From Niastella vici (GTDB lineage Bacteria; Bacteroidota; Bacteroidia; Chitinophagales; Chitinophagaceae): a stretch of 64,000 nucleotides of DNA. Shown here piece after piece: positions 1 through 64,000 of the stretch. The notes beneath the pieces were generated by a model that worked only from the letters and a program-made list of their open reading frames with translations, had not been told where the DNA came from and searched no databases. The position numbers and the translations under genes are program-made. The stretch covers positions 1 to 64,000 of the forward strand of contig NZ_LVYD01000055.1 of the NCBI RefSeq assembly GCF_002077945.1, written 5' to 3'. Within the stretch, counting starts at the first letter, position 1. Every line of letters begins with the position of its first letter.

Positions 1-26
1 TCCACATTTCTGTGAAGCTCTCTTCG

Positions 27-100
27 TGATCCCGTCAGGATTCAAACCTGAAACCTTTTGATCCGTAGTCAAATGCTCTATTCAATTGAGCTACGGGACC
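27..100 (-). tRNA. tRNA-Arg (anticodon ACG)
   Basis: Read on the minus strand this folds as a complete cloverleaf. The 7-bp acceptor stem has one G-U pair, the anticodon stem is TTTGA/TCAAA, the seven-base loop is CTACGGA (anticodon ACG), and the T-arm contains GGTTTGAATCC. The discriminator base is A at position 27. CCA is not encoded. It decodes CGN arginine codons after A34-to-I editing. Confidence 0.95.
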
Positions 101-744
101 ATCTTTTTTCGTGAATGGGCGGCAAAGATATACATCTTTCATATTCAACCCAAAAGAAAATAAAAAAATGGAAAACTGCCTAAATTCCAATCTTTTTAGA
201 TGGTTTAGCAATATATTTGCCTGGTACAATCCTTTCCGATACTTCCACTTAGAAAAAGCACCAGGCTGCGATACTTTACAGTTTTATAATTCAGGGTTTA
301 TTTAAACAAAAACTGGAAAAGATGACATTTTTTCAAAAGAGCTCAATTGCGCTACAATTTTTTAAAAAGCTTATTGTTAGGTTGTTTTGTACAATATACC
401 TGAGCAATTTAAAACTCAATTTGAGTAAAAAGAAAACCAGCAACACCAGGTCTGGCATATCTCGCTCTATCTACGCGTTTAAATTAGAAATAGTACGTAT
501 CAATAAAAATAAGCCATAAGATCTTTGCAACTAAATAATGCATTGTTTTTGTCTTTTAGCAGGAGGGAATAAATGATCTTTCACAAGTTTAACAGGTACA
601 TTTAATTAAATAATCACAACTGTACGGCATGCCCAATAAGCGTGTCTTTAACAATGAAAAAAGCCTTGTTTATTCATACTATAAGTAGAATAAATTGAGG
701 TGATTTTTTTCATTATCAGAAGATATGTTTATCAAATTTGGCAA
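101..744. other. AT-rich intergenic stretch, no supported gene
   Basis: This stretch is clearly richer in A and T than the rest of the window. It has a few open frames of about 65 codons, but their products are low-complexity Lys/Phe/Ile-rich sequences without recognisable features. I see no RNA gene or clear hairpin terminator in it. Confidence 0.5.
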
Positions 745-1158
745 ATGACCGTTCCCATTCACATTGGTAAAATAATACAGGCAGAAGTAGAGAATAAACG
801 GCTTACTCAGAAAGAATTTGGTGCCCTTATAAATAAAAACGAAAAAACGGTGCCAGATATTTATGCTCGTGCTTCTGTGTCAATCGATCTGCTGGTAACT
901 ATTTCAGTGGCCCTTAAAAAAGATTTTTTAAACGTCTTTTACAGCGAAGAGCCCATGAAAGGCTTACGCAATGATGAGGTGTCGGCATTAAATGGTCAAT
1001 TACAAAAGGTCATCGAAGAAAATAAACGCCTGCAAAAAGAACTGGCATTAACGCAAAACCTCGCCGAAGCCCAAAAAGAAACTATTACTTTAGCCAAAGA
1101 GCAAATAGAACAGTATAAATTGAAGCTGACAGAGCAGGTAAACAAAAATTGCCCCTGA
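745..1158 (+). CDS. Small helix-turn-helix protein with C-terminal coiled coil
   Basis: About 137 residues. The N-terminal half (residues about 5-65) looks like a Cro/XRE-type helix-turn-helix: a helix ending RLTQKEFGALI, a turn, then a recognition-helix-like stretch. It is followed by a Glu/Lys/Gln-rich segment (about 80-133) with heptad spacing typical of a coiled coil, so a dimeric DNA-binding protein is likely. The frame is open back to a GTG at 700, but the ATG at 745 starts just before the folded domain and is preferred. It sits alone in AT-rich DNA next to a tRNA gene, which hints at acquisition by transfer. No partner gene or target can be named. Confidence 0.7.
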   Translation: MTVPIHIGKIIQAEVENKRLTQKEFGALINKNEKTVPDIYARASVSIDLLVTISVALKKDFLNVFYSEEPMKGLRNDEVSALNGQLQKVIEENKRLQKELALTQNLAEAQKETITLAKEQIEQYKLKLTEQVNKNCP

Positions 1159-1255
1159 AATCTCCGCCTATTTTCTCCGCTTTTACAACTCCCTGATATT
1201 CCTTAAATTGCATGAGCATTCTACAGCGGCCTATTTATAATGCTCAATCTTCATT

Positions 1256-1729
1256 ATGAAAATTCAATGCTGGTCAATCGGTAAAAACCATGAACCATAT
1301 GTAAAGGAAGGCATCGAGGACTTTACCCGCCGCCTTTCAAAATACTTTCCCGTTGAATGGAACCTGATGCCCACTCCCAAAAACGCCGGCATGCTCAGTG
1401 AAATGGACCTCAAAAAGAAAGAAGGCGAAACCATTCTCGAATGGCTTAAAAAAGATGATTATCTGGTATTGCTCGATGAACGCGGCAAATCATTCTCTTC
1501 TCCCGAACTGGCCGATTTTTTACAGGCCCGCGCCAATGAAAGCACTAAAACCCTCGTTTTCCTCATTGGTGGCGTTTATGGTGTCGATGAAGCCGTTTTT
1601 AAAAGAGCCAACACCACCTGGTCGCTCTCGAAACTGGTATTCCCACACCAACTGGTGCGCCTGATCCTGGCCGAACAACTCTATCGCGCCTGCACTATTT
1701 TACGTAACGAAAAATACCACCATTCTTAG
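1256..1729 (+). CDS. rlmH: 23S rRNA (pseudouridine1915-N3)-methyltransferase RlmH
   Basis: 157 residues, the normal length for this SPOUT-class methyltransferase, which methylates N3 of pseudouridine 1915 in helix 69 of 23S rRNA using SAM. The SAM-binding knot is visible as LIGGVYG (residues 103-109). The conserved C-terminal helix follows as HQLVRLILAEQLYRA (131-145), and the protein ends NEKYHHS, close to the family's usual terminus. It converges on the deacetylase gene with one base between the two stop codons and is probably a single-gene transcript. Recognition is firm. Confidence 0.95.
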   Translation: MKIQCWSIGKNHEPYVKEGIEDFTRRLSKYFPVEWNLMPTPKNAGMLSEMDLKKKEGETILEWLKKDDYLVLLDERGKSFSSPELADFLQARANESTKTLVFLIGGVYGVDEAVFKRANTTWSLSKLVFPHQLVRLILAEQLYRACTILRNEKYHHS

Positions 1730-1730
1730 C

Positions 1731-2528
1731 TTAAATTTTATTCTTCCCCTTTCGTAATAAGCTCACAAACTTTTCAAAGGGATCATCGCCCCTGATATCG
1801 AGCCGCTGAATAAGCAATGGATTGCGAAGCGGCAGCCTGTTTAACCGGTTGCCTATGCGAAAAGCCAGCTCAATGTCATTGGCGGCAAGTGTTTTGTAAA
1901 ATTGTAGCCGTTTAACAGGGTTTCGTTTTGGAAAAGCGCCATAGGGGAAGGCCAGGCAGGGCTGATAGCTAATATCCATGCTTTGCAACAGTCTCTTGGT
2001 AGCTATAATATCCTGGTTAATTTCGTCAGGTGTTAGTTTTTTATAACTCTTATGGTCATAGGAGTGCAGCCCGTATTCAACCAGCTGTTGGTCCATGGCC
2101 TGTATATCACTTAACTGCAGGTATTCATTGTTTGCATGATCGTGTGCCTGTTCGGGCTGCAGGAAGGCTGGTACTAAAAAAATATTCGCCTTCATGCCAT
2201 ATTTTTTCAGCAGCGGGTACATGACCGTAAAATTGTCGCGGTACCCATCGTCGAATGTTATAAGTACAGGTCTTTGCGGTAAGGGAGTTTGGGTACGGGT
2301 ATAATTAAGCAGGTCGCTTAATAGTAACGGCGTATAACCCTGCTTAAGCAGGTAATTGAATTGTGCTTCGAGGCTGTTAGCGGGCACCGTTAACCCATCA
2401 CGATCGCCATTACCCGATACCTTGTGGTACATTAATACCCGTAACTGCGGGATCTTTTCTCTTACAAGCACCCGCCAAACCAACCATGACAGCAACATCA
2501 AAGCTGAAAAAATATACCAGTATATCAT
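1731..2528 (-). CDS. Membrane-anchored polysaccharide deacetylase (NodB-like, CE4 type)
   Basis: 265 residues. An N-terminal hydrophobic segment (about 2-20) acts as a signal anchor. A NodB-homology domain follows with the motif TFDDGYRD (91-98; Asp93 as base and Asp94 as metal ligand by family analogy) and the metal-binding pair His155/His159 in HSYDH. A later FPYGAF motif matches the conserved substrate-groove loop. It should remove N-acetyl groups from a cell-envelope or exported polysaccharide. The start overlaps the stop of the upstream glycosyltransferase gene by one base (TAATG), so the two are translationally coupled and probably act on the same glycan. The substrate is unknown. Confidence 0.87.
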   Translation of the reverse strand: MIYWYIFSALMLLSWLVWRVLVREKIPQLRVLMYHKVSGNGDRDGLTVPANSLEAQFNYLLKQGYTPLLLSDLLNYTRTQTPLPQRPVLITFDDGYRDNFTVMYPLLKKYGMKANIFLVPAFLQPEQAHDHANNEYLQLSDIQAMDQQLVEYGLHSYDHKSYKKLTPDEINQDIIATKRLLQSMDISYQPCLAFPYGAFPKRNPVKRLQFYKTLAANDIELAFRIGNRLNRLPLRNPLLIQRLDIRGDDPFEKFVSLLRKGKNKI

Positions 2529-3349
2529 TATTGTTGTGCCCTGTCGTGTAGCTCTTTTATTTTTAAATATTTGGCGAAATGAGAGTAGGCCGAAAAGGTT
2601 GACCAGTACAGGCCTTTGGCGCCATTCAAAAAATTCCTTTCCAGTAAATAGTATTTGAAAAAGTTAAAAGGAATGGCGATCACCACGGCTGCCAGCGATT
2701 TGTTCTTCCCTTTCTGAAAAGCCATTTCCGCTGAATAAGAGGTGTACTTGTTAAACTTTTCGAGGTATTGATTAATGCTGGAGTAGCTATAATGCTGTAT
2801 AATGTGCCGCATTTTTTTTACGGGACCGCTCACCTGTATACTTTCATGCACCTTATCATGAGTAAAACCACCTTTTTGCCGGTTGAACAGTCGCAAAAAA
2901 TAACGCCTGCTTTCTTTACCGTGGGTGAACTCCTTGTTCAGGAATACCAGGTTCATGGGAAATGCATAACCGGCATAGGGGCTATCGCTCTCCGTTATGC
3001 TGATGATCTCCTGTACGAGTGCATCGGTTAACACTTCATCGGCATCAATACACAGTACCCAATCGTTCTTTACCAGCGATACGGCAAAGCGTTTTTGGGA
3101 ACCATATCCATCAAATTGTCGTGAATAAACCGTACATCCGAATTGCTCACATATGGCAACGGTGTTATCGGTACTATGACTGTCAACTATAATGATCTCA
3201 TCGCACCAATATAATTTCGACAATGTTTTGCGAATGATGTGCTCTTCATTATAGGTAATAATAACAGCGCTTACCTTCAGGCCGGTTACACGCATTTTGG
3301 GTACAGGCAATAAAGTCCTGTGAATGGCAGGGGCTTCTGCAATCATCAT
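2528..3349 (-). CDS. Family 2 glycosyltransferase (WaaE/KdtX-like)
   Basis: 273 residues. The GT-A fold signature is complete: SAVIITYNEE (27-36), the nucleotide-binding strand IIIVDSHSTD (52-61), and the metal-binding DADE (102-105). The layout resembles lipopolysaccharide core beta-1,4-glucosyltransferases of the WaaE/KdtX group. A second possible start at Met19 (position 3295) lies just before the first core strand, so the first 18 residues could be untranslated. First gene of a two-gene operon with the overlapping deacetylase. A role in lipopolysaccharide or capsule decoration is inferred from family and neighbour only. Confidence 0.88.
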   Translation of the reverse strand: MMIAEAPAIHRTLLPVPKMRVTGLKVSAVIITYNEEHIIRKTLSKLYWCDEIIIVDSHSTDNTVAICEQFGCTVYSRQFDGYGSQKRFAVSLVKNDWVLCIDADEVLTDALVQEIISITESDSPYAGYAFPMNLVFLNKEFTHGKESRRYFLRLFNRQKGGFTHDKVHESIQVSGPVKKMRHIIQHYSYSSINQYLEKFNKYTSYSAEMAFQKGKNKSLAAVVIAIPFNFFKYYLLERNFLNGAKGLYWSTFSAYSHFAKYLKIKELHDRAQQ

Positions 3350-3499
3350 AAAGTAATGATAAGATGAGAAAAAATTATTATACCAAGGTCTTGCTAAAGG
3401 GTTTTCAACGTCGCAATAGGGTACTGGATCGCATCTGTGACATTGTGCAATTATAAAATGGCAGAATGAACAATACCCCTATAAGATCAAATGAAAAAA

Positions 3500-4540
3500 T
3501 TACTGGAGCACATCAAAATAATAAACCCGTTCTCTTTTGGCCGAGCCGCCAAAAATGCCAAGGCCATTCGCGATATTCCCGGAAGGGGAAATGAGCTGGT
3601 TGGTAGGCACCGACCCAAAATCGGTCTTGTATTTTTCGTACAACTTCAGGTAATTGTACAGTTCCCTGCTTACTGATTTTAATTGCAGCCGTACGCGGCC
3701 TTTTTGCGGGGGATTTACAAAGAATTGTTTATCGATATACACTTTCGTGGTGTAAAGCTCGCCATTGAATACGGGGTCAGAGAAGAAGATACGCCGGAAC
3801 GGATTGGTGAGCTTGTCGATCTTTGCATTTTCCGACTGGCCATCTTCAGTATATACGTTTAACCGAACAAACTTGTTGAGGCCAACGGTGTCGGTCAGGA
3901 TCTTTATCCCCGGGGTATTCTTTACCTGTTGATAAAACTCTTTTCCCTCTTTGGTGTCGTAACTGTACCGCTTGTTCCTGTACCAAAACCAGTGATTGTT
4001 CTTTACCAGTTCCTTTACGGCTTCAATAATGTAAAACTCTTCAAAGTCTGCCGAGTCTTTCCAGGTTATACTGGCGGCAAATACATCTGTATTGTTGAAA
4101 GTGGTGGAGGCGGAGTCAACCGAAATAAGCCGGGGAAACGGGGGTATATGGGTACTTGCTTTTACAATGCCGAGGGTAGGGTGGTTGATCTCGATCTTGT
4201 AAGTGGTATTTGATTTAAAGCGGTTCCTGTTCGTAAATACCGAGGTGGGGTTGTTTGCATATTGCGATGAGTAATTGGGTTGGCATACCCAGCTCATTGT
4301 ATTGGTGCCGGTAATGGTAACGGTGGCGTCGTTCACTTTTTCAAAACGTATCAGGCTGCCGTTCTCTACCTTAATGGTTTTGCCGATAGGGATCTTTACC
4401 GAATCACCCGCCGTGATCTCTGCCAGTACCACCAGTTTATCGTCTTCGAACTGGTCGCTCGAAAAATTCTTTTTACAGGCGCTTATCAGCAGCACCCCAA
4501 AAAAGATCAACAACTTATATGGTGGTTTGTTCCTCGTCAT
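3500..4540 (-). CDS. DUF4249-type lipoprotein partner of a TonB receptor
   Basis: 346 residues. An N-terminal signal with lipobox LLISAC (Cys22) is followed by Lys-Lys, a start typical of Bacteroidota lipoproteins. The rest is beta-rich with an Ig-like first part (strands around KLVVLAEITAGDSV) and matches the general pattern of DUF4249 proteins. These are found directly after TonB-dependent receptors and are presumed to be surface-exposed accessory lipoproteins. It begins 2 bp after the receptor gene's stop, which implies one transcript and coupled translation. The ligand is unknown. Confidence 0.85.
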   Translation of the reverse strand: MTRNKPPYKLLIFFGVLLISACKKNFSSDQFEDDKLVVLAEITAGDSVKIPIGKTIKVENGSLIRFEKVNDATVTITGTNTMSWVCQPNYSSQYANNPTSVFTNRNRFKSNTTYKIEINHPTLGIVKASTHIPPFPRLISVDSASTTFNNTDVFAASITWKDSADFEEFYIIEAVKELVKNNHWFWYRNKRYSYDTKEGKEFYQQVKNTPGIKILTDTVGLNKFVRLNVYTEDGQSENAKIDKLTNPFRRIFFSDPVFNGELYTTKVYIDKQFFVNPPQKGRVRLQLKSVSRELYNYLKLYEKYKTDFGSVPTNQLISPSGNIANGLGIFGGSAKRERVYYFDVLQ

Positions 4541-4542
4541 GT

Positions 4543-7122
4543 TTAAAATGTCACAGTATACGATACATAGGGTGTTATTTTAAAAAACTGGTACTTGGTG
4601 GTTACGATCAGCGACCGTTTTCCAAGGGTCCCTTCCAGGTCATAAACATACTGGCTGGGTGAACCATAAATATTATAAACCCCTGCTGTTAACCGGCTGG
4701 TGACATGGTTGCCCAGCGTATGATAATTGCTGGCCGAAACATCGAGCCGGTGATAAGGCAGGGTTCGGTACATTTTGGCGTTCGATGAATGATAGATCAA
4801 CCGGTATTCCCGCGGCGCCAGCGGATCGCTGATCTGCTGGGCATCGTCAAAATCGGGATATACCTGATTGGGCAAACTGTACACATCGCCGGTGGCAAAC
4901 ATCCAGAATGCTGAAAAGGTCCAGTTTTTATTGTACTTGTACGTAGCCGCGGCATTGATCTCGTGGCGGCGGTCGTATTTAAACGGAAATTTGGCGCCAT
5001 TGTTCAAATCGGCAAACTTGCGCCAGTTCCACGACAGGGTATAGCTGAGGTGTAAATACCAGTTTTCGGTGTTGCGTTCTGCTTTTGTTTCAAATCCATA
5101 ACACCAGCCATTGCCCAGCTGCACGTTGTCGCCCCAGTTGGCCGTATTCAGGAACAGGTTCTTGCCTTCGGCGTAATTCGTAACCCGCTTCAACTGTTTA
5201 TAATAAACGTCGGCATAAATGTTCAGCTTTTTATTATCGCGATAGCTGTAACCCAGGTTTACCATATCGCTTTCTTCGGGGTTGAGCTCGGCCGTGCTGG
5301 GCACCCAGGCATCACTGTTAATGCCCATATAGGGGTTGGTTACCATGTGCAGGTACTGGGTCATGTGGTTATAGGAGAAGTCGAGCTGGTTATGTTTGTC
5401 GAGTTTGTATACCGCATACAACCGCGGTTGCCAGGAGGTATATTTGAAATCGTTATACTGGTAAAAAGATACGCGTACGCCGGGGCGGAAAAAGAATTGT
5501 TTATCGGGCCTGATCTCATTTTCATAGAACAGCACCATTTCGCGGAACGATAGCGGGGGAAAGGCCTCAAAATCGCCCGGCTGGTCAATGAATTCAGCCG
5601 ACACGTTGCTTTCGAATGGGCGAATGCGCGTGTAGGAAGCTTTTCCGCCTATATTGAACTTTACGTTATTGTTGGCCGAAAACTCCAGCGCGGTGCGCAG
5701 GTTGTATTGCCTGATGGATGAATATGTGTTATAAACCCTGTTTTGCATCAGCCGGCCCGTACTGTCGTACAGGGTATACCTGAACCCGGCTATATTATCA
5801 TAATTACTTACGTTAAAAGAGGAATTGATGAAAGCCCGTGAGCTAAGCAGGCGGTTCCAGTTCAGCGAGGCGGCCTTGTTGCCCCAGCGTTGCTGGTTAT
5901 TGCTATAGTTCTGGTGCAATTGCATTTCATCGTGTCCGGCATAGCCGTTGATCATGATCTTGTCTTTCTTCCCCAGCCATTGCGTGTACTTGAAGTGCAG
6001 GTCATAAAAATTTACGCCAATGCCCGATTTCAGCATGCGCAGGATGGGGTTGATCCAGCTTTGGCGAAACGACACCATGATCGAGGAACGGTCTTTTTTT
6101 ATGGGACCTTCCAATGTAAAGGAGCCGGCCAGCAAACCCGCATTGGCTTCGCCTTGCCATTTTTGCATATTACCGTCCTTCGTCATTACATCTATTACCG
6201 ACGATAAACCGCCGCCATAGCGGGCGGGAAAATTCTTTTTGTACAGGTACATCGATTTCAGCGAGGTCTTATTGGCAATAGACAGGGTGCCTAACAGGTG
6301 CGTGGGGTTGAAAATTGGATTGCCATCGAGCAAAAAAACGTTCTCATCGGGGCTGCCCCCGCGTACCAGCATACCGTAAGTGATCTCGGCAATGTTCTTT
6401 ACGCCCGGGTCCATATAAAATGAGCGCAAGGCATCCGATTCGCCGAGGATGATGTCGTACGAGTTGGCTTCCTTCGAGGCCTTGTTCTCTTCAATTTCTG
6501 TTGCTGCCGGGGCCGGGGTTACTGTAACTTCCTCGATCTCGCTTTTGGGGGTCAGGTGCACATCCATACGGGTGCTTGCCTTCAGGTCGATCTCCATGCG
6601 GTGGGTTTCGTAACCCGCATACGACAGGTAAATAACATTTCTGCCTTCAGGAAGTAATATAGTATAATACCCGTGGTTGTTTGAGTAGGTGCCACGTTGC
6701 CGGTCGGGTTGCCACACGGTGGCGTCGGCCAGTGGTTCCCCGCTCACGGTTTCTTTTATGTAACCGTATACCGAATACCAGGAAATAAAAAAGTCCTCCG
6801 GCAGGGGAATGGGGGAGGGCGTAAGAATGAGTTTATTATTTTTTTCGAGCAGGTTTACCTTCTGGTCGGCCAGTACCTGCTGCAAAACGGCGCCAATGGT
6901 TTCGGGCGAACCCCGCAGGGTAATGATCTTGCCGGTATCTATAAAATTGTCGGCATATTCAATAAAGATGTGGCTGTTGAGGTTAATATCATTGAGAAAA
7001 TCGCGAATAGAACCGTGGTCAAAGGTGGGGGTGTAGGGGCGTGCAAATAGGCTAAGCCGTTGAGCCTGGGTCAGTTGTACACTAATCAAAAGTACCACCA
7101 ATATACAATAAAGTCGTTTCAT
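4543..7122 (-). CDS. TonB-dependent outer-membrane receptor with STN signalling domain
   Basis: 859 residues. In order: a signal peptide ending near VQLTQAQ; a secretin/TonB N-terminal (STN) domain at about 25-105, the part that contacts a FecR anti-sigma factor; a carboxypeptidase-regulatory-like beta-sandwich at about 118-200; a plug domain from about 225 (VRGGSPDENVFLLDGNPI); and a 22-strand-type barrel ending in an aromatic C-terminus (YVSYTVTF). It should import a large ligand with TonB energy and report occupancy to the FecR/ECF pair encoded just upstream. It is unlike the SusC group because no SusD follows; a DUF4249 lipoprotein does. The ligand (siderophore, peptide or glycan) cannot be read from sequence. 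Confidence 0.9.
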   Translation of the reverse strand: MKRLYCILVVLLISVQLTQAQRLSLFARPYTPTFDHGSIRDFLNDINLNSHIFIEYADNFIDTGKIITLRGSPETIGAVLQQVLADQKVNLLEKNNKLILTPSPIPLPEDFFISWYSVYGYIKETVSGEPLADATVWQPDRQRGTYSNNHGYYTILLPEGRNVIYLSYAGYETHRMEIDLKASTRMDVHLTPKSEIEEVTVTPAPAATEIEENKASKEANSYDIILGESDALRSFYMDPGVKNIAEITYGMLVRGGSPDENVFLLDGNPIFNPTHLLGTLSIANKTSLKSMYLYKKNFPARYGGGLSSVIDVMTKDGNMQKWQGEANAGLLAGSFTLEGPIKKDRSSIMVSFRQSWINPILRMLKSGIGVNFYDLHFKYTQWLGKKDKIMINGYAGHDEMQLHQNYSNNQQRWGNKAASLNWNRLLSSRAFINSSFNVSNYDNIAGFRYTLYDSTGRLMQNRVYNTYSSIRQYNLRTALEFSANNNVKFNIGGKASYTRIRPFESNVSAEFIDQPGDFEAFPPLSFREMVLFYENEIRPDKQFFFRPGVRVSFYQYNDFKYTSWQPRLYAVYKLDKHNQLDFSYNHMTQYLHMVTNPYMGINSDAWVPSTAELNPEESDMVNLGYSYRDNKKLNIYADVYYKQLKRVTNYAEGKNLFLNTANWGDNVQLGNGWCYGFETKAERNTENWYLHLSYTLSWNWRKFADLNNGAKFPFKYDRRHEINAAATYKYNKNWTFSAFWMFATGDVYSLPNQVYPDFDDAQQISDPLAPREYRLIYHSSNAKMYRTLPYHRLDVSASNYHTLGNHVTSRLTAGVYNIYGSPSQYVYDLEGTLGKRSLIVTTKYQFFKITPYVSYTVTF

Positions 7123-7191
7123 GCTATAACTGAAGCTATAGCCTGCAGTTCATCGGTTTTTTTATAAGCCCAAAAATTACAAAGAACTTGC

Positions 7192-8190
7192 TTATTTCCG
7201 ATAAAATATGACTTTATCTTTTTCTTTTTTTATCTGCAGCCCGGTGATCAGCCTGAGTTCTTCCAGGGCCTGGTCTACAGGTTGGTTGTTGAATTCAACG
7301 GTTACGCGCACGGCTGGGGCAATGGCTGTAAGGGCGGGTGCCAGTTTCAGCTCAACACCATAAAAGTGCGATATATCCTGCAGTACTTTGGGAAGGGGGG
7401 TATTATTAAATACCAGCTGGCCGCTGTTCCAGGCAATAAAATTGGAATCGGTAACGGGCGACTGGTAAATATGTCCCTGCGTTAACAATGCCTGCTGGCC
7501 TTTGGTAAGAATAACCTGGTTACTGCTTTCAGTAGTGTTTTTATAGGTCACATTCACTTTTCCGGTCACCACTACCACTTCATCGGTGGCCTCGCCTGAA
7601 TTTACCAGGAAGGTAGTGCCCAGCACCTTTACCTCCGATTTATCGGTAGTCACCAAAAAGGGTTGATCTTCTTTATGTTGCACTTTAAAGAATGCTTCGC
7701 CTGTAAGTTCTACGCGGCGTTCTTTTTTGTCGAATTTTTTCAGGTATTTGATCGAGCTGCCCTTGCGTACCAGTACAACCGACTGATCGGGCAGGGTGAG
7801 GGTTTCGTTTTGATTGGTGGCGGTAAATGTTTTCCATTGTGTCTTTACACTATACCAGTAGCCGCCGATGGCTATCACGGCCAGCACCAGTATTGCTGCT
7901 ACGGCGCGTTGGGTGAACAGGGTTGAAATAAGGGTGTGAAAAGGCAATTTGGGCCTGGGGTTCAGCTGCGTGATTTTGTCGTCGAGGTTCAGCCAGGCTT
8001 TTTCGGTATTAAATGAAGGGTTAGCCAGCAAAGGGCCGGTTTTTTGCCAAATGACCGCCATGTCATCATACACCTGCCGGCATTCCACATCTGACTGCAG
8101 CCATTGCTGCAGTTCCGCAGTTTCCTCAGCAGTTGCCAATCCTCGCAGTTGTTTGGCAATAAGGTTTATAATATGTTCATGTTGGTTCAT
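7192..8190 (-). CDS. FecR-family anti-sigma factor
   Basis: 332 residues. A short cytoplasmic N-terminal region with the usual LQQWLQSDVE-type segment binds the sigma factor. One transmembrane helix (about 95-112, AVAAILVLAVIAIGG) comes next, then the periplasmic FecR domain (about 120-215) and the C-terminal DUF4974 domain (LVFNNTPLPKVLQDI) that meets the receptor's STN domain. It lies between the ECF gene (46 bp upstream to its stop) and the receptor (69 bp downstream), the canonical sigma-FecR-receptor order. It should hold the sigma factor inactive until the receptor binds ligand. Confidence 0.93.
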   Translation of the reverse strand: MNQHEHIINLIAKQLRGLATAEETAELQQWLQSDVECRQVYDDMAVIWQKTGPLLANPSFNTEKAWLNLDDKITQLNPRPKLPFHTLISTLFTQRAVAAILVLAVIAIGGYWYSVKTQWKTFTATNQNETLTLPDQSVVLVRKGSSIKYLKKFDKKERRVELTGEAFFKVQHKEDQPFLVTTDKSEVKVLGTTFLVNSGEATDEVVVVTGKVNVTYKNTTESSNQVILTKGQQALLTQGHIYQSPVTDSNFIAWNSGQLVFNNTPLPKVLQDISHFYGVELKLAPALTAIAPAVRVTVEFNNQPVDQALEELRLITGLQIKKEKDKVIFYRK

Positions 8191-8236
8191 ATGGGTTATC
8201 CTGTTGTAATAACATAAAATTGTTGTAAACCCCTAC

Positions 8237-8797
8237 TTATGACGTCAAAAACAATAAAAATATGCAGAGAATTACCGGAAATCCCTGTTTTTGTCTGATG
8301 TAGGCCCGCAGGATCTTCAGGGCTTTACCCATTTGGTTCTCAACAGTTTTTATTGAAATTCCCAGGGAGTCGCTGATCTGTTTGTAGGTGAGGTTGCTTA
8401 CCCGGCTCAAAACGAATACTTCGCGGCACTTGGGCGGCAGGTTTTCCAGGGCGTTTTGTAAAAGGGTGTCGTAGTCGGTTTCGTTGGTTGGAACCGGCGG
8501 GCGTTCGCCGGGCGTTTCAATGATCTCCTGTCCGTTAAATTCACCCAGCACGGTTTTTTGCTTTTTTTCCAGAAAGCTGAGGCAGTTATTGCGGATGGCA
8601 GTATATAAATACCAGGTGAGCTCTTCGGAACCTATGAGGTTTTGTTTTTTTTCCCAAACGCGCAGAAAAGTTTCCTGAACGATGTCTTCACAACTATGTG
8701 GTTCTTTTACAATGGTAAAAGCATATTTGCAAAGCGGCTCATAGTATTTATAAAAAGTTTCCTGGAATAACCGGTATAATTGTTCAGGTTCCTGCAT
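8237..8797 (-). CDS. ECF RNA polymerase sigma factor (FecI-like)
   Basis: About 186 residues from the ATG at 8797; an in-frame TTG 15 bp further upstream is possible but less likely. Sigma region 2 is visible around CEDIVQETFLRVWEKK. Region 4 follows with a helix-turn-helix around LTYKQISDSLGISIKTVENQ. A short hydrophobic tail (VILCIFLLFL) closes the protein, as in many Bacteroidota FecI-like factors. First gene of the leftward operon sigma-FecR-TonB receptor-DUF4249, which it probably autoregulates through FecR. Its promoter region faces that of a second ECF gene at 9155. Confidence 0.92.
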   Translation of the reverse strand: MQEPEQLYRLFQETFYKYYEPLCKYAFTIVKEPHSCEDIVQETFLRVWEKKQNLIGSEELTWYLYTAIRNNCLSFLEKKQKTVLGEFNGQEIIETPGERPPVPTNETDYDTLLQNALENLPPKCREVFVLSRVSNLTYKQISDSLGISIKTVENQMGKALKILRAYIRQKQGFPVILCIFLLFLTS

Positions 8798-9154
8798 AAC
8801 CGTGTACGGCAATCATTTCAATAAATGTAATAAAAACTCGTAATGAAAACGTTTAATGTATTTGATAGTGCCACAATATACAAGTTACGCGCCAATACGC
8901 AATACTGGCAAATTGTTGAATTATATACCCCGGCAAACGGGTTCGGACAGATTTTCGTAAATTAACTTATATATACATGTTATTACCGGTTTGTTGGCGG
9001 CCACCGTATTTTTCAGCAAACTTTTTTTGGGCGTATGCTTTAATGATCGATATTCGTCAGTTAGTTATACATGCATAAAGGGGATTTTTAATAACTGCAC
9101 ATAAATTTCAGTACCCCTGGTTTGCGCGGGGCCAGGGATGACAAGCATTGAGGA
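8798..9154. promoter_or_regulatory. Divergent promoter region between two ECF sigma genes
   Basis: 357 bp without a gene separates two oppositely transcribed ECF genes. It must hold both promoters. AT-rich stretches and TTTTTTTGGG/TTTTCG motifs are present, but I cannot assign boxes with confidence. Confidence 0.4.
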
Positions 9155-9751
9155 ATGAAACATAATTTTCAGGATAAGTCTCTTTTACTGGAGTTTAAGA
9201 GAGGGAATACACATGCGTTCAGGGCCGTGTATGATCTGTTTTTTCCCGGTCTTTGTTTTTTTGCAAAACGATTGGTCGATAATGACGGCGAAGGGGAAGA
9301 TATTGCTGCTGATAGTTTTGTAAAATTATTGAACCGGCACGACTCCTTCGATACCCTGCCAAATATTAAAGCCTTTCTGTACATAACTACCCGCAATGCC
9401 TGTTTGAATTACCTGCGCTACTCGCAACGCCAGCATTCATCAAAAAGAGAATTGAACCGCATACAGGAAAGAACCGATGAGCATGCCTTAAGTCTTATGG
9501 TTCATGCAGAAGTGCTGCGCGAAGTGGAATATGAAATTGAACAGCTGCCCAATCGCTGTAAAGAAATTTTTAAACTGATCTACTACGAGCGCCGCCCCGC
9601 CGATGAAATAGCTACCATGCTTGGGATCTCTATCAACACGGTTTGGGTGCAACGCGCAAAGGCCATTCAACTCATCAGGACCAACTTATTAAAGAAAGGT
9701 TTACTATCGGCATTGCTTTGCTTTCTGGCAATGAATAGTGAAAGTTCATAA
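9155..9751 (+). CDS. ECF RNA polymerase sigma factor
   Basis: 198 residues. Region 2 is visible (EDIAADSFVKLLNRHD, then AFLYITTRNACLNYLR). Region 4 has the helix-turn-helix ADEIATMLGISINTVWVQ. A hydrophobic C-terminal tail (SALLCFLAM) follows. The ATG is preceded by an A/G-rich GAGGA. It is followed 143 bp later by a FecR gene, but unlike the leftward system no receptor gene comes after that. Function as a sigma factor is certain from domain content; the regulon is unknown. Confidence 0.92.
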   Translation: MKHNFQDKSLLLEFKRGNTHAFRAVYDLFFPGLCFFAKRLVDNDGEGEDIAADSFVKLLNRHDSFDTLPNIKAFLYITTRNACLNYLRYSQRQHSSKRELNRIQERTDEHALSLMVHAEVLREVEYEIEQLPNRCKEIFKLIYYERRPADEIATMLGISINTVWVQRAKAIQLIRTNLLKKGLLSALLCFLAMNSESS

Positions 9752-9894
9752 GTTATTGATTTGAGCGCAATCTGTGCAAACTATGAACAAACCGGGAAAA
9801 TTACCATTCCTCCTTTTGTTAATGCGCCCAATTATTTACGGATATTGTAAAGGAATAGCCCCGAAATGGTGTTTCTATATCAGGGTATTGAACT

Positions 9895-11163
9895 ATGGAC
9901 ACTGAATTGAATATACCGCACATGGGAGAAGTAGATTATTTCGCGGCCTTGCTGCTGAAGCAGTTACGGCATGAAATAACCGAAGCAGAATTGCAGGAGC
10001 TGGAAAACTGGAAAGCGGGCCATCCTTCGTTTGCCCGCGTATGTGAGCAGGTGAATGATGGCGAACAATTGCTGGCCGACCTCATTGCATTGAAACAGGT
10101 TGATATGGAAGGGTGGTGGCAAAAGATCAGTGACCAAATTGAAACGGTAAAAAAGCCGGTGCCCGTTTATCGCCGCTGGTATGCCTATGCGGCTGCCGCT
10201 GTGTTATTGCTGGCGGCAGGAACCTTTGCCTGGAAATATTTAATGCCTGATAAAACACCCGCCACTGTAAATGGGAAAAATGTACCTGTGGTGGCAGATG
10301 TGCCGCCCGGTGGCAACAGGGCAACACTCACTTTATCAAACGGGGCTGTTATTGACCTGGGCAATGCCGGCAACGGCCAGCTGGCGCAGGAAGGCAATAT
10401 GAATGTTTTGAAGCCGAAGGAGGGCGAATTGAAGTATGAACCGGCAACCAGTAATCCCCGGCAAGCAGGGGCGGGCAGGCAACCGGCAGTGATCGCATAT
10501 AATACCTTAAGTACTCCAAGAGGGGGGCAATACAGCCTGGTGTTGCCCGATGGCAGCCAGGTATGGTTAAATGCCACCTCCTCTATAAAATATCCCACAC
10601 AGTTTACCGAAAATGAACGGCGGGTGACCATTACCGGCGAAGTATATTTTGAAGTAAAAAGCCTGGCAAAAAAACTTCCATTTATAGTTACTGTGCAATC
10701 GCAGGCCGGAGCAAATTTAGAAGTGGTGGAAGTGCTGGGAACACGTTTCAATATCATGGCCTATGATGATGAAGCAACAGCCAAAACAACTTTATTGAAA
10801 GGAAAAGTAAAGATCTCGGTGCCGGGTGATAACTTCAGGCTGTTACAACCCGGTCAGCAGGCGCAAATACCACAGCAGTTGGCGGGTAATGGCATCAAAG
10901 TAATTGAAGTGGAAGATGTGGAAGATGTGGCCGGCTGGAAGGATGGGTTGGTTACGCTGAAAAATGCCGATGTAAAGACCATCATGCGCATACTGGCCCG
11001 CTGGTATAATGTAGAAATAAGCTATCAGGGAAATACCTCCAACTATACATTTACAGGAACGCTCCCACTGAAAAACAATCTCTCCGTTGTTATGAAGCTG
11101 TTGGAGTATAACGGTGTTCACCTCACCTTGCAGCAAAATCACAAGATAATAGTTAAGCCATAA
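9895..11163 (+). CDS. FecR-family anti-sigma factor without a linked receptor
   Basis: 422 residues, longer than the leftward FecR. The N-terminal sigma-binding region is followed by a transmembrane helix (about 98-118, AYAAAAVLLLAAGTFAW). A Pro/Gly-rich periplasmic linker (NGKNVPVVADVPPGGN and the AGAGRQPAV region) precedes the FecR domain (VWLNATSSIKYPTQF... GEVYFEVKS, about 220-320). The C-terminal DUF4974 domain follows (VTLKNADVKTIMRILARWY). In this family the next gene is normally a SusC or TonB receptor; here 650 bp without a gene follows. It may answer to a receptor encoded elsewhere. Confidence 0.93.
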   Translation: MDTELNIPHMGEVDYFAALLLKQLRHEITEAELQELENWKAGHPSFARVCEQVNDGEQLLADLIALKQVDMEGWWQKISDQIETVKKPVPVYRRWYAYAAAAVLLLAAGTFAWKYLMPDKTPATVNGKNVPVVADVPPGGNRATLTLSNGAVIDLGNAGNGQLAQEGNMNVLKPKEGELKYEPATSNPRQAGAGRQPAVIAYNTLSTPRGGQYSLVLPDGSQVWLNATSSIKYPTQFTENERRVTITGEVYFEVKSLAKKLPFIVTVQSQAGANLEVVEVLGTRFNIMAYDDEATAKTTLLKGKVKISVPGDNFRLLQPGQQAQIPQQLAGNGIKVIEVEDVEDVAGWKDGLVTLKNADVKTIMRILARWYNVEISYQGNTSNYTFTGTLPLKNNLSVVMKLLEYNGVHLTLQQNHKIIVKP

Positions 11164-11813
11164 TTTGATAGTGAACTAAGGGTTTGAAGTTCTTACTCCC
11201 CCTTTAGGGGGCTGGGGGTAAAACACATGCGCCGGTAATGAGCATATAACTAACCGGATGATGATGTGCGAAAGGAGCGAGTGTTAAATGAGTAAGGCCA
11301 AGCAAACCCTCACAATAGCATGCTTTGGCTTAACCAATTTACCGGTTATACTGATATGCGTTCACTACCAGCGCAGGAGTATTACACTATTCAACCAATA
11401 CCATGATAAACCTTATCTTATGAAATGTAGACGATGATTTTTTACGTTGTTTCCTGAAATTTGGCAACCAACAGGGCAGGTGATCAAAGGTCTTTAGATA
11501 GTGACGGATTGGAATTTTCGGGCTTATACTGATATAACAATTATCATCACCTGACGCAACGCCAATTCAAAGGTACAAAGCCTGCTGCTCCAATTCCAAA
11601 TTTCACCTGCAAAAACATTTTGCCAAAAACGCGAAAAGGCAATATTTTTTTTAAGCCTATATATAGTTTATTTGTTTGTCAGTTTTGCCAAGTTCTCATA
11701 GCGAAACTACAGTTACAAGTTTCAGGTTTCAAGTTGCAGGGAAATACGGATTAACTTGAGGCTGGCCCTGTAACCTGTAACTTGTAACATGTAACAGAGA
11801 ACCGGTAACGGCA
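11164..11813. other. Gene-free stretch after the orphan FecR
   Basis: 650 bp with no frame I can support on either strand. It holds a G/C palindrome CCCCCTTTAGGGGG near 11199-11213. It also holds an inverted repeat of 7-bp units at 11708-11797, listed separately. It occupies the place where a SusC-type receptor would be expected, but I cannot recognise receptor remnants. Confidence 0.5.
11708..11797. repeat. Intergenic inverted repeat of 7-bp units (family R5, GTAACTT)
   Basis: The right arm (11766-11797) is a run of 7-bp variants GTAACCT, GTAACTT, GTAACAT, GTAACAG. The left arm (11708-11741) is its imperfect reverse complement, with units such as AGTTACA, AGTTTCA and GGTTTCA. The spacer is about 25 bp. 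It lies near the 3' end of the AraC-type gene. Confidence 0.8.
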
Positions 11814-12794
11814 TTACTCACTATGTTCCTTACTTCGTTCACGGGCCGTTATATTATAGTACTTCTTAAATGCCTTCGAAAAAGCACTTAAATTAGTATA
11901 CCCTACTTCTTCTGCCACTTGCGATACCGAATATTTTTTCCCCGATAACAACTGCCACGCTTTTTCCATTCGTATATCGCGTAAATAATCGGCCGGGCTG
12001 CTCTGGTACAACTGGTGAAATCCTGTCTTGAGTTTATAATCATTCAATCCCGTTAGCTGGGTGATCTCTTTGAGCGTCCAGTCGTGTTGCAGATCGTCTT
12101 CCATTTTTTTTCTGATCCCGTAAATTGCCTGCGCTTCCTGCATGGAAAGGGTTACAGGTTCCCATAAAGGACGTTCCGAAATATTTTCAAGGCATAACGT
12201 TAATAAACCCATGCTTTTCATCTGCAGCACAGATGTTGACCGTTTACCCATTTGCAGTAACTGATGCACTTTTGCCAGCAGCCCCCGGTCGGCCACCTGG
12301 TTAACCGGTACCAGCATGGCCGGTTGTTCGTGTAAAACTTTTTTCTGAAAATCATTCATCAGAACTAAAGGTGGTAATTTTTCGTCCAGGGTTTCAGTCG
12401 GAAATTCAATGTCTACTGAAAAATAAACACCCGCATGTTGAAAATGCAACCGGTTATGCTGAAAAGGAATATACAATAGATTATACCCCTGTTCATAAAA
12501 TACCAGATTGCCCAGTCCTTCAATATGATACTGTATATGATTGGTTAAATGAAAGCGCAGCTTCAGCATGGGGTCGTACTCCTGCATAACGATGGTACAG
12601 CCCCGGTTCAGTATAAAATGTTGCAACCGTACAGTTATTGCCTCACTCTGTATTTGCTGAAACAGCACATGGCCAAAGGTGCCCGATGCCGAAATACCCG
12701 TTGCACCCGCAACCAGGTATTTATCCAGTACTTCCGGAAGTTGATCTGTTAACACCAACTCTTTATCATTATCAGCGATCAATTTTATTAGCAT
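11814..12794 (-). CDS. AraC-family transcriptional regulator
   Basis: About 326 residues from the ATG at 12794; a TTG 9 bp upstream is the alternative. The N-terminal two-thirds is an unassigned ligand or dimerisation region. The C-terminal about 100 residues carry the paired helix-turn-helix of AraC/XylS proteins: a first one around LKEITQLTGLNDYKLKTGF, and a second with SVSQVAEEVGYTNLSAFSKA followed by F-K-K-Y-Y. It resembles the siderophore/PchR-like group of Bacteroidota regulators in its KTGF variant of the first recognition helix. It is transcribed alone and its target cannot be read from neighbours. Confidence 0.88.
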   Translation of the reverse strand: MLIKLIADNDKELVLTDQLPEVLDKYLVAGATGISASGTFGHVLFQQIQSEAITVRLQHFILNRGCTIVMQEYDPMLKLRFHLTNHIQYHIEGLGNLVFYEQGYNLLYIPFQHNRLHFQHAGVYFSVDIEFPTETLDEKLPPLVLMNDFQKKVLHEQPAMLVPVNQVADRGLLAKVHQLLQMGKRSTSVLQMKSMGLLTLCLENISERPLWEPVTLSMQEAQAIYGIRKKMEDDLQHDWTLKEITQLTGLNDYKLKTGFHQLYQSSPADYLRDIRMEKAWQLLSGKKYSVSQVAEEVGYTNLSAFSKAFKKYYNITARERSKEHSE

Positions 12795-13361
12795 ACCTAC
12801 CAATGATTTAATGGGCTATTTTTCACACAGTGGTTTACTGTGCAATGCCATATTGAAATAGCATGCGCCAGAGCCAGGTGAACTGTCATTATTCTTTTGA
12901 GAACAGCCTACTGTAAATGATAACCAGATAGGTGAACCACCTATTGCCAAACGTTAGTATCAGATCCATTGTGCAGCGCGATCATCAGGCCCTTGTGGGG
13001 ATGTTGTAGGTATGCTATAATATGCATGGTAGAGAAAGACGCAGCACCGGCTAAAGGTAAGGGAATTTTTTTCCAATCAATTACGAATTCCGCTTTAAAA
13101 TTTTGTGAAGAGCAGTGCTAACGCGGGTTTCAATTAGTGCCTGCAGATAGCCTCATCAGCTGATAGTACAGGTAACAGTGGTATTCAACCGGAGTTTATT
13201 AAAAAACACGTGTCTGTTTAGTATTACCATAAAAAAATAGCTTATTTTACCAATGAAGTGTTGAACCCCGCCATTTCATTAATTCCGATACCTGCAAAAA
13301 CACCACCTTTATCCGATCTCCCGGTTTTTTTTAAAAAAAATCATGTTTTCTTATCTAAATT
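12795..13361. other. Gene-free divergent intergenic region
   Basis: 567 bp between the divergent AraC-type and GNAT-type genes. No supported coding frame. It must contain both promoters. The 50 bp before the GNAT start are very T/A-rich. Confidence 0.45.
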
Positions 13362-13967
13362 ATGACAACCCCAATCCCCGATTCCCTTTGCCAATCACTC
13401 AACGTACGAAAAGAACAACCCATTGTACTGCAAAAAGAGCTGGTACCCGGTTATTTGATCAGTTTACGCCCGGTATCGATGCATGACAATAACGACATTA
13501 ACGTCATTCAGGAATGGCTAACCGATGGGTACCCCGGCAAGGCCGGTTTGCCGGCCGACCAGTTGCGGGTGTTCTTCATACTGCTGGCCGAAAGCACCTA
13601 TGCCCAGGCTTTTATGGTATTGCTGAACGGTATTACGCCTATTGGTCAGCTGGAGGTATACCAGGTGTTGCACGACGAGCTGAAAGATGCTGTTGATGCC
13701 CGGGAAGGCGATTTCAGAATATATGTGCCGGTAATGCCTGTCATCAGCGACTTTCCTCAAATAACAATACAGATCTTACAAACCTGCCTCAGTTACTTCT
13801 TTTCCTGTATTGAAGTAAAACGCATTTTTTGGGTGATACCGGTAAGCGATGCGGCCCGAAATAAAGTAGCCCTCAATACCGGCTTCGGCTTACACAAATC
13901 ACTGCGCGAATTAACCATCGATGGCGAACAGCCGGCGAAAGTATATCAGTATACGCGCCTGATGTAG
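13362..13967 (+). CDS. GNAT-family N-acetyltransferase
   Basis: 201 residues. The order of segments fits a GNAT fold of the Acetyltransf_8 (siderophore or aminoglycoside acetyltransferase-like) type. A first strand LISLRPVSMHDN leads into a helix containing WLTDGYPG. A central beta-hairpin (AFMVLLNGITPIGQLEVYQV) follows, then a late helix-strand pair KRIFWVIPVSDAARNKVALN and the typical ending NTGFGLHKSLREL. The acyl-CoA loop is not a textbook Q/R-x-x-G-x-G/A, so it may be divergent. Alone between an AraC gene and the large kinase. The substrate is not known. Confidence 0.7.
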   Translation: MTTPIPDSLCQSLNVRKEQPIVLQKELVPGYLISLRPVSMHDNNDINVIQEWLTDGYPGKAGLPADQLRVFFILLAESTYAQAFMVLLNGITPIGQLEVYQVLHDELKDAVDAREGDFRIYVPVMPVISDFPQITIQILQTCLSYFFSCIEVKRIFWVIPVSDAARNKVALNTGFGLHKSLRELTIDGEQPAKVYQYTRLM

Positions 13968-14335
13968 GCATATTTATATTAAATTGTTTTGTTATCTTTT
14001 TTGGTATCTGGCCCCGTAATTAAATAGATACATTTTTCAGTAGACGATATGATTTTTTATCAATTGTTTGGGTAGCGCTTTGCCCATTTTGGGGTGGCGT
14101 AGCCTAAATGGGGATTATATAGTAGTTTCTGATTTAAACTTTTTGCCCAAAAACCTGGAAAAAGCTGTATGAATTATTACCAAAAAAACGGAACGCCGTT
14201 TGTTTCAAAAGACGGCAACATTGTACCGTGCAGGATCGCTATCTCCAAACATCGATTGTTGGCTCATCAGCTCCTGTGCAATTCTCCAGCAGACCGGTTT
14301 CTCAATTTTAAAAGTAAACATTAAAAAACCTGATT
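13968..14335. promoter_or_regulatory. Leader region of the giant hybrid kinase gene
   Basis: 368 bp without a gene. It contains an inverted repeat CCCATTT...AAATGGG near 14077-14112 and must hold the promoter of the kinase operon. No -33/-7 pair is clear enough to place. Confidence 0.35.
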
Positions 14336-17300
14336 ATGGCGCGTTCAAAACCCAATACTACCCGCCCGGCGAAGCAAGAAATAGCGGCAGTGCCTGTGAA
14401 TGGTAAACATCCCTCTTCAAAAAAGAACTCCAAAATATCATTAAGCGAAGCAGATATAGAGAACAATCAGCGGCAGCTAAGCGGCTTTCTCGATTCCCGC
14501 GAGTTGTTGCAGGTGCTTACCCAGGTAAAGAACGGGAACTTCAGTGTGCGCATGCCCATTGACCAGGTAGGCCTCAGCGGAAAGATCTGCGATACGCTCA
14601 ACGAAATAATTTCCCTCAACGAAAAAATGATGATGGAGTTTACCCGTGCCGGTAATACCATCGGTAAGCAGGGTAAGCTGAACCAGCGTATTGAGTTGCC
14701 CAATGCCCGCGGCGCCTGGCGCACCGGTGTTGAATCGTTGAACATCCTCATCAGTGACCTGGTGCACCCCACCATCGAGATCGCCGATGTAATTAGCTCG
14801 GTGGCAAAAGGTAACCTGTCGAAAGAAATGCCGCTCGAGATCGGTGGCCACGTATTGCAGGGAGAATTTGCCACTATTGCCAAGGAAGTGAACGACATGG
14901 TGAAACAGCTGAACCTGTTTTCCATGGAGGTAACGCGTGTGGCCCGTGAAGTGGGTTCTGAAGGTAAACTGGGCGGACAGGCAAAAGTAAAAGGCGTGGG
15001 TGGGGTATGGAAAGACCTTACCGACTCGGTGAACCAAATGGCCAGTAACCTTACCGGTCAGGTGCGTAACATTGCCGAGGTAACCACCGCGGTGGCAAAA
15101 GGTGACCTGTCGAAAAAGATCACGGTAGACGTAAAGGGGGAGATCCTCGAATTGAAAAATACCATCAACACGATGGTTGACCAGTTAAACTCCTTCTCTT
15201 CAGAGGTAACGCGTGTGGCGCTGGAGGTAGGTACCGAAGGTAAACTGGGCGGGCAGGCGCAGGTAAAAGGCGTGGCCGGAACCTGGAAAGACCTTACCGA
15301 TTCGGTGAACCAGATGGCGAGTAACCTTACCGGCCAGGTGCGCAACATTGCCGAAGTAACCACCGCGGTGGCAAAGGGTGACCTTAGCCGTAAGATCACA
15401 GTAGACGTAAAAGGGGAGATCCTCGAGTTAAAAAATACGATCAATACAATGGTTGACCAGTTGAACTCCTTCTCGGCCGAGGTAACGCGTGTGGCGCGTG
15501 AAGTAGGGTCAGAAGGTAAGCTGGGCGGCCAGGCAAAAGTAAAAGGGGTAGGTGGGGTATGGAAAGACCTTACCGACTCGGTAAACCAAATGGCGAGTAA
15601 CCTTACCGGTCAGGTACGTAATATCGCCGAGGTAACCACGGCCGTGGCAAAGGGTGACCTTAGCCGTAAGATCACAGTGGACGTACGCGGTGAGATCCTC
15701 GAATTGAAAAATACCATCAATACGATGGTTGACCAGTTGAACTCCTTCTCGTCTGAAGTAACGCGTGTGGCGTTGGAAGTAGGTACCGAAGGTAAACTGG
15801 GCGGGCAGGCGCAGGTAAAAGGCGTGGCCGGCACCTGGAAAGACCTTACCGACTCGGTGAACGGGATGGCCAGTAACCTTACCGGCCAGGTGCGTAACAT
15901 TGCCGAGGTAACCACCGCGGTGGCCAAGGGTGACCTTAGCCGTAAGATCACGGTGGATGTAAAAGGAGAGATCCTGGAGTTGAAGAATACAATCAATACG
16001 ATGGTTGACCAGCTGAACTCATTTGGGTCTGAAGTAACGCGTGTGGCGCGTGAAGTGGGATCGGAAGGGAAGCTGGGCGGCCAGGCCGAAGTACGCGGTG
16101 TGGGCGGAACCTGGAAAGACTTAACAGATAGTGTAAATATCATGGCCAGTAACCTTACCTCACAGGTGCGTAACATTGCCGAGGTAACCACAGCGGTGGC
16201 CAACGGTGACCTTAGCCGCAAGATCGATGTGGACGTGCGCGGTGAAATTCTGGAGCTGAAGAATACGATCAATACGATGGTTGACCAGCTGCGTGGTTTT
16301 GCCTCTGAAGTAACGCGTGTGGCGCGTGAAGTGGGGTCGGAAGGAAAGCTGGGCGGCCAGGCCGAAGTGCGTGGTGTGGCCGGAACCTGGAAAGACCTTA
16401 CCGATTCGGTGAACATGATGGCCAGCAACCTTACCAACCAGGTGCGTAACATTGCCGAAGTGACCACCGCGGTGGCCAAGGGTGACCTTAGCCGTAAGAT
16501 CACGGTGGATGTAAAAGGCGAGATCCTGGAGCTGAAGAACACCATCAACACGATGGTTGACCAGTTGAATGGTTTTGCTTCGGAAGTAACGCGTGTGGCG
16601 CGTGAAGTGGGATCGGAAGGTAAACTGGGCGGACAGGCGGATGTGCCCGGTGTGGCCGGCACCTGGAAAGACTTAACGGATAGTGTAAATAAAATGGCGA
16701 GTAACCTTACCTCGCAGGTGCGTAACATCGCCGAGGTAACCACAGCGGTGGCCAATGGCGACCTTAGCCGAAAGATAGATGTGAACGTAAAAGGGGAGAT
16801 CCTGGAGCTCAAGAACACCATCAATACGATGGTTGACCAGCTGCGCGGTTTTGCCTCTGAAGTAACGCGTGTGGCGCGTGAGGTAGGTACCGATGGTAAA
16901 TTGGGCGGACAGGCAAACGTGCCCGGTGTGGCCGGCACCTGGAAAGATCTCACCGACTCGGTAAACCAGATGGCCGGTAACCTTACCGACCAGGTGCGTA
17001 ACATTGCCGAAGTGGCCATTGCGGTGGCCAATGGCGACATGTCGAAGAAAATTACGGTTGACGTACGTGGTGAGATCCTGCAGCTGAAAGAAACGCTGAA
17101 CACGATGGTTGACCAGCTGCGTGCCTTTGCCTCTGAAGTAACGCGTGTGGCGCGTGAAGTGGGTACCGATGGTAAACTGGGCGGACAGGCGTTTGTGCCG
17201 GGTGTGGCCGGCACCTGGAAAGACCTTACCGACTCGGTGAACCAGATGACCGGTAACCTTACCGACCAGGTGCGTAATATTGCCGAAGTAACCAAGGCGG

Positions 17301-20300
17301 TGGCCAGTGGCGACCTGTCGAAAACCGTGGCCATCGACGTAAAAGGGGAGATCCTCGATCTCAAAAACACCATCAATACCATGGTGAACCAGCTGCAGAG
17401 CTTTGCCTCTGAAGTAACGCGTGTGGCCCGTGAGGTAGGTACAGAAGGTAAACTGGGCGGACAGGCTGAAGTACGCGGGGTTGCGGGAACCTGGAAAGAC
17501 CTTACCGATAGTGTGAACATGATGGCCAGTAACCTTACCAACCAGGTGCGTGGTATCGCCAAGGTGGTAACGGCGGTGGCAACCGGTAACCTGAAACAAA
17601 AACTTACCATAGTATCGCGCGGTGAAGTAGCGCAGTTAATTGATACCATCAATGAAATGATCGATACGCTGGCGACGTTTGCCGACCAGGTAACTACCGT
17701 TGCCCGTGAGGTGGGGGTTGAAGGGCGGTTGGGCGGTCAGGCCAGTGTGCCCGGTGCAAGCGGTATCTGGAAAAACCTTACCGAGAACGTGAACCAGCTG
17801 GCGCAGAACCTTACCACCCAGGTGCGTTCTATTTCTGAAGTGGCCTCGGCGGTAACAAAAGGCGACCTTACCCGTACCATTCGCGTGGAAGCAAAGGGCG
17901 AAGTGGAAGCCCTGAAAGATACCATTAACCAGATGATCAGCAACCTGCGCGAAACCACCTTGCGTAACCAGGAGCAGGACTGGCTGAAATCGAACCTCGC
18001 CAAATTCGGGCAAATGCTGCAGGGCCAGCGCGACCTGAAGACGGTAACACAAAAAATATTATCGGAGCTGGCCCGTGTGGTAAGCGCGCATTTCGGCGCC
18101 TTCTATATCCTGAAGCAGGACGATGATACCCAGGTTGTAAACCTGAGCCTGTTTGCGGCTTATGGTTATAAATCAGATAAGAACTTTCAAACCGAATTTG
18201 CGATCGGCGAAGGGCTGGTGGGGCAGGTGGCCCTCGATAAGGAACGCATTATTTTGTCGAATGTGCCTTCCAATTACATTCGCATCAGTTCGGCGCTGGG
18301 TAAAGCCAAACCAGCCAACGTGATCATTCAGCCGGTGTTGTTCGAGAACAATGTGAAAGCGGTTATTGAGATGGCCTCGCTGGAATCGTTCAGCCAAACC
18401 CACCTCGACTTCCTGAGCCAGCTTACAGAAAGTATCGGTATCGTGTTGAACACCATTGAAGCGAATACCCGTACCGAAGAGCTGCTGACCCAGTCGCAAT
18501 CGTTGGCCAGTGAGTTGAAAGTACAACAGGAAGAGTTGCGCCGCACCAACGATGAGCTGCAGGATAAAGCGCTGTTGCTGGTAAAACAAAAGAATGAGGT
18601 GGAAGCCAAGAACAAGGAGGTGGAAGAAGCGCGGCGCTCACTCGAAGAAAAAGCAGAGCAGTTAACACTGACCTCGAAATATAAATCGGAGTTCCTGGCG
18701 AATATGTCGCACGAGTTGCGTACGCCGCTGAACAGCTTGCTGATCCTTGCGCAGCAACTGTACGAAAATGCCGAAGGCAACTTAACCGAAAAGCAGATCC
18801 GCTATGCGAAAACGATCCACTCCTGCGGTGATGACCTTATACAACTGATCAACGACATCCTCGACCTGTCGAAGATCGAATCGGGGTTCATTACGGCCAA
18901 CATAGCGCCGGTACGGTATTACGAGATCACCGGCTTTGTGGAAACCACCTTCAAACCCATTGCCGAAGCACGGCATTTGCGCTTTACCATTGAAACCGAT
19001 ACCAAGTTGCCGGAGACAATGGAAACCGATATACAACGGTTGAACCAGATCCTGAAGAACCTGTTGTCGAACTCCTTCAAGTTTACAGAAAAAGGAGAGG
19101 TGAAGCTGAAGATCTATGAAGCCAACCGCAACTGGAAACCCGGTAATTCCTCGCTCGACAACGCGCAACGCGTGGTGGCCTTTGCCATCAGTGATACGGG
19201 TATTGGTATCCCGCTCGAAAAACAAAGCATCATCTTTGAAGCCTTTCAACAGGCCGAAGGAAGTACCAGCCGTAAATATGGCGGAACCGGTTTGGGCCTG
19301 TCGATCAGCCGCGGGTTGACCGAACTGTTAGGTGGAACCATTGAGCTCGACAGCACGCCGGGAACGGGAAGTACGTTCACCCTGTTCCTGCCTATTGATA
19401 ACGTATCGGGCGTGGTAACGCGCGAAGCACCGGCCAACCTCAACCTGAGCGAATACCAGTACCAGTTGGGCAGCGACAGCGGGGAAATTGATACCCTGTT
19501 AAATTCAATAAGGGTTACCGGTGAAGGCAATGATAGCGGTGGTTTGCATATTGTGAGCGAAATGATCAACGATACCGGCGACGACCGCAATAATGTACAA
19601 CCGAACGAAAAAGCCCTCCTGATAGTTGAAGATGACATCCGCTTTGGTAAGATCATCATTGAAAAGGCGCATCAATATGGGTTGAAGGCGATCGTAGCCA
19701 CCAACTATATAGAGGTATTCGATTTCATCAACCGCTTTACCCCCATCGCCATAACGCTCGATGTGAAGTTGCCCGATACCAGCGGCTGGAAGGTAATGGA
19801 ACTGTTGCGCAATGACCTCAGCTACCGCCATATACCCATACATTTGATCTCGGGCGAAGAGAACCGCAGCCTGGCTCTGAAACGCGGGGCCCGCAGCTTC
19901 AGGCTAAAACCGCTGGATAATGAATCGCTCAACGACCTGTTCGATGATATTATCTCATTCAATAAGAAAGATGTAAAACAGATCCTGGTGGTAGAGGATA
20001 ACGAAGTAGACGCTTCACAGATCGTTAAATTGCTGAGCACCGATAACATGCAGGTGACGCTGGCCGAAACCGGCGAAAAGGCCATGCATGATATCAACAG
20101 CAGGGATTTCGATTGCATTATCCTCGATTATTCGCTGCCCGACCTGCCTGGTCAGGATCTGGTGAACCTGGTGGCTGAAAACAAACCCCGGTTAACCCCG
20201 GTGATCATGTACTCGGCCCGGGAATTCAATAAAAAGGAATTGCAACAATTGAACAACGTGTCGAGCAAGATCCTGTTAAAAGGAGTGAACTCGCTGGAGC

Positions 20301-20779
20301 ACCTGCTCGAAGAAACTGTGCTGCACCTGCACATCAACCACAAAGACCTGCAGGCCGAAAAACGGAAGGTGATCGAGAATATTCGTAAAAAGGAAGATAT
20401 TCTCACTGGCAAGAACATATTGGTAGTGGATGACGATGTGCGTAATTTATTTGCACTAACCACTGTGTTTGAGCGTTATAATATCAATGTGATCACCGCC
20501 GAAAGTGGAAAGGAAGCTATTAATATTATCCGGGACGACAATCCGAAGATAGATATGGTACTGATGGATATCATGATGCCTGAGATGGATGGCTATGAAA
20601 CCACGCAAAAGATAAGGCGCGAACATAAGAACAGTACCTTGCCTATAATTGCAGTTACGGCAAAAGCGATGAAAGGCGACAGGCAGAAATGTATTGAAGC
20701 AGGAGCCTCGGATTATATTACAAAGCCATTGAAGATCGATCAATTGTTGTCTTTAATGAGAGTGTGGTTCTATAAATAG
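14336..20779 (+). CDS. Giant soluble hybrid histidine kinase with 11 HAMP-type repeats, GAF and three receivers
   Basis: 2147 residues with no transmembrane segment, so cytoplasmic. Order: a divergent HAMP-like start (about 55-190); eleven 92-residue repeats (192-1203), each with the core [19 protein letters not shown] and [16 protein letters not shown]; a GAF domain (about 1230-1385); a coiled coil; HisKA with phospho-acceptor His1459 in [11 protein letters not shown]; HATPase with [16 protein letters not shown] and GGTGLGLS; then three receivers with Asp1809, Asp1931 and Asp2078. The layout matches fungal group III (Nik1/Os-1) kinases, which sense osmotic stress through poly-HAMP arrays of alternating HAMP and HAMP-like linkers, plus extra receivers. 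The next kinase gene starts 24 bp downstream, so they form an operon. Signal unknown. Confidence 0.93.
14909..17944 (+). repeat. Eleven tandem 276-bp coding repeats (poly-HAMP array)
   Basis: Eleven in-frame units of exactly 92 codons. Spacing checked at the GAGG before the conserved threonine codon: 14927 to 15203 is 276 bp. Units 1 and 3 and units 2 and 4 are the closest pairs (KVKGVGGVW versus QVKGVAGTW variants), which points to duplication of a two-unit block. Units 10 and 11 are the most divergent and lead into the GAF domain. Confidence 0.95.
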
Positions 20780-20803
20780 TTAGTAAACCAGGAAATCGTA
20801 ACC

Positions 20804-22099
20804 ATGCGTCCAAAAATTCTATTAGTAGATGATCGCGAAGATAATTTAATGTCTATGGAGGCCATTCTGGCCCCTGATGGATATGTTTTTATCAAGGCAG
20901 CTTCGGGCAGCCAGGCATTGAAGATCCTGTTGAATGAAATTGACTTTGCGTTGATTTTAATGGATGTTAAAATGCCCAACCTGAACGGGTTCGAAACAGC
21001 TGCCCTTATTTATGAACGCGAAAAACTAAAACACATACCCATCATTTTTATTACTGCCAATAATTATGGTGAGGATAATATTTTCAAAGGCTACCGCATG
21101 GGCGCGGTAGATTACATCTACAAACCCATTAATTCCGAATTACTGCGGGCGAAAGTAGGGGTGCTGGTTGACCTGTACCGAAAAAATCATCGCCTCATTG
21201 AGCAGGAGAAGCGGCTGACGATCATCAACCGCAACCTGGAGATGGAAATAAACGAGCGTAAGTCGAGTGAAGAACGGGTGAAGGAGCTAAACCGGCAGTT
21301 GCTCGAGAACATAGCGCTGCTCGAATCGGCCAACCGCGATCTCGACCGGTTTGCGTTCATGGCCTCGCACGACTTGCAGGAGCCCCTGCGCAAGATCAGG
21401 ACCTTCAGCGATCTGTTATTTGTAAAATACCAGGCGGTGCTCGACACCCCGGCCATCAATTACATCAACCGTATTCAGAATGCCGCCATTCGCATGCAAA
21501 CGCTCATCAGCGATATCCTTGCATTCTCGCGTATCAATAATGAGAAAGACATTTTTGTAAATATCAATCTCAATATCATTGTGCAGGAAGCGATGGATGA
21601 GCTCGACGCCATCATTCAGGATAAAAAAGCCCGCTTTGAAATTGCCGAGCTGCCGGCCATTGATGTAAACCAGGGATTGATGCGCCCCCTGTTCGAGAAC
21701 CTGCTGAGCAATGCGCTGAAGTACAGTAAGAAGGAGGAGCCGCCGGATATCAGGATCTATTCTGAAATAATAACGGCCACCACTTCCAATAAGGAGCCGG
21801 TGCAGTATTGCCGCATCTATGTTCAGGATAATGGCATTGGGTTCGACCAGGTATATGCCGAACAGATCTTCGACATGTTCAGGCGGCTGCATGTGCATAG
21901 TGAATTTGAAGGCACGGGTATTGGCCTTACGTTATGTAAGAAGATCGTTGAAAAGCACAACGGCTATATCTCTGTGCAAAGTAAAGTAGGCAAAGGTTCT
22001 ACCTTTATTATTTCATTGCCTGTTCACCAGGCCAATGTTGAAAATACAGGGGAGCCCAATGGGGATACAAATGCGTTTTTGATGTTGGGAAAGAAATAA
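20804..22099 (+). CDS. Receiver-histidine kinase fusion (response regulator with kinase output)
   Basis: 431 residues. An N-terminal receiver domain (about 4-125; phospho-acceptor Asp54 in LILMDVKMPN, Lys near YIYKPIN) is followed by a coiled-coil linker (about 125-180). A HisKA domain with His189 in MASHDLQEPLRK comes next, then HATPase with NLLSNALKYS, DNGIGF and GTGIGLTLC. No membrane segment. It starts 24 bp after the giant hybrid kinase and probably receives its phosphate or acts beside it in a phosphorelay. The DLQEPLRK box is typical of phytochrome-related and other cytoplasmic kinases. It converges on a lone receiver gene across a strong hairpin. Confidence 0.92.
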   Translation: MRPKILLVDDREDNLMSMEAILAPDGYVFIKAASGSQALKILLNEIDFALILMDVKMPNLNGFETAALIYEREKLKHIPIIFITANNYGEDNIFKGYRMGAVDYIYKPINSELLRAKVGVLVDLYRKNHRLIEQEKRLTIINRNLEMEINERKSSEERVKELNRQLLENIALLESANRDLDRFAFMASHDLQEPLRKIRTFSDLLFVKYQAVLDTPAINYINRIQNAAIRMQTLISDILAFSRINNEKDIFVNINLNIIVQEAMDELDAIIQDKKARFEIAELPAIDVNQGLMRPLFENLLSNALKYSKKEEPPDIRIYSEIITATTSNKEPVQYCRIYVQDNGIGFDQVYAEQIFDMFRRLHVHSEFEGTGIGLTLCKKIVEKHNGYISVQSKVGKGSTFIISLPVHQANVENTGEPNGDTNAFLMLGKK

Positions 22100-22105
22100 G
22101 GAATT

Positions 22106-22129
22106 CCGCCCCGGCAATAGCCGGGGCGG
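22106..22129. terminator. Bidirectional hairpin between convergent signalling genes
   Basis: A perfect 10-bp G/C stem (CCGCCCCGGC, loop AATA, and its complement) between the stop of the receiver-kinase and the stop of the lone receiver. It is followed by AT-rich sequence on the plus strand. It probably ends both transcripts. Confidence 0.8.
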
Positions 22130-22140
22130 GTATAAATATT

Positions 22141-22590
22141 TTATTGTGGATTCAACACGAACATGGAACGGGGCGGAAAGTAAAGCACCTTCTTCCAGTC
22201 GATGCTGAAGATCTTCTCCAAAATTGTTTTTAACTCCAGTAAGGTATGCGGTTTTATCGCATACAGGTTCGATCCCTCCCGGTAACAGAACTCAATATTT
22301 TGCAGATCGCTCAATGATGTATATACGATAATGGGAATGGAATCGTATTTCCGGTTCGACCTGATCTCGCGCAGGCATTGCCGCCCGTCTTTGCACGGCA
22401 TTAACAGGTCAAGGAAAACTATATCGGGGTTTTTTTCGTCCAACAATTTAAAAAGAATATCGCCGTTTTCTGCCCTTGATAATATCACTTTAAAGGAAAG
22501 TTCTTCGATCGCCAGTGAAAAGATCAGGTAGTCCTCGTCGTCATCTTCCGCAATTAGTACATTTGTTGGATACTGATTCGAAACGTTCAT
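22141..22590 (-). CDS. Single-domain response regulator
   Basis: 149 residues forming one receiver domain. The acidic pocket is EDDDED (15-20), the phospho-acceptor is Asp61 in DIVFLDLLMP, the conserved Thr/Ser is in IIVYTSL and the Lys in AIKPHT. There is no output domain, as in Rcp1- or CheY-like proteins that pass phosphate in relays. It lies tail-to-tail with the receiver-kinase gene, so it is a good candidate partner of the two kinases. Its own promoter lies between 22590 and 22778, shared with the divergent degenerate receiver gene. Confidence 0.9.
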   Translation of the reverse strand: MNVSNQYPTNVLIAEDDDEDYLIFSLAIEELSFKVILSRAENGDILFKLLDEKNPDIVFLDLLMPCKDGRQCLREIRSNRKYDSIPIIVYTSLSDLQNIEFCYREGSNLYAIKPHTLLELKTILEKIFSIDWKKVLYFPPRSMFVLNPQ

Positions 22591-22777
22591 ATATTTACTT
22601 TTTTTAACCTGCTCTCTCCTCCCGATTTGGTCCGGAGAAGAAAATCACAAACCAGTTACAGCACTTTTTTAAATGTTAAAACCGGTAATTTACGGCAATA
22701 AGAATACCGAAAATACAATCTAAATCCCAATGATGGAATACAATTTTTAGGTTATTGCCGTATAAAAACAGTAAAGT

Positions 22778-23083
22778 ATGCAGGCAAAATCCAGGTATAT
22801 TATATTGTTTTACGACCACAGCGAAAAGGTACACACTATGAAACAGTTGTTGCAGCATCTGCCGGTCCCTGTTGAAACGGATTATGTAGAGAATTTTCAA
22901 CAACTGGAGGAAATGCTCGACAGCAGGGTGCCGGACCTTATTATCGTATATGTTAATAATCCGGAAGTAGGGTATGTTGATCACCTGAAAACCCTGCGGG
23001 TAAACAACGAAATAGATGAAATTCCGGTATACGTTTTTACCGAATTACCCGAAAAGCAAACCCTGATCAACCTCATGAACTGA
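22778..23083 (+). CDS. Degenerate receiver-like protein lacking the phospho-acceptor
   Basis: 101 residues. The pattern is that of a receiver domain: a first strand YIILFYD, then the PDLIIVY strand at 52-58, and IPVYVFTE at 82-89. But the aspartate position is occupied by Tyr58 (compare DLIILD in normal receivers), and the chain ends before the conserved lysine and last helix. Asp13 and Thr88 are retained. It cannot be phosphorylated in the usual way and may act as a phosphate-independent binding partner, or be a shortened relic. Followed by two hairpins, the second a good terminator, so the reading frame appears complete. Confidence 0.75.
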   Translation: MQAKSRYIILFYDHSEKVHTMKQLLQHLPVPVETDYVENFQQLEEMLDSRVPDLIIVYVNNPEVGYVDHLKTLRVNNEIDEIPVYVFTELPEKQTLINLMN

Positions 23084-23085
23084 TG

Positions 23086-23154
23086 CCTTCCCCGAGAGTT
23101 GGGGGAAGGTATTATGATAGCAAAAAGGCACCGGGAAACCCTGGTGCCTTTTTT
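23086..23154 (+). terminator. Hairpin plus rho-independent terminator
   Basis: Two stems in a row. The first is CCTTCCCC/GGGGGAAGG (23086-23109). The second is AAGGCACC-GGG/CCC-T-GGTGCCTT (23122-23154) with a run of T. The second also has an A-run on its left side and so could serve the minus strand as well. Confidence 0.85.
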
Positions 23155-23199
23155 ATGAAAATAACTAACCTTTTTGAGTTAGTCATTGAAAAATAGCGA

Positions 23200-25107
23200 T
23201 TAAAAATGCCAGCGTACGAAGGCTTCCATGGCCGCGTACTTGGTAAGCCCTAACTGGGCATACAGGCTGGCCGTATTGCCATTGCGGTCTTCAGCGCGTT
23301 GCCAGAACTCCCGGCTATCGCTTCCCTGGAAGGGCACCATGTCTTTCTGCGACTGGTGAATGAAGATGCCAAAGCGTTTTTTCAATACCTGGTCGGGGCT
23401 CATGGGAATGGCCATTTCAATTTCGCTGAGGTCCCATTCCTGCCAGGCGCCTTTGTACAACCAAACCCAGCAGTCTTTTATCCATTCATCACCGGCTTCC
23501 TTTATGCGGCGTAATGATTCAAAAACGATATCCAGGCAAACCTTGTGGGTGCCATGCGGGTCGGCGAGGTCGCCGGCGGCATACACCTGGTGCGGTTTTA
23601 TTTTACGCAACAGCTCCATGGTGAGCTTAACGTCCTCTTCACCCATTGGTTTCTTTTCAATGGTCCCTGTTTCATAGAAAGGCAGGTTCTGAAAATGGAT
23701 ATTTTCATCCTTGATACCCACATAGCGGCAGGTGGCCTTGGCCTCACAACGGCGTATAAGCCCTTTTACCGACCTGATCTCGGGGGTGTCTATCTCGTTC
23801 GATTTTTTGAATTTCAGGTACTGGCGGGCCTGTTCCAGGATCGCTTTTGACTTTTTACTGTCAACCCCGAACATATCTTCAAACCCTACGGCGAAATCCA
23901 TAAAGCGGGTCACGAATTCATCGGTGACGGCAATGTTGCCCGAAGTTTGATAGGCCACATGTACATCGTGCCCCTGGTCGTGCAAACGCTGAAAGGTGCC
24001 ACCCATTGAAATGATATCATCATCGGGGTGTGGCGAAAAGATCACACAGCGTTTGGGGTAGGGTTTGGTACGCTCGGGATGATTGGGTAAATGTAAGTCG
24101 GGTTTACCGCCGGGCCAGCCGGTTATGCTGTCGCGGAGCATATAGTACACCTGCAGGTTGATCTCATAGGCATCGCCTTTTTCAACCAGCAGATCACCAA
24201 GGCCATTATCACGGTAATCAATATTTGTTAAACTTAATAAGGGCTTGTTCACTTTCAAGGCCATGTTCACCACTGCCTTGCGGATCATCTTGGGCGTCCA
24301 CTCCGTATCGCCTGTAAGCCAGGGCGATTTGTAACGGGTAAGGTCGGCGGCAGCCACTTCATCGAGTATGAATATACTGTCGTTATGTTGTTGTAATAAA
24401 GAAGCCGGTATTTGTTCCGTAACGTTATCCTCAACCGATTTTTGTACAACCGCTGTTTTGGCCGGGCCCCAGGCCATTAATAAAATGCGTTTTGCTTTTA
24501 AAATGGTGCTGATACCCATGGTGACGGCCAGGCGGGGTACTTCTGAAATATTGGCGAACTCATGTGAGTTTGCTATACGGGTAGAAGTGTCCAGTGTTAC
24601 CAGCCTTGTACGGGAAAGTATGCTGGAGCCGGGTTCGTTAAAACCGATATGTCCATTGTTACCGATGCCCAGCACCTGCAGATCGATGCCGCCGGCATCT
24701 TCGATCATATGTTCATATTCCAGGCAATGCGCCTTGATGTGCTCTTTGGGCGTTTCACCGTTGGGAATGTGAATGTTTTTGGGATCAATGTCAATGTGAT
24801 CGAACAAATGCGTATGCATAAAGCGATTGTAGCTTTGCAGCGCATCTTTCTCAATGGGATAGTATTCATCGAGGTTAAAAGTGATCACGTTCTTAAAGCT
24901 TAAGCCTTCTTCTTTGTGCATGCGTACCAGTTCGGCATACATGGAACGTGGGGTTGAACCGGTGGCCAAACCTAAAACACAGGACTGGCCGGCTGCCTGT
25001 TTGCTGCGGATGAGGTCCGCAATTTCCCGGGCGGCGAATTTTGACCCTTCTTTTAAATCGGGATAAATACGTACAGGTATCTTCTCAAACGAATCAACCA
25101 TGCTCAT
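23200..25107 (-). CDS. nagB: Glucosamine-6-phosphate deaminase with C-terminal PIG-L/LmbE-like domain
   Basis: 635 residues, about 2.4 times the length of a plain NagB. The N-terminal part (about 1-260) is NagB, converting glucosamine 6-phosphate to fructose 6-phosphate and ammonia. It shows LATGSTP, the NLDEYYP loop and GIGNNGHIGFNEP. The first Asn-Gly position is Asp in E. coli NagB but varies in the family. The C-terminal part (about 345-635) has FSPHPDDD, the zinc-binding motif of PIG-L/LmbE N-acetylglucosaminide deacetylases. This fusion is known from other Bacteroidota; the role of the second domain is not settled. It lies downstream of the GH20 gene on the same strand, consistent with aminosugar breakdown. 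Confidence 0.92.
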   Translation of the reverse strand: MSMVDSFEKIPVRIYPDLKEGSKFAAREIADLIRSKQAAGQSCVLGLATGSTPRSMYAELVRMHKEEGLSFKNVITFNLDEYYPIEKDALQSYNRFMHTHLFDHIDIDPKNIHIPNGETPKEHIKAHCLEYEHMIEDAGGIDLQVLGIGNNGHIGFNEPGSSILSRTRLVTLDTSTRIANSHEFANISEVPRLAVTMGISTILKAKRILLMAWGPAKTAVVQKSVEDNVTEQIPASLLQQHNDSIFILDEVAAADLTRYKSPWLTGDTEWTPKMIRKAVVNMALKVNKPLLSLTNIDYRDNGLGDLLVEKGDAYEINLQVYYMLRDSITGWPGGKPDLHLPNHPERTKPYPKRCVIFSPHPDDDIISMGGTFQRLHDQGHDVHVAYQTSGNIAVTDEFVTRFMDFAVGFEDMFGVDSKKSKAILEQARQYLKFKKSNEIDTPEIRSVKGLIRRCEAKATCRYVGIKDENIHFQNLPFYETGTIEKKPMGEEDVKLTMELLRKIKPHQVYAAGDLADPHGTHKVCLDIVFESLRRIKEAGDEWIKDCWVWLYKGAWQEWDLSEIEMAIPMSPDQVLKKRFGIFIHQSQKDMVPFQGSDSREFWQRAEDRNGNTASLYAQLGLTKYAAMEAFVRWHF

Positions 25108-25217
25108 AATTAATCGGTTTTTTTATTGCGCGAAATTAAAGTTATTTCCAGTATTCAGGGGCAAATGCGGTTTCTTTCGGGTAATTTAGGTCAAACGTTT
25201 GATTTAACGATTATGCA

Positions 25218-26795
25218 TTATTCAAACACTTTATTATAATTGGTTCCCCATAAAGTATATCGTTTGCATTGTGTTTGCAGGCGGTTCTCAAAATCGCTCC
25301 AGTTGCGTTTGTCTGCAGGGCTCCACAGTACTTCGCTCAGCGCACTCAGGCGGGGGAATACCATGTATTCTACCTTTTGGGTATAGCCCATGTATTCGGT
25401 CCATACATTGCCCTGGGCGCCCAGAATATGTTTGCCTTCTTCAGCGCTTAATTCTTTGGGTACCGGTTCATAACTATATGCCTGTTTAACCGGCAGATAA
25501 CCACCTATTGTTACTGAATCTTCTTTTTGGGCCTGTGCATGATCGAGATAAACATATTTGCCCGGCGTCATTATTACATCATGATTTTGTTTGGCCGCAT
25601 CAATACCGCCCTCTTCGCCGCGCCAGCTCATTACAAGGGCATTGGGGGCCAGCCCGCCTTCCAGGATCTCGTCCCAGCCGATCATGGTTTTGCCTTTGCT
25701 GTTGATGTATTTTTCCATGCGTTGTACAAAATAGCTTTGCAACTCATGCTCATCTTTCAAATGGTTATCGGCCATTCGCTTCTGGCATTTTGGACATTTC
25801 TTCCAGCTTTCTTTGGGGCATTCATCACCGCCTATGTGCACGTATTTGGCAGGGAACAAGGGGATCACTTCATCGAGTACGTTTTGCAGGAATGTAAATA
25901 CAGAGTCATTGCCTGCGCAAAACACATCATTGAAAACACCCCAGGTTTGTTGCACCTGGTAGGGGCCGCCGGTGCAGCCCAGATAAGGATAGGCAGCTAA
26001 TGCAGCAGAGGCGTGGCCGGGCATTTCAATTTCAGGTATAATGGTCACATACCGTTTAGCGGCATATTCAACAATTTCCTTCACTTCTTTTTGTGTATAG
26101 AAACCACCATGACGAATGCTGTCGTTACCGGTACCGGGGTAACGGCCAATGATGGTGCCATTGCGCCAGCCGCCCACTTTGGTTAGGTTGGGATATTTTT
26201 TGATCTCTATGCGCCAGCCCTGGTCTTCTGTTAAATGCCAGTGGAAGTAATTCATTTTATGTAAAGCGATATAATCGATATACCGTTTTACAAAATCGGT
26301 TGGAAAGAAATGACGGCCTACATCGAGGTGCAAACCGCGGTATTGAAAACGCGGATAATCTTTTATAGTGAGATAGCTTACCGGTAAGGTAGTTGCTTTT
26401 TCAACCGGTAATAACTGCAACAGCGTTTGTACGCCATAAAAAGTGCCGGTTTCATTATCACCGCCAATATAAACGCCTTTGGCATTTATCTCCATGTTGT
26501 AAGCGCCGGGCAGGGTATAGTTTATGCGGTCATAATTGAGGCGAATGCCGGGCACCTTGCCTGCTTTTTTAATAATGGGTAAGGTAAAGCCATACAATTG
26601 TTTCAGGTAATCATTCAGAAAACGGGCTGAGTTTTCCAGGCCCGAACCTTCAAGGATGATGGGCGTTTTAGCCGTTATCACAAACTGACCGGCTGTTTCC
26701 GGCATCTTCAGTTCGGCAGCCTGCGGAATAATGTTTACCTGGGCATAGGTGTTCATTGTCAACAATAAAGAGGCGAAAACCCAAATTTTTTTCAT
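25218..26795 (-). CDS. Beta-N-acetylhexosaminidase, glycoside hydrolase family 20
   Basis: About 525 residues from the ATG at 26795, chosen because it begins a clear signal peptide (MKKIWVFASLLLT, cut after YAQ). An in-frame extension of 10 codons upstream is unlikely. An N-terminal GH20b alpha/beta domain (about 20-140) precedes the TIM barrel, with GLHLDVGRHFFP, NYFHWHLTEDQGWRIEI, and the catalytic pair Asp324-Glu325 in HIGGDECP. The enzyme removes terminal GlcNAc or GalNAc by substrate-assisted catalysis, probably in the periplasm. It is 110 bp upstream of nagB on the same strand, feeding the same pathway. Confidence 0.95.
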   Translation of the reverse strand: MKKIWVFASLLLTMNTYAQVNIIPQAAELKMPETAGQFVITAKTPIILEGSGLENSARFLNDYLKQLYGFTLPIIKKAGKVPGIRLNYDRINYTLPGAYNMEINAKGVYIGGDNETGTFYGVQTLLQLLPVEKATTLPVSYLTIKDYPRFQYRGLHLDVGRHFFPTDFVKRYIDYIALHKMNYFHWHLTEDQGWRIEIKKYPNLTKVGGWRNGTIIGRYPGTGNDSIRHGGFYTQKEVKEIVEYAAKRYVTIIPEIEMPGHASAALAAYPYLGCTGGPYQVQQTWGVFNDVFCAGNDSVFTFLQNVLDEVIPLFPAKYVHIGGDECPKESWKKCPKCQKRMADNHLKDEHELQSYFVQRMEKYINSKGKTMIGWDEILEGGLAPNALVMSWRGEEGGIDAAKQNHDVIMTPGKYVYLDHAQAQKEDSVTIGGYLPVKQAYSYEPVPKELSAEEGKHILGAQGNVWTEYMGYTQKVEYMVFPRLSALSEVLWSPADKRNWSDFENRLQTQCKRYTLWGTNYNKVFE

Positions 26796-26986
26796 AATGC
26801 ATAAAATGTTAATACCCTTTGGCACTAAATAGTGTCAAAAGCGGGTGTTTTGTAATGAAAATAAATGAAGTATACCGCGCACGCGCAGTACTGGCGTTTA
26901 GCCTGGTTTTAAGTGTTGAGAGTGTAAGAGCTGTGCATCAGCCAACAACAGAGAGGGTGCAAGATAAGGGAAGAAGTTGAAAAGTT

Positions 26987-27037
26987 AACAAGTTAACAGG
27001 TAGAACATTTCGAATGATGTGCACCTGTTAACTTGTT
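26987..27037. repeat. Perfect 15-bp inverted repeat (family R6, GTTAACAA)
   Basis: The left arm at 26987-27001 (AACAAGTTAACAGGT) is the exact complement of the right arm at 27023-27037, with a 21-bp loop. Each arm is made of overlapping GTTAAC units about 8 bp apart. It lies between the end of the CocE-type gene and the start of the GH20 gene. Confidence 0.85.
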
Positions 27038-27057
27038 ATACAATATACCTGAAAAGC

Positions 27058-28956
27058 TTATTTTAATACGGGAAGAACAATTGAACTGCTATTGGTGCCA
27101 TCATGATATATACGTATGGCCGCCTTCTGAAAATCGCTGTCATTACATTCGTAAATATTTACGAATTGCTGTGGATTGCGGTCAACCAGTGGAAACCAGC
27201 TGCTTTGGATCTGGATCATTAACCGGTGTCCTTTTTTAAAGGTATGGGCCACATCGGGCAATTCAAATTTTACGGGTTCTATCTTGTTGGGTTTAAACGC
27301 TTCGGGTGCGGTAAAGCTTTTGCGGTAACGGCCACGCATAATTTCACCACGCACCAACATCTGGTAGCCGCCCATTGGGTAAGCGCCGCCGGCGTCGCGG
27401 CTTTGATTAAGGGCAGCACCGGGATATTTAAAATCATCGGGGAACACATCGATCAGCTTTACTACAAAATCAGCATCGGTGGTTGTAATACTGGTGAGCA
27501 GGTCGGCCACTACGGTTCCGGCCAGTGTAAGATCATTGCCCAGTTCATCTGTTTCAAAGGTCAGTACATCGGGGCGGCGGCTGGCAAAACGCTGGTCATC
27601 GGTCATATAATCGCGTGTGCGCGTAAAGTGTACGTTTTCAGTATAAGGCACCGGATGCGCCGGATCACTGATGTATTCACTGTAACTGGTTTTTACCGCA
27701 GGCTTTTGCCAACCCAGTTTGCCGCCGGGTTGCAGGTAAATGGGTTCTTCTTTTTTATCTGCAGGCGGCCAGGTCTCAAATTGTTTCCATTCATTGGCGC
27801 CGCTGAAGAAAACAGTGGCTTCGGCCAGTTTCGAAATATCGCCTTTGCCTTTTAGATAATAATTAAAGTAGGGGATCTCGATATTGTTCTGGTACCAGAT
27901 GCTGGTGTTGGAACCAAATTGCACATTCCCTAAATGCGTACCATTTAATGATGACCATTGCCCATGGTACCAGGGACCCATTACCAGCCGGTTGTTGTTT
28001 TTGGCTTTTTGTTCAATAGCGCCGTAGGTTCGCCAGGCGCCAAAACAATCTTCAGCATCAAATAAACCACCAACCACCAGCGTGGCGGTGCCGGCCGGTA
28101 CATTATTTACAAAGTTCCTGATGCTGCGGGCCTTCCACCAGTCGTCGTAATTGGGATGCGCATACAGGTCTTTCCAGAACAACAGGCTATCACCGGTGAG
28201 CTTCATAAAATTTTTCAAAGCCCCGATGTGTAAGTACGAATCATAATTATCGTTATCGGGAATTTGAATGCTTTGTTTGGGTGCTACTTTGGTGGGAACC
28301 GGACGCGGATAGCCAAAGCCGCCGCTGTAAAATGCAAACCCATCCATTATAAAGAACGCGCCATTGTGATGAAAATCATCGCCCATAAACCAATCGGTGA
28401 CCGGCGCCTGCGGGCTCACCGCTTTTAATGCCGGATGCCCGCTCAGGGCTGCCATGGTAGAATAAAAACCGGGATAACTAATGCCCATCACACCCACGTT
28501 GCCATTGTTATTTTCAAGGTTCTTTACAAGCCAGTCGATGGTATCATACGTATCGCTGGCTTCGTCAATATCCTGGCTGGTTTTTTTATTGGGGTTGAAA
28601 GGCCGTACATCAACAAACGTTCCTTCGCTTGCCCAGCGGCCGCGTACATCCTGAAAGGCGATCACATAATTTTCCCTTGCATAATACCGCAAGTGACGCA
28701 GCCACAGGCTGGCGGGGAATTTGTTTTCTCCGTACGGCGAACACGAATAAGGCGTACGCATTAAAAGTATGGGATGCTTTTCAGTAGCATCTTTTGGTAC
28801 ATACAACGCGGTAAACAGCTTAACGCCATCACGCATGGTGATGTACATTTCTTTTTTAACATAATTGTCACGAATCCAGGCCGAATCCTGTTCATTTTGC
28901 GCTTTACCGGAAAGGATAAAGTGTAAAGCAAAAATTAAAAGAAATAAATTTCTCAT
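27058..28956 (-). CDS. CocE/NonD-family hydrolase (X-Pro dipeptidyl-peptidase-like)
   Basis: 632 residues. A signal peptide ends near LSGKAQ. The alpha/beta-hydrolase domain has the nucleophile Ser160 in GISYPG, with the oxyanion region MRTPYSCSPYG before it. A cap domain follows, then a C-terminal jelly-roll (from about 400) typical of the CocE/PepX C-domain (ADLLTSITTTDADFVVKLIDVFPD). Members cleave acyl or X-Pro amide bonds: cocaine esterase, glutaryl-7-ACA acylase, PepX. The exact substrate is open. It is co-directional with the GH20 gene but separated by 260 bp and an inverted repeat, so may be transcribed apart. Confidence 0.9.
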   Translation of the reverse strand: MRNLFLLIFALHFILSGKAQNEQDSAWIRDNYVKKEMYITMRDGVKLFTALYVPKDATEKHPILLMRTPYSCSPYGENKFPASLWLRHLRYYARENYVIAFQDVRGRWASEGTFVDVRPFNPNKKTSQDIDEASDTYDTIDWLVKNLENNNGNVGVMGISYPGFYSTMAALSGHPALKAVSPQAPVTDWFMGDDFHHNGAFFIMDGFAFYSGGFGYPRPVPTKVAPKQSIQIPDNDNYDSYLHIGALKNFMKLTGDSLLFWKDLYAHPNYDDWWKARSIRNFVNNVPAGTATLVVGGLFDAEDCFGAWRTYGAIEQKAKNNNRLVMGPWYHGQWSSLNGTHLGNVQFGSNTSIWYQNNIEIPYFNYYLKGKGDISKLAEATVFFSGANEWKQFETWPPADKKEEPIYLQPGGKLGWQKPAVKTSYSEYISDPAHPVPYTENVHFTRTRDYMTDDQRFASRRPDVLTFETDELGNDLTLAGTVVADLLTSITTTDADFVVKLIDVFPDDFKYPGAALNQSRDAGGAYPMGGYQMLVRGEIMRGRYRKSFTAPEAFKPNKIEPVKFELPDVAHTFKKGHRLMIQIQSSWFPLVDRNPQQFVNIYECNDSDFQKAAIRIYHDGTNSSSIVLPVLK

Positions 28957-29023
28957 GTTTAGCTCTTAATTTAGATTTTTAAAGATAAGGCGTTAGCTGA
29001 TAAACTACATAAACCAAAAAGAT

Positions 29024-30055
29024 ATGTCAACGCGTAGGAAATTTTTGCATACATCGTTCCTTGGTTCACTGGGTTTGTTTACCGGAAAAAAGCTCATGGC
29101 CCAAAATAGCGAAACCAGCTATCCAACTGTAAAGAATGAACCCATTGTGCTTTCGACCTGGGATTTTGGAAAGGCTGCCAATGCCGAAGCCTGGACCATC
29201 CTGGGCAAGGGCGGCCGTGCGCTCGATGCGGTAGAGGCGGGCGTTAAAATACCGGAAGCCGATCCCAACAATCAATCGGTGGGTTACGGTGGTTTGCCCG
29301 ATCGTGATGGGCGTGTTACCCTCGATGCCTGTATCATGGATGAACATTACAATTGCGGGTCGGTGATGTGTTTGGAAAATATCATGCACCCGATATCGGT
29401 TGCGCGGCTGGTTATGGAAAAAACACCGCATGTGGTGCTGGTGGGTGATGGCGCTTTGCAATTTGCCCTGGCAAATGGTTTTAAAAAAGAGAACCTGTTA
29501 ACACCCGAAAGTGAAAAGGTTTGGAAGGAATGGTTGAAAACATCGAAGTACGAACCTGTTATTAATATCGAAAACAAGTTGCATAAACCTGCAGGTGAAG
29601 GCGTCATGCCCGGCGGTAAAGATAACCATGATACAATCGGGATGATCGCCATGGATGCCAATGGTAATTTAAGCGGCGCCTGCACTACCAGCGGCATGGC
29701 GTTTAAAATGCATGGCCGGGTAGGCGATTCGCCCATCATTGGCGCCGGTTTGTATGTTGATAATGAAATTGGCGCGGCTACCTCAACGGGTGTGGGTGAA
29801 GAAGTGATCCGTATTGTAGGTTCGCACCTGGTAGTGGAGTTAATGCGTCAGGGGCTGGCGCCCGAAGCGGCTTGTAAAAAAGCAGTAGAGCGCATCATCA
29901 GCCGCAACCCCGCCAAAGCCAAAACCCTGCAGGTTGGTTTTCTGGCCCTCAATAAAAAAGGCGAGTACGGCGGGTATGCTTTGCAGAAAGGGTTTACATA
30001 CGCGGTAAAAACAGGTAAGGAAGAGAAGCTGATCCCGGGTAAGAGTATTTATTAG
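29024..30055 (+). CDS. N4-(beta-N-acetylglucosaminyl)-L-asparaginase (glycosylasparaginase)
   Basis: 343 residues. It starts with a twin-arginine-like signal (STRRKFLHTSFLGSLGLF). The Ntn-hydrolase fold is recognisable from WDFGKAANAEAWTILGKGG and RALDAVEAGV. The autoprocessing site is Asp-Thr204 in HDTIGMIAMD; Thr204 becomes the N-terminal nucleophile of the beta subunit, which starts with GNLSGACTTSG close behind. It splits the GlcNAc-Asn bond left after proteolysis of N-glycoproteins, releasing aspartate and a glycosylamine. Nearby genes for GH20 hexosaminidase and NagB fit this route. It is followed by cutC. Confidence 0.94.
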   Translation: MSTRRKFLHTSFLGSLGLFTGKKLMAQNSETSYPTVKNEPIVLSTWDFGKAANAEAWTILGKGGRALDAVEAGVKIPEADPNNQSVGYGGLPDRDGRVTLDACIMDEHYNCGSVMCLENIMHPISVARLVMEKTPHVVLVGDGALQFALANGFKKENLLTPESEKVWKEWLKTSKYEPVINIENKLHKPAGEGVMPGGKDNHDTIGMIAMDANGNLSGACTTSGMAFKMHGRVGDSPIIGAGLYVDNEIGAATSTGVGEEVIRIVGSHLVVELMRQGLAPEAACKKAVERIISRNPAKAKTLQVGFLALNKKGEYGGYALQKGFTYAVKTGKEEKLIPGKSIY

Positions 30056-30070
30056 TGGTGAATGGTGAAT

Positions 30071-30188
30071 CAGTTGCCGGTTACCGGTAGCTGGTTCCCA
30101 GGACCTAAATTCGAGCATGGATGTGAGAGGTCGGGCTGTCTATGGTTTTTGCCCGGTAACTGGTAACCGGTAACTGGCGACCTGCAAC
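30071..30188. repeat. Intergenic inverted repeat of 7-bp units (family R1, GGTAACT), copy 1
   Basis: The left arm (30071-30102) contains GCCGGTTACCGGTAGCTGG. The right arm (30152-30178) contains GGTAACTGGTAACCGGTAAC, i.e. GGTAAC repeated at 7-bp spacing. It lies between the glycosylasparaginase and cutC genes, both plus strand. A short piece of the AATGGTG family precedes it at about 30056-30070. Confidence 0.85.
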
Positions 30189-30241
30189 TTTTTATAACTC
30201 AGATAAGCTACAATTAAAAACAGAAAGTTTTAAAAATAACC

Positions 30242-30973
30242 ATGTCTCTTCAATTAGAAGTTTGTGCATTCAATATGCCATCAGCTGTAATTGCCGAAAA
30301 AGCCGGTGCAAAGCGGGTTGAGTTATGCGAAAACCCGGCCGATGGGGGTACCACGCCTTCCTATGGCACTATTAAACATACACGCGAAAAAATAAGCATC
30401 GCTTTATATCCCATCATCAGGCCGCGTGGCGGCAACTTCTTTTATTCTGCCGAAGAATTTGACATTATAAAACAGGATATCCTGCTTTGCAAACAACTGG
30501 GTTGCGATGGTATTTCAACGGGTGTGCATTTGCAAAACGGTGAAATAGATACGGAGCGGTTAAAACAGATCGTTGAATGGGCGTACCCCATGGGGGTAAC
30601 CTGTCACCGCGTATTTGATGCTACGCCCGATCCTATGAAGGCATTGGAAGAGATCATTGATTGCGGGTGTGAACGTGTATTAACGAGCGGACAAAAAAGC
30701 ACCGCTCCCGAAGGCATTGAATTGCTGGCGAAGCTGGTACAACAGGCGGCCGGCCGCATTATCATTATGCCCGGGGCAGGGGTGCGTTCTTCCAATATTG
30801 AAACGCTGATACAGGGTACCGGCGCAACGGAGTTCCATACTTCGGCACGGATAACAGCGCCTGATCCCGTAACCTTTCGTAACCCGGCCATTACTGATGC
30901 CACACCCTGGTACATTGCCAATGAGGATGAATTAAAGAAGATAATAAGTGTATTAAACAAAGCCACGCAGTAG
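30242..30973 (+). CDS. cutC: CutC-family TIM-barrel protein
   Basis: 243 residues, the full CutC length. Conserved features are present: LEVCAFN at the start, AGAKRVELCENPADGGTTPSYG (residues about 20-41), RPRGGNFFYS, CHRVFDATPDP and ITSGQKSTA-like LTSGQKSTA. CutC was named for copper tolerance in E. coli, but the biochemical function remains uncertain. Here it sits 186 bp after glycosylasparaginase and near other aminosugar genes, so a sugar-related role is at least as likely. No copper-handling gene is nearby. Confidence 0.93.
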   Translation: MSLQLEVCAFNMPSAVIAEKAGAKRVELCENPADGGTTPSYGTIKHTREKISIALYPIIRPRGGNFFYSAEEFDIIKQDILLCKQLGCDGISTGVHLQNGEIDTERLKQIVEWAYPMGVTCHRVFDATPDPMKALEEIIDCGCERVLTSGQKSTAPEGIELLAKLVQQAAGRIIIMPGAGVRSSNIETLIQGTGATEFHTSARITAPDPVTFRNPAITDATPWYIANEDELKKIISVLNKATQ

Positions 30974-30980
30974 GCTGAAT

Positions 30981-31096
30981 TGGTGAATGGTCAATGGTCA
31001 ATGCTTTCGTTTCCGGTTGCCAGGCTTAAGGGGTCAGCATTCCCGCAAATAATAAAGCAGTCCTTGTTTTCAGCCCCGGTACCTGGTAACTGGAAA
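30981..31096. repeat. Composite repeat: half R2 element plus R1 copy 2
   Basis: At 30981-31002 there is one arm of the AATGGTC family without its partner. Directly after it comes an R1 pair: left arm 31011-31027 (TTCCGGTTGCCAGG), right arm about 31072-31096 (GGTACCTGGTAACTGG). It lies between the convergent cutC and lipoprotein genes. Confidence 0.7.
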
Positions 31097-31101
31097 TCTC
31101 T

Positions 31102-31776
31102 TTATTGTATCTTCCCCAGCTTTCCTATCACGCCTATATGACCGAACCAGGGCCATACCTGTACGCCGTGGCTCCATTCGCCGGTGTTCTTGATGGCGAG
31201 GCCCGTCAGAAATTCGAAGCGTACATTTTTGCTGCCCACATTAAAACCCAGATAGGGTTCATAATAATACAGGATGTCATTTAAAGGTTTATCCTGCCGG
31301 GTGCCGGTATAATCAAGGTAATTTACCCTAATGCCAAAGAAGCCATCGAAACGGGCATTGCCCAATGGGTTATTGATGACCGATTGTTGTATTTGTAAAA
31401 ATAACCGGTTGAAATGGCCGCTTAGGTCTGTGCGCACCTTTTTGTTGCTGCCATTACCAAGGCCCACCCAAAAACTGGTGACCTCCCGGTTTTTGTTTTC
31501 ATTGGTTTGCACGCCGATAGAGTATTCTGATTCTTTACTGCTGTAACCGCTGTCCGAAGGCAGCGTAGCCGCCCAGGCATTCACATTAATGTTACGGGTA
31601 ACCGCAATACCGCCTTTGCCGGCGAAACCTGGTGAACCAAATACCAAACCAAGCTGGCCCTCACCGCCATGGCTGTAGGCAGTTGTGTTCATGGTTGCAG
31701 GCACATAACTGTAGCTGGGCGCTTTACAGGAATACAGGGTATAACAGGCTCCGATAAGGTAAACATATCTTTTCAT
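31102..31776 (-). CDS. Putative outer-membrane beta-barrel lipoprotein, unknown function
   Basis: 224 residues, no family recognised. The N-terminus is signal-like with a possible lipobox cysteine (TLYSCK, Cys17). The remainder is rich in Gly and aromatic residues in alternating patterns (GIAVTRNINVNAWAATL; FDGFFGIRVNYLDYTG; LGFNVGSKNVRFEFLTGLA), as seen in small outer-membrane barrels. It is a single gene. Upstream (31841-31887) lies the terminator of the M61 peptidase gene, so it has its own promoter in the 65 bp between. Confidence 0.7.
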   Translation of the reverse strand: MKRYVYLIGACYTLYSCKAPSYSYVPATMNTTAYSHGGEGQLGLVFGSPGFAGKGGIAVTRNINVNAWAATLPSDSGYSSKESEYSIGVQTNENKNREVTSFWVGLGNGSNKKVRTDLSGHFNRLFLQIQQSVINNPLGNARFDGFFGIRVNYLDYTGTRQDKPLNDILYYYEPYLGFNVGSKNVRFEFLTGLAIKNTGEWSHGVQVWPWFGHIGVIGKLGKIQ

Positions 31777-31840
31777 ATGCTGGTTTTTTGCATGTGAAAG
31801 GTAGTTACATTATGATTTATAAGCAACTGTGTTGAAAAGA

Positions 31841-31887
31841 AAATCCCGTCAGCGGGTAACGGCTACGGCTATCAACTGACGGGATTT
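31841..31887 (-). terminator. Terminator of the M61 peptidase gene
   Basis: A perfect 12-bp inverted repeat (AAATCCCGTCAG and its complement) with a 23-bp loop, 19 bp after the minus-strand stop at 31906. On the minus strand it is followed by T-rich sequence. Confidence 0.85.
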
Positions 31888-31905
31888 ATAATTTGTAAAT
31901 AGTTA

Positions 31906-33723
31906 TTATTTGATCTTTGTGCCCAGCCAGTTGTTGCGGAAGTCCATCATTTCTTTGGTCACTGATAAGCCGGCCTGTTCATAAGTGGTGAGTGTATAGG
32001 TGGGGTTCTCCCCAAGTGTAAGCGGTACTGTTTTGCTTTCAGTGCGGTGTTTGTATGTAATGTTGATGACATCACCGGGTTTATGTGTATTGAGCAGTTC
32101 GTTTATATCGGCCGGACGGGCTACCAGGTGGCCATCGATCTGCACGATCACATCATCATTATCAAGTCCGGCATTGTATAGCGGCGAGCCAATAATGGTA
32201 TTGGAGCTAATGGTGGTAGTGCCTTCAGTAAATGACACCTGCCCCAGCCAGGCTTTGCCGGCATATTGTTTTTTCAGGGTCAATCCGGCTTTCTCTAACA
32301 GCGGTTCATAATTGAAAGATTCATGACCGGTAACAAAGCGGGCAAAAAAATCGGAGGCGAAGGCTTTATCGTGTGTTACATCTGCCAGCACTTCTTCGAG
32401 CCCCGTAACGGTATAAGCGATCTCTGTTTTGCCAAAGCGTTTCCATAAAGCCGTCATATAATCATCGAGCGTAAGCTGGAAGCGGGTGCGCAGTTGCAGG
32501 TCGAGCGCCATGGCAATAGCGCCGCCATAAGGATAATAGGAGCTGAACATGTTGGGATAATTGGTTCTGTCAACCGCAACGCCGGCATCAACAAAAACTG
32601 CATGGCGGCTCATTTCAACCGGTGAATACCGTTTGGCGCCGGGTGTATTTTCCTTTGTATTGATGAGGTTGCTGAAGGAGGCCAGTATTTCGCCCAGTGG
32701 TCTTAAACCGGCGCGGCATAATAACAGCTGTCCATAGTATTGCGTAAACCCTTCAGCACACCACAACTCATTGCTCATATTGCTTTTTTCGAAATTGAAT
32801 GGCTCCAGTGTTTTGGGGCGAATGCGTTCTACATTCCAGCAATGAAAGAACTCATGCGCAAATACGCCCAGCAGGCTGTTGTCGCCATTAAATGCATAGG
32901 GTATGCTTATCATGGTTGAATTGCGGTGTTCCATGCCATCGCCTTCTACATATGGATTTATGCTGGCAATAAAGGTATAGGTGCCGTAATCGTAGGCAGG
33001 CACTTCACCAAATACGGCCTGCGCCTCCTGGGTAATGCGTTTTACTTTGGTGGCAAATGTGCCGGCAACAGTATCTGTGGCATCTGCTTCCAGTGCCAGC
33101 CTGAAGGTATAATCATTGCCATTGGGGTTTTTGATATTCCATTCTTTCCAGGTAAGGCTGCCTATTTTGGTGGGGCAATCCATGAAATATTGTAAACCGG
33201 GGGCCGTGAATTCAATGGGGTTGCCGGTGGGTTTCAACTGCGTGGCAATGGTCCATTTTTTATCGGTGGGAATGTTGAATGTAACAGTGATGGGTGCTTT
33301 GTCGAAACCTTTGATCCACATAAACGTGGCGGGCATATTCAGGTGAACGCTGGCGGGGTCAATGCCGGAATAGGTGCCATCGGCATAAGCTGCGTATAGG
33401 GTATAATCAACCCGTACAAAGCCGTTTTGTTTTGGCACTTCATATACATCGCCATCGATGCGGTTAATGGTAACCGGGTTGCCGCCCTGGTCAAATGCTT
33501 TAACGTCGTACACGTTCTTGCCAAACTCATGGGTGGCGTAGCGGCCGGGGGAAGAACGGCTCATGCGGAAAACCGCTTTTCCGGCGGGAATGCCCGATGC
33601 AGCTATGCTTATATTGGCTTCGTGGTGAACAATATTGGGAAATGAAACTACATAATTGATCTTTTGGGCATAGGTATGCGAAACTGCCAGTAGGGTCAGG
33701 AGCAGGAATAACTGTTTTGTCAT
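31906..33723 (-). CDS. M61-family peptidase with PDZ domain
   Basis: 605 residues from the ATG at 33723; this start gives a signal peptide (MTKQLFLLLTLLAVSHTYAQ). The frame is open 36 codons further upstream, but that would run into the divergent deaminase promoter. An N-terminal beta-domain is followed by the zinc site HEFFH (His290, Glu291, His294) with the third ligand Glu in the WCAEGFTQYYG helix, and a C-terminal PDZ domain (about 500-590; AGLDNDDVIVQIDGH). M61 enzymes are glycyl-aminopeptidase-like metalloproteases. It is exported, probably periplasmic, and monocistronic. Confidence 0.93.
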   Translation of the reverse strand: MTKQLFLLLTLLAVSHTYAQKINYVVSFPNIVHHEANISIAASGIPAGKAVFRMSRSSPGRYATHEFGKNVYDVKAFDQGGNPVTINRIDGDVYEVPKQNGFVRVDYTLYAAYADGTYSGIDPASVHLNMPATFMWIKGFDKAPITVTFNIPTDKKWTIATQLKPTGNPIEFTAPGLQYFMDCPTKIGSLTWKEWNIKNPNGNDYTFRLALEADATDTVAGTFATKVKRITQEAQAVFGEVPAYDYGTYTFIASINPYVEGDGMEHRNSTMISIPYAFNGDNSLLGVFAHEFFHCWNVERIRPKTLEPFNFEKSNMSNELWCAEGFTQYYGQLLLCRAGLRPLGEILASFSNLINTKENTPGAKRYSPVEMSRHAVFVDAGVAVDRTNYPNMFSSYYPYGGAIAMALDLQLRTRFQLTLDDYMTALWKRFGKTEIAYTVTGLEEVLADVTHDKAFASDFFARFVTGHESFNYEPLLEKAGLTLKKQYAGKAWLGQVSFTEGTTTISSNTIIGSPLYNAGLDNDDVIVQIDGHLVARPADINELLNTHKPGDVINITYKHRTESKTVPLTLGENPTYTLTTYEQAGLSVTKEMMDFRNNWLGTKIK

Positions 33724-33816
33724 AATCGTGATTATATTACCGGGTTTAAATATAAGGAATATTTCAGGCAGGGTGAAGCTCGTTACACAGATGGCGCACC
33801 CTTCATCTTTTTCAGT

Positions 33817-33824
33817 TAAATTTG
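33817..33824 (+). promoter_or_regulatory. -7 box of the guanine deaminase promoter
   Basis: TAAATTTG fits the Bacteroidota -7 consensus TAnnTTTG and lies 18 bp before the start codon at 33842. A -33 TTTG-like element is not clear. Confidence 0.6.
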
Positions 33825-33841
33825 ATAACAAAAGGAATTAT

Positions 33842-34318
33842 ATGACGGAACGTGAGCTTCATTATATGCAGGCAGCAGTTGACCTGGCAAGACAGGGAAT
33901 GAACCATGGCACTGGCGGGCCCTTTGGTTGCATTATAGTTAAGGAGGATACAATAGTGGGAAAAGGCTGTAACAGTGTGGCCAGTACAAACGATCCTACT
34001 GCGCATGCCGAGGTGGTGGCCATCAGGGATGCCTGTAAGCATTTACAAACCTTTCAGTTAACCGGTTGCGAAATATATACCTCCTGCGAACCCTGTCCCA
34101 TGTGTATGGGCGCTATTTACTGGGCCCGGCCAACGAAAGTGTATTTTGGCGCTACCCGGCACGATGCGGCGGCTGCCGGTTTCGACGATTCGCTTATTTA
34201 CCAGGAATTGACGGCCCCGCTGCATGAGCGCATCATTGAGATCATTAATGTAGGACGCGAGAAAGCGATTATTGTATTTGATGAATGGGTAGTGAAGCCC
34301 GACAGGATCAGTTATTAG
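33842..34318 (+). CDS. guaD: Guanine deaminase, CDA-fold type (GuaD)
   Basis: 158 residues from the ATG at 33842. The cytidine-deaminase-fold zinc site is complete: HAE (55-57, Glu57 as proton shuttle) and PCPMC (84-88, Cys85 and Cys88). Long stretches match Bacillus GuaD, including GGPFG, TNDPTAHAEV, IYTSCEPCPMC, GAIYWARP and AAGFDDS. These separate it from tRNA adenosine deaminase TadA, which differs in this AGFDDSFIY-type C-terminal region. It converts guanine to xanthine in purine salvage. Its last 4 bp overlap the convergent gene's stop. Confidence 0.9.
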   Translation: MTERELHYMQAAVDLARQGMNHGTGGPFGCIIVKEDTIVGKGCNSVASTNDPTAHAEVVAIRDACKHLQTFQLTGCEIYTSCEPCPMCMGAIYWARPTKVYFGATRHDAAAAGFDDSLIYQELTAPLHERIIEIINVGREKAIIVFDEWVVKPDRISY

Positions 34319-34680
34319 TGGCTGAGGCGGCTGATGACCATATAGGCCAGAATGATGATGATAAGGATAAATGCAATGGCCACATAGATCCAGAAGCCGG
34401 TGTTGATCCTTCTTTTTTCGCGGAGGTTCTTCTTTTGTTTTATGTATTGGGTCAGTTCCTTGTTGAGCTGGTCAACATAGCCTTCTAATTTTTTATTATT
34501 AGAGCCGGCCATTTGCTGCAGCCCTTCCAGCGCTTCATTTTCAAAATCATTGTCAACCATCCACATTTCCACCTCATGCTTTTCCTCCTCATTCAGCTTG
34601 CCGCTGAGGTAGTCCATCAACTTCTGGTTGTCAATGTCTTTGTTACTATTCGATAATATGTTCAGTAAGTCGTTATTCAT
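34315..34680 (-). CDS. Small single-pass membrane protein, candidate anti-sigma partner
   Basis: 121 residues, no named family. The N-terminal part (DYLSGKLNEEEKHEVEMWM) is an acidic helical segment like the sigma-binding region of Bacteroidota anti-sigma factors. Lys/Gln-rich sequence follows, then one transmembrane helix near the C-terminus (about 97-116, YVAIAFILIIIILAYMV). It lies 39 bp after an ECF gene on the same strand, with no FecR domain and no receptor. By position it is probably the anti-sigma factor, of a short, periplasm-free type. Confidence 0.7.
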   Translation of the reverse strand: MNNDLLNILSNSNKDIDNQKLMDYLSGKLNEEEKHEVEMWMVDNDFENEALEGLQQMAGSNNKKLEGYVDQLNKELTQYIKQKKNLREKRRINTGFWIYVAIAFILIIIILAYMVISRLSH

Positions 34681-34719
34681 TGTTCAAGTCGTCAATGTAT
34701 ATTCATTAGACCCGGGGTT

Positions 34720-35292
34720 TTACGATTGGTTTAGTTTCCGTTCCAGCAAGATCTTCAGGTTGCGTTTGCCGTTCTGGATATAGCTTTTTACCTGCATCGA
34801 CGTAAAGCCCGTTTGGTCGGCAATCTCATTGTACGACCGTTTTTCAAGATAGAACAAAGTTACGCACTGTTTTTGTTCTTTGCTCAGTTCCTGCAGGCAA
34901 TCAGTCATTAAATCAAGCTGCCGGTCTTTTTCGAGGTGGGGCGCCAGGCTGGCGTCATCATCCTGGGCAATGGTCATTTCCTCCCTGATCTCGGCCGGCG
35001 TACGGGCCTGTTTATCGCGCAGCTTCATGAGGCAATGGTTCTTGGCCACCATGTACAGCCAGGATTTAAAGTATTCAACCTTGTATTTATGCAGTTCGGT
35101 AATGGCTTTTAAAAACACCTGTTGCACGCAATCTTTTGCTTCTTCCTCATTTTTCAGGTATTTCATGCATACCCCCAGTAATAAAAGGGTATAGCGCTGC
35201 AGAAGTATCCCAAGCCAGTGGTTATCGCGACTGGAATAAAAGGAGCTGAGCAATTGCTGATCGCTGATATGTGAATTAGGGTCTGGTTTCAC
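34720..35292 (-). CDS. ECF RNA polymerase sigma factor
   Basis: 190 residues starting at GTG (35292); no upstream in-frame ATG is seen. Region 2 is visible (EEEAKDCVQQVFLKAI, YFKSWLYMVAKNHCL). Region 4 follows with helix-turn-helix RSYNEIADQTGFTSMQVKSYIQNGKRNL. It differs from the FecI-like factors in this window in lacking a hydrophobic C-terminal tail, and its partner is a short membrane protein rather than FecR. It probably belongs to a stress-type rather than a receptor-linked ECF group. Confidence 0.9.
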   Translation of the reverse strand: MKPDPNSHISDQQLLSSFYSSRDNHWLGILLQRYTLLLLGVCMKYLKNEEEAKDCVQQVFLKAITELHKYKVEYFKSWLYMVAKNHCLMKLRDKQARTPAEIREEMTIAQDDDASLAPHLEKDRQLDLMTDCLQELSKEQKQCVTLFYLEKRSYNEIADQTGFTSMQVKSYIQNGKRNLKILLERKLNQS

Positions 35293-35402
35293 TATGCGAA
35301 AATGCTGTTTTCTTATTACTAAGATGCAGTTCGTTCAAAAATTCCACAAAATTAATTCGACACCCTTAACGGAATAAGTGATACTTTATTGAGTGATCGT
35401 TC

Positions 35403-35513
35403 AGGTTTCCGGTTACCGGTTTCCAGTTCCCGGGATTTGGGCATAGGAAGCCCGCCAATAATCGAACTTCCATTGATTTGCGACCTGGTAACCGGTATCT
35501 GGTAACTGGTAAT
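35403..35513. repeat. Intergenic inverted repeat family R1, copy 3
   Basis: The left arm (35403-35434) contains TTTCCGGTTACCGGTTTCC. The right arm (35483-35513) contains CTGGTAACCGGTATCTGG and GGTAACTGG. It lies between divergent genes, i.e. in a promoter region rather than at a transcript end. The loop's end resembles that of copy 5. Confidence 0.85.
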
Positions 35514-35546
35514 TTGCCTTTTGCTTATTGTCTATTGTTCATTAAT

Positions 35547-35554
35547 TACATTTG
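35547..35554 (+). promoter_or_regulatory. -7 box before the NlpC/P60 gene
   Basis: TACATTTG matches TAnnTTTG and lies 17 bp before the chosen ATG at 35572. A TTG-containing stretch about 20 bp further upstream could serve as the -33 element. Confidence 0.6.
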
Positions 35555-35571
35555 CAACCAAATTACTAACT

Positions 35572-36342
35572 ATGGCCTATGCCGTTTGCAAAGTACCGGT
35601 TGCGCCTTTACGGGCCGAACCGGCGCATAAAAGTGAAATGATCAGTCAGTTGTTATTTGCCGAGGCCGCCCTGGTGCTGGAAGAAGGAAAGGATTTTATA
35701 AAAGTACAGGGTGTATATGATGGCTACGAAGGCTGGTGCCAGCGCAGCCAGCTGGCTATTATCGATAACTGGGCGAACAACACGCCGGCGCAAACTTTTA
35801 CTGCAGAATGGATCAATGCCATTACTATCAATAATCTCCCTTCGAAGGTGCCGTTGGGCGTACCGGTATTGAATGGTGTAAACCGGCAACAGCTGGCGGC
35901 TGTTTTGTCCATCGATTATAAAGAGGCGGCTACCTGGAATGCTGCCGGCGCCAAACCGGGCGCCGATGCCATTAAAGAAAGAGCGATGCTGTTTTTAAAT
36001 ACACCCTACCTCTGGGGTGGACGGTCGGTTTTTGGGGTCGATTGCAGCGGCTTTACCCAAATGGTGTTCCGTTTTTTTAATATTCCGCTGCTGCGCGATG
36101 CGTATTTGCAGGCCACCCAGGGCGAAGTGGTTGGCTTTTTACAGGAAGCCCGCTGTGGCGATCTCGCATTTTTTGATAATGCCGAAGGAAGGATCACGCA
36201 TGTTGGTATTTTGTTGAACGATCATGAGATCATTCATGCTTCGGGCAATGTGCGCATCGATAAAATTGACAACGCCGGTATCCTGAATGTGGAAACAGGG
36301 TTGCGTACGCATCAGCTGCGCATTATTAAAAGATATTTCTAA
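35572..36342 (+). CDS. NlpC/P60 (C40) cell-wall peptidase with SH3 domains
   Basis: 256 residues from the ATG at 35572, chosen over an upstream TTG because the promoter box lies just before it. Two bacterial SH3-like regions (about 1-65 and 70-115) precede a C40 domain with the catalytic Cys158 (VDCSGF), His210 (THVGI) and third residue His222. The domain order matches the Bacteroidota gamma-D-glutamyl-diamino-acid endopeptidases that recycle muropeptides. There is no signal peptide, so it is cytoplasmic or exported in another way. It converges with the thioredoxin-like gene with 5 bp between stops. Confidence 0.92.
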   Translation: MAYAVCKVPVAPLRAEPAHKSEMISQLLFAEAALVLEEGKDFIKVQGVYDGYEGWCQRSQLAIIDNWANNTPAQTFTAEWINAITINNLPSKVPLGVPVLNGVNRQQLAAVLSIDYKEAATWNAAGAKPGADAIKERAMLFLNTPYLWGGRSVFGVDCSGFTQMVFRFFNIPLLRDAYLQATQGEVVGFLQEARCGDLAFFDNAEGRITHVGILLNDHEIIHASGNVRIDKIDNAGILNVETGLRTHQLRIIKRYF

Positions 36343-36347
36343 ATTGA

Positions 36348-37724
36348 TCAATCTATGGCGGAGATGCCTTTTTTCATTTTGTCGAGCACTGCCATATGTG
36401 TTTCTGTGGGCATGTCATGTTTTTTCAGAAAGTCAATAGCCCTTTCTTCGAGGTGTACGGCTTCTTCTTTATTATTCCCGACCTTATATAATAAACGGGC
36501 CCAGATGTCGAGGGCATAGGCGCTTTCATAAAATTCGTTGGCATAAGCAGCCCATTGCAGTGCTTTTTTCAGGTAAATGGTGTCGTTTGTCATGCGGTAA
36601 AAAGTACGGGCGGCGTAATGCAGCTCTTCGCCATAGTGCTGGGCAGTTGGGGTATAACGGGTAGTGGTAGTGAACACTTTGCGGGTTTCCGTCCACTCAA
36701 GGGTATCCCTGATTGAAATATTCCTGACCGGATCTTTTTTAAGCTCCGCCATTTTCAATGAATCTTTCTTTTTGATGGCGGTGGCATTCACCGGCATCTG
36801 ATACAATTCATAATAGTTTACGGCTGCATTTAAATAGGCGGCGGTATCATTAGCACCCCTGAAATATTCCATGAGGTTATAATGGTAGGCTTTATTGACG
36901 GGCGGCTTCCCGCTAAAAATGGCCCCGCTATAAGTGAGGGCGGCAAATTTTGCCACTACTTCGGCTTTGGCTACATTCTTTTCACTGATGGCCTGGTGAC
37001 GGCTTTTAATAATGATCTGGTTGTTGATGGTTATGCGGTCTTTTTCGGGCAATGCGTACCAGGCCTGGTTAAACAGCTCCTGGTTATTACGCAATATGCT
37101 ATTGGCGTTGGAGCCTAATAACGGGCTCATGCGGGCAATGCGTTGCAGGGTACTTATTGACGTAAGCGAGTCGGCCGGTAGTTGTTTCACATATTGATCG
37201 AGGTGTTCGTCAATAGGTAAGGAAAGCGTTTTTCGCGCCTCCATCAGTTCATACAACTTATCAGATTCCATCTTTCCCGCCAGCGCATCCTGTTCTAATG
37301 ACCGTATGTAATCTGCCTGTATTTCATTCAGGTATGCCCGCTTTGACTCGTAGAGATATATAGTAGCTGCAGTAGTGCTCATATTCATGCGGTGCACCAG
37401 CGTACCCCATTTATCTAAATACAATACCACATTGCCACCAATGTAATTGTACTTATCCTTTATGTAATTACGGTCGGGGTGAAACGCCGGAATGCGAAGG
37501 GCGATAAAATTCCGTTTGAGCTCATCTTTCAAATCATTTTTTTGCAGGGCTTTACCGGCCACATCATTGCATTGCTGGCACTGGTCGCTTTCGATCATCA
37601 AAAAAATGAGTTTATCTTCCCGGGTGGCCTGTACGAGCGCTTGTTGTAAAGTGGTTTCGGGAGCGAGGAACTGTGCCCGGGTGAACGCAGGCAACAGCAG
37701 GGTGAGTAACAGCAAGCGGGTCAT
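36348..37724 (-). CDS. Secreted thioredoxin-fold protein with long helical C-terminal region
   Basis: 458 residues. A signal peptide (MTRLLLLTLLLPAFTRAQ) is followed by a thioredoxin-like domain (about 20-140) with Cys49-Gln-Gln-Cys52. The CxxC is preceded by the FLMIESDQ strand, as in DUF255/thioredoxin_7 proteins. The remaining 300 residues are helical and look TPR-like in parts (ALQWAAYANEFYESAYALDIWARLLYKVGNNKEEA). It probably handles disulfides in the periplasm. It is a single gene; the partner proteins are unknown. Confidence 0.8.
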   Translation of the reverse strand: MTRLLLLTLLLPAFTRAQFLAPETTLQQALVQATREDKLIFLMIESDQCQQCNDVAGKALQKNDLKDELKRNFIALRIPAFHPDRNYIKDKYNYIGGNVVLYLDKWGTLVHRMNMSTTAATIYLYESKRAYLNEIQADYIRSLEQDALAGKMESDKLYELMEARKTLSLPIDEHLDQYVKQLPADSLTSISTLQRIARMSPLLGSNANSILRNNQELFNQAWYALPEKDRITINNQIIIKSRHQAISEKNVAKAEVVAKFAALTYSGAIFSGKPPVNKAYHYNLMEYFRGANDTAAYLNAAVNYYELYQMPVNATAIKKKDSLKMAELKKDPVRNISIRDTLEWTETRKVFTTTTRYTPTAQHYGEELHYAARTFYRMTNDTIYLKKALQWAAYANEFYESAYALDIWARLLYKVGNNKEEAVHLEERAIDFLKKHDMPTETHMAVLDKMKKGISAID

Positions 37725-37867
37725 CTGAATAAAGTTTTGGGTATTGCTAAAATACCCAAATAAACAGGCTGTACCGGCCCGGCTTCCTTTTTTAAGAAAT
37801 TTTTACCGGCTGCTTTTCTTGTGCGGGGGTATATGCGAAGATCTTGTAAGGTGTGCAGCTCGGGGCG

Positions 37868-38239
37868 TTATTTATCGAGGAACAGCATTTTGCCGGCTAT
37901 CAGCAACAATACCACGGCAAAGATCTTTTTTACGGTTTCCTGGGGTATGGAAAGGGAGAATTTGCTGCCGAACCAACCACCGATCACAAAGGTGACGAAC
38001 ATAATGGCCACTACTTTTATATCAATATAGCCCTGTTTGTAATAGTTCATGACAGCGAGAATACCAGCGGGCAGCAGCAACAGGCCTAACGAGGTGCCCT
38101 GGGCCTTTAACTGCGAAAAACCGAGAATATACACAAGGGCGGGAACGATAATAATGCCGCCGCCAACGCCTACCATACCGCTTAATGCACCTGCGGCCAG
38201 GCCTACGAGGATGAGTAATAGGATCGTTTGTATGCTCAT
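37868..38239 (-). CDS. Half-size TauE/SafE-type membrane protein
   Basis: 123 residues from the ATG at 38239. The 22 codons upstream of it are open but fall in a repeat. Four hydrophobic segments are visible. The first includes AGALSGMVGVGGGIIIVP, the family's repeat motif, and a second block is GTSLGLLLLPAGILAV. Typical TauE/SafE transporters have about 250 residues with two such halves; this is one half and would need to dimerise. Half-size members are known in Bacteroidota. A role in export of sulfite or organosulfonates is a family-level guess. Confidence 0.82.
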   Translation of the reverse strand: MSIQTILLLILVGLAAGALSGMVGVGGGIIIVPALVYILGFSQLKAQGTSLGLLLLPAGILAVMNYYKQGYIDIKVVAIMFVTFVIGGWFGSKFSLSIPQETVKKIFAVVLLLIAGKMLFLDK

Positions 38240-38263
38240 GGTTATTAAGTTAAGTAGGTTTTT

Positions 38264-38358
38264 GAAGTAGGAGGTAGGAAGTAGGATGTAAGAAGAGTCT
38301 GACATTCGTACTTTCTGATTTTTCTTTGTCTTTCTTACTTCTTACTTCCTACTTCTTA
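38264..38358. repeat. Intergenic inverted repeat of 7-bp units (family R3, GAAGTAG), copy 1
   Basis: The left arm (38264-38295) reads AAGTAGG, AGGTAGG, AAGTAGG, ATGTAAG at 7-bp spacing. The right arm (38330-38358) is the imperfect complement with CTTACTTCTTACTTCC. It lies between the pyrophosphatase and TauE genes, both minus strand. Confidence 0.85.
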
Positions 38359-38396
38359 TTTCAGCCTTTCACTATATAAACTACCCTTCTTACCAC

Positions 38397-38948
38397 TTAC
38401 TTACTTGGTTTTCGAAAATGCTCCTTATACAACTCCAGGGCTTCCTCGATGATCGTAAGCGCTACGGCTTTATCGCCGAATTCGTTCACGGTTACCGATT
38501 TATTCTCGAGGCGTTTGTATTCTTCAAAGAAGTGGCGCAGCTCTTCAAAGAAGTGCGGCGGTATTTCTTCAATGTTGTTATAGTGGTTTACGCTGGGATC
38601 GTTGGCCGCTACGGCAATGATCTTGTCATCGGCATCGCCACTGTCGATCATTTGCATAACCCCAATTACTTTGGCCTGCATCAGGCACATTGCCTGTACG
38701 GGCATGGAAGTGATTACCAGTATATCGAGTGGATCTTTATCGTCGCCGTAAGTTTGTGGAATAAACCCGTAATTACACGGATAATAGAAAGAAGAATAAA
38801 TGACACGGTCCAGCTTTAATAAACCGCTGTCCTTGTCGATCTCGTACTTAGCCCGGGAACCCTGCGGAATCTCAATTACTGCATTTACAATGCGTGGAGA
38901 CTGATCTCCAGGAGGCACACCATGCCAGGGATGGGAAACAGTTATCAT
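38397..38948 (-). CDS. ppa: Inorganic pyrophosphatase, family I
   Basis: 183 residues, the usual bacterial length. Family I features are present: [17 protein letters not shown] near the start, [25 protein letters not shown] with the metal-binding aspartates, and AVAANDPSV. It hydrolyses pyrophosphate to phosphate in the cytoplasm and drives biosynthetic reactions. It is a housekeeping gene transcribed leftward, ahead of an R3 repeat element. Confidence 0.95.
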
Positions 38949-39103
38949 ATTGTTTTTAAAATTTAAGCAAATCTATAATAAGTTCTGTTTCATATGGCTG
39001 TTAATCGTAGCAGTTGCCTTTACTGGCCGGGGCGCAAAATAAACCAATTAAAAAACATCCGGCAACATTTACTGTCATGGTTGCGGACGGGTAGGGGTTG
39101 TGC

Positions 39104-39508
39104 CTACATTTTTATAACTGACTTCAAATCAACCAGCCAGGTATCCTGGCGGCGTACAATGCGCAACGTGGTGGTATCGGCAGGGTTCGAGGTTTGGTAA
39201 TATTTATACAGGGTAGTGGAATCGTTTTCGGTGGTTATGGCAACCGGCCGTATGGTGGCAGCTTTCTGGCTGCTTTTTTCCTTGCCGCTCATTTCTTTGT
39301 AATTGGCCTGTTGTTTATCGAACAGCAACTGGTTGGTGGTGTCTTTTAACAGGTAAAATGCCGCTTTATCAAAGTCTCCATCCAGTGTAGAACGAATAAA
39401 CAGGGTGCCGGCATCCTGTGCATCCTCTGCTTTTTTGTACCCGCCTCCTGAGGTGGAATTACAGGATAAAGTGGCAAGAATGCATAAACTGGCAATTAAT
39501 TTCTTCAT
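39104..39508 (-). CDS. Small lipoprotein, DUF4878-like, unknown function
   Basis: 134 residues from the ATG at 39508, which begins a signal with lipobox ATLSC (Cys16). The mature part resembles an NTF2-like/DUF4878 fold in its order: a helix with AGTLFIRSTLDGDFDKAAFYLL, a charged helix, then two strands ending TLRIVRRQDTWLVDLKSV, where the Trp-Leu-Val-Asp-Leu ending is characteristic. Such proteins are common and functionally unassigned. No linked partner. Confidence 0.7.
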   Translation of the reverse strand: MKKLIASLCILATLSCNSTSGGGYKKAEDAQDAGTLFIRSTLDGDFDKAAFYLLKDTTNQLLFDKQQANYKEMSGKEKSSQKAATIRPVAITTENDSTTLYKYYQTSNPADTTTLRIVRRQDTWLVDLKSVIKM

Positions 39509-39582
39509 AATCAACAAAAATATAACAGAAGAGGCATATATGGAATGCTTTTTTGACCAAAGTATGTTGTGTGGAAGGTTCG

Positions 39583-39673
39583 GCAAATTTTGAGATTTTG
39601 GGATTTATTGATTTTGAGATTTATCGAAAATTCTAAACCCCGGCAAATCTCAAAATCCCGAAATCTCTAAATC
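39583..39673. repeat. Intergenic inverted repeat of 8-bp units (family R4, GATTTTGA), copy 1
   Basis: The left arm (39583-39623) is GATTTTGG, GATTTATT, GATTTTGA, GATTTATC at 8-bp spacing. The right arm (39645-39673) is the imperfect complement (AAATCTCAAAATCCCGAAA). It lies between the small lipoprotein gene and the phoH terminator. Confidence 0.85.
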
Positions 39674-39680
39674 AGAAATA

Positions 39681-39726
39681 AAAAAAGCAGGAAGTATGAA
39701 TTATTATCGGTTCATACTTCCTGCTT
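39681..39726 (-). terminator. Rho-independent terminator of phoH
   Basis: A perfect 16-bp stem (39685-39700 with 39711-39726; AAGCAGGAAGTATGAA) followed on the minus strand by a run of T. It begins 13 bp after the phoH stop. Confidence 0.92.
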
Positions 39727-39738
39727 CGTATTTCAGGT

Positions 39739-40761
39739 TTATTCTGACCGGTGTCGTTGGTTCCGCCAACTGCCACCTGAATGCCCCTGCTGCAGCTGAT
39801 CGCCACTTTCCTGGTGATCTTTGTCGTAAGCCCTGATGATGGCTTTTACCAGGCGGTGACGCACCACGTCTTCTTCATCGAGCTCAATATGGGCAATACC
39901 GTCGATGTTCTTCAGGATCCGCGCAGCTTTTTCGAGACCACTGCGTTGATTTTTCGGCAGGTCGATCTGTGTAAGGTCGCCGGTGATAATGGCCTTGGCG
40001 TTGGAACCGATACGCGTAAGGAACATCTTTAATTGAAGATCGGTCGAGTTTTGCGCCTCATCCAGAATGATGAATGCATTATCGAGCGTACGGCCACGCA
40101 TATAGGCCAGCGGGGCAATTTCGATAACGCGGGTGCTCATATAATAACCCAGCTTATCGGCGGGTATCATATCGTCGAGCGCATCATATAAGGGACGCAG
40201 ATAGGGATCGATCTTTTCTTTAAGATCGCCCGGTAAAAAACCGAGGCTTTCGCCGGCTTCTACTGCGGGGCGGGTAAGAATGATCTTCTTGACCATTTTA
40301 TTTTTCAATGCCCGAACGGCCAGCGCTACGGCTGTATAGGTTTTACCGGTACCGGCCGGACCGATGGCAAATACGATATCATTTTTTTCTGCTACCTGCA
40401 CCAGTCTTTTCTGATTAACTGTGCGGGCCCTTACCGTTTTGCCATTGGGACCAAATACAAGTATGTCGTTGGGATTGCGATCGATAAAATTGTCAACTGT
40501 TTCGGCATCGTCGCCACCAAGGATCTGCTCAAAATAGTTCTCGCTCATATGGCCGTTGCGCTCGAGGTATTGAACAATGAGTTCAATTTTTTCCCTGGCG
40601 CTTTCAACCTGCTCGGGTGAGCCGCTCAATTTGATCTGGGTGCCTCTGGAAAGGATTTTTAAAAGCGGGAATTTCTTTTTGAGAATATCCAGTTTTCCGT
40701 TGTTTACACCGAAAAACTCAATAGGGTTTACAGTTTCAAGGCTGATTATAGTTTCTGTCAA
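39739..40761 (-). CDS. phoH: PhoH-family ATPase
   Basis: 340 residues, apparently starting at TTG (40761): translation from there gives TETIISLETVNP, which fits the family's N-terminus. The preceding in-frame codons reach a stop within 4 codons without an ATG. An N-terminal KH-like region (about 20-70) precedes the P-loop ATPase with GPAGTGKT (134-141), TRPAVEAGESLGFLPGD and Walker B LDEAQN (233-238). PhoH proteins are cytoplasmic RNA-linked ATPases of the helicase superfamily, often near ybeY. The C-terminal 20 residues are Gln/Ser/Gly-rich. A strong terminator follows. Confidence 0.93.
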   Translation of the reverse strand: MTETIISLETVNPIEFFGVNNGKLDILKKKFPLLKILSRGTQIKLSGSPEQVESAREKIELIVQYLERNGHMSENYFEQILGGDDAETVDNFIDRNPNDILVFGPNGKTVRARTVNQKRLVQVAEKNDIVFAIGPAGTGKTYTAVALAVRALKNKMVKKIILTRPAVEAGESLGFLPGDLKEKIDPYLRPLYDALDDMIPADKLGYYMSTRVIEIAPLAYMRGRTLDNAFIILDEAQNSTDLQLKMFLTRIGSNAKAIITGDLTQIDLPKNQRSGLEKAARILKNIDGIAHIELDEEDVVRHRLVKAIIRAYDKDHQESGDQLQQGHSGGSWRNQRHRSE

Positions 40762-40984
40762 TGCACATCAATTTAAGTTTCACAAATACAGGATAGTTTC
40801 CTGAAGTCCTCTTGATTTTCCTCTATTCCAAATATAATTATTTAGAACAGCATTTTCGTAAAGTTACTTATACACAACATGTGGAAAATCGAAAAAGTTG
40901 TAGTGTTTTCGTTAAATAATTACTGATGATTTCACATGATGAAATAAAGAAACTGTAGTGCTTTGATTAATGTGATTGCAGTGT

Positions 40985-41092
40985 GTTACCAGTTACCGGT
41001 TGCCAGTTGCAGGGCCTTGAATGTCGATCATTTTAACTGTAGTCGGAGTCTCCGAATTTTTGACCTGGTAACCGGAAACCAGTACCCGGGAA
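40985..41092. repeat. Intergenic inverted repeat family R1, copy 4
   Basis: The left arm (40985-41013) contains TTACCAGTTACCGGTTGCC. The right arm (41063-41092) contains CTGGTAACCGGAAACCAG. The loop starts CTTGAATGTCGATCATT, nearly identical to the loop start of copy 6. Confidence 0.88.
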
Positions 41093-41096
41093 CAAA

Positions 41097-41123
41097 TAAA
41101 AAATGCCCCGTTTTACCAGGGCA
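41097..41123 (-). terminator. Terminator of the secreted-protein gene at 41162
   Basis: Stem TGCCC/GGGCA with a 10-bp loop (41104-41123) and a run of T on the minus strand (41097-41103), 39 bp after the stop codon. Confidence 0.75.
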
Positions 41124-41161
41124 CTCTTATATGGTTATTATGATAGTAAGTGGCTTATCAC

Positions 41162-42136
41162 TTATTTACTGATCTTAATTTCTGTTATTTTTACCGGTAC
41201 TCCGTTTTTGTCGTAATCGATCTTGGTGAAATGTTGCAGGATGTTCGGTTCGCTCACATCTTTTGAACTGATCTTTTCGAGCTGGTTGCTGGCATTGTAA
41301 GTATATTCATTGAGCGGAACGCCAGTCATATAAGGCAGTACGGCTGCAACTGGTTTTGAGCTGCTGTTATATTGCCACATGGGGAAGATGAACGGCACTT
41401 TTTTCTGTTGACGGGCATCTACTTCCCAGTTGTCGTTATCGAATTGTAATACTCTGCCGGGCGAGCTGATCTTTTGCAGCTTGTCACCGTTGTAAGAGTA
41501 CGTCCAGGTATCGGTTTCCTGAGCACCACCGTTTGGAATTACCTGTACGGTTGTGATCTGGCCGGTGCCATTGAAATTATAAACGAGTTCATATTCTTTT
41601 TGGCCGGTAGGCTCGCCGTTTGCGCTTGCACGCAGGAACCATTTTTCAATTTTTACCTCTTTTACTTTCTTCTTGGTGATGAAAGCGCTATTAGGCATAA
41701 ATGGCAGGCCGGGGTGCGATGACAGGTAGAAATTGATCCCTGCATAGTAGTTGTTGGTGCTGAAATCAAAAAAGTCATCAGCAGATGCAGCTACAGTTTT
41801 GCTGTTTACAGGCGACTCTGAAGTAGTTCTTGAATACTTTTTGCCAGAGCTGGGATCTGTAATGGTTTTACCATCGAAGCTTAATGACATCTTGGATGCA
41901 TCTGGTTCAAAGTGCACCAGCTCGTTTCCGGCGGCACTTAAGCTGAACGGTAAGAATTTGGCCTTGCTGGGAAAATAAACGAATACTGCGGGGTTGCTTT
42001 GTCCGCTTGTGCTGATTAACAGGGAATCCTTTTGGTCCTGGGTTTTCCATACTCCTTCAACCTCGGCTTGTTTTTGCCCGAAGCTGACAGCGGAGATGAT
42101 GAGCAGAAGTGTGGTTAGGGAACACTTACTTATCAT
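41162..42136 (-). CDS. Secreted protein of unknown function with RHS/YD-like tail
   Basis: 324 residues. A signal peptide ends near AVSFGQ. No family is recognised. Residues about 20-100 form a beta-rich domain (EGVWKTQDQKDSLLI... VFVYFPSKAKFLPFSL) that recalls lipocalin-like or DUF-type periplasmic domains. After about 170 the sequence has repeats of the form YELVYNFNGTGQITTV, WTYSYNGDKLQKIS and YTYNASNQLEKISS, a pattern similar to YD/RHS-type beta-hairpins in many Bacteroidota surface proteins. Monocistronic with its own terminator. The role is not known. Confidence 0.7.
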   Translation of the reverse strand: MISKCSLTTLLLIISAVSFGQKQAEVEGVWKTQDQKDSLLISTSGQSNPAVFVYFPSKAKFLPFSLSAAGNELVHFEPDASKMSLSFDGKTITDPSSGKKYSRTTSESPVNSKTVAASADDFFDFSTNNYYAGINFYLSSHPGLPFMPNSAFITKKKVKEVKIEKWFLRASANGEPTGQKEYELVYNFNGTGQITTVQVIPNGGAQETDTWTYSYNGDKLQKISSPGRVLQFDNDNWEVDARQQKKVPFIFPMWQYNSSSKPVAAVLPYMTGVPLNEYTYNASNQLEKISSKDVSEPNILQHFTKIDYDKNGVPVKITEIKISK

Positions 42137-42407
42137 AGAACGGTTTTTAAAATTAATTGATAAAAATAATTGAAACCATATTGTTTAAAAGTTCACACAT
42201 TCACTTGTTTAGGGGTTGTCCTGCTTTTTCGCCGGACCGGGGGCATCCCGCGGAAGTGCGGAAAATCCCAAGTTGCACTGATTCATGGACCGTTTTTCAC
42301 TTTTGAAAAATTGTTACATTTTTTATTTTGACTATTGAATTTTATTGTAAAAGAACTTCCGGTGATTGGTTTGCAACAACCTCACACAAAACCTGCTTCG
42401 CCCATAA
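42137..42407. other. AT-rich intergenic region upstream of the secreted-protein gene
   Basis: Region holding the promoter of the gene ending at 41162. No coding frame is supported. A C/G-rich patch near 42230-42260 is flanked by very AT-rich DNA. Confidence 0.4.
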
Positions 42408-42593
42408 TTATGCGCGCACATTACCAATTTTAAAAAAAGACGCTGAATTATCTGATGAATTGAGAGCGGGAGAATGAAACACACAACCAGGCTCGTCTGC
42501 TTTCCATGTGGCAACTGTACCATGTTGCAGTAGAACTGCTAAACAGGGTAAGGTCGGGGCACAGATCAAAGAAAGTAGAATTATATTCATCAT
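42408..42593 (-). CDS. Possible 61-residue exported peptide
   Basis: The frame starts ATG-ATG at 42593 and begins with a signal-like segment (MMNIILLSLICAPTLPCLAV) followed by a short polar remainder with one further Cys. It lies in an otherwise empty 725-bp region, preceded by very AT-rich DNA. No family and no clear ribosome site or terminator. It may be real or chance. Confidence 0.3.
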   Translation of the reverse strand: MMNIILLSLICAPTLPCLAVLLQHGTVATWKADEPGCVFHSPALNSSDNSASFFKIGNVRA

Positions 42594-42860
42594 AGGGTAT
42601 TAGTATGCTGCGGCAAATTAGTAAATTAACTAATTTAAAAAAATGGTAAATCGGTTTTTATTATTAAAAGATACTGTTATTATTAATAGTTAACATACAA
42701 AGCCACCCGGAATAGTACCTACTCCGGTATAAAGATATAACGCAAAATTCAGATCGGCAGTATACAGGAATTGAAATATGTTACGACAATTTGCCTTATA
42801 TAAAAGCTTATTATATACGTTTTGAATGGGTAAACAGGGAACAAGCGCGTAGCAGGCAGT
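42594..42860. other. AT-rich non-coding region
   Basis: No supported gene; strongly A/T-rich up to about 42840. Confidence 0.4.
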
Positions 42861-43376
42861 TTAAAACCCTTCTTTATCCTTTTTGGCGGCCCGCATCATT
42901 TCAGAAAAACCCCATCCTTTTCCCAGTGCAACAAGGGCTTTGGTGAGCCGGTTGGTCTTCGTGGGCTCGGTTTTGGCGCTTTCGATCCATTTGCTGAAAT
43001 ACTGCTGATGACCTTTGGGCAGTTTGTTGAAATGGGTCTGGGCATCGGGATCTTCCTGCAGGCAGGCCAGTAGATCTGCGTTCAGTTTTATTTCGGCTTT
43101 ATCTTCCTGTAACTGTACTTTTACCATCGCACCTTTACGTTTTCCTATGCCTTTTCGCATGGTGGCATTAACGGCCAAAATAAAATTGCCGCCACCCATC
43201 GGTAGCACCGATACGGCTTTGATGGAAAAATTATCGAGTTTACCTTTTACGCGGAACGACTTTTTGTTACCGGGCTTTATCTTCCCTGCAATATCTGCAG
43301 GAATTTCAATGTAGGTCCAGCCGGTTTTTTCGCCCTGCTTGTCGAATTGGAGTAATGTAGCAATAAAAGATACCAT
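42861..43376 (-). CDS. DUF1905 / YdeI-OmpD-associated protein
   Basis: 171 residues from the ATG at 43376; the upstream in-frame start at 43424 overlaps an R2 repeat and is less likely. The N-terminal DUF1905 domain (about 1-90) is visible with TGWTYIEIPADIAGKI and KGKLDNFSIKAVSVLPMGGGNFILAVNATMRK split by short turns. The C-terminal YdeI/OmpD-associated region follows with DPDAQTHFNKLPKGHQQYFSKWIESAKT, the KxxxxxxxxWI-SAKT motif of this family. YdeI-type proteins have been linked to resistance to cationic peptides, but the mechanism is unclear. Single gene. Confidence 0.85.
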   Translation of the reverse strand: MVSFIATLLQFDKQGEKTGWTYIEIPADIAGKIKPGNKKSFRVKGKLDNFSIKAVSVLPMGGGNFILAVNATMRKGIGKRKGAMVKVQLQEDKAEIKLNADLLACLQEDPDAQTHFNKLPKGHQQYFSKWIESAKTEPTKTNRLTKALVALGKGWGFSEMMRAAKKDKEGF

Positions 43377-43413
43377 GTGAATGCTAATATATAAAGTTTC
43401 TGGTTTAGTAGCG

Positions 43414-43524
43414 TCAATGGTCAATGGTCAAAGGTGAATGGGCCGCTCAATTTTGAGCTTCGCTAATATTTTCGACGCCTGCATACCCGGGGTGCTATTC
43501 ACCATTGACCATTAACCATTCACG
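43414..43524. repeat. Intergenic inverted repeat of 7-bp units (family R2, AATGGTC), copy A
   Basis: The left arm (43414-43441) is TCAATGG, TCAATGG, TCAAAGG, TGAATGG. The right arm (43497-43524) is the complement with ACCATTGACCATTAACCATT. The loop contains CCGCTCAATTTTGAGC, itself a small hairpin, and is shared with copy C. Confidence 0.88.
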
Positions 43525-43526
43525 AA

Positions 43527-43577
43527 AAAGCAACAGGCGATGCTAAATTTCAATAGCATCGCATCGCCTGTGTTGCA
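43527..43577 (-). terminator. Minus-strand hairpin with T-run
   Basis: GCAACAGGCGATGCTA on the left pairs with TAGCATCG...CATCGCCTG-TG-TTGC on the right, with small bulges. On the minus strand the stem is followed by TTTTT. It implies a leftward transcript ending here, which would be the small frame at 43604. Confidence 0.7.
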
Positions 43578-43603
43578 TATGGCTAACTGACAAAGTTTAT
43601 TGC

Positions 43604-43912
43604 TTAACGACCTTTATCGATTGTAGCCACTGCCGCAATAAAGCGATCGACGCGGGTTTTAGTTAGAAAATCAATCGGAGTGACCTTTTCCAACCTGGCT
43701 GGGTTGCTGGCAATCGTTGATTTAGGACCGGGGAGAATACGGATAGTGTAGGAAGTTAGTTTAGGCAGGGGGCAAAACCATCCTGAACTTACCGGGTGGT
43801 GAATGGTGAGTGATTCCCGAAACTTTAGCAGTCTGAAAATTCGCGAGCTTCGCCATTGTTTAGAAATATTTAAAATCGCGAACACACTCACCATTGACCA
43901 TTGACCATTCAC
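43604..43912 (-). CDS. Possible small gene or gene remnant, partly within a repeat
   Basis: 102 codons. The first 10 residues (MNGQWSMVSV) are encoded by the right arm of an R2 repeat, so the annotated start is doubtful. The C-terminal 55 residues (from KLTSYTIRILPGPKS to the ending IAAVATIDKGR) look more protein-like, and a minus-strand terminator follows 27 bp after the stop. Either a short gene whose 5' part was invaded by the repeat, or a remnant. No family recognised. Confidence 0.35.
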   Translation of the reverse strand: MNGQWSMVSVFAILNISKQWRSSRIFRLLKFRESLTIHHPVSSGWFCPLPKLTSYTIRILPGPKSTIASNPARLEKVTPIDFLTKTRVDRFIAAVATIDKGR

Positions 43913-43913
43913 G
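43797..43913. repeat. Intergenic inverted repeat family R2, copy B
   Basis: The left arm (43797-43813) is GGTGGTGAATGGTGAGTG. The right arm (43886-43913) is CACTCACCATTGACCATTG plus another ACCATTCAC. The loop is different from copies A and C except for the short string GAGCTTCGC. Confidence 0.8.
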
Positions 43914-43976
43914 ATTGCCTGTATTCTGAGTATTAATTGTTTAAAAAACCATAATACATGGTAGGTGTAACCTGGT

Positions 43977-43984
43977 TACATTTG
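43977..43984 (+). promoter_or_regulatory. -7 box of the phosphodiesterase gene
   Basis: TACATTTG matches TAnnTTTG and lies 17 bp before the ATG at 44002, the same spacing as at 35547. Confidence 0.6.
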
Positions 43985-44001
43985 CAAACAAAAACACACA
44001 C

Positions 44002-45255
44002 ATGAGGATTTATCTTGCTCTCCTGGTCCTTTTTATGCCCGTATTCCTGGCTGCCCAGGTTGATATTACGCAACAGGTGATCCCCGGTCGCAGCAACAGT
44101 GCCCAACAACAGCAAAAGCCCTATGTGATCGTGATCTCGGCCGATGGTTTCCGCTATGACCTGGCCGATAAATACAATGCTACCCACTTGCAGCAGCTGC
44201 GCAGCAGCGGGGTAGCGGCCAAAGCCCTGATACCCTCGTATCCTTCGCTTACTTTTCCCAATCACTATACCCTGGTCACCGGTTTGTATCCCTCGCATCA
44301 CGGACTGGTTGATAATTCCTTTTACGATAAAAAAAGAGACGAGAGCTACCGCCTTGGCAATCGCAAAGCGGTGGAGGATAGCAGCTGGTACGGCGGTACG
44401 CCATTATGGGTACTGGCCGAACAACAGCAAATGGTTTCGGCCAGCTTTTACTGGGTAGGTTCAGAAGCGGCGATAAAAGGCATCCGGCCCACGTATTATT
44501 ACCGGTATAACGATAGCATCGATATTGATACCCGCATACAGGATGTAAAGAACTGGTTAACCCAGCCCGAAGATAAGCGGCCACACCTCATTACGTTTTA
44601 TATGTCGGAAGTTGATCATGCCGAGCATATGAATGGGCCCGATTCAAAACAAACGGAAGAAGCCGTACATTTTATTGATGAAAGCATTGCCAAAATGGTG
44701 CGGATGACCGATTCATTAAAGCTGCCGGTAAATTATATTTTCCTGGCCGATCATGGTATGCTCACGGCCGATACCCTGAACCTGATGCCCAAGCCCGCCG
44801 CGCTTGATACCACCAAATTCAAAGTGCCCGATGGTGATGTGCTGGTGCATTTGTATGCCTATAATGAAAAAGATATTCAACCAACTTATGAAGCGTTGAA
44901 AAAAGAAGCGGTTGATTATGATGTATACCTGGCCCGTGAAGTGCCGGCCCGCTGGCATTATGGAGCTGCCGACGACCGGTACCAACGCATTGGCGATATC
45001 CTCCTGGTGCCGCATTCCCCCAAATCGTTCAGCTTTCGCAAACGCCGGCCGCTGCTCGGCAAGCATGGGTTCGATAATGCCATTCCCGACATGCAGGCCA
45101 CCTTTTATGCCTGGGGACCCGCCTTTAAAAAGCAAGTGCAAATAGATGCGTTTGAGAACGTGAATGTATATCCGTTAGTGGCTTATATATTGGGGCTTCA
45201 TATTACTGAAAAAATTGATGGTGAGTTGAAGGTCCTTCAGCCTATATTGAAGTGA
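44002..45255 (+). CDS. Ectonucleotide pyrophosphatase/phosphodiesterase (NPP-type, alkaline phosphatase fold)
   Basis: 417 residues. A signal peptide (MRIYLALLVLFMPVFLAAQ) is followed by the metal-site strand VIVISADGFRYD (Asp48) and the nucleophile Thr84 in SLTFPNHYTLVTGLYPSHHG, a near-exact NPP signature. Later metal ligands appear in SEVDHAEH and LADHGM, and the final histidine in GKHGFDN. NPP enzymes hydrolyse phosphodiester or pyrophosphate bonds of nucleotides or lysophospholipids; the precise substrate is open. Probably periplasmic. Transcribed from its own promoter. Confidence 0.93.
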   Translation: MRIYLALLVLFMPVFLAAQVDITQQVIPGRSNSAQQQQKPYVIVISADGFRYDLADKYNATHLQQLRSSGVAAKALIPSYPSLTFPNHYTLVTGLYPSHHGLVDNSFYDKKRDESYRLGNRKAVEDSSWYGGTPLWVLAEQQQMVSASFYWVGSEAAIKGIRPTYYYRYNDSIDIDTRIQDVKNWLTQPEDKRPHLITFYMSEVDHAEHMNGPDSKQTEEAVHFIDESIAKMVRMTDSLKLPVNYIFLADHGMLTADTLNLMPKPAALDTTKFKVPDGDVLVHLYAYNEKDIQPTYEALKKEAVDYDVYLAREVPARWHYGAADDRYQRIGDILLVPHSPKSFSFRKRRPLLGKHGFDNAIPDMQATFYAWGPAFKKQVQIDAFENVNVYPLVAYILGLHITEKIDGELKVLQPILK

Positions 45256-45391
45256 TGTAAGAAGTAGGAAGCAGGACGTAAGAAGGGTCTGTATTTCGAG
45301 CCGCAAAACCAGCGGCCTGATTTTTTATTATTTAAATAATAGTAAGAGTTTTGAATTATTATTAGCCATCTTACTTCATACTTCTTACTTC
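45254..45391. repeat. Intergenic inverted repeat family R3, copy 2
   Basis: The left arm (45254-45286) is GATGTAA, GAAGTAG, GAAGCAG, GACGTAA, GAAG. The right arm (45367-45391) is CATCTTACTTCATACTTC plus TTACTTCGG. It covers the whole interval between the phosphodiesterase stop and 8 bp before the amine oxidase start. Confidence 0.85.
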
Positions 45392-45398
45392 GGAAACA

Positions 45399-46670
45399 AT
45401 GCAACACTCAATACTCGTTATAGGAGCAGGCGCTTCAGGATTAATGGCAGCCCGTAAACTATCTTCTGCCGGCCACACCGTAACCGTGCTGGAAGCCAGT
45501 GACCGCCTGGGCGGAAGAATTCATTCCATTCAACCCTTCGGGTTCATGCAACCCATAGAAGAAGGCGCCGAATTCGTGCATGGCAAACTGCCGCTCACCA
45601 TACAATTGCTGAAAGAAGCGGGGTTGGCCTACCAGCCGGTACAGGGAAAAATGATCCGGGTAAAGAACGGTGAGTGGAGTGCCCAGTCGGCATTCACCGA
45701 GGGCTGGGATGAGTTGATGCACCGCCTGGCGCAGTTGCAAACCGATATGACGATGGCCGATTTTCTGCAGCAATATTTCAGCGAAGAAAAATATGCCGCC
45801 TTACGTAATTCTGTACGGCGTTTTGCCGAAGGCTTCGATGTGGCCGATACCCAACAGGCGAGCGCCATGGCCCTGCGCGATGAATGGATGCACGAACAGG
45901 ATGAACAATTTCACCTGCCACCCGGCGGGTACGGCCAGCTTGTAAATTATCTGCAGCAGGCTTGTACCGCCAACGGTTGCCGCATTCATACTTTGCATGC
46001 AGTAAGAACGCTTCGCTGGCAGCCGGGCAGGGTAGAAGCCATCACGGCCGATGATCAAATAGTCACCGCCGAAAAAGCGATCATCACAGTTTCGTTGGGC
46101 GTGCTGCAGGCGCCCACGCAACATAACACCGCCATTACCTTTGAACCGGCCATCAATACGCACCTGCAGGCCATACAACAGATCGGGTTTGGTTCGGTGG
46201 TAAAAGTGATCCTGCAATTTGCAGAACCTTTCTGGCTGAACTATGACAATAATATCGGGTTCTTATTAAGTGAAGAAGCCATTCCAACCTGGTGGACGCA
46301 ATCGCCCAACACCATACCCATATTGACCGGCTGGCTGGGCGGGCCGCAAACTGAGCGTTTCAACAACAGTGCCGATGAAGTGGTGTTGCAACAGGCCATT
46401 CAATCACTGGCTAATATTTTCAGGCAAACTGCCGAACAAATAAAAGCGCGCATGACTGCTTCGCATGTGGCGCGCTGGCAAACCAATTCCTTCTGCCTCG
46501 GCGCTTATAGTTACAGTAAACTGTTCACTACCGATGCACGTACCCTATTGCAGGAACCGGTTCAGGATACCCTGTATTTTGCCGGTGAAGCATTGTATGA
46601 TGGTATAAATGGCGGTACAGTAGAAGCGGCGTTTGTATCGGGTTTGGAAGTGAGCAAGCTGATAAGTTAA
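45399..46670 (+). CDS. FAD-dependent amine oxidase (flavin monoamine oxidase family)
   Basis: 423 residues. The FAD-binding Rossmann motif is at the N-terminus (ILVIGAGASGLMAARKL, residues 5-21). It is followed by the conserved VLEASDRLGGRIHS and the GAEFVHG loop. The C-terminal FAD motif is YFAGEALYDGINGGTVEAAFVSG. There is no signal peptide, so it is cytoplasmic. It oxidises an amine (or polyamine) to aldehyde with release of ammonia and hydrogen peroxide; the substrate is unknown. The start lies 8 bp after an R3 repeat arm, so the transcript leader is repeat-derived. Confidence 0.92.
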   Translation: MQHSILVIGAGASGLMAARKLSSAGHTVTVLEASDRLGGRIHSIQPFGFMQPIEEGAEFVHGKLPLTIQLLKEAGLAYQPVQGKMIRVKNGEWSAQSAFTEGWDELMHRLAQLQTDMTMADFLQQYFSEEKYAALRNSVRRFAEGFDVADTQQASAMALRDEWMHEQDEQFHLPPGGYGQLVNYLQQACTANGCRIHTLHAVRTLRWQPGRVEAITADDQIVTAEKAIITVSLGVLQAPTQHNTAITFEPAINTHLQAIQQIGFGSVVKVILQFAEPFWLNYDNNIGFLLSEEAIPTWWTQSPNTIPILTGWLGGPQTERFNNSADEVVLQQAIQSLANIFRQTAEQIKARMTASHVARWQTNSFCLGAYSYSKLFTTDARTLLQEPVQDTLYFAGEALYDGINGGTVEAAFVSGLEVSKLIS

Positions 46671-47376
46671 TAAGTTTAAAGTTTACAATTCACAGTTACG
46701 AATTCCCTTGCTGATTCAATAACTATAAACGTTGAACTTGCGAACTGCTAAGACATCGTAAAATTACTAGTTCAATAAAAACATTGATCATCCTGCATAG
46801 TTGTTTGGGTATTAAGGATAAGCTGCTAAAAAAAATTGCATCGTTTCCGTTAACATTATGTTACAAGTGGCACCATTTTGGATATGAAGTGGTCGACTAA
46901 TTGTTACTTAACCTATGAAGGAGATTGGTGAGGCAACCATTCTGATTGTAGCGGATGTTTTGTATCGTAATTTCATTTCCATCCGTTCTTTATTTTTTTG
47001 TAGCAGATCTATTGTTTATGAAGAACAATCTTCTTTAAGGAAGACCTGTTTCACCGATAGGTTCTTCCGTAGTCACGCCTTGTTTGAATATCCCCCTTTA
47101 GAATGTAGATGTATTCCATTGTATTGTCATAACGGTACCTAAAGCCGGGTACCACGGAAATCTTTTGTTTAATCCATACCCCCTTATCTCGGGCGTAGCA
47201 GCCTGAACAGCCGGCTTATGGGCTTGCTACGCCCTTCATGTTAATTGTATTACCTACAATAAACAGGTCTTATCCTATATTGATACTACCCTTTAGCTAT
47301 CAACAAAAAGGCAGGGAGAAAACTCTCTGCCTTTGTTGTAGCGTTGTTCAATGCTAAGATAAGTATGGTGTAGTCA
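46671..47376. other. Gene-free region with hairpins
   Basis: 706 bp. The first 80 bp contain degenerate AGTTTAAAGTTTAC-like units. A bulged 14-bp hairpin GGGCGTAGCA...TTGCTACGCCC lies at 47191-47234, and a terminator at 47301-47338, listed separately. A 75-codon frame at 46915 has no protein-like features and is not called. It may hold non-coding RNA. Confidence 0.4.
47301..47338 (-). terminator. Terminator of the small membrane-protein gene
   Basis: A long stem: CAACAAA-AAGGCAG-GGAG pairs with CTCTCTGCCTTTGTTG, 39 bp after the minus-strand stop at 47377. The A/T-rich flanks suit termination on either strand. Confidence 0.75.
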
Positions 47377-47523
47377 TTATTTGCTCAGAAAGCCATCGAT
47401 GCCAATATATATGCAGGAAGCAACAAAGGTGGTAATGAGGAAAACCACGAAAGTGATCAATGCAATTTCTTCCGAATTTTTATATAAGTTATTATTCCCA
47501 CTGTATCTATTTGCCGGTTTCAT
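47377..47523 (-). CDS. 48-residue single-pass membrane protein
   Basis: A short complete frame from ATG (47523) to TAA. The first 20 residues are polar (MKPANRYSGNNNLYKNSEE). A transmembrane helix follows (IALITFVVFLITTFVASCIY), then a short tail GIDGFLSK. The strong amphipathic layout, clean stop, terminator just downstream and lack of any competing frame support a real gene. Unknown function. Small proteins of this form are often regulators or subunits of membrane complexes, but none is encoded nearby. Confidence 0.7.
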   Translation of the reverse strand: MKPANRYSGNNNLYKNSEEIALITFVVFLITTFVASCIYIGIDGFLSK

Positions 47524-47825
47524 GGTTGTAAAGTTTAGCGTATATAATTAAAAAAGATGCCACTGGCATGGCGGTTTGATTATCAGTAGTTTGTAAAAAT
47601 GAAGTGTGGAAAGGAATTGTTAAAAACGGGGAATGGAACCCCCACTTTTCTTATATGCTTTATTGCTAATATACAAATCCCATGACTTCAATACGCCGTT
47701 GAAACTTTACCGCTTTTGCCCGTGCTTGCCCAGGCCGGTGATTTGCCCGGGACCTTCGCCAGCACGTTTTACAAGCATCGGGGTTGGCGCCCGGTTGGCA
47801 GGTGGTGTAGAAGCCCGAAAGGGCA
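47524..47825. other. Non-coding stretch upstream of the small membrane-protein gene
   Basis: About 300 bp that must hold the leftward promoter. No supported frame. Confidence 0.4.
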
Positions 47826-48062
47826 TAAAAAAAAGGAAGTTGCCTTCCTTATAGTTGTTGAATTATACACAGGTGTTGCCTGGCAGTAAATGGTAAACAA
47901 TGGGCCTGTAAATCAGCCTGTTAACCAGTTGGCTGTTGATCCCGGCCAGGTTGGGACAAACCCGACAATGTACCTCAAGGTGCCCCCCGCACACACAGGC
48001 GGGAACCAGGCTTTGAGGGAATAGGTATCCCGATTTGGTGATACCGGGCGGGTGAAGCGGTG
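47826..48062 (-). ncRNA. Candidate structured RNA ending at a rho-independent terminator
   Basis: Four stems lie side by side: CAGCC/GGCTG (47914-47935), GTTGGG/CCCGAC (47950-47966), CCTCAAGG/CTTTGAGG enclosing CCCGC/GCGGG (47973-48018), and GGTATC/GATACC (48024-48045). On the minus strand they are followed by AAGGAAG/CTTCCTT and a T-run (47826-47852). No coding frame spans them. It could be an independent small RNA or the structured 3' untranslated region of the gene at 48070. I cannot match it to a named RNA family; strand is inferred from the terminator. Confidence 0.45.
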
Positions 48063-48069
48063 AGGTATG

Positions 48070-48342
48070 TTACAGGCTGCGCATCTCTTCCTCTATGAGA
48101 TCATGGAATGTGGTCTCCTTTTCCATTACCCAATTCGGCAGTTGCTGAGCCACCACTATCTTCCAGGCGTCTTGTTCTTTTTGCATGCGAAACAGGATGC
48201 GATTACCCCTGTCGTCGCTAACATCCACCGTAAAAAGACCTTCATTAGGGCCGCCCAATTTCCTGAAGTTAAATTCCTTCAACCGTCCATTCACTTTCAC
48301 CAACTTGGTGAAGTGGATATTTTTCTTTACTTCAATTCGCAT
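48070..48342 (-). CDS. Conserved-looking 90-residue protein of unknown function
   Basis: 90 residues, no family recognised. It appears as a compact cytoplasmic alpha/beta protein: first strand RIEVKKNIHFTKLVKVNG, central GLFTVDVSDDRGNRILFRMQ, then DAWKIVVAQQLPNWVMEKE and a C-terminal acidic helix (FHDLIEEEMRSL). Balanced amino-acid use and lack of better frames favour a real gene. Its 3' side runs into the structured RNA region and a terminator at 47826-47852. Confidence 0.7.
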   Translation of the reverse strand: MRIEVKKNIHFTKLVKVNGRLKEFNFRKLGGPNEGLFTVDVSDDRGNRILFRMQKEQDAWKIVVAQQLPNWVMEKETTFHDLIEEEMRSL

Positions 48343-48795
48343 AGTCCAAAAATATGTAACAAGTGAAACACAAAGGTAAAAGCAATTCTCGTGCTACGAT
48401 TATAAAAATTTACTAATTAATAGTTTTTTACTTGCGAAACACCGCTACAGGCCTACATTTTACAAGGTACTGACTATTTGTTGATCTATAACAAGCAAAT
48501 ATGTCACGTCAAATTGTGTGGTAAAACATTTTACTCAATTCGCTGTTAGCGTACATAAAACGGTTTAGGTCTTGCTACTTAACGCTGAATACTAAACGCT
48601 TAATTATGCGCAATGAACAATGAACATGTATATTAAATATCCAATAAACCGGGAATCGTTTACAGCTGCTGCTCTGCCGTATTCAGGGTGATGCTGCATT
48701 GCAGGCCTTATAGTGTCTGCCGTATTGACCGCGCATGGCGCCTCCATAAAAAATTTTGACCGCGCATTTGATCGCATTTCGGGCAGGCATTCTTT
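48343..48795. other. Gene-free region with a 12-bp direct repeat
   Basis: 453 bp, no supported frame. TTGACCGCGCAT occurs at 48725-48736 and again at 48756-48767, 31 bp apart. Degenerate AACGCTGAA/AACGCTTAA and CAATGAACAATGAAC units lie at 48580-48635. Confidence 0.45.
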
Positions 48796-50445
48796 CTACT
48801 CAAACAGCCTTGCTGTTATATCTTTATCATGTCCGTATACATCCTGTCTGAAGTTTAAACGCCCCTCCTCATCAACCCAGGCGGTGTAATAAGTGATAAA
48901 CACTTCAGCGGTATTTTTAAGCTTTACAAATTTCTGTTCTTTCGCATTCATGGCTTCCTCAATTTTCGCTGCATCCCAGTCGGGATCATTGCGTAGCAGG
49001 TACTCAGCCATCTTTTGGGCATCGGCCAGTCTGATGCAGCCATGGCTAAAGGCCCGTCTTTCTTTATTGAATAAGCTTTTGGCCGGGGTATCGTGTAAAT
49101 AAATATCAAAGCTATTGGGGAAAAGGAATTTCACCTTGCCCAGTGAATTTTTATCGCCCGGCAATTGTCTGATGTCGGTAATGCCATCTCCATCTTTATC
49201 GCCCAGGTCTTCCATCTCATTTTTCCTGAGATAGTCTTTATCCTTTTGTATTTCGGGCAGAATTTCATGGGTGACAATTTTAGGCGGCACATTCCAGTAA
49301 GGGGCAAACACGATCTGGTTCAGGGTGCCGGTGAACTGCATGGTGCTATGTCCTTCCTTGCCTACCACCACATTCATATCAAACACCTTTTTGCCATCTT
49401 CCAGCATATGCAAATTGAATTCGGGAATATTCACGATGATCAGCGAGCCCTTTGGTTGCGAGGGCATCCAGCGCATGCGGCCCATATTGATCAGTAATTG
49501 CTCAATACGGTCGCGCAGGGGTATATTCATTTCCTGGAGCAGGTCCTTTGTAAGGTGGCCGGTGGGGTTCAGTCCAAATCGTTGTTGTATGTTGGTTATG
49601 CCTTCGGCCAGCGCATCGTTGTATACGGCCGAAGTATCGTTGCCCGCCATGTCGCTGGTAATGGCGAGGTATTTTTTTATAAGAGGTATGGTGGGGGAGG
49701 AGCTGCCTTTCTTTGGCAGCTTTTTCATGGGCGGAATAACAGGCCAGCCGCCTTTTTTATAGAGGTCGGTATATTTCTGCAACTGGCCTTTCAGCGATTT
49801 ATACGAAGGGTTAATATCTTCAAAATATTTATTATCCTTATGCTTTTTCGATAATAAGGAATCGGCCAGTTGAATGGGATCTTCTTTTTTTATGGGGATG
49901 AACCGTTCCAGCTCTTTGCGTTTTACATATCCTTTGTCGAAATGCTTCAATGCATAACCCATCAGGCTTTCGGTTAACCGCAGCTCGGTTTGCTGATAGC
50001 TTTTGTCGCTGGCGCTTACGGTAAAACTATCAGGAAGCAGGCGGTTCATTTGTTTTTCGAGTGGTTTGTTCTTCAGCGAGGTGTCGCCTGAATAGGTGAG
50101 GTAATGATCGAACATATTCCAGAAGGCCTGGGCCTCTTCGGTAAAACCATCGCTGTTGAACCAGGCAAACTGGTAATTGCGGGCATTGTAAAAACTGATC
50201 ATGCGGCTGGCAATGGAATCAGCCGGTTTATTTTTAGCAATATAATTACGAAGCAGGCTGCTGTCGAAGAACAGGTCTGAATACGAGTTGGCTTTTGTAA
50301 TACTGCGATCGCGCGAGGATATATTCTTTGGTTGGGCGGGCTCGCTGCCGCCTGCTGCTTCGCTATTATCATTATTGTGTTCGGCGCTGTTTAAACAACC
50401 GGCTAACAACAGGGTTAACGAAAACAGGTACATGAGGTGTTTCAT
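48796..50445 (-). CDS. L,D-transpeptidase lipoprotein (YcbB/LdtD-like)
   Basis: 549 residues. Lipoprotein signal with lipobox LLLAGC (Cys17). A large helical scaffold domain (about 60-260) is followed by a peptidoglycan-binding-like region (LNPTGHLTKDLLQEMNIP) and the YkuD catalytic domain (about 330-500), with the motif SHGCIRL and nucleophile Cys470. It forms 3-3 peptide crosslinks in murein or attaches proteins to it. The length and scaffold resemble E. coli YcbB. Transcribed leftward from the region shared with the gamma-glutamyltransferase gene. Confidence 0.93.
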   Translation of the reverse strand: MKHLMYLFSLTLLLAGCLNSAEHNNDNSEAAGGSEPAQPKNISSRDRSITKANSYSDLFFDSSLLRNYIAKNKPADSIASRMISFYNARNYQFAWFNSDGFTEEAQAFWNMFDHYLTYSGDTSLKNKPLEKQMNRLLPDSFTVSASDKSYQQTELRLTESLMGYALKHFDKGYVKRKELERFIPIKKEDPIQLADSLLSKKHKDNKYFEDINPSYKSLKGQLQKYTDLYKKGGWPVIPPMKKLPKKGSSSPTIPLIKKYLAITSDMAGNDTSAVYNDALAEGITNIQQRFGLNPTGHLTKDLLQEMNIPLRDRIEQLLINMGRMRWMPSQPKGSLIIVNIPEFNLHMLEDGKKVFDMNVVVGKEGHSTMQFTGTLNQIVFAPYWNVPPKIVTHEILPEIQKDKDYLRKNEMEDLGDKDGDGITDIRQLPGDKNSLGKVKFLFPNSFDIYLHDTPAKSLFNKERRAFSHGCIRLADAQKMAEYLLRNDPDWDAAKIEEAMNAKEQKFVKLKNTAEVFITYYTAWVDEEGRLNFRQDVYGHDKDITARLFE

Positions 50446-50700
50446 ACGGGTATACTAATGAAATCTTATACCATCAATGGTAATGGTATAAATTAAATTA
50501 TTGTCTTTCAATTTGCTGCAAGCCTGTTGTAGTGGGTTTTATAAGATTTCTGGTGTGGAATTAGTTCTACATCATTTGGAAAACCTCTTATAAACTTCGG
50601 GGCACGCGCTATAACCGCATTTCCCCGCCTTCGCCTGGCTTCGGACGGGCAAGCATTATCCAATTATCATTTTATCACATTATTGAATTACCCCATTGAC

Positions 50701-50708
50701 TAACTTTA
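50701..50708 (+). promoter_or_regulatory. Possible -7 box of the gamma-glutamyltransferase gene
   Basis: TAACTTTA is one base from TAnnTTTG and lies 17 bp before the ATG at 50726, the same distance as in other promoters of this window. TTG at 50683-50685 could be the -33 element. Confidence 0.5.
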
Positions 50709-50725
50709 GTTTACAAAACAATCAT

Positions 50726-52564
50726 ATGAGAAGATTTCTGGTCCTTTCCATGAATCTGTGTCTCTTTCTTTCCCTACAGGCACAGCAAACCCAAAAACCG
50801 CCCCTTCACGGCAAAAACTGGATGGCCATCACCGGTAAACCGCTGGCTGCCACTGCCGGCGCCGCCATCTTTCAAAAAGGGGGCAATGCCGTGGATGCCG
50901 CCTGCGCCATGATCGCCGCTACCTGTACCATGTGGGATGTGCTGAGCTGGGGTGGCGAAACACAGGCGCTTATCTATAATCCCCATACCGGCAAGGTCAT
51001 TGGCATTAATGCCCTGGGTATGGCGCCTACGGGTGCTACGGCCGATTTCTTTAAAAATAAAGGCATGCATTATCCGCCCGAATACGGTCCGCTCGCCGCG
51101 GTAACGCCCGGCACGCCCGGCGGCATATGCACCATGCTGGCCGAGTACGGCACCATGAGCCTGAAAGAGGTGCTAACGCCAGCCATGCAAATGGCGGCAG
51201 GCTACCCCATCGAAGCGCAAACCGCCAACAGTATGGAACGGGGAAAGGCCCAGATAAAACAATGGCCCTATTCAAAAGCGGTGTTGTTACCGCATGCCGG
51301 TCAGGAACGCGAGGCGCCGGAAGCAGGCGAGATCTTTAAACAAACCGATCTGCTGGAAACCCTGCGCAAAATGGTAGAGGCCGAACAGCAGGCATTGAAA
51401 AAGGGGAAGAACCGGAAAGAAGCGATCTATGCCGCCTACGCCCGGTTCTACACCGGTGATATCGCCAAAGAATTTGTGCGTGGCTGCAAAGAGCAGGGCG
51501 GCCTTATCACAGAAGAAGACCTGGCTAAATGGAAAGTGCAGATTGAAGAACCGGTGAGCGTGAATTATAAAGGTATTGAAGTATACAAACTGCAACAATG
51601 GACGCAGGGGCCGGCCATGTTGCAGGCGCTGAACATTCTCGAGAATTTTGACCTTAAAAGCATGGGCTATAATTCAGCGCGTTACATACACACTGTAACG
51701 CAGGCCATGCAGCTGGCATTTGCCGACCGCGACTTTTATTATGGCGATCCCTATTTTGCACCGGCAGAGCCGTTGAAGGGATTGTTGTCGAAAGAATACG
51801 CTAAAGAAAGGGCGCGGTTAATTGATCCGGCGAAGAACCTGTCGCCAGCCCTGCCGGGCGATCCCTATCCGTTTGAAGGGAAATCGAACCCGTTTACCAA
51901 TTACCTCAGCAAGTGGAATACCAGCAAGCCCCTGGCTTATTCGCCCGTTGATGAAAAATACCTGGAACAGGTTTGGCGGGGCACTACTTCGGTAGAGGCG
52001 GCCGATTCGGCCGGCTGGGTAGTGAGTGTTACGCCCAGCGGTGGCTGGCTGCCCGCCTGTATTGCCGGCCATACCGGTGTGGGCATGAGCCAGCGCATGC
52101 AAAGCTTTGTGCTCGATTCGGTATTCAATCCGTTCAATGTGGTAGAACCGGGTAAACGGCCGCGTGTAACGCTAACCCCCACCCTGGCCATGAAAGATGG
52201 CAAACCGTACCTGTCATTTGCAGTACAGGGTGGCGATACGCAGGACCAGAACCTGTTGCAGTTCTTTTTAGATGTTACCGAGTTTGGGATGACGGTGCAG
52301 GAAGCGGTGGAAGCCCCCAACGTGAATACTTATCAGTTATACCTGTCGCTGGGTGGCGAAGACCGCAAACCCAAGCCGGGCTCTCTATTAGTGAATAGCA
52401 ACACGCCCGACTGGATCAGGCGCGAGCTTATTAAGATGGGTTATAAGTTAACTTATGAAGATCGTACATCGGGTCCCGTGAATGCCATTTACTTCGATAG
52501 CAGGCATGGAACGCTTTGGGGCGGATCGAGCAATCATGGTGAAGATTATGGGGTAGGCTGGTAA
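50726..52564 (+). CDS. Gamma-glutamyltransferase family protein
   Basis: 612 residues from the ATG at 50726, chosen for its signal peptide (MRRFLVLSMNLCLFLSLQAQ) and promoter spacing; a TTG 30 bp upstream is the alternative. The Ntn-hydrolase features are ATAGAAIFQKGGNAVDAA near the start, AAVTPGTPGG, and the processing site with nucleophile Thr420 in TTSVEAADSAGW. GGT processes itself into large and small subunits and cleaves gamma-glutamyl bonds such as those of glutathione. The sequence after the Thr (VTPSGGWLPACI) differs from E. coli GGT, so specificity may too. Confidence 0.9.
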   Translation: MRRFLVLSMNLCLFLSLQAQQTQKPPLHGKNWMAITGKPLAATAGAAIFQKGGNAVDAACAMIAATCTMWDVLSWGGETQALIYNPHTGKVIGINALGMAPTGATADFFKNKGMHYPPEYGPLAAVTPGTPGGICTMLAEYGTMSLKEVLTPAMQMAAGYPIEAQTANSMERGKAQIKQWPYSKAVLLPHAGQEREAPEAGEIFKQTDLLETLRKMVEAEQQALKKGKNRKEAIYAAYARFYTGDIAKEFVRGCKEQGGLITEEDLAKWKVQIEEPVSVNYKGIEVYKLQQWTQGPAMLQALNILENFDLKSMGYNSARYIHTVTQAMQLAFADRDFYYGDPYFAPAEPLKGLLSKEYAKERARLIDPAKNLSPALPGDPYPFEGKSNPFTNYLSKWNTSKPLAYSPVDEKYLEQVWRGTTSVEAADSAGWVVSVTPSGGWLPACIAGHTGVGMSQRMQSFVLDSVFNPFNVVEPGKRPRVTLTPTLAMKDGKPYLSFAVQGGDTQDQNLLQFFLDVTEFGMTVQEAVEAPNVNTYQLYLSLGGEDRKPKPGSLLVNSNTPDWIRRELIKMGYKLTYEDRTSGPVNAIYFDSRHGTLWGGSSNHGEDYGVGW

Positions 52565-52632
52565 AAAAATCGTGGAAAATTAACTACATATCATGTGGTT
52601 ATATATGCAATTTCAGGGTAAACCGGTTGGCA
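52565..52632. other. Intergenic spacer downstream of gamma-glutamyltransferase
   Basis: Short AT-rich spacer before a possible promoter at 52633; no gene. Confidence 0.4.
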
Positions 52633-52789
52633 TAATTTTGTTGTTTACTAAGATAAATTAGAGGGTATTACAGATTCGTGACGAATGAAAGCAAAATCAA
52701 AGTCGACTGAATTCAATTCAAAAATAACGCATGGAAGAATAGAGATGTGGTAGCACGCCGGGTGCCTTGATGGGCATCCGGCTTTTTTT
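52633..52789 (+). ncRNA. Candidate short transcript with a 22-codon frame
   Basis: TAATTTTG at 52633-52640 fits the Bacteroidota -7 box, although no clear -33 element is present. At 52757-52789 there is a strong rho-independent terminator. A transcript of about 145 nt would contain one short frame (52685-52753, MKAKSKSTEFNSKITHGRIE and two more residues), without an obvious ribosome site. It may be a small RNA, a small-peptide gene, or only the 3' end of the preceding mRNA. Confidence 0.35.
52757..52789 (+). terminator. Rho-independent terminator
   Basis: Stem GCCGGGTGCC/GGCATCCGGC (one G-T pair) with a 6-base loop and seven T. About 190 bp after the gamma-glutamyltransferase stop. Confidence 0.9.
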
Positions 52790-52792
52790 GGG

Positions 52793-52902
52793 GCAATGGT
52801 CAATGGGCAATGGTCAATTGTCCGCTCATTTTGAGCCTCGCTAATATTTTAGGTGCCTGTCTGGTCGGGTTCTATTCACCATTGACCATTCACCACTGAC
52901 GA
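52793..52902. repeat. Intergenic inverted repeat family R2, copy C
   Basis: The left arm (52793-52819) is GCAATGG, TCAATGG, GCAATGG, TCAATTG. The right arm (52873-52902) is CACCATTGACCATTCACCA. The loop has CCGCTCATTTTGAGCCTCG then CTAATATTTT, almost the same as in copy A. It lies between convergent genes. Confidence 0.88.
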
Positions 52903-53328
52903 TTAAAATTTTTTCTCCACTAACACACTGCTCCGCTCAATCATCAACCTTTGAAGGAGGTCCTTTTCTGTTTCTCCGATATTGAGCAGTTTGGCAATGC
53001 GAAAAAGCAGGGCGTCTTCTTCCGCACTTACACCGCTGTCGCTGGCGCATAACTCAACACACCAGGAAAACAGGGCCAGGGCGTTGGTTGGTTGTATAAG
53101 GCTGATGAGGTATTTCAGATACATGTCTTCATCGGTGAGGCTGCTCTGGTACGATTTGAACTTGCGCATCTCATCTTTGAAGTTGAGCTTTTTGTGCAGG
53201 TCTATTGAAACCAGTTTATCAGAAATGGTGTTCAGCTCCGATTCCTGAAATTGTCCATCCTTCATGCAGCAATAATAGAACAGGTGGCAGATGCCCTCTT
53301 CAGGGGCTTTAAGCAAACCGGTATACAT
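52903..53328 (-). CDS. TerB-like helical protein
   Basis: About 141 residues from the ATG at 53328 (an upstream ATG at 53361 would add 11 residues). All-helical, with two weak repeats: one around DGQFQESELNTISDKL and another ASDSGVSAEEDALLFRIAKLL. These acidic loops followed by E-x-x-L/I helices are typical of TerB/DjlA-type domains. TerB proteins occur in tellurite-resistance and stress loci, but none of the other ter genes is present here, so this is a stand-alone member of unknown role. Confidence 0.65.
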   Translation of the reverse strand: MYTGLLKAPEEGICHLFYYCCMKDGQFQESELNTISDKLVSIDLHKKLNFKDEMRKFKSYQSSLTDEDMYLKYLISLIQPTNALALFSWCVELCASDSGVSAEEDALLFRIAKLLNIGETEKDLLQRLMIERSSVLVEKKF

Positions 53329-53710
53329 AAGTAAGTTTGTTTTAAGTAAGCAATGATTCAACTATGGTGCCAGTGGTGATCGGCTGTTACCGGTTGCCAG
53401 TTTCCGGTTGCCAGGGACTTAATGCGGGTTGCCTGCCTGTTTTCAGGCTTCTATTGATTTGAGCCCCGGTAACTGGTAACAGGTAACTGGTAACCGAAAA
53501 GAAATTTACGATTTTTACGGGCAATTGCCGCGGGGAAATGGTACAATTGTTATATTTACTTTATAACGGACCACCGCACTTCATGATCTGCATCATGTCA
53601 ATGCTAAACCATCCCTCATCCCAACCTTATCTGCCCAAAGTGTAATTACTGCGAATCACACTGTTTATTCAACAGCTTTATCCGGAAAACATTGCTTTCA
53701 ATCTTTAACT
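53329..53710. promoter_or_regulatory. Divergent intergenic region with R1 repeat
   Basis: 382 bp between the leftward TerB-like and rightward ECF gene; it must hold both promoters. An R1 element occupies 53384-53496. No other gene. Confidence 0.45.
53384..53496. repeat. Intergenic inverted repeat family R1, copy 5
   Basis: The left arm (53384-53415) contains GTTACCGGTTGCCAGTTTCC. The right arm (53465-53496) is GGTAACT, GGTAACA, GGTAACT, GGTAACC, the clearest 7-bp series in the window. The loop's last 18 bp (TTCTATTGATTTGAGCCC) match copy 3 at 15 positions. Confidence 0.9.
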
Positions 53711-54319
53711 ATGCCCATGACCCTATCGCCCCAAAACCAGGATGCTATCGCTGTTTTTCAGCAAGGCAGCTATGTTGCAGTAAAAGAATTATTCGATGAA
53801 CATTACACCGTGTTGATCGATTTTGCCACCCAGTTGATCTTAAATAAATCCGAAGCGCATCATATTGTGCAGGAAACTTTTATAAAACTGTTCCAGATGC
53901 GCGACCGGTTCAACAGGGAAGCCGATATCAAAGCCTTTCTGTTCATAACGGTCCGGAACATTTGTTTTGCCTATATAAGATCAGAAAATAAAAAAGGATC
54001 TGACCAGGACGTTACCTGGTACCAACAATCGCTGAAAACCACGGCCCGCTACGACGCCGAAACGCTGCGCAACCAGGCGCTTGACGATATGCAACGCCAG
54101 GTACAGGCCCTGCCCGAAACGGAACAAAGGGTGTTCGCCCTGCTTTTTTGCGATCAGCTTACCATACCGGCGGTGGCCGGTCAATTAGCGCTTACTCCCG
54201 TAACGGTTACCCAGCTTCGAATAAAGGCCATCGCATTGTTGCGCGAAAACCTGATCGCGGCGGATCTTTTTTCCATTCCCCTCTTTATTTATTTTGTTGC
54301 CGTTTATTCAGGTTTATAA
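53711..54319 (+). CDS. ECF sigma factor without linked anti-sigma gene
   Basis: 202 residues. Region 2 is visible (EAHHIVQETFIKLFQMRD, DIKAFLFITVRNICFAYIR). Region 4 is more divergent, with TIPAVAGQLALTPVTVTQLRIKA as helix-turn-helix. A hydrophobic C-terminal tail (IPLFIYFVAVYSGL) follows, as in FecI-like factors. No FecR or receptor follows directly; 467 bp later a second ECF gene begins a full sigma-FecR-SusC locus. It may be a diverged duplicate that lost its own partners or a factor using partners elsewhere. Confidence 0.88.
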   Translation: MPMTLSPQNQDAIAVFQQGSYVAVKELFDEHYTVLIDFATQLILNKSEAHHIVQETFIKLFQMRDRFNREADIKAFLFITVRNICFAYIRSENKKGSDQDVTWYQQSLKTTARYDAETLRNQALDDMQRQVQALPETEQRVFALLFCDQLTIPAVAGQLALTPVTVTQLRIKAIALLRENLIAADLFSIPLFIYFVAVYSGL

Positions 54320-54380
54320 GTTTTTTAGTTTTAAGTCTCACTAACTAACAAACTAATAAACTGACAAACTAACAAACTGG
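54313..54380. repeat. Tandem 8-bp units (family R7, CTAACAAA)
   Basis: CTAACAAA, CTAATAAA, CTGACAAA, CTAACAAA follow at 8-bp spacing (about 54344-54378), preceded by a weak inverted partner AGTTTTTTAGTTTTAAG. It starts within the last codons of the lone ECF gene. Confidence 0.7.
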
Positions 54381-54786
54381 GATTCAGGAAATATAAAATT
54401 ATCCCTTAATAGATTCAGCTGCATAAATCAGCTGGTCGAACTTACATTTTCGGATAAACGTTTGTAAGTTTCAAAACTTTTTCTGTACATTAGGCATCCA
54501 ATCCGCTGTTAAATAATCCAGTACAAAAAAGAAGACCTGAAAGAAGCAGCCTGAAAAGGCAGGGGATAGCATCTATGTAAATGTCAGTCAGTACCCGTTA
54601 AAATGCCTTCTATATTGCTTGTCAAACAAACGTAACTAACGGAATGCACGAATCATAGCAACTCATTTCCGCGCCCGTCCATCGTGAAGTGTGCTCATCC
54701 TCTTTGAGTACCTGCTTTACGTTTATGTACCTGGTCGAAGGACTGGTATGTAAAACTTAACTATTAATGGCATAAACCTTAAACGA
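54381..54786. promoter_or_regulatory. Leader region of the ECF-FecR-SusCD locus
   Basis: About 400 bp without a gene. It must hold the promoter of the following operon, but no box is clear. Confidence 0.4.
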
Positions 54787-55368
54787 ATGGGTGCTGAAAC
54801 AGACCATATCCTACTACAATTGCTCAAAACCTCGGACCCACAAGGGTTTAAAGCGTTATTTCAACGATATTACAAAACGCTTTGCATACAGGCATACCTG
54901 TTATTACAGGATGAAGGAGAAGCTGAAGACCTGGTGCAGGACGTTTTTGTAAAATTCTGGCAGGAACGCAAGTTTGAGATCGTACAGCAATCGCTGGGTG
55001 CTTACCTCACCACCATGGTGAAACATGCTGCTTTGAATTTGCTGAAGCATAAAAGCAGGGTGAACCGGAAAGAAAAGACTTACCAGGAACGGATCGATAT
55101 CATTGAAAATACCCACGTAATGGAGATCCAGGAAATGGCTCAAATGGTACAAGGTGTTATTGCCCAGTTACCTGAGCAATGCAAACGTATCTTTGAGCTG
55201 GTTTGCGTGGAAGGCAAAAAATACCAGGATGCGGCTGTTATTGCCGGTGTAACCGTTAATACGGTTAAAACACAGCTGCGCCGGGCTTTTGCAAAACTCC
55301 GGGAAAGTCTGCGCGACTATTATTATTTTACCGGCTTGTCACCTGTTTTGTATATTTTATTGTCATAA
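54787..55368 (+). CDS. ECF RNA polymerase sigma factor of the SusCD locus
   Basis: 193 residues. Region 2 is visible (EGEAEDLVQDVFVKFWQERK, LGAYLTTMVKHAALNLLK). Region 4 has the helix-turn-helix KYQDAAVIAGVTVNTVKTQLRRA. A hydrophobic end (FTGLSPVLYILLS) follows. Only 36 bp to the FecR gene. It is the sigma factor of a canonical ECF-FecR-SusC-SusD locus and should activate the downstream genes when the receptor binds its ligand. Confidence 0.93.
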   Translation: MGAETDHILLQLLKTSDPQGFKALFQRYYKTLCIQAYLLLQDEGEAEDLVQDVFVKFWQERKFEIVQQSLGAYLTTMVKHAALNLLKHKSRVNRKEKTYQERIDIIENTHVMEIQEMAQMVQGVIAQLPEQCKRIFELVCVEGKKYQDAAVIAGVTVNTVKTQLRRAFAKLRESLRDYYYFTGLSPVLYILLS

Positions 55369-55404
55369 TATTTAACACCCCCTGATGTTTGATTCATACT
55401 TGCC

Positions 55405-56550
55405 ATGAACAATTATATTGATATGAATGATGTCGAGCAACTAATAATTGATAAACTGACGGGCCAAATTGGTGAGGAAGATGATTTAAGGCTTGAAGAG
55501 CTGATCACCCGCCACCAGGAGGTTGAACATTTATGGCAGCAAATGCAACAGGTATATGCTATGCGCAAGGCAGTGAGCTTCGATCAATCATTTAATGTAG
55601 AAGATGCCTGGCAGGCTTTACAACAAAAAGTGAACCTTCACGACAGGCCAACAGAACCTGTTACCGATACAGTCGCTATGCCCGAACGTACCACCGGCAC
55701 CGGCTTCATGCGTTATGCAGCTGCTGCGGTTGCCATTGGTATTATTATAATGACCGTGTATTATTTTTTGGGGGTGAACCGTTCGCAAACAACGGCATCA
55801 GGATCAATAGATATTAAACTCGCTAATGGTAATATTGTGCATACCACCGCGCAGGATTCGCTGGCGCGCTGGATGCAACATGCGCGCGATGCCAAAATTG
55901 ATCCCGGCGCCTGGAACACGCTGATGGTGCCCGCCGGCAAAAGCTATGCATTTCAACTGGCCGATGGCAGCAAGGTATGGCTGAACGCCGTTACAGAATT
56001 CAGGTTCCCATTATCATTTACGCAGCCCGAACGCAAGGTGGAATTAAAAGGCGAAGCTTATTTTAAAGTATCGCACGATGCGCGGCAGCCGTTTAGCGTA
56101 CAGGTGAACGGTTTAACCGTACGGGCACTGGGTACCGAATTCAATATTAAATCATATAATGGCGAAGCTACTTATATCTCGCTCGTGAATGGCTCGGTAT
56201 CTGTAGAGAATGCCAAAGGCGAACGTATTATATTACTACCCGGGGAAGCCGTGATCGCTGCCAACAGCAACAGCGCCCTGCGTAAGGAAAACTTTGATGA
56301 AACAATGGTATTGGGCTGGTTGCAGGGCCTGTACTATTTCCGCAATGAAAAACTGCAGCAAATAGCCGTCGTTGCCGAGCGATGGTTCGATGTGCAGGTA
56401 AAATTGAAAGATCCCACACTGGCCGGCCTTCACTTCTCTGGCGCCATGAACCGCAATAAACCTGTAAACGCTTTCTTCAACATGTTAGCTTCTTCGGGTG
56501 ATATCACTTATGATAATAAGGATGGAAAAGTAACTATTACCCGAAATTAA
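55405..56550 (+). CDS. FecR-family anti-sigma factor of the SusCD locus
   Basis: 381 residues. N-terminal sigma-binding region (LRLEELITRHQEVEHLW), one transmembrane helix (about 99-120, AAAAVAIGIIIMTVYYFL), FecR domain (about 170-270; VWLNAVTEFRFPLSF, GEAYFKVSHD) and a C-terminal DUF4974 domain ending KVTITRN. The Met at codon 7 is an alternative start. Sits between the ECF gene and the SusC gene. It should bind the STN domain of the downstream receptor and release the sigma factor on signal. Confidence 0.94.
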   Translation: MNNYIDMNDVEQLIIDKLTGQIGEEDDLRLEELITRHQEVEHLWQQMQQVYAMRKAVSFDQSFNVEDAWQALQQKVNLHDRPTEPVTDTVAMPERTTGTGFMRYAAAAVAIGIIIMTVYYFLGVNRSQTTASGSIDIKLANGNIVHTTAQDSLARWMQHARDAKIDPGAWNTLMVPAGKSYAFQLADGSKVWLNAVTEFRFPLSFTQPERKVELKGEAYFKVSHDARQPFSVQVNGLTVRALGTEFNIKSYNGEATYISLVNGSVSVENAKGERIILLPGEAVIAANSNSALRKENFDETMVLGWLQGLYYFRNEKLQQIAVVAERWFDVQVKLKDPTLAGLHFSGAMNRNKPVNAFFNMLASSGDITYDNKDGKVTITRN

Positions 56551-56866
56551 ACTTTATTAGTTGCCGGTTTCCAGTTACCAGTTGCCAGGCTTGAATTTCG
56601 ATCATTCTGCCAATTGTCGGGTTGCTCAAATTTTTTGCCCGGTAACCGGGAACTGGTAACCGGTAACTTTCAATAATGTTTCCCCTTTGATTTTAATTCC
56701 ACAATTTAACTAACAAGTCTACACGTAAATAACTCTTCTGCGTTTTTGTGCCGCCGTATTTTCTGCACATCGAATACAAAAAATAAAAATTAATTAATCG
56801 CTGTCACCCGATTCAAACGAATGCTTGTCTAAATAGTATAACCGTTTTACAAAAACTAATTGTATT
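56551..56866. other. Intergenic region between FecR and SusC genes
   Basis: 316 bp without a gene. It holds R1 copy 6 and, near 56720-56860, AT-rich DNA suited to a promoter for the SusCD genes. Confidence 0.4.
56561..56668. repeat. Intergenic inverted repeat family R1, copy 6
   Basis: The left arm (56561-56590) contains GCCGGTTTCCAGTTACCAG. The right arm (56638-56668) contains GGTAACCGGGAACTGGTAAC then CGGTAAC. The loop start CTTGAATTTCGATCATT matches copy 4 in 16 of 17 positions. Confidence 0.88.
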
Positions 56867-59800
56867 ATGAGATTTCCCTCCGGACGTTGTCCCCACAATA
56901 TCCGGGTAATGAAATTGTTTTGGATATCCATTTCCATATTGGTTATTCTTTCAACATTACCCTTTTCCGTACAGGCCGATCCCCGGCAGGAGTTCAAAGT
57001 AACCCTGCAGGCTAAACGTAAAGCCATCAGCGAGGTATTCAGTGAAATACGCCGCCAAACCGGCTTCGTGGTCTTTTACAGTAACGATCTTGTAAATGAT
57101 AAGGAAAAGATAAACGTAAGCTTTTTCGAGGCCGGTTTAGATGAAGTGATGCGCAGTCTGTTGCGTGGCCGCTCACTCGGTTATAAGATCACTGAAAATT
57201 TCATCATCATCATTAAGGCCGTTGATAAAAAGAAAGAAAGCAAGGCCGGTATTATTAGTCCTGCCGCCGGTGCACAGGTCACTATCGACTCCATTCCAAC
57301 CAAACATGTAAAAGGAAAAGTAACCGGCAAAGAGGAGGATGCTCCGCTGGGCCAGGTATCGGTTGAGAACCTGGGCGACCACAAGGGTGTGTTCACCAAC
57401 GGTAAGGGCGAGTTTACCATCAATGCGCAACCGGGTGACAGCATCCGGTTTTCGTACGTGGGTAAAGCGCCCAAAGTGATGCTGTATAAAGGACAAACAT
57501 TCTTAAGTATTGAATTATTCAATGAAGAAGAAAGGGCGTTGAGTGAAGTGATCGTTACCGGTTTTCAGAATATTGACAAGAACAAGTTTGCGGGGGCTGC
57601 TACCCGCCTGAAAGCCGATGAGATCAAATTGCAGGGCGTACCCGATGTAAGCAGGATGTTGGAAGGGCGCGCTGCCGGGGTTTCCGTTCAAAACGTGTCG
57701 GGCACATTTGGAACCGCGCCAAAGATCAGGGTACGCGGCGCTACTTCTATTAATGGCGATAACAAACCATTATGGGTAGTGGATGGCGTGGTGCTCGAAG
57801 ACATCGTAAATATTTCGAATGATCAGTTATCGAGCGGCGACCCAACCACCCTGTTGGGATCGGCCGTGGCTGGTTTAAATTCGAATGATATTGAAAGCTT
57901 CGATATTTTAAAAGATGCATCGGCCACTGCGCTGTATGGCGCGCGTGCGATGAACGGGGTAGTGGTCATCACTACCAAAAGAGGAAAGGCCGGCCGCTTC
58001 TCAGTGAATTATACGGGTAACTTCACCACCCAGCTTAAACCGGTTTATAATGACTTCAACATTATGAACTCTGCCGAACAAATGTCGGTGCTGGCCGAGC
58101 TGGAACGCAAAGGCATCTTAAGTCCGAATGTGCTCGACAAAGCCGACAATGGGGTGTATGGAAAAATGTACGACCTCATGAATGGCACCAACGGCAATTT
58201 TACATTGGAAAATACCACCGAAGCGCGCAAGGCATTTTTAACCCGCTATGCCATGGCCAACACCGATTGGTTCGATGTATTGTTCCGGAATAATTTTGTA
58301 CAGGAACATTCGCTGAGTGTTTCATCGGGTACCGAAAAATCGCAATCTTATTTTTCGACCAGTTATTTAGGTGATAATGGCTGGACGATCGCCGACCGCG
58401 TTAATCGCTATACACTTAATTATCGCAATAATTATAAGTTCAATGAACGCCTCTCGGGCGGGTTTGCTACGGTGGGTTCTGTTCGTCAGCAACGGGCGCC
58501 CGGCGCCCTGGCCCGCAACAGCAACCCCGTGGAAGGAAAGTTTGACCGCGACTTTGATATCAACCCCTTCAGCTATGCGTTGAATACCAGCCGCACCATT
58601 ACGCCGTATGATGATCATGGCAACCTCGAGTACTTCAGAAGGAATTTTGCCGGTTTTAATATCATCAACGAACTCAAAAATAATTACCTCGATCTGAACC
58701 TGATCGATCTGCGTTTGCAGGGCGATATCTCTTATAAGATCTTTAAAGACCTGAAGTATGAATTTGTAGGCGCTTTTCGTTATGTGAAATCTTCGCGCGA
58801 GCACATGATCACCGAGCATGCGAATATGGCGGAAGCTTATCGCGCGGCAGGCAACTCAACCATCAGGCGCAATAATAAATTCCTGTACCGCGATCCCGAT
58901 GATCCCGAAGCGCAACCCGTTGTGGTGTTGCCTTATGGTGGTTTTTATAACCGTACCGAAGATATGTTGCAGAACTATGATTTCCGCAACAGCCTTAACT
59001 ATTCAAAGGTTTTAAAAGAAAAACATACTATTAATATCCTGGCCGGGCAACAGGTTAAATATGCCGACCGCCAGCATTTTACCAATACCGGTTATGGCTA
59101 TCAATACGACAATGGCGGCACTCCCTTTGTTGATTACCGCATTTTAAAACAAACCATTGAAAATAATTTTCCCTACTATGGCATGAGCAGGGATTACGAC
59201 CGCTTTGTTGCCCTGTATGCATCGGCCAACTACTCCTATAACCTGAAATACAATTTTACCAGTACCATCCGCTACGATGGGTCAAACCGGCTGGGGCAAT
59301 CGAAAAAGGCGCGCTGGCTGCCTACCTGGAGCGTGGCGGGGTCGTGGAATGTAGAACAGGAAGCCTTTATGCAGCATGCACTCTGGGCCGATTACCTCAC
59401 CCTGCGCGCCAGTTATGGGTTAACGGCCAGTATGGGGCCCGCTACCAATTCGAGCATCGTACTGAAAAACATAAATACGCGGCGGCCCTATTTGTCGGAA
59501 GTGGAGTCGGTGATCAACCTCGCCAACCTCGAGAACGCCGACCTTACCTGGGAGAAATTGTACACTACCAACCTGGGGCTTGATGCCGGTTTCTTTAAAC
59601 GCCGGCTCACCATGAGCCTGGATGTATACCAGCGCCGGAGCTTTGATTTGATCAGTTTGATAAAAACATCCGGTATTGGCGGCGAAACGCCAAAAGCGGC
59701 CAACTACGCTGATATGGAATCAAAGGGGTTGGAACTGTTAATAGGCGGCGAGATCATAAAACAAAGAGACTGGGGCTGGCGGGCGAATGCCACCTTTGGG

Positions 59801-60550
59801 TATAATACCACAAAGATCACCAATGCGCGAAACAGGCCGCTCATCTTTGATATGGTGATCGCAGAAGGCGGCAACCGGCAGGGTTATCCCGTGAGAAGTT
59901 TATTCTCGCTGGAATATAGAGGACTTGACCATAAAACCGGTAAACCTACGTTCACCGATCAAAGCGGTAAGATCAGCAGTGATGTTTATTTGCAGGATGA
60001 CGATATCAGCCATCTCGTTTACGAAGGACCGGTAGATCCTACCATTACCGGTGGCTTTTCAAACACCTTTCATTACAAGGCTTTTTCCCTGAATATCTTT
60101 TTAACCTATCAGGCTGGTAACCACATCAGGCTGTACCCGGCTTTCCAGGCCAGCTATTCAGATATGAATGCCATGCCACGGGAGTTCACTGATCGCTGGA
60201 TCATGCCGGGCGATGAAAAATATACCAATGTGCCCTCCATCCTCGATGCCTATACCCTGGCGCAAAATGGCGGGGCATATCCATACAACGATTATAACTA
60301 TTCAACACAACGGGTGGCCAAAGGCGATTTTGTACGCCTGAAGACCGTGTCGCTCACCTGGCAGGTACAGTCGAACTGGATCAAAAAAGCAGGGGTAAGC
60401 AACCTGGTACTTTCAGCCGCTGCTACCAATCCCTGGTTGATCTATTCAGATGAAAAGCTGAAAGGGCAGGATCCTGAGTTCTTTAATTCAGGAGGAGTTG
60501 CACAACCTATACAGAAGCAAATGACGCTGTCAGTTAGAGTAGGAATATAG
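56867..60550 (+). CDS. SusC/RagA-family TonB-dependent receptor with STN domain
   Basis: 1227 residues. The signal peptide is LFWISISILVILSTLPFSV, preceded by a 14-residue extension; Met15 at 56909 is an alternative start. Order: STN domain (about 45-115; ISEVFSEIRRQTGFVVFY), a carboxypeptidase-like domain (about 145-225), plug with the SusC motif (VQNVSGTFGTAPKIRVRGA, then PLWVVDGVVLED), and a large barrel. SusC proteins import large oligomers, mostly glycans but also peptides, with a SusD lid. The STN domain links import to the FecR/ECF pair upstream. The gene is followed by SusD with 29 bp between, in the usual order. Confidence 0.95.
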   Translation: MRFPSGRCPHNIRVMKLFWISISILVILSTLPFSVQADPRQEFKVTLQAKRKAISEVFSEIRRQTGFVVFYSNDLVNDKEKINVSFFEAGLDEVMRSLLRGRSLGYKITENFIIIIKAVDKKKESKAGIISPAAGAQVTIDSIPTKHVKGKVTGKEEDAPLGQVSVENLGDHKGVFTNGKGEFTINAQPGDSIRFSYVGKAPKVMLYKGQTFLSIELFNEEERALSEVIVTGFQNIDKNKFAGAATRLKADEIKLQGVPDVSRMLEGRAAGVSVQNVSGTFGTAPKIRVRGATSINGDNKPLWVVDGVVLEDIVNISNDQLSSGDPTTLLGSAVAGLNSNDIESFDILKDASATALYGARAMNGVVVITTKRGKAGRFSVNYTGNFTTQLKPVYNDFNIMNSAEQMSVLAELERKGILSPNVLDKADNGVYGKMYDLMNGTNGNFTLENTTEARKAFLTRYAMANTDWFDVLFRNNFVQEHSLSVSSGTEKSQSYFSTSYLGDNGWTIADRVNRYTLNYRNNYKFNERLSGGFATVGSVRQQRAPGALARNSNPVEGKFDRDFDINPFSYALNTSRTITPYDDHGNLEYFRRNFAGFNIINELKNNYLDLNLIDLRLQGDISYKIFKDLKYEFVGAFRYVKSSREHMITEHANMAEAYRAAGNSTIRRNNKFLYRDPDDPEAQPVVVLPYGGFYNRTEDMLQNYDFRNSLNYSKVLKEKHTINILAGQQVKYADRQHFTNTGYGYQYDNGGTPFVDYRILKQTIENNFPYYGMSRDYDRFVALYASANYSYNLKYNFTSTIRYDGSNRLGQSKKARWLPTWSVAGSWNVEQEAFMQHALWADYLTLRASYGLTASMGPATNSSIVLKNINTRRPYLSEVESVINLANLENADLTWEKLYTTNLGLDAGFFKRRLTMSLDVYQRRSFDLISLIKTSGIGGETPKAANYADMESKGLELLIGGEIIKQRDWGWRANATFGYNTTKITNARNRPLIFDMVIAEGGNRQGYPVRSLFSLEYRGLDHKTGKPTFTDQSGKISSDVYLQDDDISHLVYEGPVDPTITGGFSNTFHYKAFSLNIFLTYQAGNHIRLYPAFQASYSDMNAMPREFTDRWIMPGDEKYTNVPSILDAYTLAQNGGAYPYNDYNYSTQRVAKGDFVRLKTVSLTWQVQSNWIKKAGVSNLVLSAAATNPWLIYSDEKLKGQDPEFFNSGGVAQPIQKQMTLSVRVGI

Positions 60551-60579
60551 TTATTGAGCTTACAAATTAATTAGTGACC

Positions 60580-62025
60580 ATGAAAAAGTTTTTATTATAC
60601 ACCTCATTAATACTGCTACTGGGAACCAGTTGTAAGAAGTTCCTGGAACAGTCACCCGATAACCGGGCCGTGTTGAACTCGCCCGAAAAAGTATCGCAGT
60701 TATTGGGCACGGCCTATCCGCAGGCCAATTACATGGCCTTTGCTGAATCTATTTCAGATAATGTGGCCGATAAAGGCATTGGCCAGTTAGACCGCACCAA
60801 TATTGATCCCTTCTTTTTTCACGATGTGGCCAATACCGAGGAAGACTCGCCTGAGTTTTACTGGAACGCCTGTTACAAAGCGATCGCTGCCGCCAACCAG
60901 GCGCTGGAGGTTTGTGAAAAAGAGCCTGCGAAGTATGCAGCGCAAAAAGGCGAAGCGCTGGTATGCCGGGCCTATGCGCATTTTATGCTGGTAACTTTTT
61001 TCTCAAAAGTATATGACCCCTCAACTGCCGGCACCGACCCCGGTATTCCCTATGTGCTTAAACCCGAGAAAGTGGTGTTTGAGCAGTATGAAAGAAAAAC
61101 GGTGCAGTACGTGTACGACATGATCGAGAAAGATCTTACAGAAGGATTACCGCTTATAGACGATAAATTATACACGGTGCCCCGCTATCATTTTACCAAA
61201 GCGGCGGCACATGCTTTTGCTTCCCGCTTTTATTTATTCAAACGGCAATACAGCAAAGTGGTGGAGCATGCCTCAAAAGTATTCCCCAACAACAACATAG
61301 TGGCCATGCTGCGTCCCTGGAATACCGAATACCGCGTGCTTACTTATAATGAACTGTGGGCCCGCTATGCCAAAGCCACCGAAGCGGCCAACCTTTTATT
61401 GGTTGAAACCAGGTCGTTATGGGCGAGGAATTATGTGGGCGTACGCTATGGGCTCGATGCCGTAAAATCGAACGAAATATTGCTGGCGCCCAATGTCACC
61501 GGCGGCACCCGCATCTTCCGGTACCAGTTGTATACGGGTGGTACCAATAATTATTTTATACCCAAGGTCAATGAATATTTTGTTCGGGAGTCGGTGAACG
61601 CCGAGATCGGGTATCCCTACGTGATGGTGCCCCTGTTCACTGCCGAGGAAGTGTTGTTCAACCGCGCCGAGGCCAATATTTTTCTGAACAATATCAACGA
61701 TGTGCTGAGCGACCTCAATGCCTATGCCAGCACCCGCATTTATAACTACAATGCGGCTACGCACGATGTGTCGGCCAGTAAGATCAGATCGTTTTACCGC
61801 ACCAGCGATCTACAACAGGGCGCGCTGTCGGCCCTTATGGATTTTAAACGGGCCGAGTTTGTACAGGAGGGCATGCGCTGGTTCGATCTGTTGCGGTACA
61901 AAATACCAGTAACGCATCCCACTGCAGAAGGCCCCATACGTACGCTTAAGGCCGATGATCCCATGCGGGTATTTCAGATCCCCGATGTGGCCAAGCAATC
62001 GGGCATTGCGCAAAACCCCAGGTAA
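60580..62025 (+). CDS. SusD/RagB-family surface lipoprotein
   Basis: 481 residues from the ATG at 60580; an in-frame GTG lies 6 bp earlier. Lipobox LLGTSC (Cys18) followed by KKFLEQSPDN, the classic SusD start. TPR-like helical core with FYWNACYKAIAAANQAL and KGEALVCRAYAHFMLVTFF. The C-terminal SusD motif is LMDFKRAEFVQEGMRWFDLLR. It caps the SusC receptor on the cell surface and binds ligand. The SusD variant with zinc metallohydrolase and DUF4302 neighbours is seen in loci thought to handle peptide-containing substrates, but the ligand is not defined. Confidence 0.95.
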   Translation: MKKFLLYTSLILLLGTSCKKFLEQSPDNRAVLNSPEKVSQLLGTAYPQANYMAFAESISDNVADKGIGQLDRTNIDPFFFHDVANTEEDSPEFYWNACYKAIAAANQALEVCEKEPAKYAAQKGEALVCRAYAHFMLVTFFSKVYDPSTAGTDPGIPYVLKPEKVVFEQYERKTVQYVYDMIEKDLTEGLPLIDDKLYTVPRYHFTKAAAHAFASRFYLFKRQYSKVVEHASKVFPNNNIVAMLRPWNTEYRVLTYNELWARYAKATEAANLLLVETRSLWARNYVGVRYGLDAVKSNEILLAPNVTGGTRIFRYQLYTGGTNNYFIPKVNEYFVRESVNAEIGYPYVMVPLFTAEEVLFNRAEANIFLNNINDVLSDLNAYASTRIYNYNAATHDVSASKIRSFYRTSDLQQGALSALMDFKRAEFVQEGMRWFDLLRYKIPVTHPTAEGPIRTLKADDPMRVFQIPDVAKQSGIAQNPR

Positions 62026-62070
62026 GGACCATTTAAACTTTGAACTGTGAACTTTAAACTGATTCCTATA

Positions 62071-62973
62071 ATGAAAAAAGTTACAATAATTATCTGTGTT
62101 GTTTTATTGGCGGTAGCCTGTAAAAAGAGTGAGCATTTGGGGAGTGTAGACAATATACCTGGTTTAGGTGGCGATACCTGGGTAAAAGGCTCCATCGATA
62201 ACTGGATCTACGACAATTTAACCAAACCCTTTAACATCTCAGTCAAATATAAGTGGGACCAGTTTGAGCTGGAGTTGAACAAGGACCTGGTGCCGCCGAT
62301 GGAAGAAAAGATCGTTCCGGTAATGGAAGCGGTGAAAAAAGTTTGGATCGATACCTATATCGCCGAAGCCGGCGACGTATTCATGCGCACCTATTGCCCT
62401 AAGTTCTTTGTACTATGCGGCAGCGCCAGCTGGAATACCGATGGCACCATTACGTTGGGTACTGCCGAAGGCGGACGTAAGATCGTGCTGTACGTGCTGA
62501 ATGATTTCAGAACAAAAGCAATGGCCGGTTATACGCCATCCGATTCAGCCACCATAAAACAAATGTTCCACACCATTGAACATGAGTTTGGTCATATCCT
62601 TCATCAGAATGTTTTGTATCCCGAAGATTTCAAACGCATCACACCTGGGTTCTACACCGCCAACTGGAACAATGTAAGTGACAACGCTGCCCGGCGGGAT
62701 GGTTTTGTTACCGCTTATGCCATGAGTGCGCCCGATGAAGATTTTGTGGAAATGATCGCGATGATGTTGATAGAAGGGAAAGCGGGTTTCGACAAGATCG
62801 TAAACTCCATCCCGGCCGGTGCCAGCCAAAATGGTATCAGCCAGGCAGATGCGATGGCCAAATTGCGCAAAAAAGAATCGATGGTAGTGGCCTATTATAA
62901 AGATGTGTGGGGAATTGATTTCTACCGGTTGCAAACAAGAGTAAGAGGTGCGGTTGATGCACTGATAAAATAA
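62071..62973 (+). CDS. Zinc metallohydrolase lipoprotein of SusCD loci (HExxH)
   Basis: 300 residues from the ATG at 62071. Lipobox LLAVAC (Cys17) then KKSE. The zinc site is HEFGH in HTIEHEFGHILHQNVLY, with a likely third ligand Glu in the later DEDFVEMIAMML helix. It fits the group named substrate import-associated zinc metallohydrolase lipoproteins, which accompany SusC/SusD. It is probably a surface protease or related hydrolase that trims the ligand before import. It lies 45 bp after the SusD gene; same transcript. Confidence 0.88.
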   Translation: MKKVTIIICVVLLAVACKKSEHLGSVDNIPGLGGDTWVKGSIDNWIYDNLTKPFNISVKYKWDQFELELNKDLVPPMEEKIVPVMEAVKKVWIDTYIAEAGDVFMRTYCPKFFVLCGSASWNTDGTITLGTAEGGRKIVLYVLNDFRTKAMAGYTPSDSATIKQMFHTIEHEFGHILHQNVLYPEDFKRITPGFYTANWNNVSDNAARRDGFVTAYAMSAPDEDFVEMIAMMLIEGKAGFDKIVNSIPAGASQNGISQADAMAKLRKKESMVVAYYKDVWGIDFYRLQTRVRGAVDALIK

Positions 62974-62984
62974 GGAATCAATTG

Positions 62985-63072
62985 CTGATTTCGCGATTTC
63001 GGGATTTTGAGATTTGAGGATTCGCTAAACAGAATGAAATCCAGAAATCTCAAAATCTAAAAATCAAAAATT
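62985..63072. repeat. Intergenic inverted repeat family R4, copy 2 (inside the operon)
   Basis: The left arm (62985-63023) is GATTTCGC, GATTTCGG, GATTTTGA, GATTTGAG, GATTCG at 8-bp spacing. The right arm (63042-63072) is the imperfect complement (AAATCTCAAAATCTAAAAA). It lies between two genes that otherwise look co-transcribed. Confidence 0.85.
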
Positions 63073-63081
63073 AGAAGAAAC

Positions 63082-64000
63082 ATGATTATGAAAAAGTATT
63101 TAATATATCTATTGATTGTAACAACAGTCGTTGCCTGTAAAAAAGATAAGTCGGCCTTCGACAAAGGCGCCGATGACCGTATCAACGAGCAGTTGAAAAG
63201 CTATCAATCTACGATCACCGGTTCTACCAATGGCTGGACGGCCACACTGGTAACCAGGCTGGGCAATACCTATAGTTTTTATTTCCGGTTTAACGAAAGT
63301 AACCGGGTATTTATGTATTGCGATCTTGATTCAACTACCGCAGGCGTGCAAAAAGAAAGCAGTTACCGGTTGAAATCATTGCAACAACCCTGTTTGCTTT
63401 TTGATACCTATTCCTATATCCATTTGATTGCCGATCCTGATCCGCGGGTGAACGGTGGTTACCCCGGCGCCGGCATGTTATCCGATTTTGAATTTATGAT
63501 CGATACGGTCACTACCGACAGTATCAAACTCACCGGCCGCTTTAACGGCAGCAGCGCCGTTTTGCGAAAGGCTTCTGCGCAGGACAGGGCCGCCTGGGAA
63601 AACAAACAGGTACGCAATAACCTGGTTGGCTTGTCAAATCTTGGAAAGATCCTGAACTATTTTAAACGCCTTACTTATAACGGTACCGAATATGAGATCC
63701 AGATCAATACCATACTTAAAACAGCTATCATTACCTGGAAGGATGCTTCCGGAACAACGCATACGATTACCACACCTTATTATATTTCCGCTACGGGTAT
63801 TCAGTTCACGATCCCCGTGGTCAATGGAAGTACAACCATTACCGGTTTTACTATCACCGGTTTCAATGCAACGACGAACACTATACAGGTAAAAGTGAAT
63901 AATACGGATGCTACTATCGCCGGCGCCATCAGGCCTGTAAATCCCGATGTGCAGGCCGGCCGGCGCTGGTGGCAGTGGGGCGCTACCGCACAGAGTTACT
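63082..64000 (+). CDS. DUF4302-type lipoprotein (3' end beyond the window)
   Basis: At least 306 codons, open to the window edge. It starts MIMKKYLIYLL with lipobox cysteine in TVVACKKD (Cys19 counted from 63082; the Met at 63088 is equally possible). The start after the signal (FDKGADDRINEQLKSYQS, NGWTATLV) and the later EYEIQINTILKTAIITWKD fit DUF4302 proteins, which follow SusD and the zinc metallohydrolase in such loci. The likely role is surface binding of substrate. The last part is Thr/Asn-rich beta-sheet. It is too short for the complete protein, so the true end is not seen. Confidence 0.82.
   Translation, partial: MIMKKYLIYLLIVTTVVACKKDKSAFDKGADDRINEQLKSYQSTITGSTNGWTATLVTRLGNTYSFYFRFNESNRVFMYCDLDSTTAGVQKESSYRLKSLQQPCLLFDTYSYIHLIADPDPRVNGGYPGAGMLSDFEFMIDTVTTDSIKLTGRFNGSSAVLRKASAQDRAAWENKQVRNNLVGLSNLGKILNYFKRLTYNGTEYEIQINTILKTAIITWKDASGTTHTITTPYYISATGIQFTIPVVNGSTTITGFTITGFNATTNTIQVKVNNTDATIAGAIRPVNPDVQAGRRWWQWGATAQSY

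Follow-up and report, generated by a model that had tools for sequence, protein, structure and literature searches.

What are the intergenic inverted repeats that recur along a 64,000-nucleotide stretch of Niastella vici contig NZ_LVYD01000055.1 (the window), whose arms are built from degenerate 7- or 8-bp units of many different sequences? An earlier note on this DNA described at least fifteen such elements and offered several roles for them, from mRNA stabilisation to mobility. The reading that we favour, at a probability of roughly 60%, is that these repeats are non-autonomous DNA elements, dispersed and of a single architecture, a many-family variant of the heptamer repeats described by Rehm et al.

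Periodic inverted repeats exceed chance

An inverted-repeat search with a joint arm-periodicity score was applied to 864 kb (the 64-kb window plus 800 kb of the same genome), with first-order Markov-shuffled DNA as the control. Inverted repeats as such numbered 356 in real and 217 in shuffled DNA, and those with periodic arms 79 against 2 at z ≥ 4 and 68 against 0 at z ≥ 5. Such arms therefore occur above chance frequency, the check that the earlier note had set. At z ≥ 4 the arm periods were 7 (n = 52), 14 (n = 10), 8 (n = 13) or another value (n = 4), so that 75 of 79 fall on 7, 8 or 14. Within the window, 15 elements with these periods pass z ≥ 4, which bears out the original count of at least fifteen. 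A period-13 inverted repeat (42148–42344) that also passed is excluded from this number, and two elements, 39685–39726 and 56559–56668, lie marginally under the threshold.

Non-coding arrays in 924 kb of this genome comprise 153 of period 7, 30 of period 8 and at most five of each remaining period from 5 to 12. An inverted partner is present for 151 of the 180 scored 7-/8-bp arrays, compared with 13 of 180 for a reversed-sequence control (3 of 183 arrays were left out as low-complexity), and the proposed common architecture with a 7- or 8-bp period thus holds. In another genome, G003, partners are present for only 75 of 156 arrays (9 in the control); arrays of period 9 (n = 14) and 11 (n = 9) also occur there.

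Elements lie directly past stop codons

Genes were called by our own ORF scorer, with no annotation used, and gene positions were counted for 88 elements of this genome after 5 of 93 with periods other than 7, 8 or 14 were dropped. None of the 88 lies inside a called gene. The distance from element to stop codon has a median of 15 nt, and 73 of 100 distances fall between −10 and +40 nt. Where the flanking genes are codirectional, the element is closer to the stop than to the next start in 49 of 58 cases (p = 9e-8), with a fraction of 0.78 within 40 nt of the stop against 0.49 for uniform placement. Stop adjacency agrees in a second species and a second genus, the distance being 40 nt or less for 48 of 56 elements in G003 and 12 of 14 in genome G056; five of the 56 G003 elements lie inside called ORFs.

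Several elements in the window illustrate this placement. A GTTAACAA-type 8-mer inverted pair (26986–27038; z 4.4, period 8) lies 19 nt past the stop of the minus-strand gene 27058–28956. GAAGTAR 7-mer pairs are found 33 nt past the stop of the minus-strand gene 38397–38948 (38263–38363; z 6.8) and 5 nt past that of gene 44002–45255 (45261–45391; z 4.9), and GATTTTGA 8-mer pairs 60 nt past the stop of the minus-strand gene 39739–40761 (39589–39678; z 5.7, period 8) and 21 nt past that of the gene ending at 62973 (62995–63065; z 6.8). An AATGGTC 7-mer pair (52795–52904; z 6.8) abuts the stop of the minus-strand gene ending at 52903, and an AAGTTTA-type 7-mer pair (46665–46746; z 4.0) overlaps the stop codon of the gene ending at 46670. 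Among the sites listed, some arrays hold the gene's own stop codon. The rule that elements abut stop codons is absent from the earlier note.

That note had placed the elements between convergent, divergent and codirectional genes alike. All three contexts do occur in this genome (21, 9 and 58 elements, respectively), and GGTAACY 7-mer pairs at 35405–35506 (z 6.5) and 53386–53494 (z 5.9) occupy divergent-gene gaps of the window. However, context is not neutral: set against intergenic length shares of 0.13, 0.26 and 0.61, elements are enriched in convergent and depleted in divergent gaps. G003 has 11 convergent and 6 divergent elements of 51, against shares of 0.15 and 0.32. Such figures would suit BIME-like sites at which gyrase or nucleoid proteins take up supercoils where transcription units end, selected whatever the unit sequence. 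We consider this explanation rather unlikely, as context bias is slight in G056 (of 14 elements, 2 are convergent and 2 divergent, against shares of 0.12 and 0.20) and the unit sequences are so many that one shared DNA ligand is difficult to envisage.

A separate candidate, that a unit length not divisible by three serves to close all reading frames, was rejected as a general rule: all frames are closed in 0.66 of 282 element strands compared with 0.57 after shuffling, and frames are closed within 30 nt of the entry arm in 0.424 and 0.401, respectively. The frame-closure, register, G-U/A-C, folding, G003/G056 and distant-pair statistics cover arms of up to 60 nt.

Arm pairing is not maintained as an RNA hairpin

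Elements sitting directly past stop codons could be RNA hairpins at mRNA 3′ ends, either terminators or 3′-end stabilisers, selected for pairing in the transcript. Predicted folds are indeed strong, with a median MFE of −37.3 and z below −2 in 46 of the first 60 elements of this genome, and terminator-like sites are fewer at convergent gene ends with an element (4 of 37) than at those without (24 of 75). In one short case, a GAAGTAT-type hairpin at 39685–39726 (z 3.98) precedes a T-run on the minus strand; judged from the site and its orthologue sequences, it reads as an intrinsic terminator made from the same kind of unit as the elements.

The arm mismatches on the transcribed strand nevertheless comprise 112 G-U and 138 A-C, with no G-U excess, whereas terminator-like hairpins of the same sequences, serving as a positive control, yield 73 G-U and 24 A-C (a G-U count that the adjoining T-run could somewhat raise). 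This lack of excess argues against an RNA hairpin and, as tested in this way, arm pairing is not maintained in RNA, which disfavours the mRNA-stabiliser role suggested at the outset. T is not enriched after the exit arm (0.329 sense versus 0.344 antisense, 55 elements), so the view that termination does not explain all elements is upheld. Terminator-like sites in codirectional gaps are about equally frequent with an element (7 of 48) and without one (41 of 229). Intrinsic terminators combine a hairpin with a T-run and keep their RNA pairing; the elements do not, with the exception of the short hairpin at 39685–39726. Selection for transcript pairing is therefore improbable as a general explanation. 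The comparison of G-U with A-C mismatches offers a simple discriminator of RNA hairpins from DNA elements, and its outcome argues against reading these 3′-end palindromes as mRNA structures. Any function may instead be exerted on DNA, through cruciform formation, protein binding or supercoil absorption by analogy with BIMEs; alternatively, the elements may be selfish and merely tolerated past stop codons.

Families appear to spread as one piece

Across 117 elements from this genome and from relatives, identity between the two arms is 0.79 in register, 0.72 one unit out of register and 0.18 at shifts that are not whole units, in agreement with the suggestion that more than one register allows the arms to pair. 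Some register memory is left, weak but significant (0.581 versus 0.511 per nucleotide, 120 elements), and the arms are thus not independent. One-base steps between units gather 210 elements into 18 clusters, the largest of which (86 elements) joins GTTACAG- and GTTACCG-type units, so the statement that the families are unrelated is only partly right. A GTTACAR/CTGTAAC 7-mer inverted pair with a 24-nt loop occurs in the window at 11712–11795 (z 6.2, period 7). A conserved G-rich-first polarity was not retained: the left arm has G > C in 167 elements and G < C in 35, but by cluster the count is 13 of 18 (p = 0.096).

This network of units, the matching of arms mainly by unit and the many G003 arrays that stand without a partner could all arise locally, if slippage with a 7–8-nt preference built an array and template switching inverted it, with no mobility involved. 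A 7-nt preference caused by polymerase slippage was proposed by Mrazek (2007), as described in PMC4679880 and PMC4692102. Local growth would not, however, be expected to produce homologous loops among dispersed copies or matches of full elements at dozens of sites, and we judge it unlikely.

Both are observed. Among 120 loops of 18–110 nt, 103 loop alignments were obtained, compared with none for shuffled queries, and 75 of the 103 join loops within one arm-family label. For example, the loop of an AATGGTC 7-mer pair at 43412–43524 (z 6.8) matches that of 52795–52904 at 87% over 39 nt. Homology in the full-element matches mostly stops near the arm ends. The GGTAACY 7-mer pair at 56559–56668 (z 3.68, threshold 4.0), which follows gene 55405–56550, matches many other sites over its full length, and 53386–53494 resembles copies at other sites of this genome and of related ones. 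Because loops are homologous within families, the elements appear to disperse as units. Non-autonomous mobility is accordingly the best fit among the roles first offered, by virtue of loop homology and ends near the arms, although neither a target-site duplication nor a clean empty site came to light among relatives that are about 76–86% identical.

Our preferred reading is of dispersed elements in which an array of 7-/8-bp units, a family-specific loop of mostly 10–100 bp and an inverted array of the same unit would spread together as one piece, with copies mostly outside genes and directly past stop codons, as seen with genes called by our own scorer. After that, the copies in an arm would turn over, probably by slippage, and the two arms of an element accordingly share their unit more than an in-register base sequence.

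Of the 103 loop alignments, some are repeats of a single pair; certain loops also include array sequence. Exchange of loops between arm families is not claimed: 28 of the 103 alignments cross family labels and, among the 60 listed, those that do so concern for the most part the label 'other' or GGTAACY and TGTAACC, which are neighbouring units. One exact 17-nt loop stretch is common to AATGGTS and GAAGTAR elements, in two pairs; 17 nt of the loop of the AATGGTG 7-mer pair at 43797–43900 (z 4.4) is shared with a GAAGTAR element elsewhere.

Unrelated units follow the same genes in relatives

Of 58 pairs in which distant relatives (about 77% identical) both carry an element past one and the same gene, 52 have unrelated units. 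Amplification by each species of a unit set of its own would account for the unrelated units that usually stand at a stop codon bearing an element in both. The GGTAACY 7-mer pair at 30073–30181, 17 nt past the stop of gene 29024–30055, has a different unit at orthologous sites. At the stop of gene 53711–54319, which a CTAACAAA 8-mer pair overlaps (54312–54361; z 5.9), six of nine relatives, all scored, have an element. By comparison, none of the seven scorable relatives has an element after the minus-strand gene 41162–42136, whose stop lies 67 nt from a GGTAACY 7-mer pair (40984–41094; z 4.6); read by eye, that site in relatives carries other sequence of about 40 nt, with no clean gap.

Co-location after the same genes also bears on selection for supercoil-absorbing sites. 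In distant pairs, with the test restricted to genes that have room or an element, it reached 58 against 46.2 ± 5.6 expected (p = 0.035), in favour of such sites. For unrelated-unit pairs alone it is not significant (52 versus 43.7 expected, p = 0.087), and the numbers may be inflated, since an element in a convergent gap is counted once for each of its two genes. A stronger version of the result (70 versus 45.8 ± 5.9, p = 0.0012) was set aside for this weaker one, as it included close relatives and genes without room. Double counting of convergent-gap elements applies to both versions.

Candidate mobilising enzymes

REP/BIME elements occur as inverted pairs, REPs being single short imperfect palindromes, and RAYT proteins are thought to mobilise REPs. 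By analogy, a conserved IS200-like (Y1) protein of the genus might mobilise the elements described here. One strong Y1_Tnp copy is present in each of the ten genus genomes; in the proteins listed, what we take to be the HxH and Tyr motifs read intact. In the sample of the order, a Y1_Tnp match accompanies the GGNAACY pattern in all six genomes that have it. This co-occurrence is unremarkable because Y1_Tnp is found in 87 of 119 genomes of the order. Most of these 87 have neither the exact GAAGTAR pattern (2 of 119) nor the exact GGNAACY pattern (6 of 119), a comparison that is crude because exact patterns miss other units. We find the Y1 proposal very doubtful. A conserved reverse transcriptase, matched best in PADLOC by the model of a type XIII retron RT, was rejected as the maker of the tandem repeats, no link to the arrays being seen. 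Among the genus genomes and the 119 genomes of the order, no enzyme could be tied to the elements.

Relation to known repeats

Tandem heptamers with several units in one genome are not peculiar to these elements. Mazel reportedly described such STRR heptanucleotide repeats in cyanobacteria in 1990, and Elhai is said to have reported in 2008 small dispersed repeats embedded in cyanobacterial heptamer arrays; we know of no inverted two-arm layout at stop codons for these arrays. CRISPR arrays have long near-identical repeats and unique spacers, whereas the units here are 7–8 bp long and run head to tail without spacers. The elements share with MITEs inverted repeats at both ends and dispersed homologous copies; the number of arm units varies among elements. 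The REP/BIME palindrome is a single one of 20–40 bp with a conserved tetranucleotide tag, in contrast to arms of 7-/8-mer arrays around a loop. As for an associated RAYT transposase, Y1_Tnp occurs in all ten genus genomes and, across the order, irrespective of the two array patterns. REPs are likewise intergenic, part of them near stop codons (PMC12306157).

The closest known repeats are those of Rehm et al. (2015, PMC4692102), who describe degenerate heptamers (GGGAATC and GGGGA(C/T)T) in Xanthomonas and Nostoc. These arrays are dispersed and mostly intergenic, include 70 and 75 inverted pairs in two Xanthomonas genomes, lie closer to the upstream gene (on average 28 nt, some overlapping stop codons) and are few in divergent gaps. 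They thus resemble our elements in degenerate 7-bp unit arrays, inverted pairing and stop proximity. Their paper deals with one G-quadruplex-forming unit type per lineage, whereas here the units are many and include 8-mers, loops are homologous within a family, and an element past the same gene in a relative usually has an unrelated unit. On reading the unit list, the main units GGTAACY, GAAGTAR, AATGGTS and GATTTTGA have no GGG tract, so that, by sequence alone, a G-tract unit able to form a G-quadruplex is not seen.

TAACTGA repeats (MacGregor 2015, PMC4679880) also share the 7-bp unit and mostly intergenic location, are patchy over phyla including Bacteroidetes and reach 43 copies. In the main genome studied there, by contrast, repeats within arrays are in direct orientation and usually lie a short way upstream of start codons, with only a single indirect repeat reported. 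Because inverted heptamer arrays near stops (PMC4692102) and TAACTGA arrays (PMC4679880) were already in print, the earlier statement that no named element class fits was too strong.

The heptamer arrays reported in isolation from cyanobacteria, Xanthomonas and Beggiatoaceae may belong to one wider phenomenon: paired inverted 7-/8-mer arrays at stop codons, with sequence turnover between species while layout and position stay constant. We tentatively raise the possibility of a cross-phylum class of DNA element set by architecture and not by sequence, in which a process with a 7–8-nt register would repeatedly build inverted array pairs at stops from new units, so that each lineage would keep inventing its own set. 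Such a class would span the Chitinophagaceae families, records labelled Acidobacteria or Phycisphaerae, and the Xanthomonas and Nostoc repeats. The seven-nucleotide bias of bacterial long repeats also becomes testable in one many-family genome.

Similar elements were found in records labelled Acidobacteria, Phycisphaerae and others, in a search that fixed unit and polarity and in which several records are MAG contigs; 20 of 32 loci were scanned, with 12 Longitalea loci left out. Among plasmid records, AATGGTC and GAAGTAR elements had no match, and the GGTAACY element matched two cyanobacterial plasmids over 27% of its length.

Inverted repeats with periodic arms occur far more often than expected by chance

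An earlier note claimed that the window holds at least 15 intergenic inverted repeats whose arms consist of 7- or 8-bp units, an observation that holds and exceeds its original statement. We scanned the window together with 800 kb of the Niastella vici genome (10.06 Mb, 134 contigs) by first finding inverted repeats and then scoring both arms for a common period, with Markov-shuffled DNA as the control. Inverted repeats irrespective of arm period are in mild excess (356 versus 217 in shuffled DNA), and those with periodic arms number 79 versus 2 at z ≥ 4 and 68 versus 0 at z ≥ 5. Arm periods at z ≥ 4 are 7 (n = 52), 8 (n = 13), 14 (n = 10) and other values (n = 4). Of the elements in the window, 15 with period 7, 8 or 14 reach this threshold, and two more score slightly below it.

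A second method, which searches for non-coding arrays of periods 5 to 12 without requiring inversion, recovered 153 arrays of period 7 and 30 of period 8 from 924 kb of N. vici, and at most 5 of every other period. An inverted partner lies within 180 nt of 151 of the 180 scored period-7 or -8 arrays, versus 13 in a reversed-sequence control. The same search of 800 kb from a related genome, G003, yielded arrays of period 7 (n = 102), 8 (n = 54), 9 (n = 14) and 11 (n = 9), with a partner present for just 75 of 156 scored period-7 or -8 arrays (control, 9). Inverted-repeat scanning found 65 elements versus 2 shuffled in 800 kb of G003, and 17 versus 0 in 400 kb of G056, which represents another genus of the same family. 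An 11-bp unit in a few inverted pairs (L180, L193; G002, G003 and G006 stretches) and the 9-bp unit TGGGATGGA in G003 and the related genome G007 demonstrate that 7 and 8 are not the sole periods. The inverted-repeat scan also found a long near-perfect 14-bp array, TACTTACAATTACA, at locus L093 (contig C24, 256980–257543), which is a direct array, unlike the inverted pairs.

Each arm behaves largely as its own array of a shared degenerate unit

Arm-to-arm identity among 117 elements is 0.79 in register, 0.72 when offset by one unit and 0.18 at other shifts. After best-register correction, memory of unit order is small but significant (0.581 versus 0.511 per nt, 120 elements). Thus, each arm behaves for the most part, but not entirely, as its own array of a shared degenerate unit.

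Unit consensus sequences are linked by one-base steps into a network that places 210 elements in 18 clusters. Additional units include CAATAGR, GATAATGT and GTTATTAG, among others, in G003, and GATGACR and GTGAAAC in G056. Genome-wide in N. vici, TCAATGG, the unit of the AATGGTC family, equals GGTAACT reversed without complementing, possibly by coincidence, which is probably why a backwards control pattern gave 111 and 7 matches. Adjacent to one GGTAACY element lies a very long perfect GGTAACT array of at least about 80 copies (L163; contig C48, 25815–26372 and beyond).

Elements lie close to stop codons and are probably DNA elements

Gene contexts were assigned with our own open reading frame caller for 88 N. 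vici elements of period 7, 8 or 14. All are intergenic, with none of the 88 inside a called gene, and they lie in codirectional (58), convergent (21) and divergent (9) gaps, whose shares of intergenic length are 0.61, 0.13 and 0.26. The median distance to a neighbouring stop codon is 15 nt, with 73 of 100 distances between −10 and +40 nt; for start codons the median is 82.5 nt and the fraction 19 of 76. Within codirectional gaps, the stop is closer than the start for 49 of 58 elements (median 10.5 nt), and the fraction located no more than 40 nt from the stop is 0.78, versus 0.49 under uniform placement in the same gaps. In G003, 56 elements have period 7, 8 or 14 and arms short enough to include; 5 of them fall within called reading frames. 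Distances to the stop are 40 nt or less in 48 of 56 cases in G003 and in 12 of 14 in G056. In some cases an array runs into the end of the gene and includes the stop codon.

A hairpin acting at the RNA level should tolerate G–U over A–C mismatches, which we counted on the transcribed strand of codirectional elements. The G–U and A–C counts are 78 and 79 for N. vici (55 elements), 25 and 40 for G003, and 9 and 19 for G056, summing to 112 versus 138. The test has power, as 195 terminator-like hairpins in the same sequences gave 73 versus 24, a G–U count that the T-run beside control stems may inflate somewhat. Predicted RNA folding is strong (z below −2 for 46 of 60 elements), as is expected of any inverted repeat, and T content past the exit arm shows no directional difference (0.329 and 0.344). 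A result on the RNA side is the scarcity of terminator-like sites in convergent gaps, at 4 of 37 gene ends with an element versus 24 of 75 without; codirectional gaps differ little (7 of 48 versus 41 of 229). The elements are best taken as dispersed DNA elements that have settled at stop codons.

Families turn over at orthologous sites

Across nine relatives, an element at an orthologous stop codon usually carries different units. For example, the site 3′ of the gene at 29024–30055 holds GGTAACY in N. vici and GTTTGTG/GTTTGTA in the related genome G008, and in another relative, G004, a GTTACAG-type pair reads as enclosing a GGTAACY pair. Similarly, the site 3′ of the gene ending at 62973 holds GATTTTGA in N. 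vici and AGTTATTG in the relative G006. When counting is limited to distant pairs and to genes that carry an element or have room for one, co-location occurs in 58 pairs versus 46.2 ± 5.6 expected (P = 0.035). Units are unrelated in 52 of these 58 (43.7 expected, P = 0.087). A previous count under looser criteria reached P = 0.0012; both counts score a convergent-gap element for each flanking gene.

A genus-wide search with a 3.6-kb query returned the orthologous region and many matches confined to its two elements; among the matches listed, these span the loop together with its two arms and usually stop near arm ends. Comparison of 120 loops from N. vici and relatives gave 103 alignments at E ≤ 0.01 (repeats of one pair included, and with array sequence present in a few loops), of which 75 fall inside one arm-family label; shuffled queries gave none. 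From these whole-element matches and loop homology, we read each family as probably dispersing as a single piece. No target-site duplication was found among the relatives compared, which at roughly 76–86% mutual identity are too distant for clean junctions. At 40984–41094, the only empty site inspected closely, relatives differ by about 40 nt with no clean gap.

Candidate enzymes and known relatives

Neither Y1_Tnp nor a conserved reverse transcriptase (RT) is linked to the elements. A strong Y1_Tnp gene occurs once per genome in 10 of 10 genus genomes. Across a 119-genome sample of the order, Y1_Tnp is present in 87, the exact GAAGTAR pattern in 2 and the exact GGNAACY pattern in 6; all 6 of the last carry Y1_Tnp, which says little given its presence in 87 of 119. 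The N. vici copy encodes an IS200-like Y1 protein of 142 aa (L152:9865–10293, contig C46), and this gene and its G003 counterpart share the same downstream gene and have an array element directly upstream.

The retron-type RT (502 aa; contig C13, about 95902–97410, L151:3903–5411; G003 copy in L153) best fits the PADLOC model RT_XIII, which represents type XIII retron RTs (612 bits). RT matches with similar frames (507–529 aa) occur in 9 of 10 genus genomes; our guess, from a protein comparison of the N. vici and G003 copies, is vertical inheritance within the genus. A 26-bp inverted repeat lies just upstream of the N. vici gene (L151:3745–3818), with a 25-bp counterpart in G003.

Inverted heptamer repeats have been described in Xanthomonas and Nostoc, and the elements fit best as a variant of these with many families. 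Rehm et al. 2015 (PMC4692102) present the same design, there with a single unit type. MacGregor 2015 (PMC4679880) reports TAACTGA direct repeats from Beggiatoaceae, cyanobacteria and Bacteroidetes, citing Mrazek 2007 for a 7-nt slippage idea. Searches of open-licence papers returned no account of such elements in Chitinophagaceae. A named-genome pattern search, with unit and polarity fixed and with MAG contigs possibly misassigned, also found GGTAACY pairs in records labelled Cytophagales, Acidobacteria, Phycisphaerae, Actinomycetota, Alphaproteobacteria and others. Among the 20 of 32 loci scanned, an Acidobacteria locus (L170) carries additional 7- and 8-mer pairs.

The window also encodes a 2147-aa hybrid histidine kinase with many HAMP domains (14336–20779), and its gene contains about 9.5 copies of a 276-bp repeat (14930–17551).
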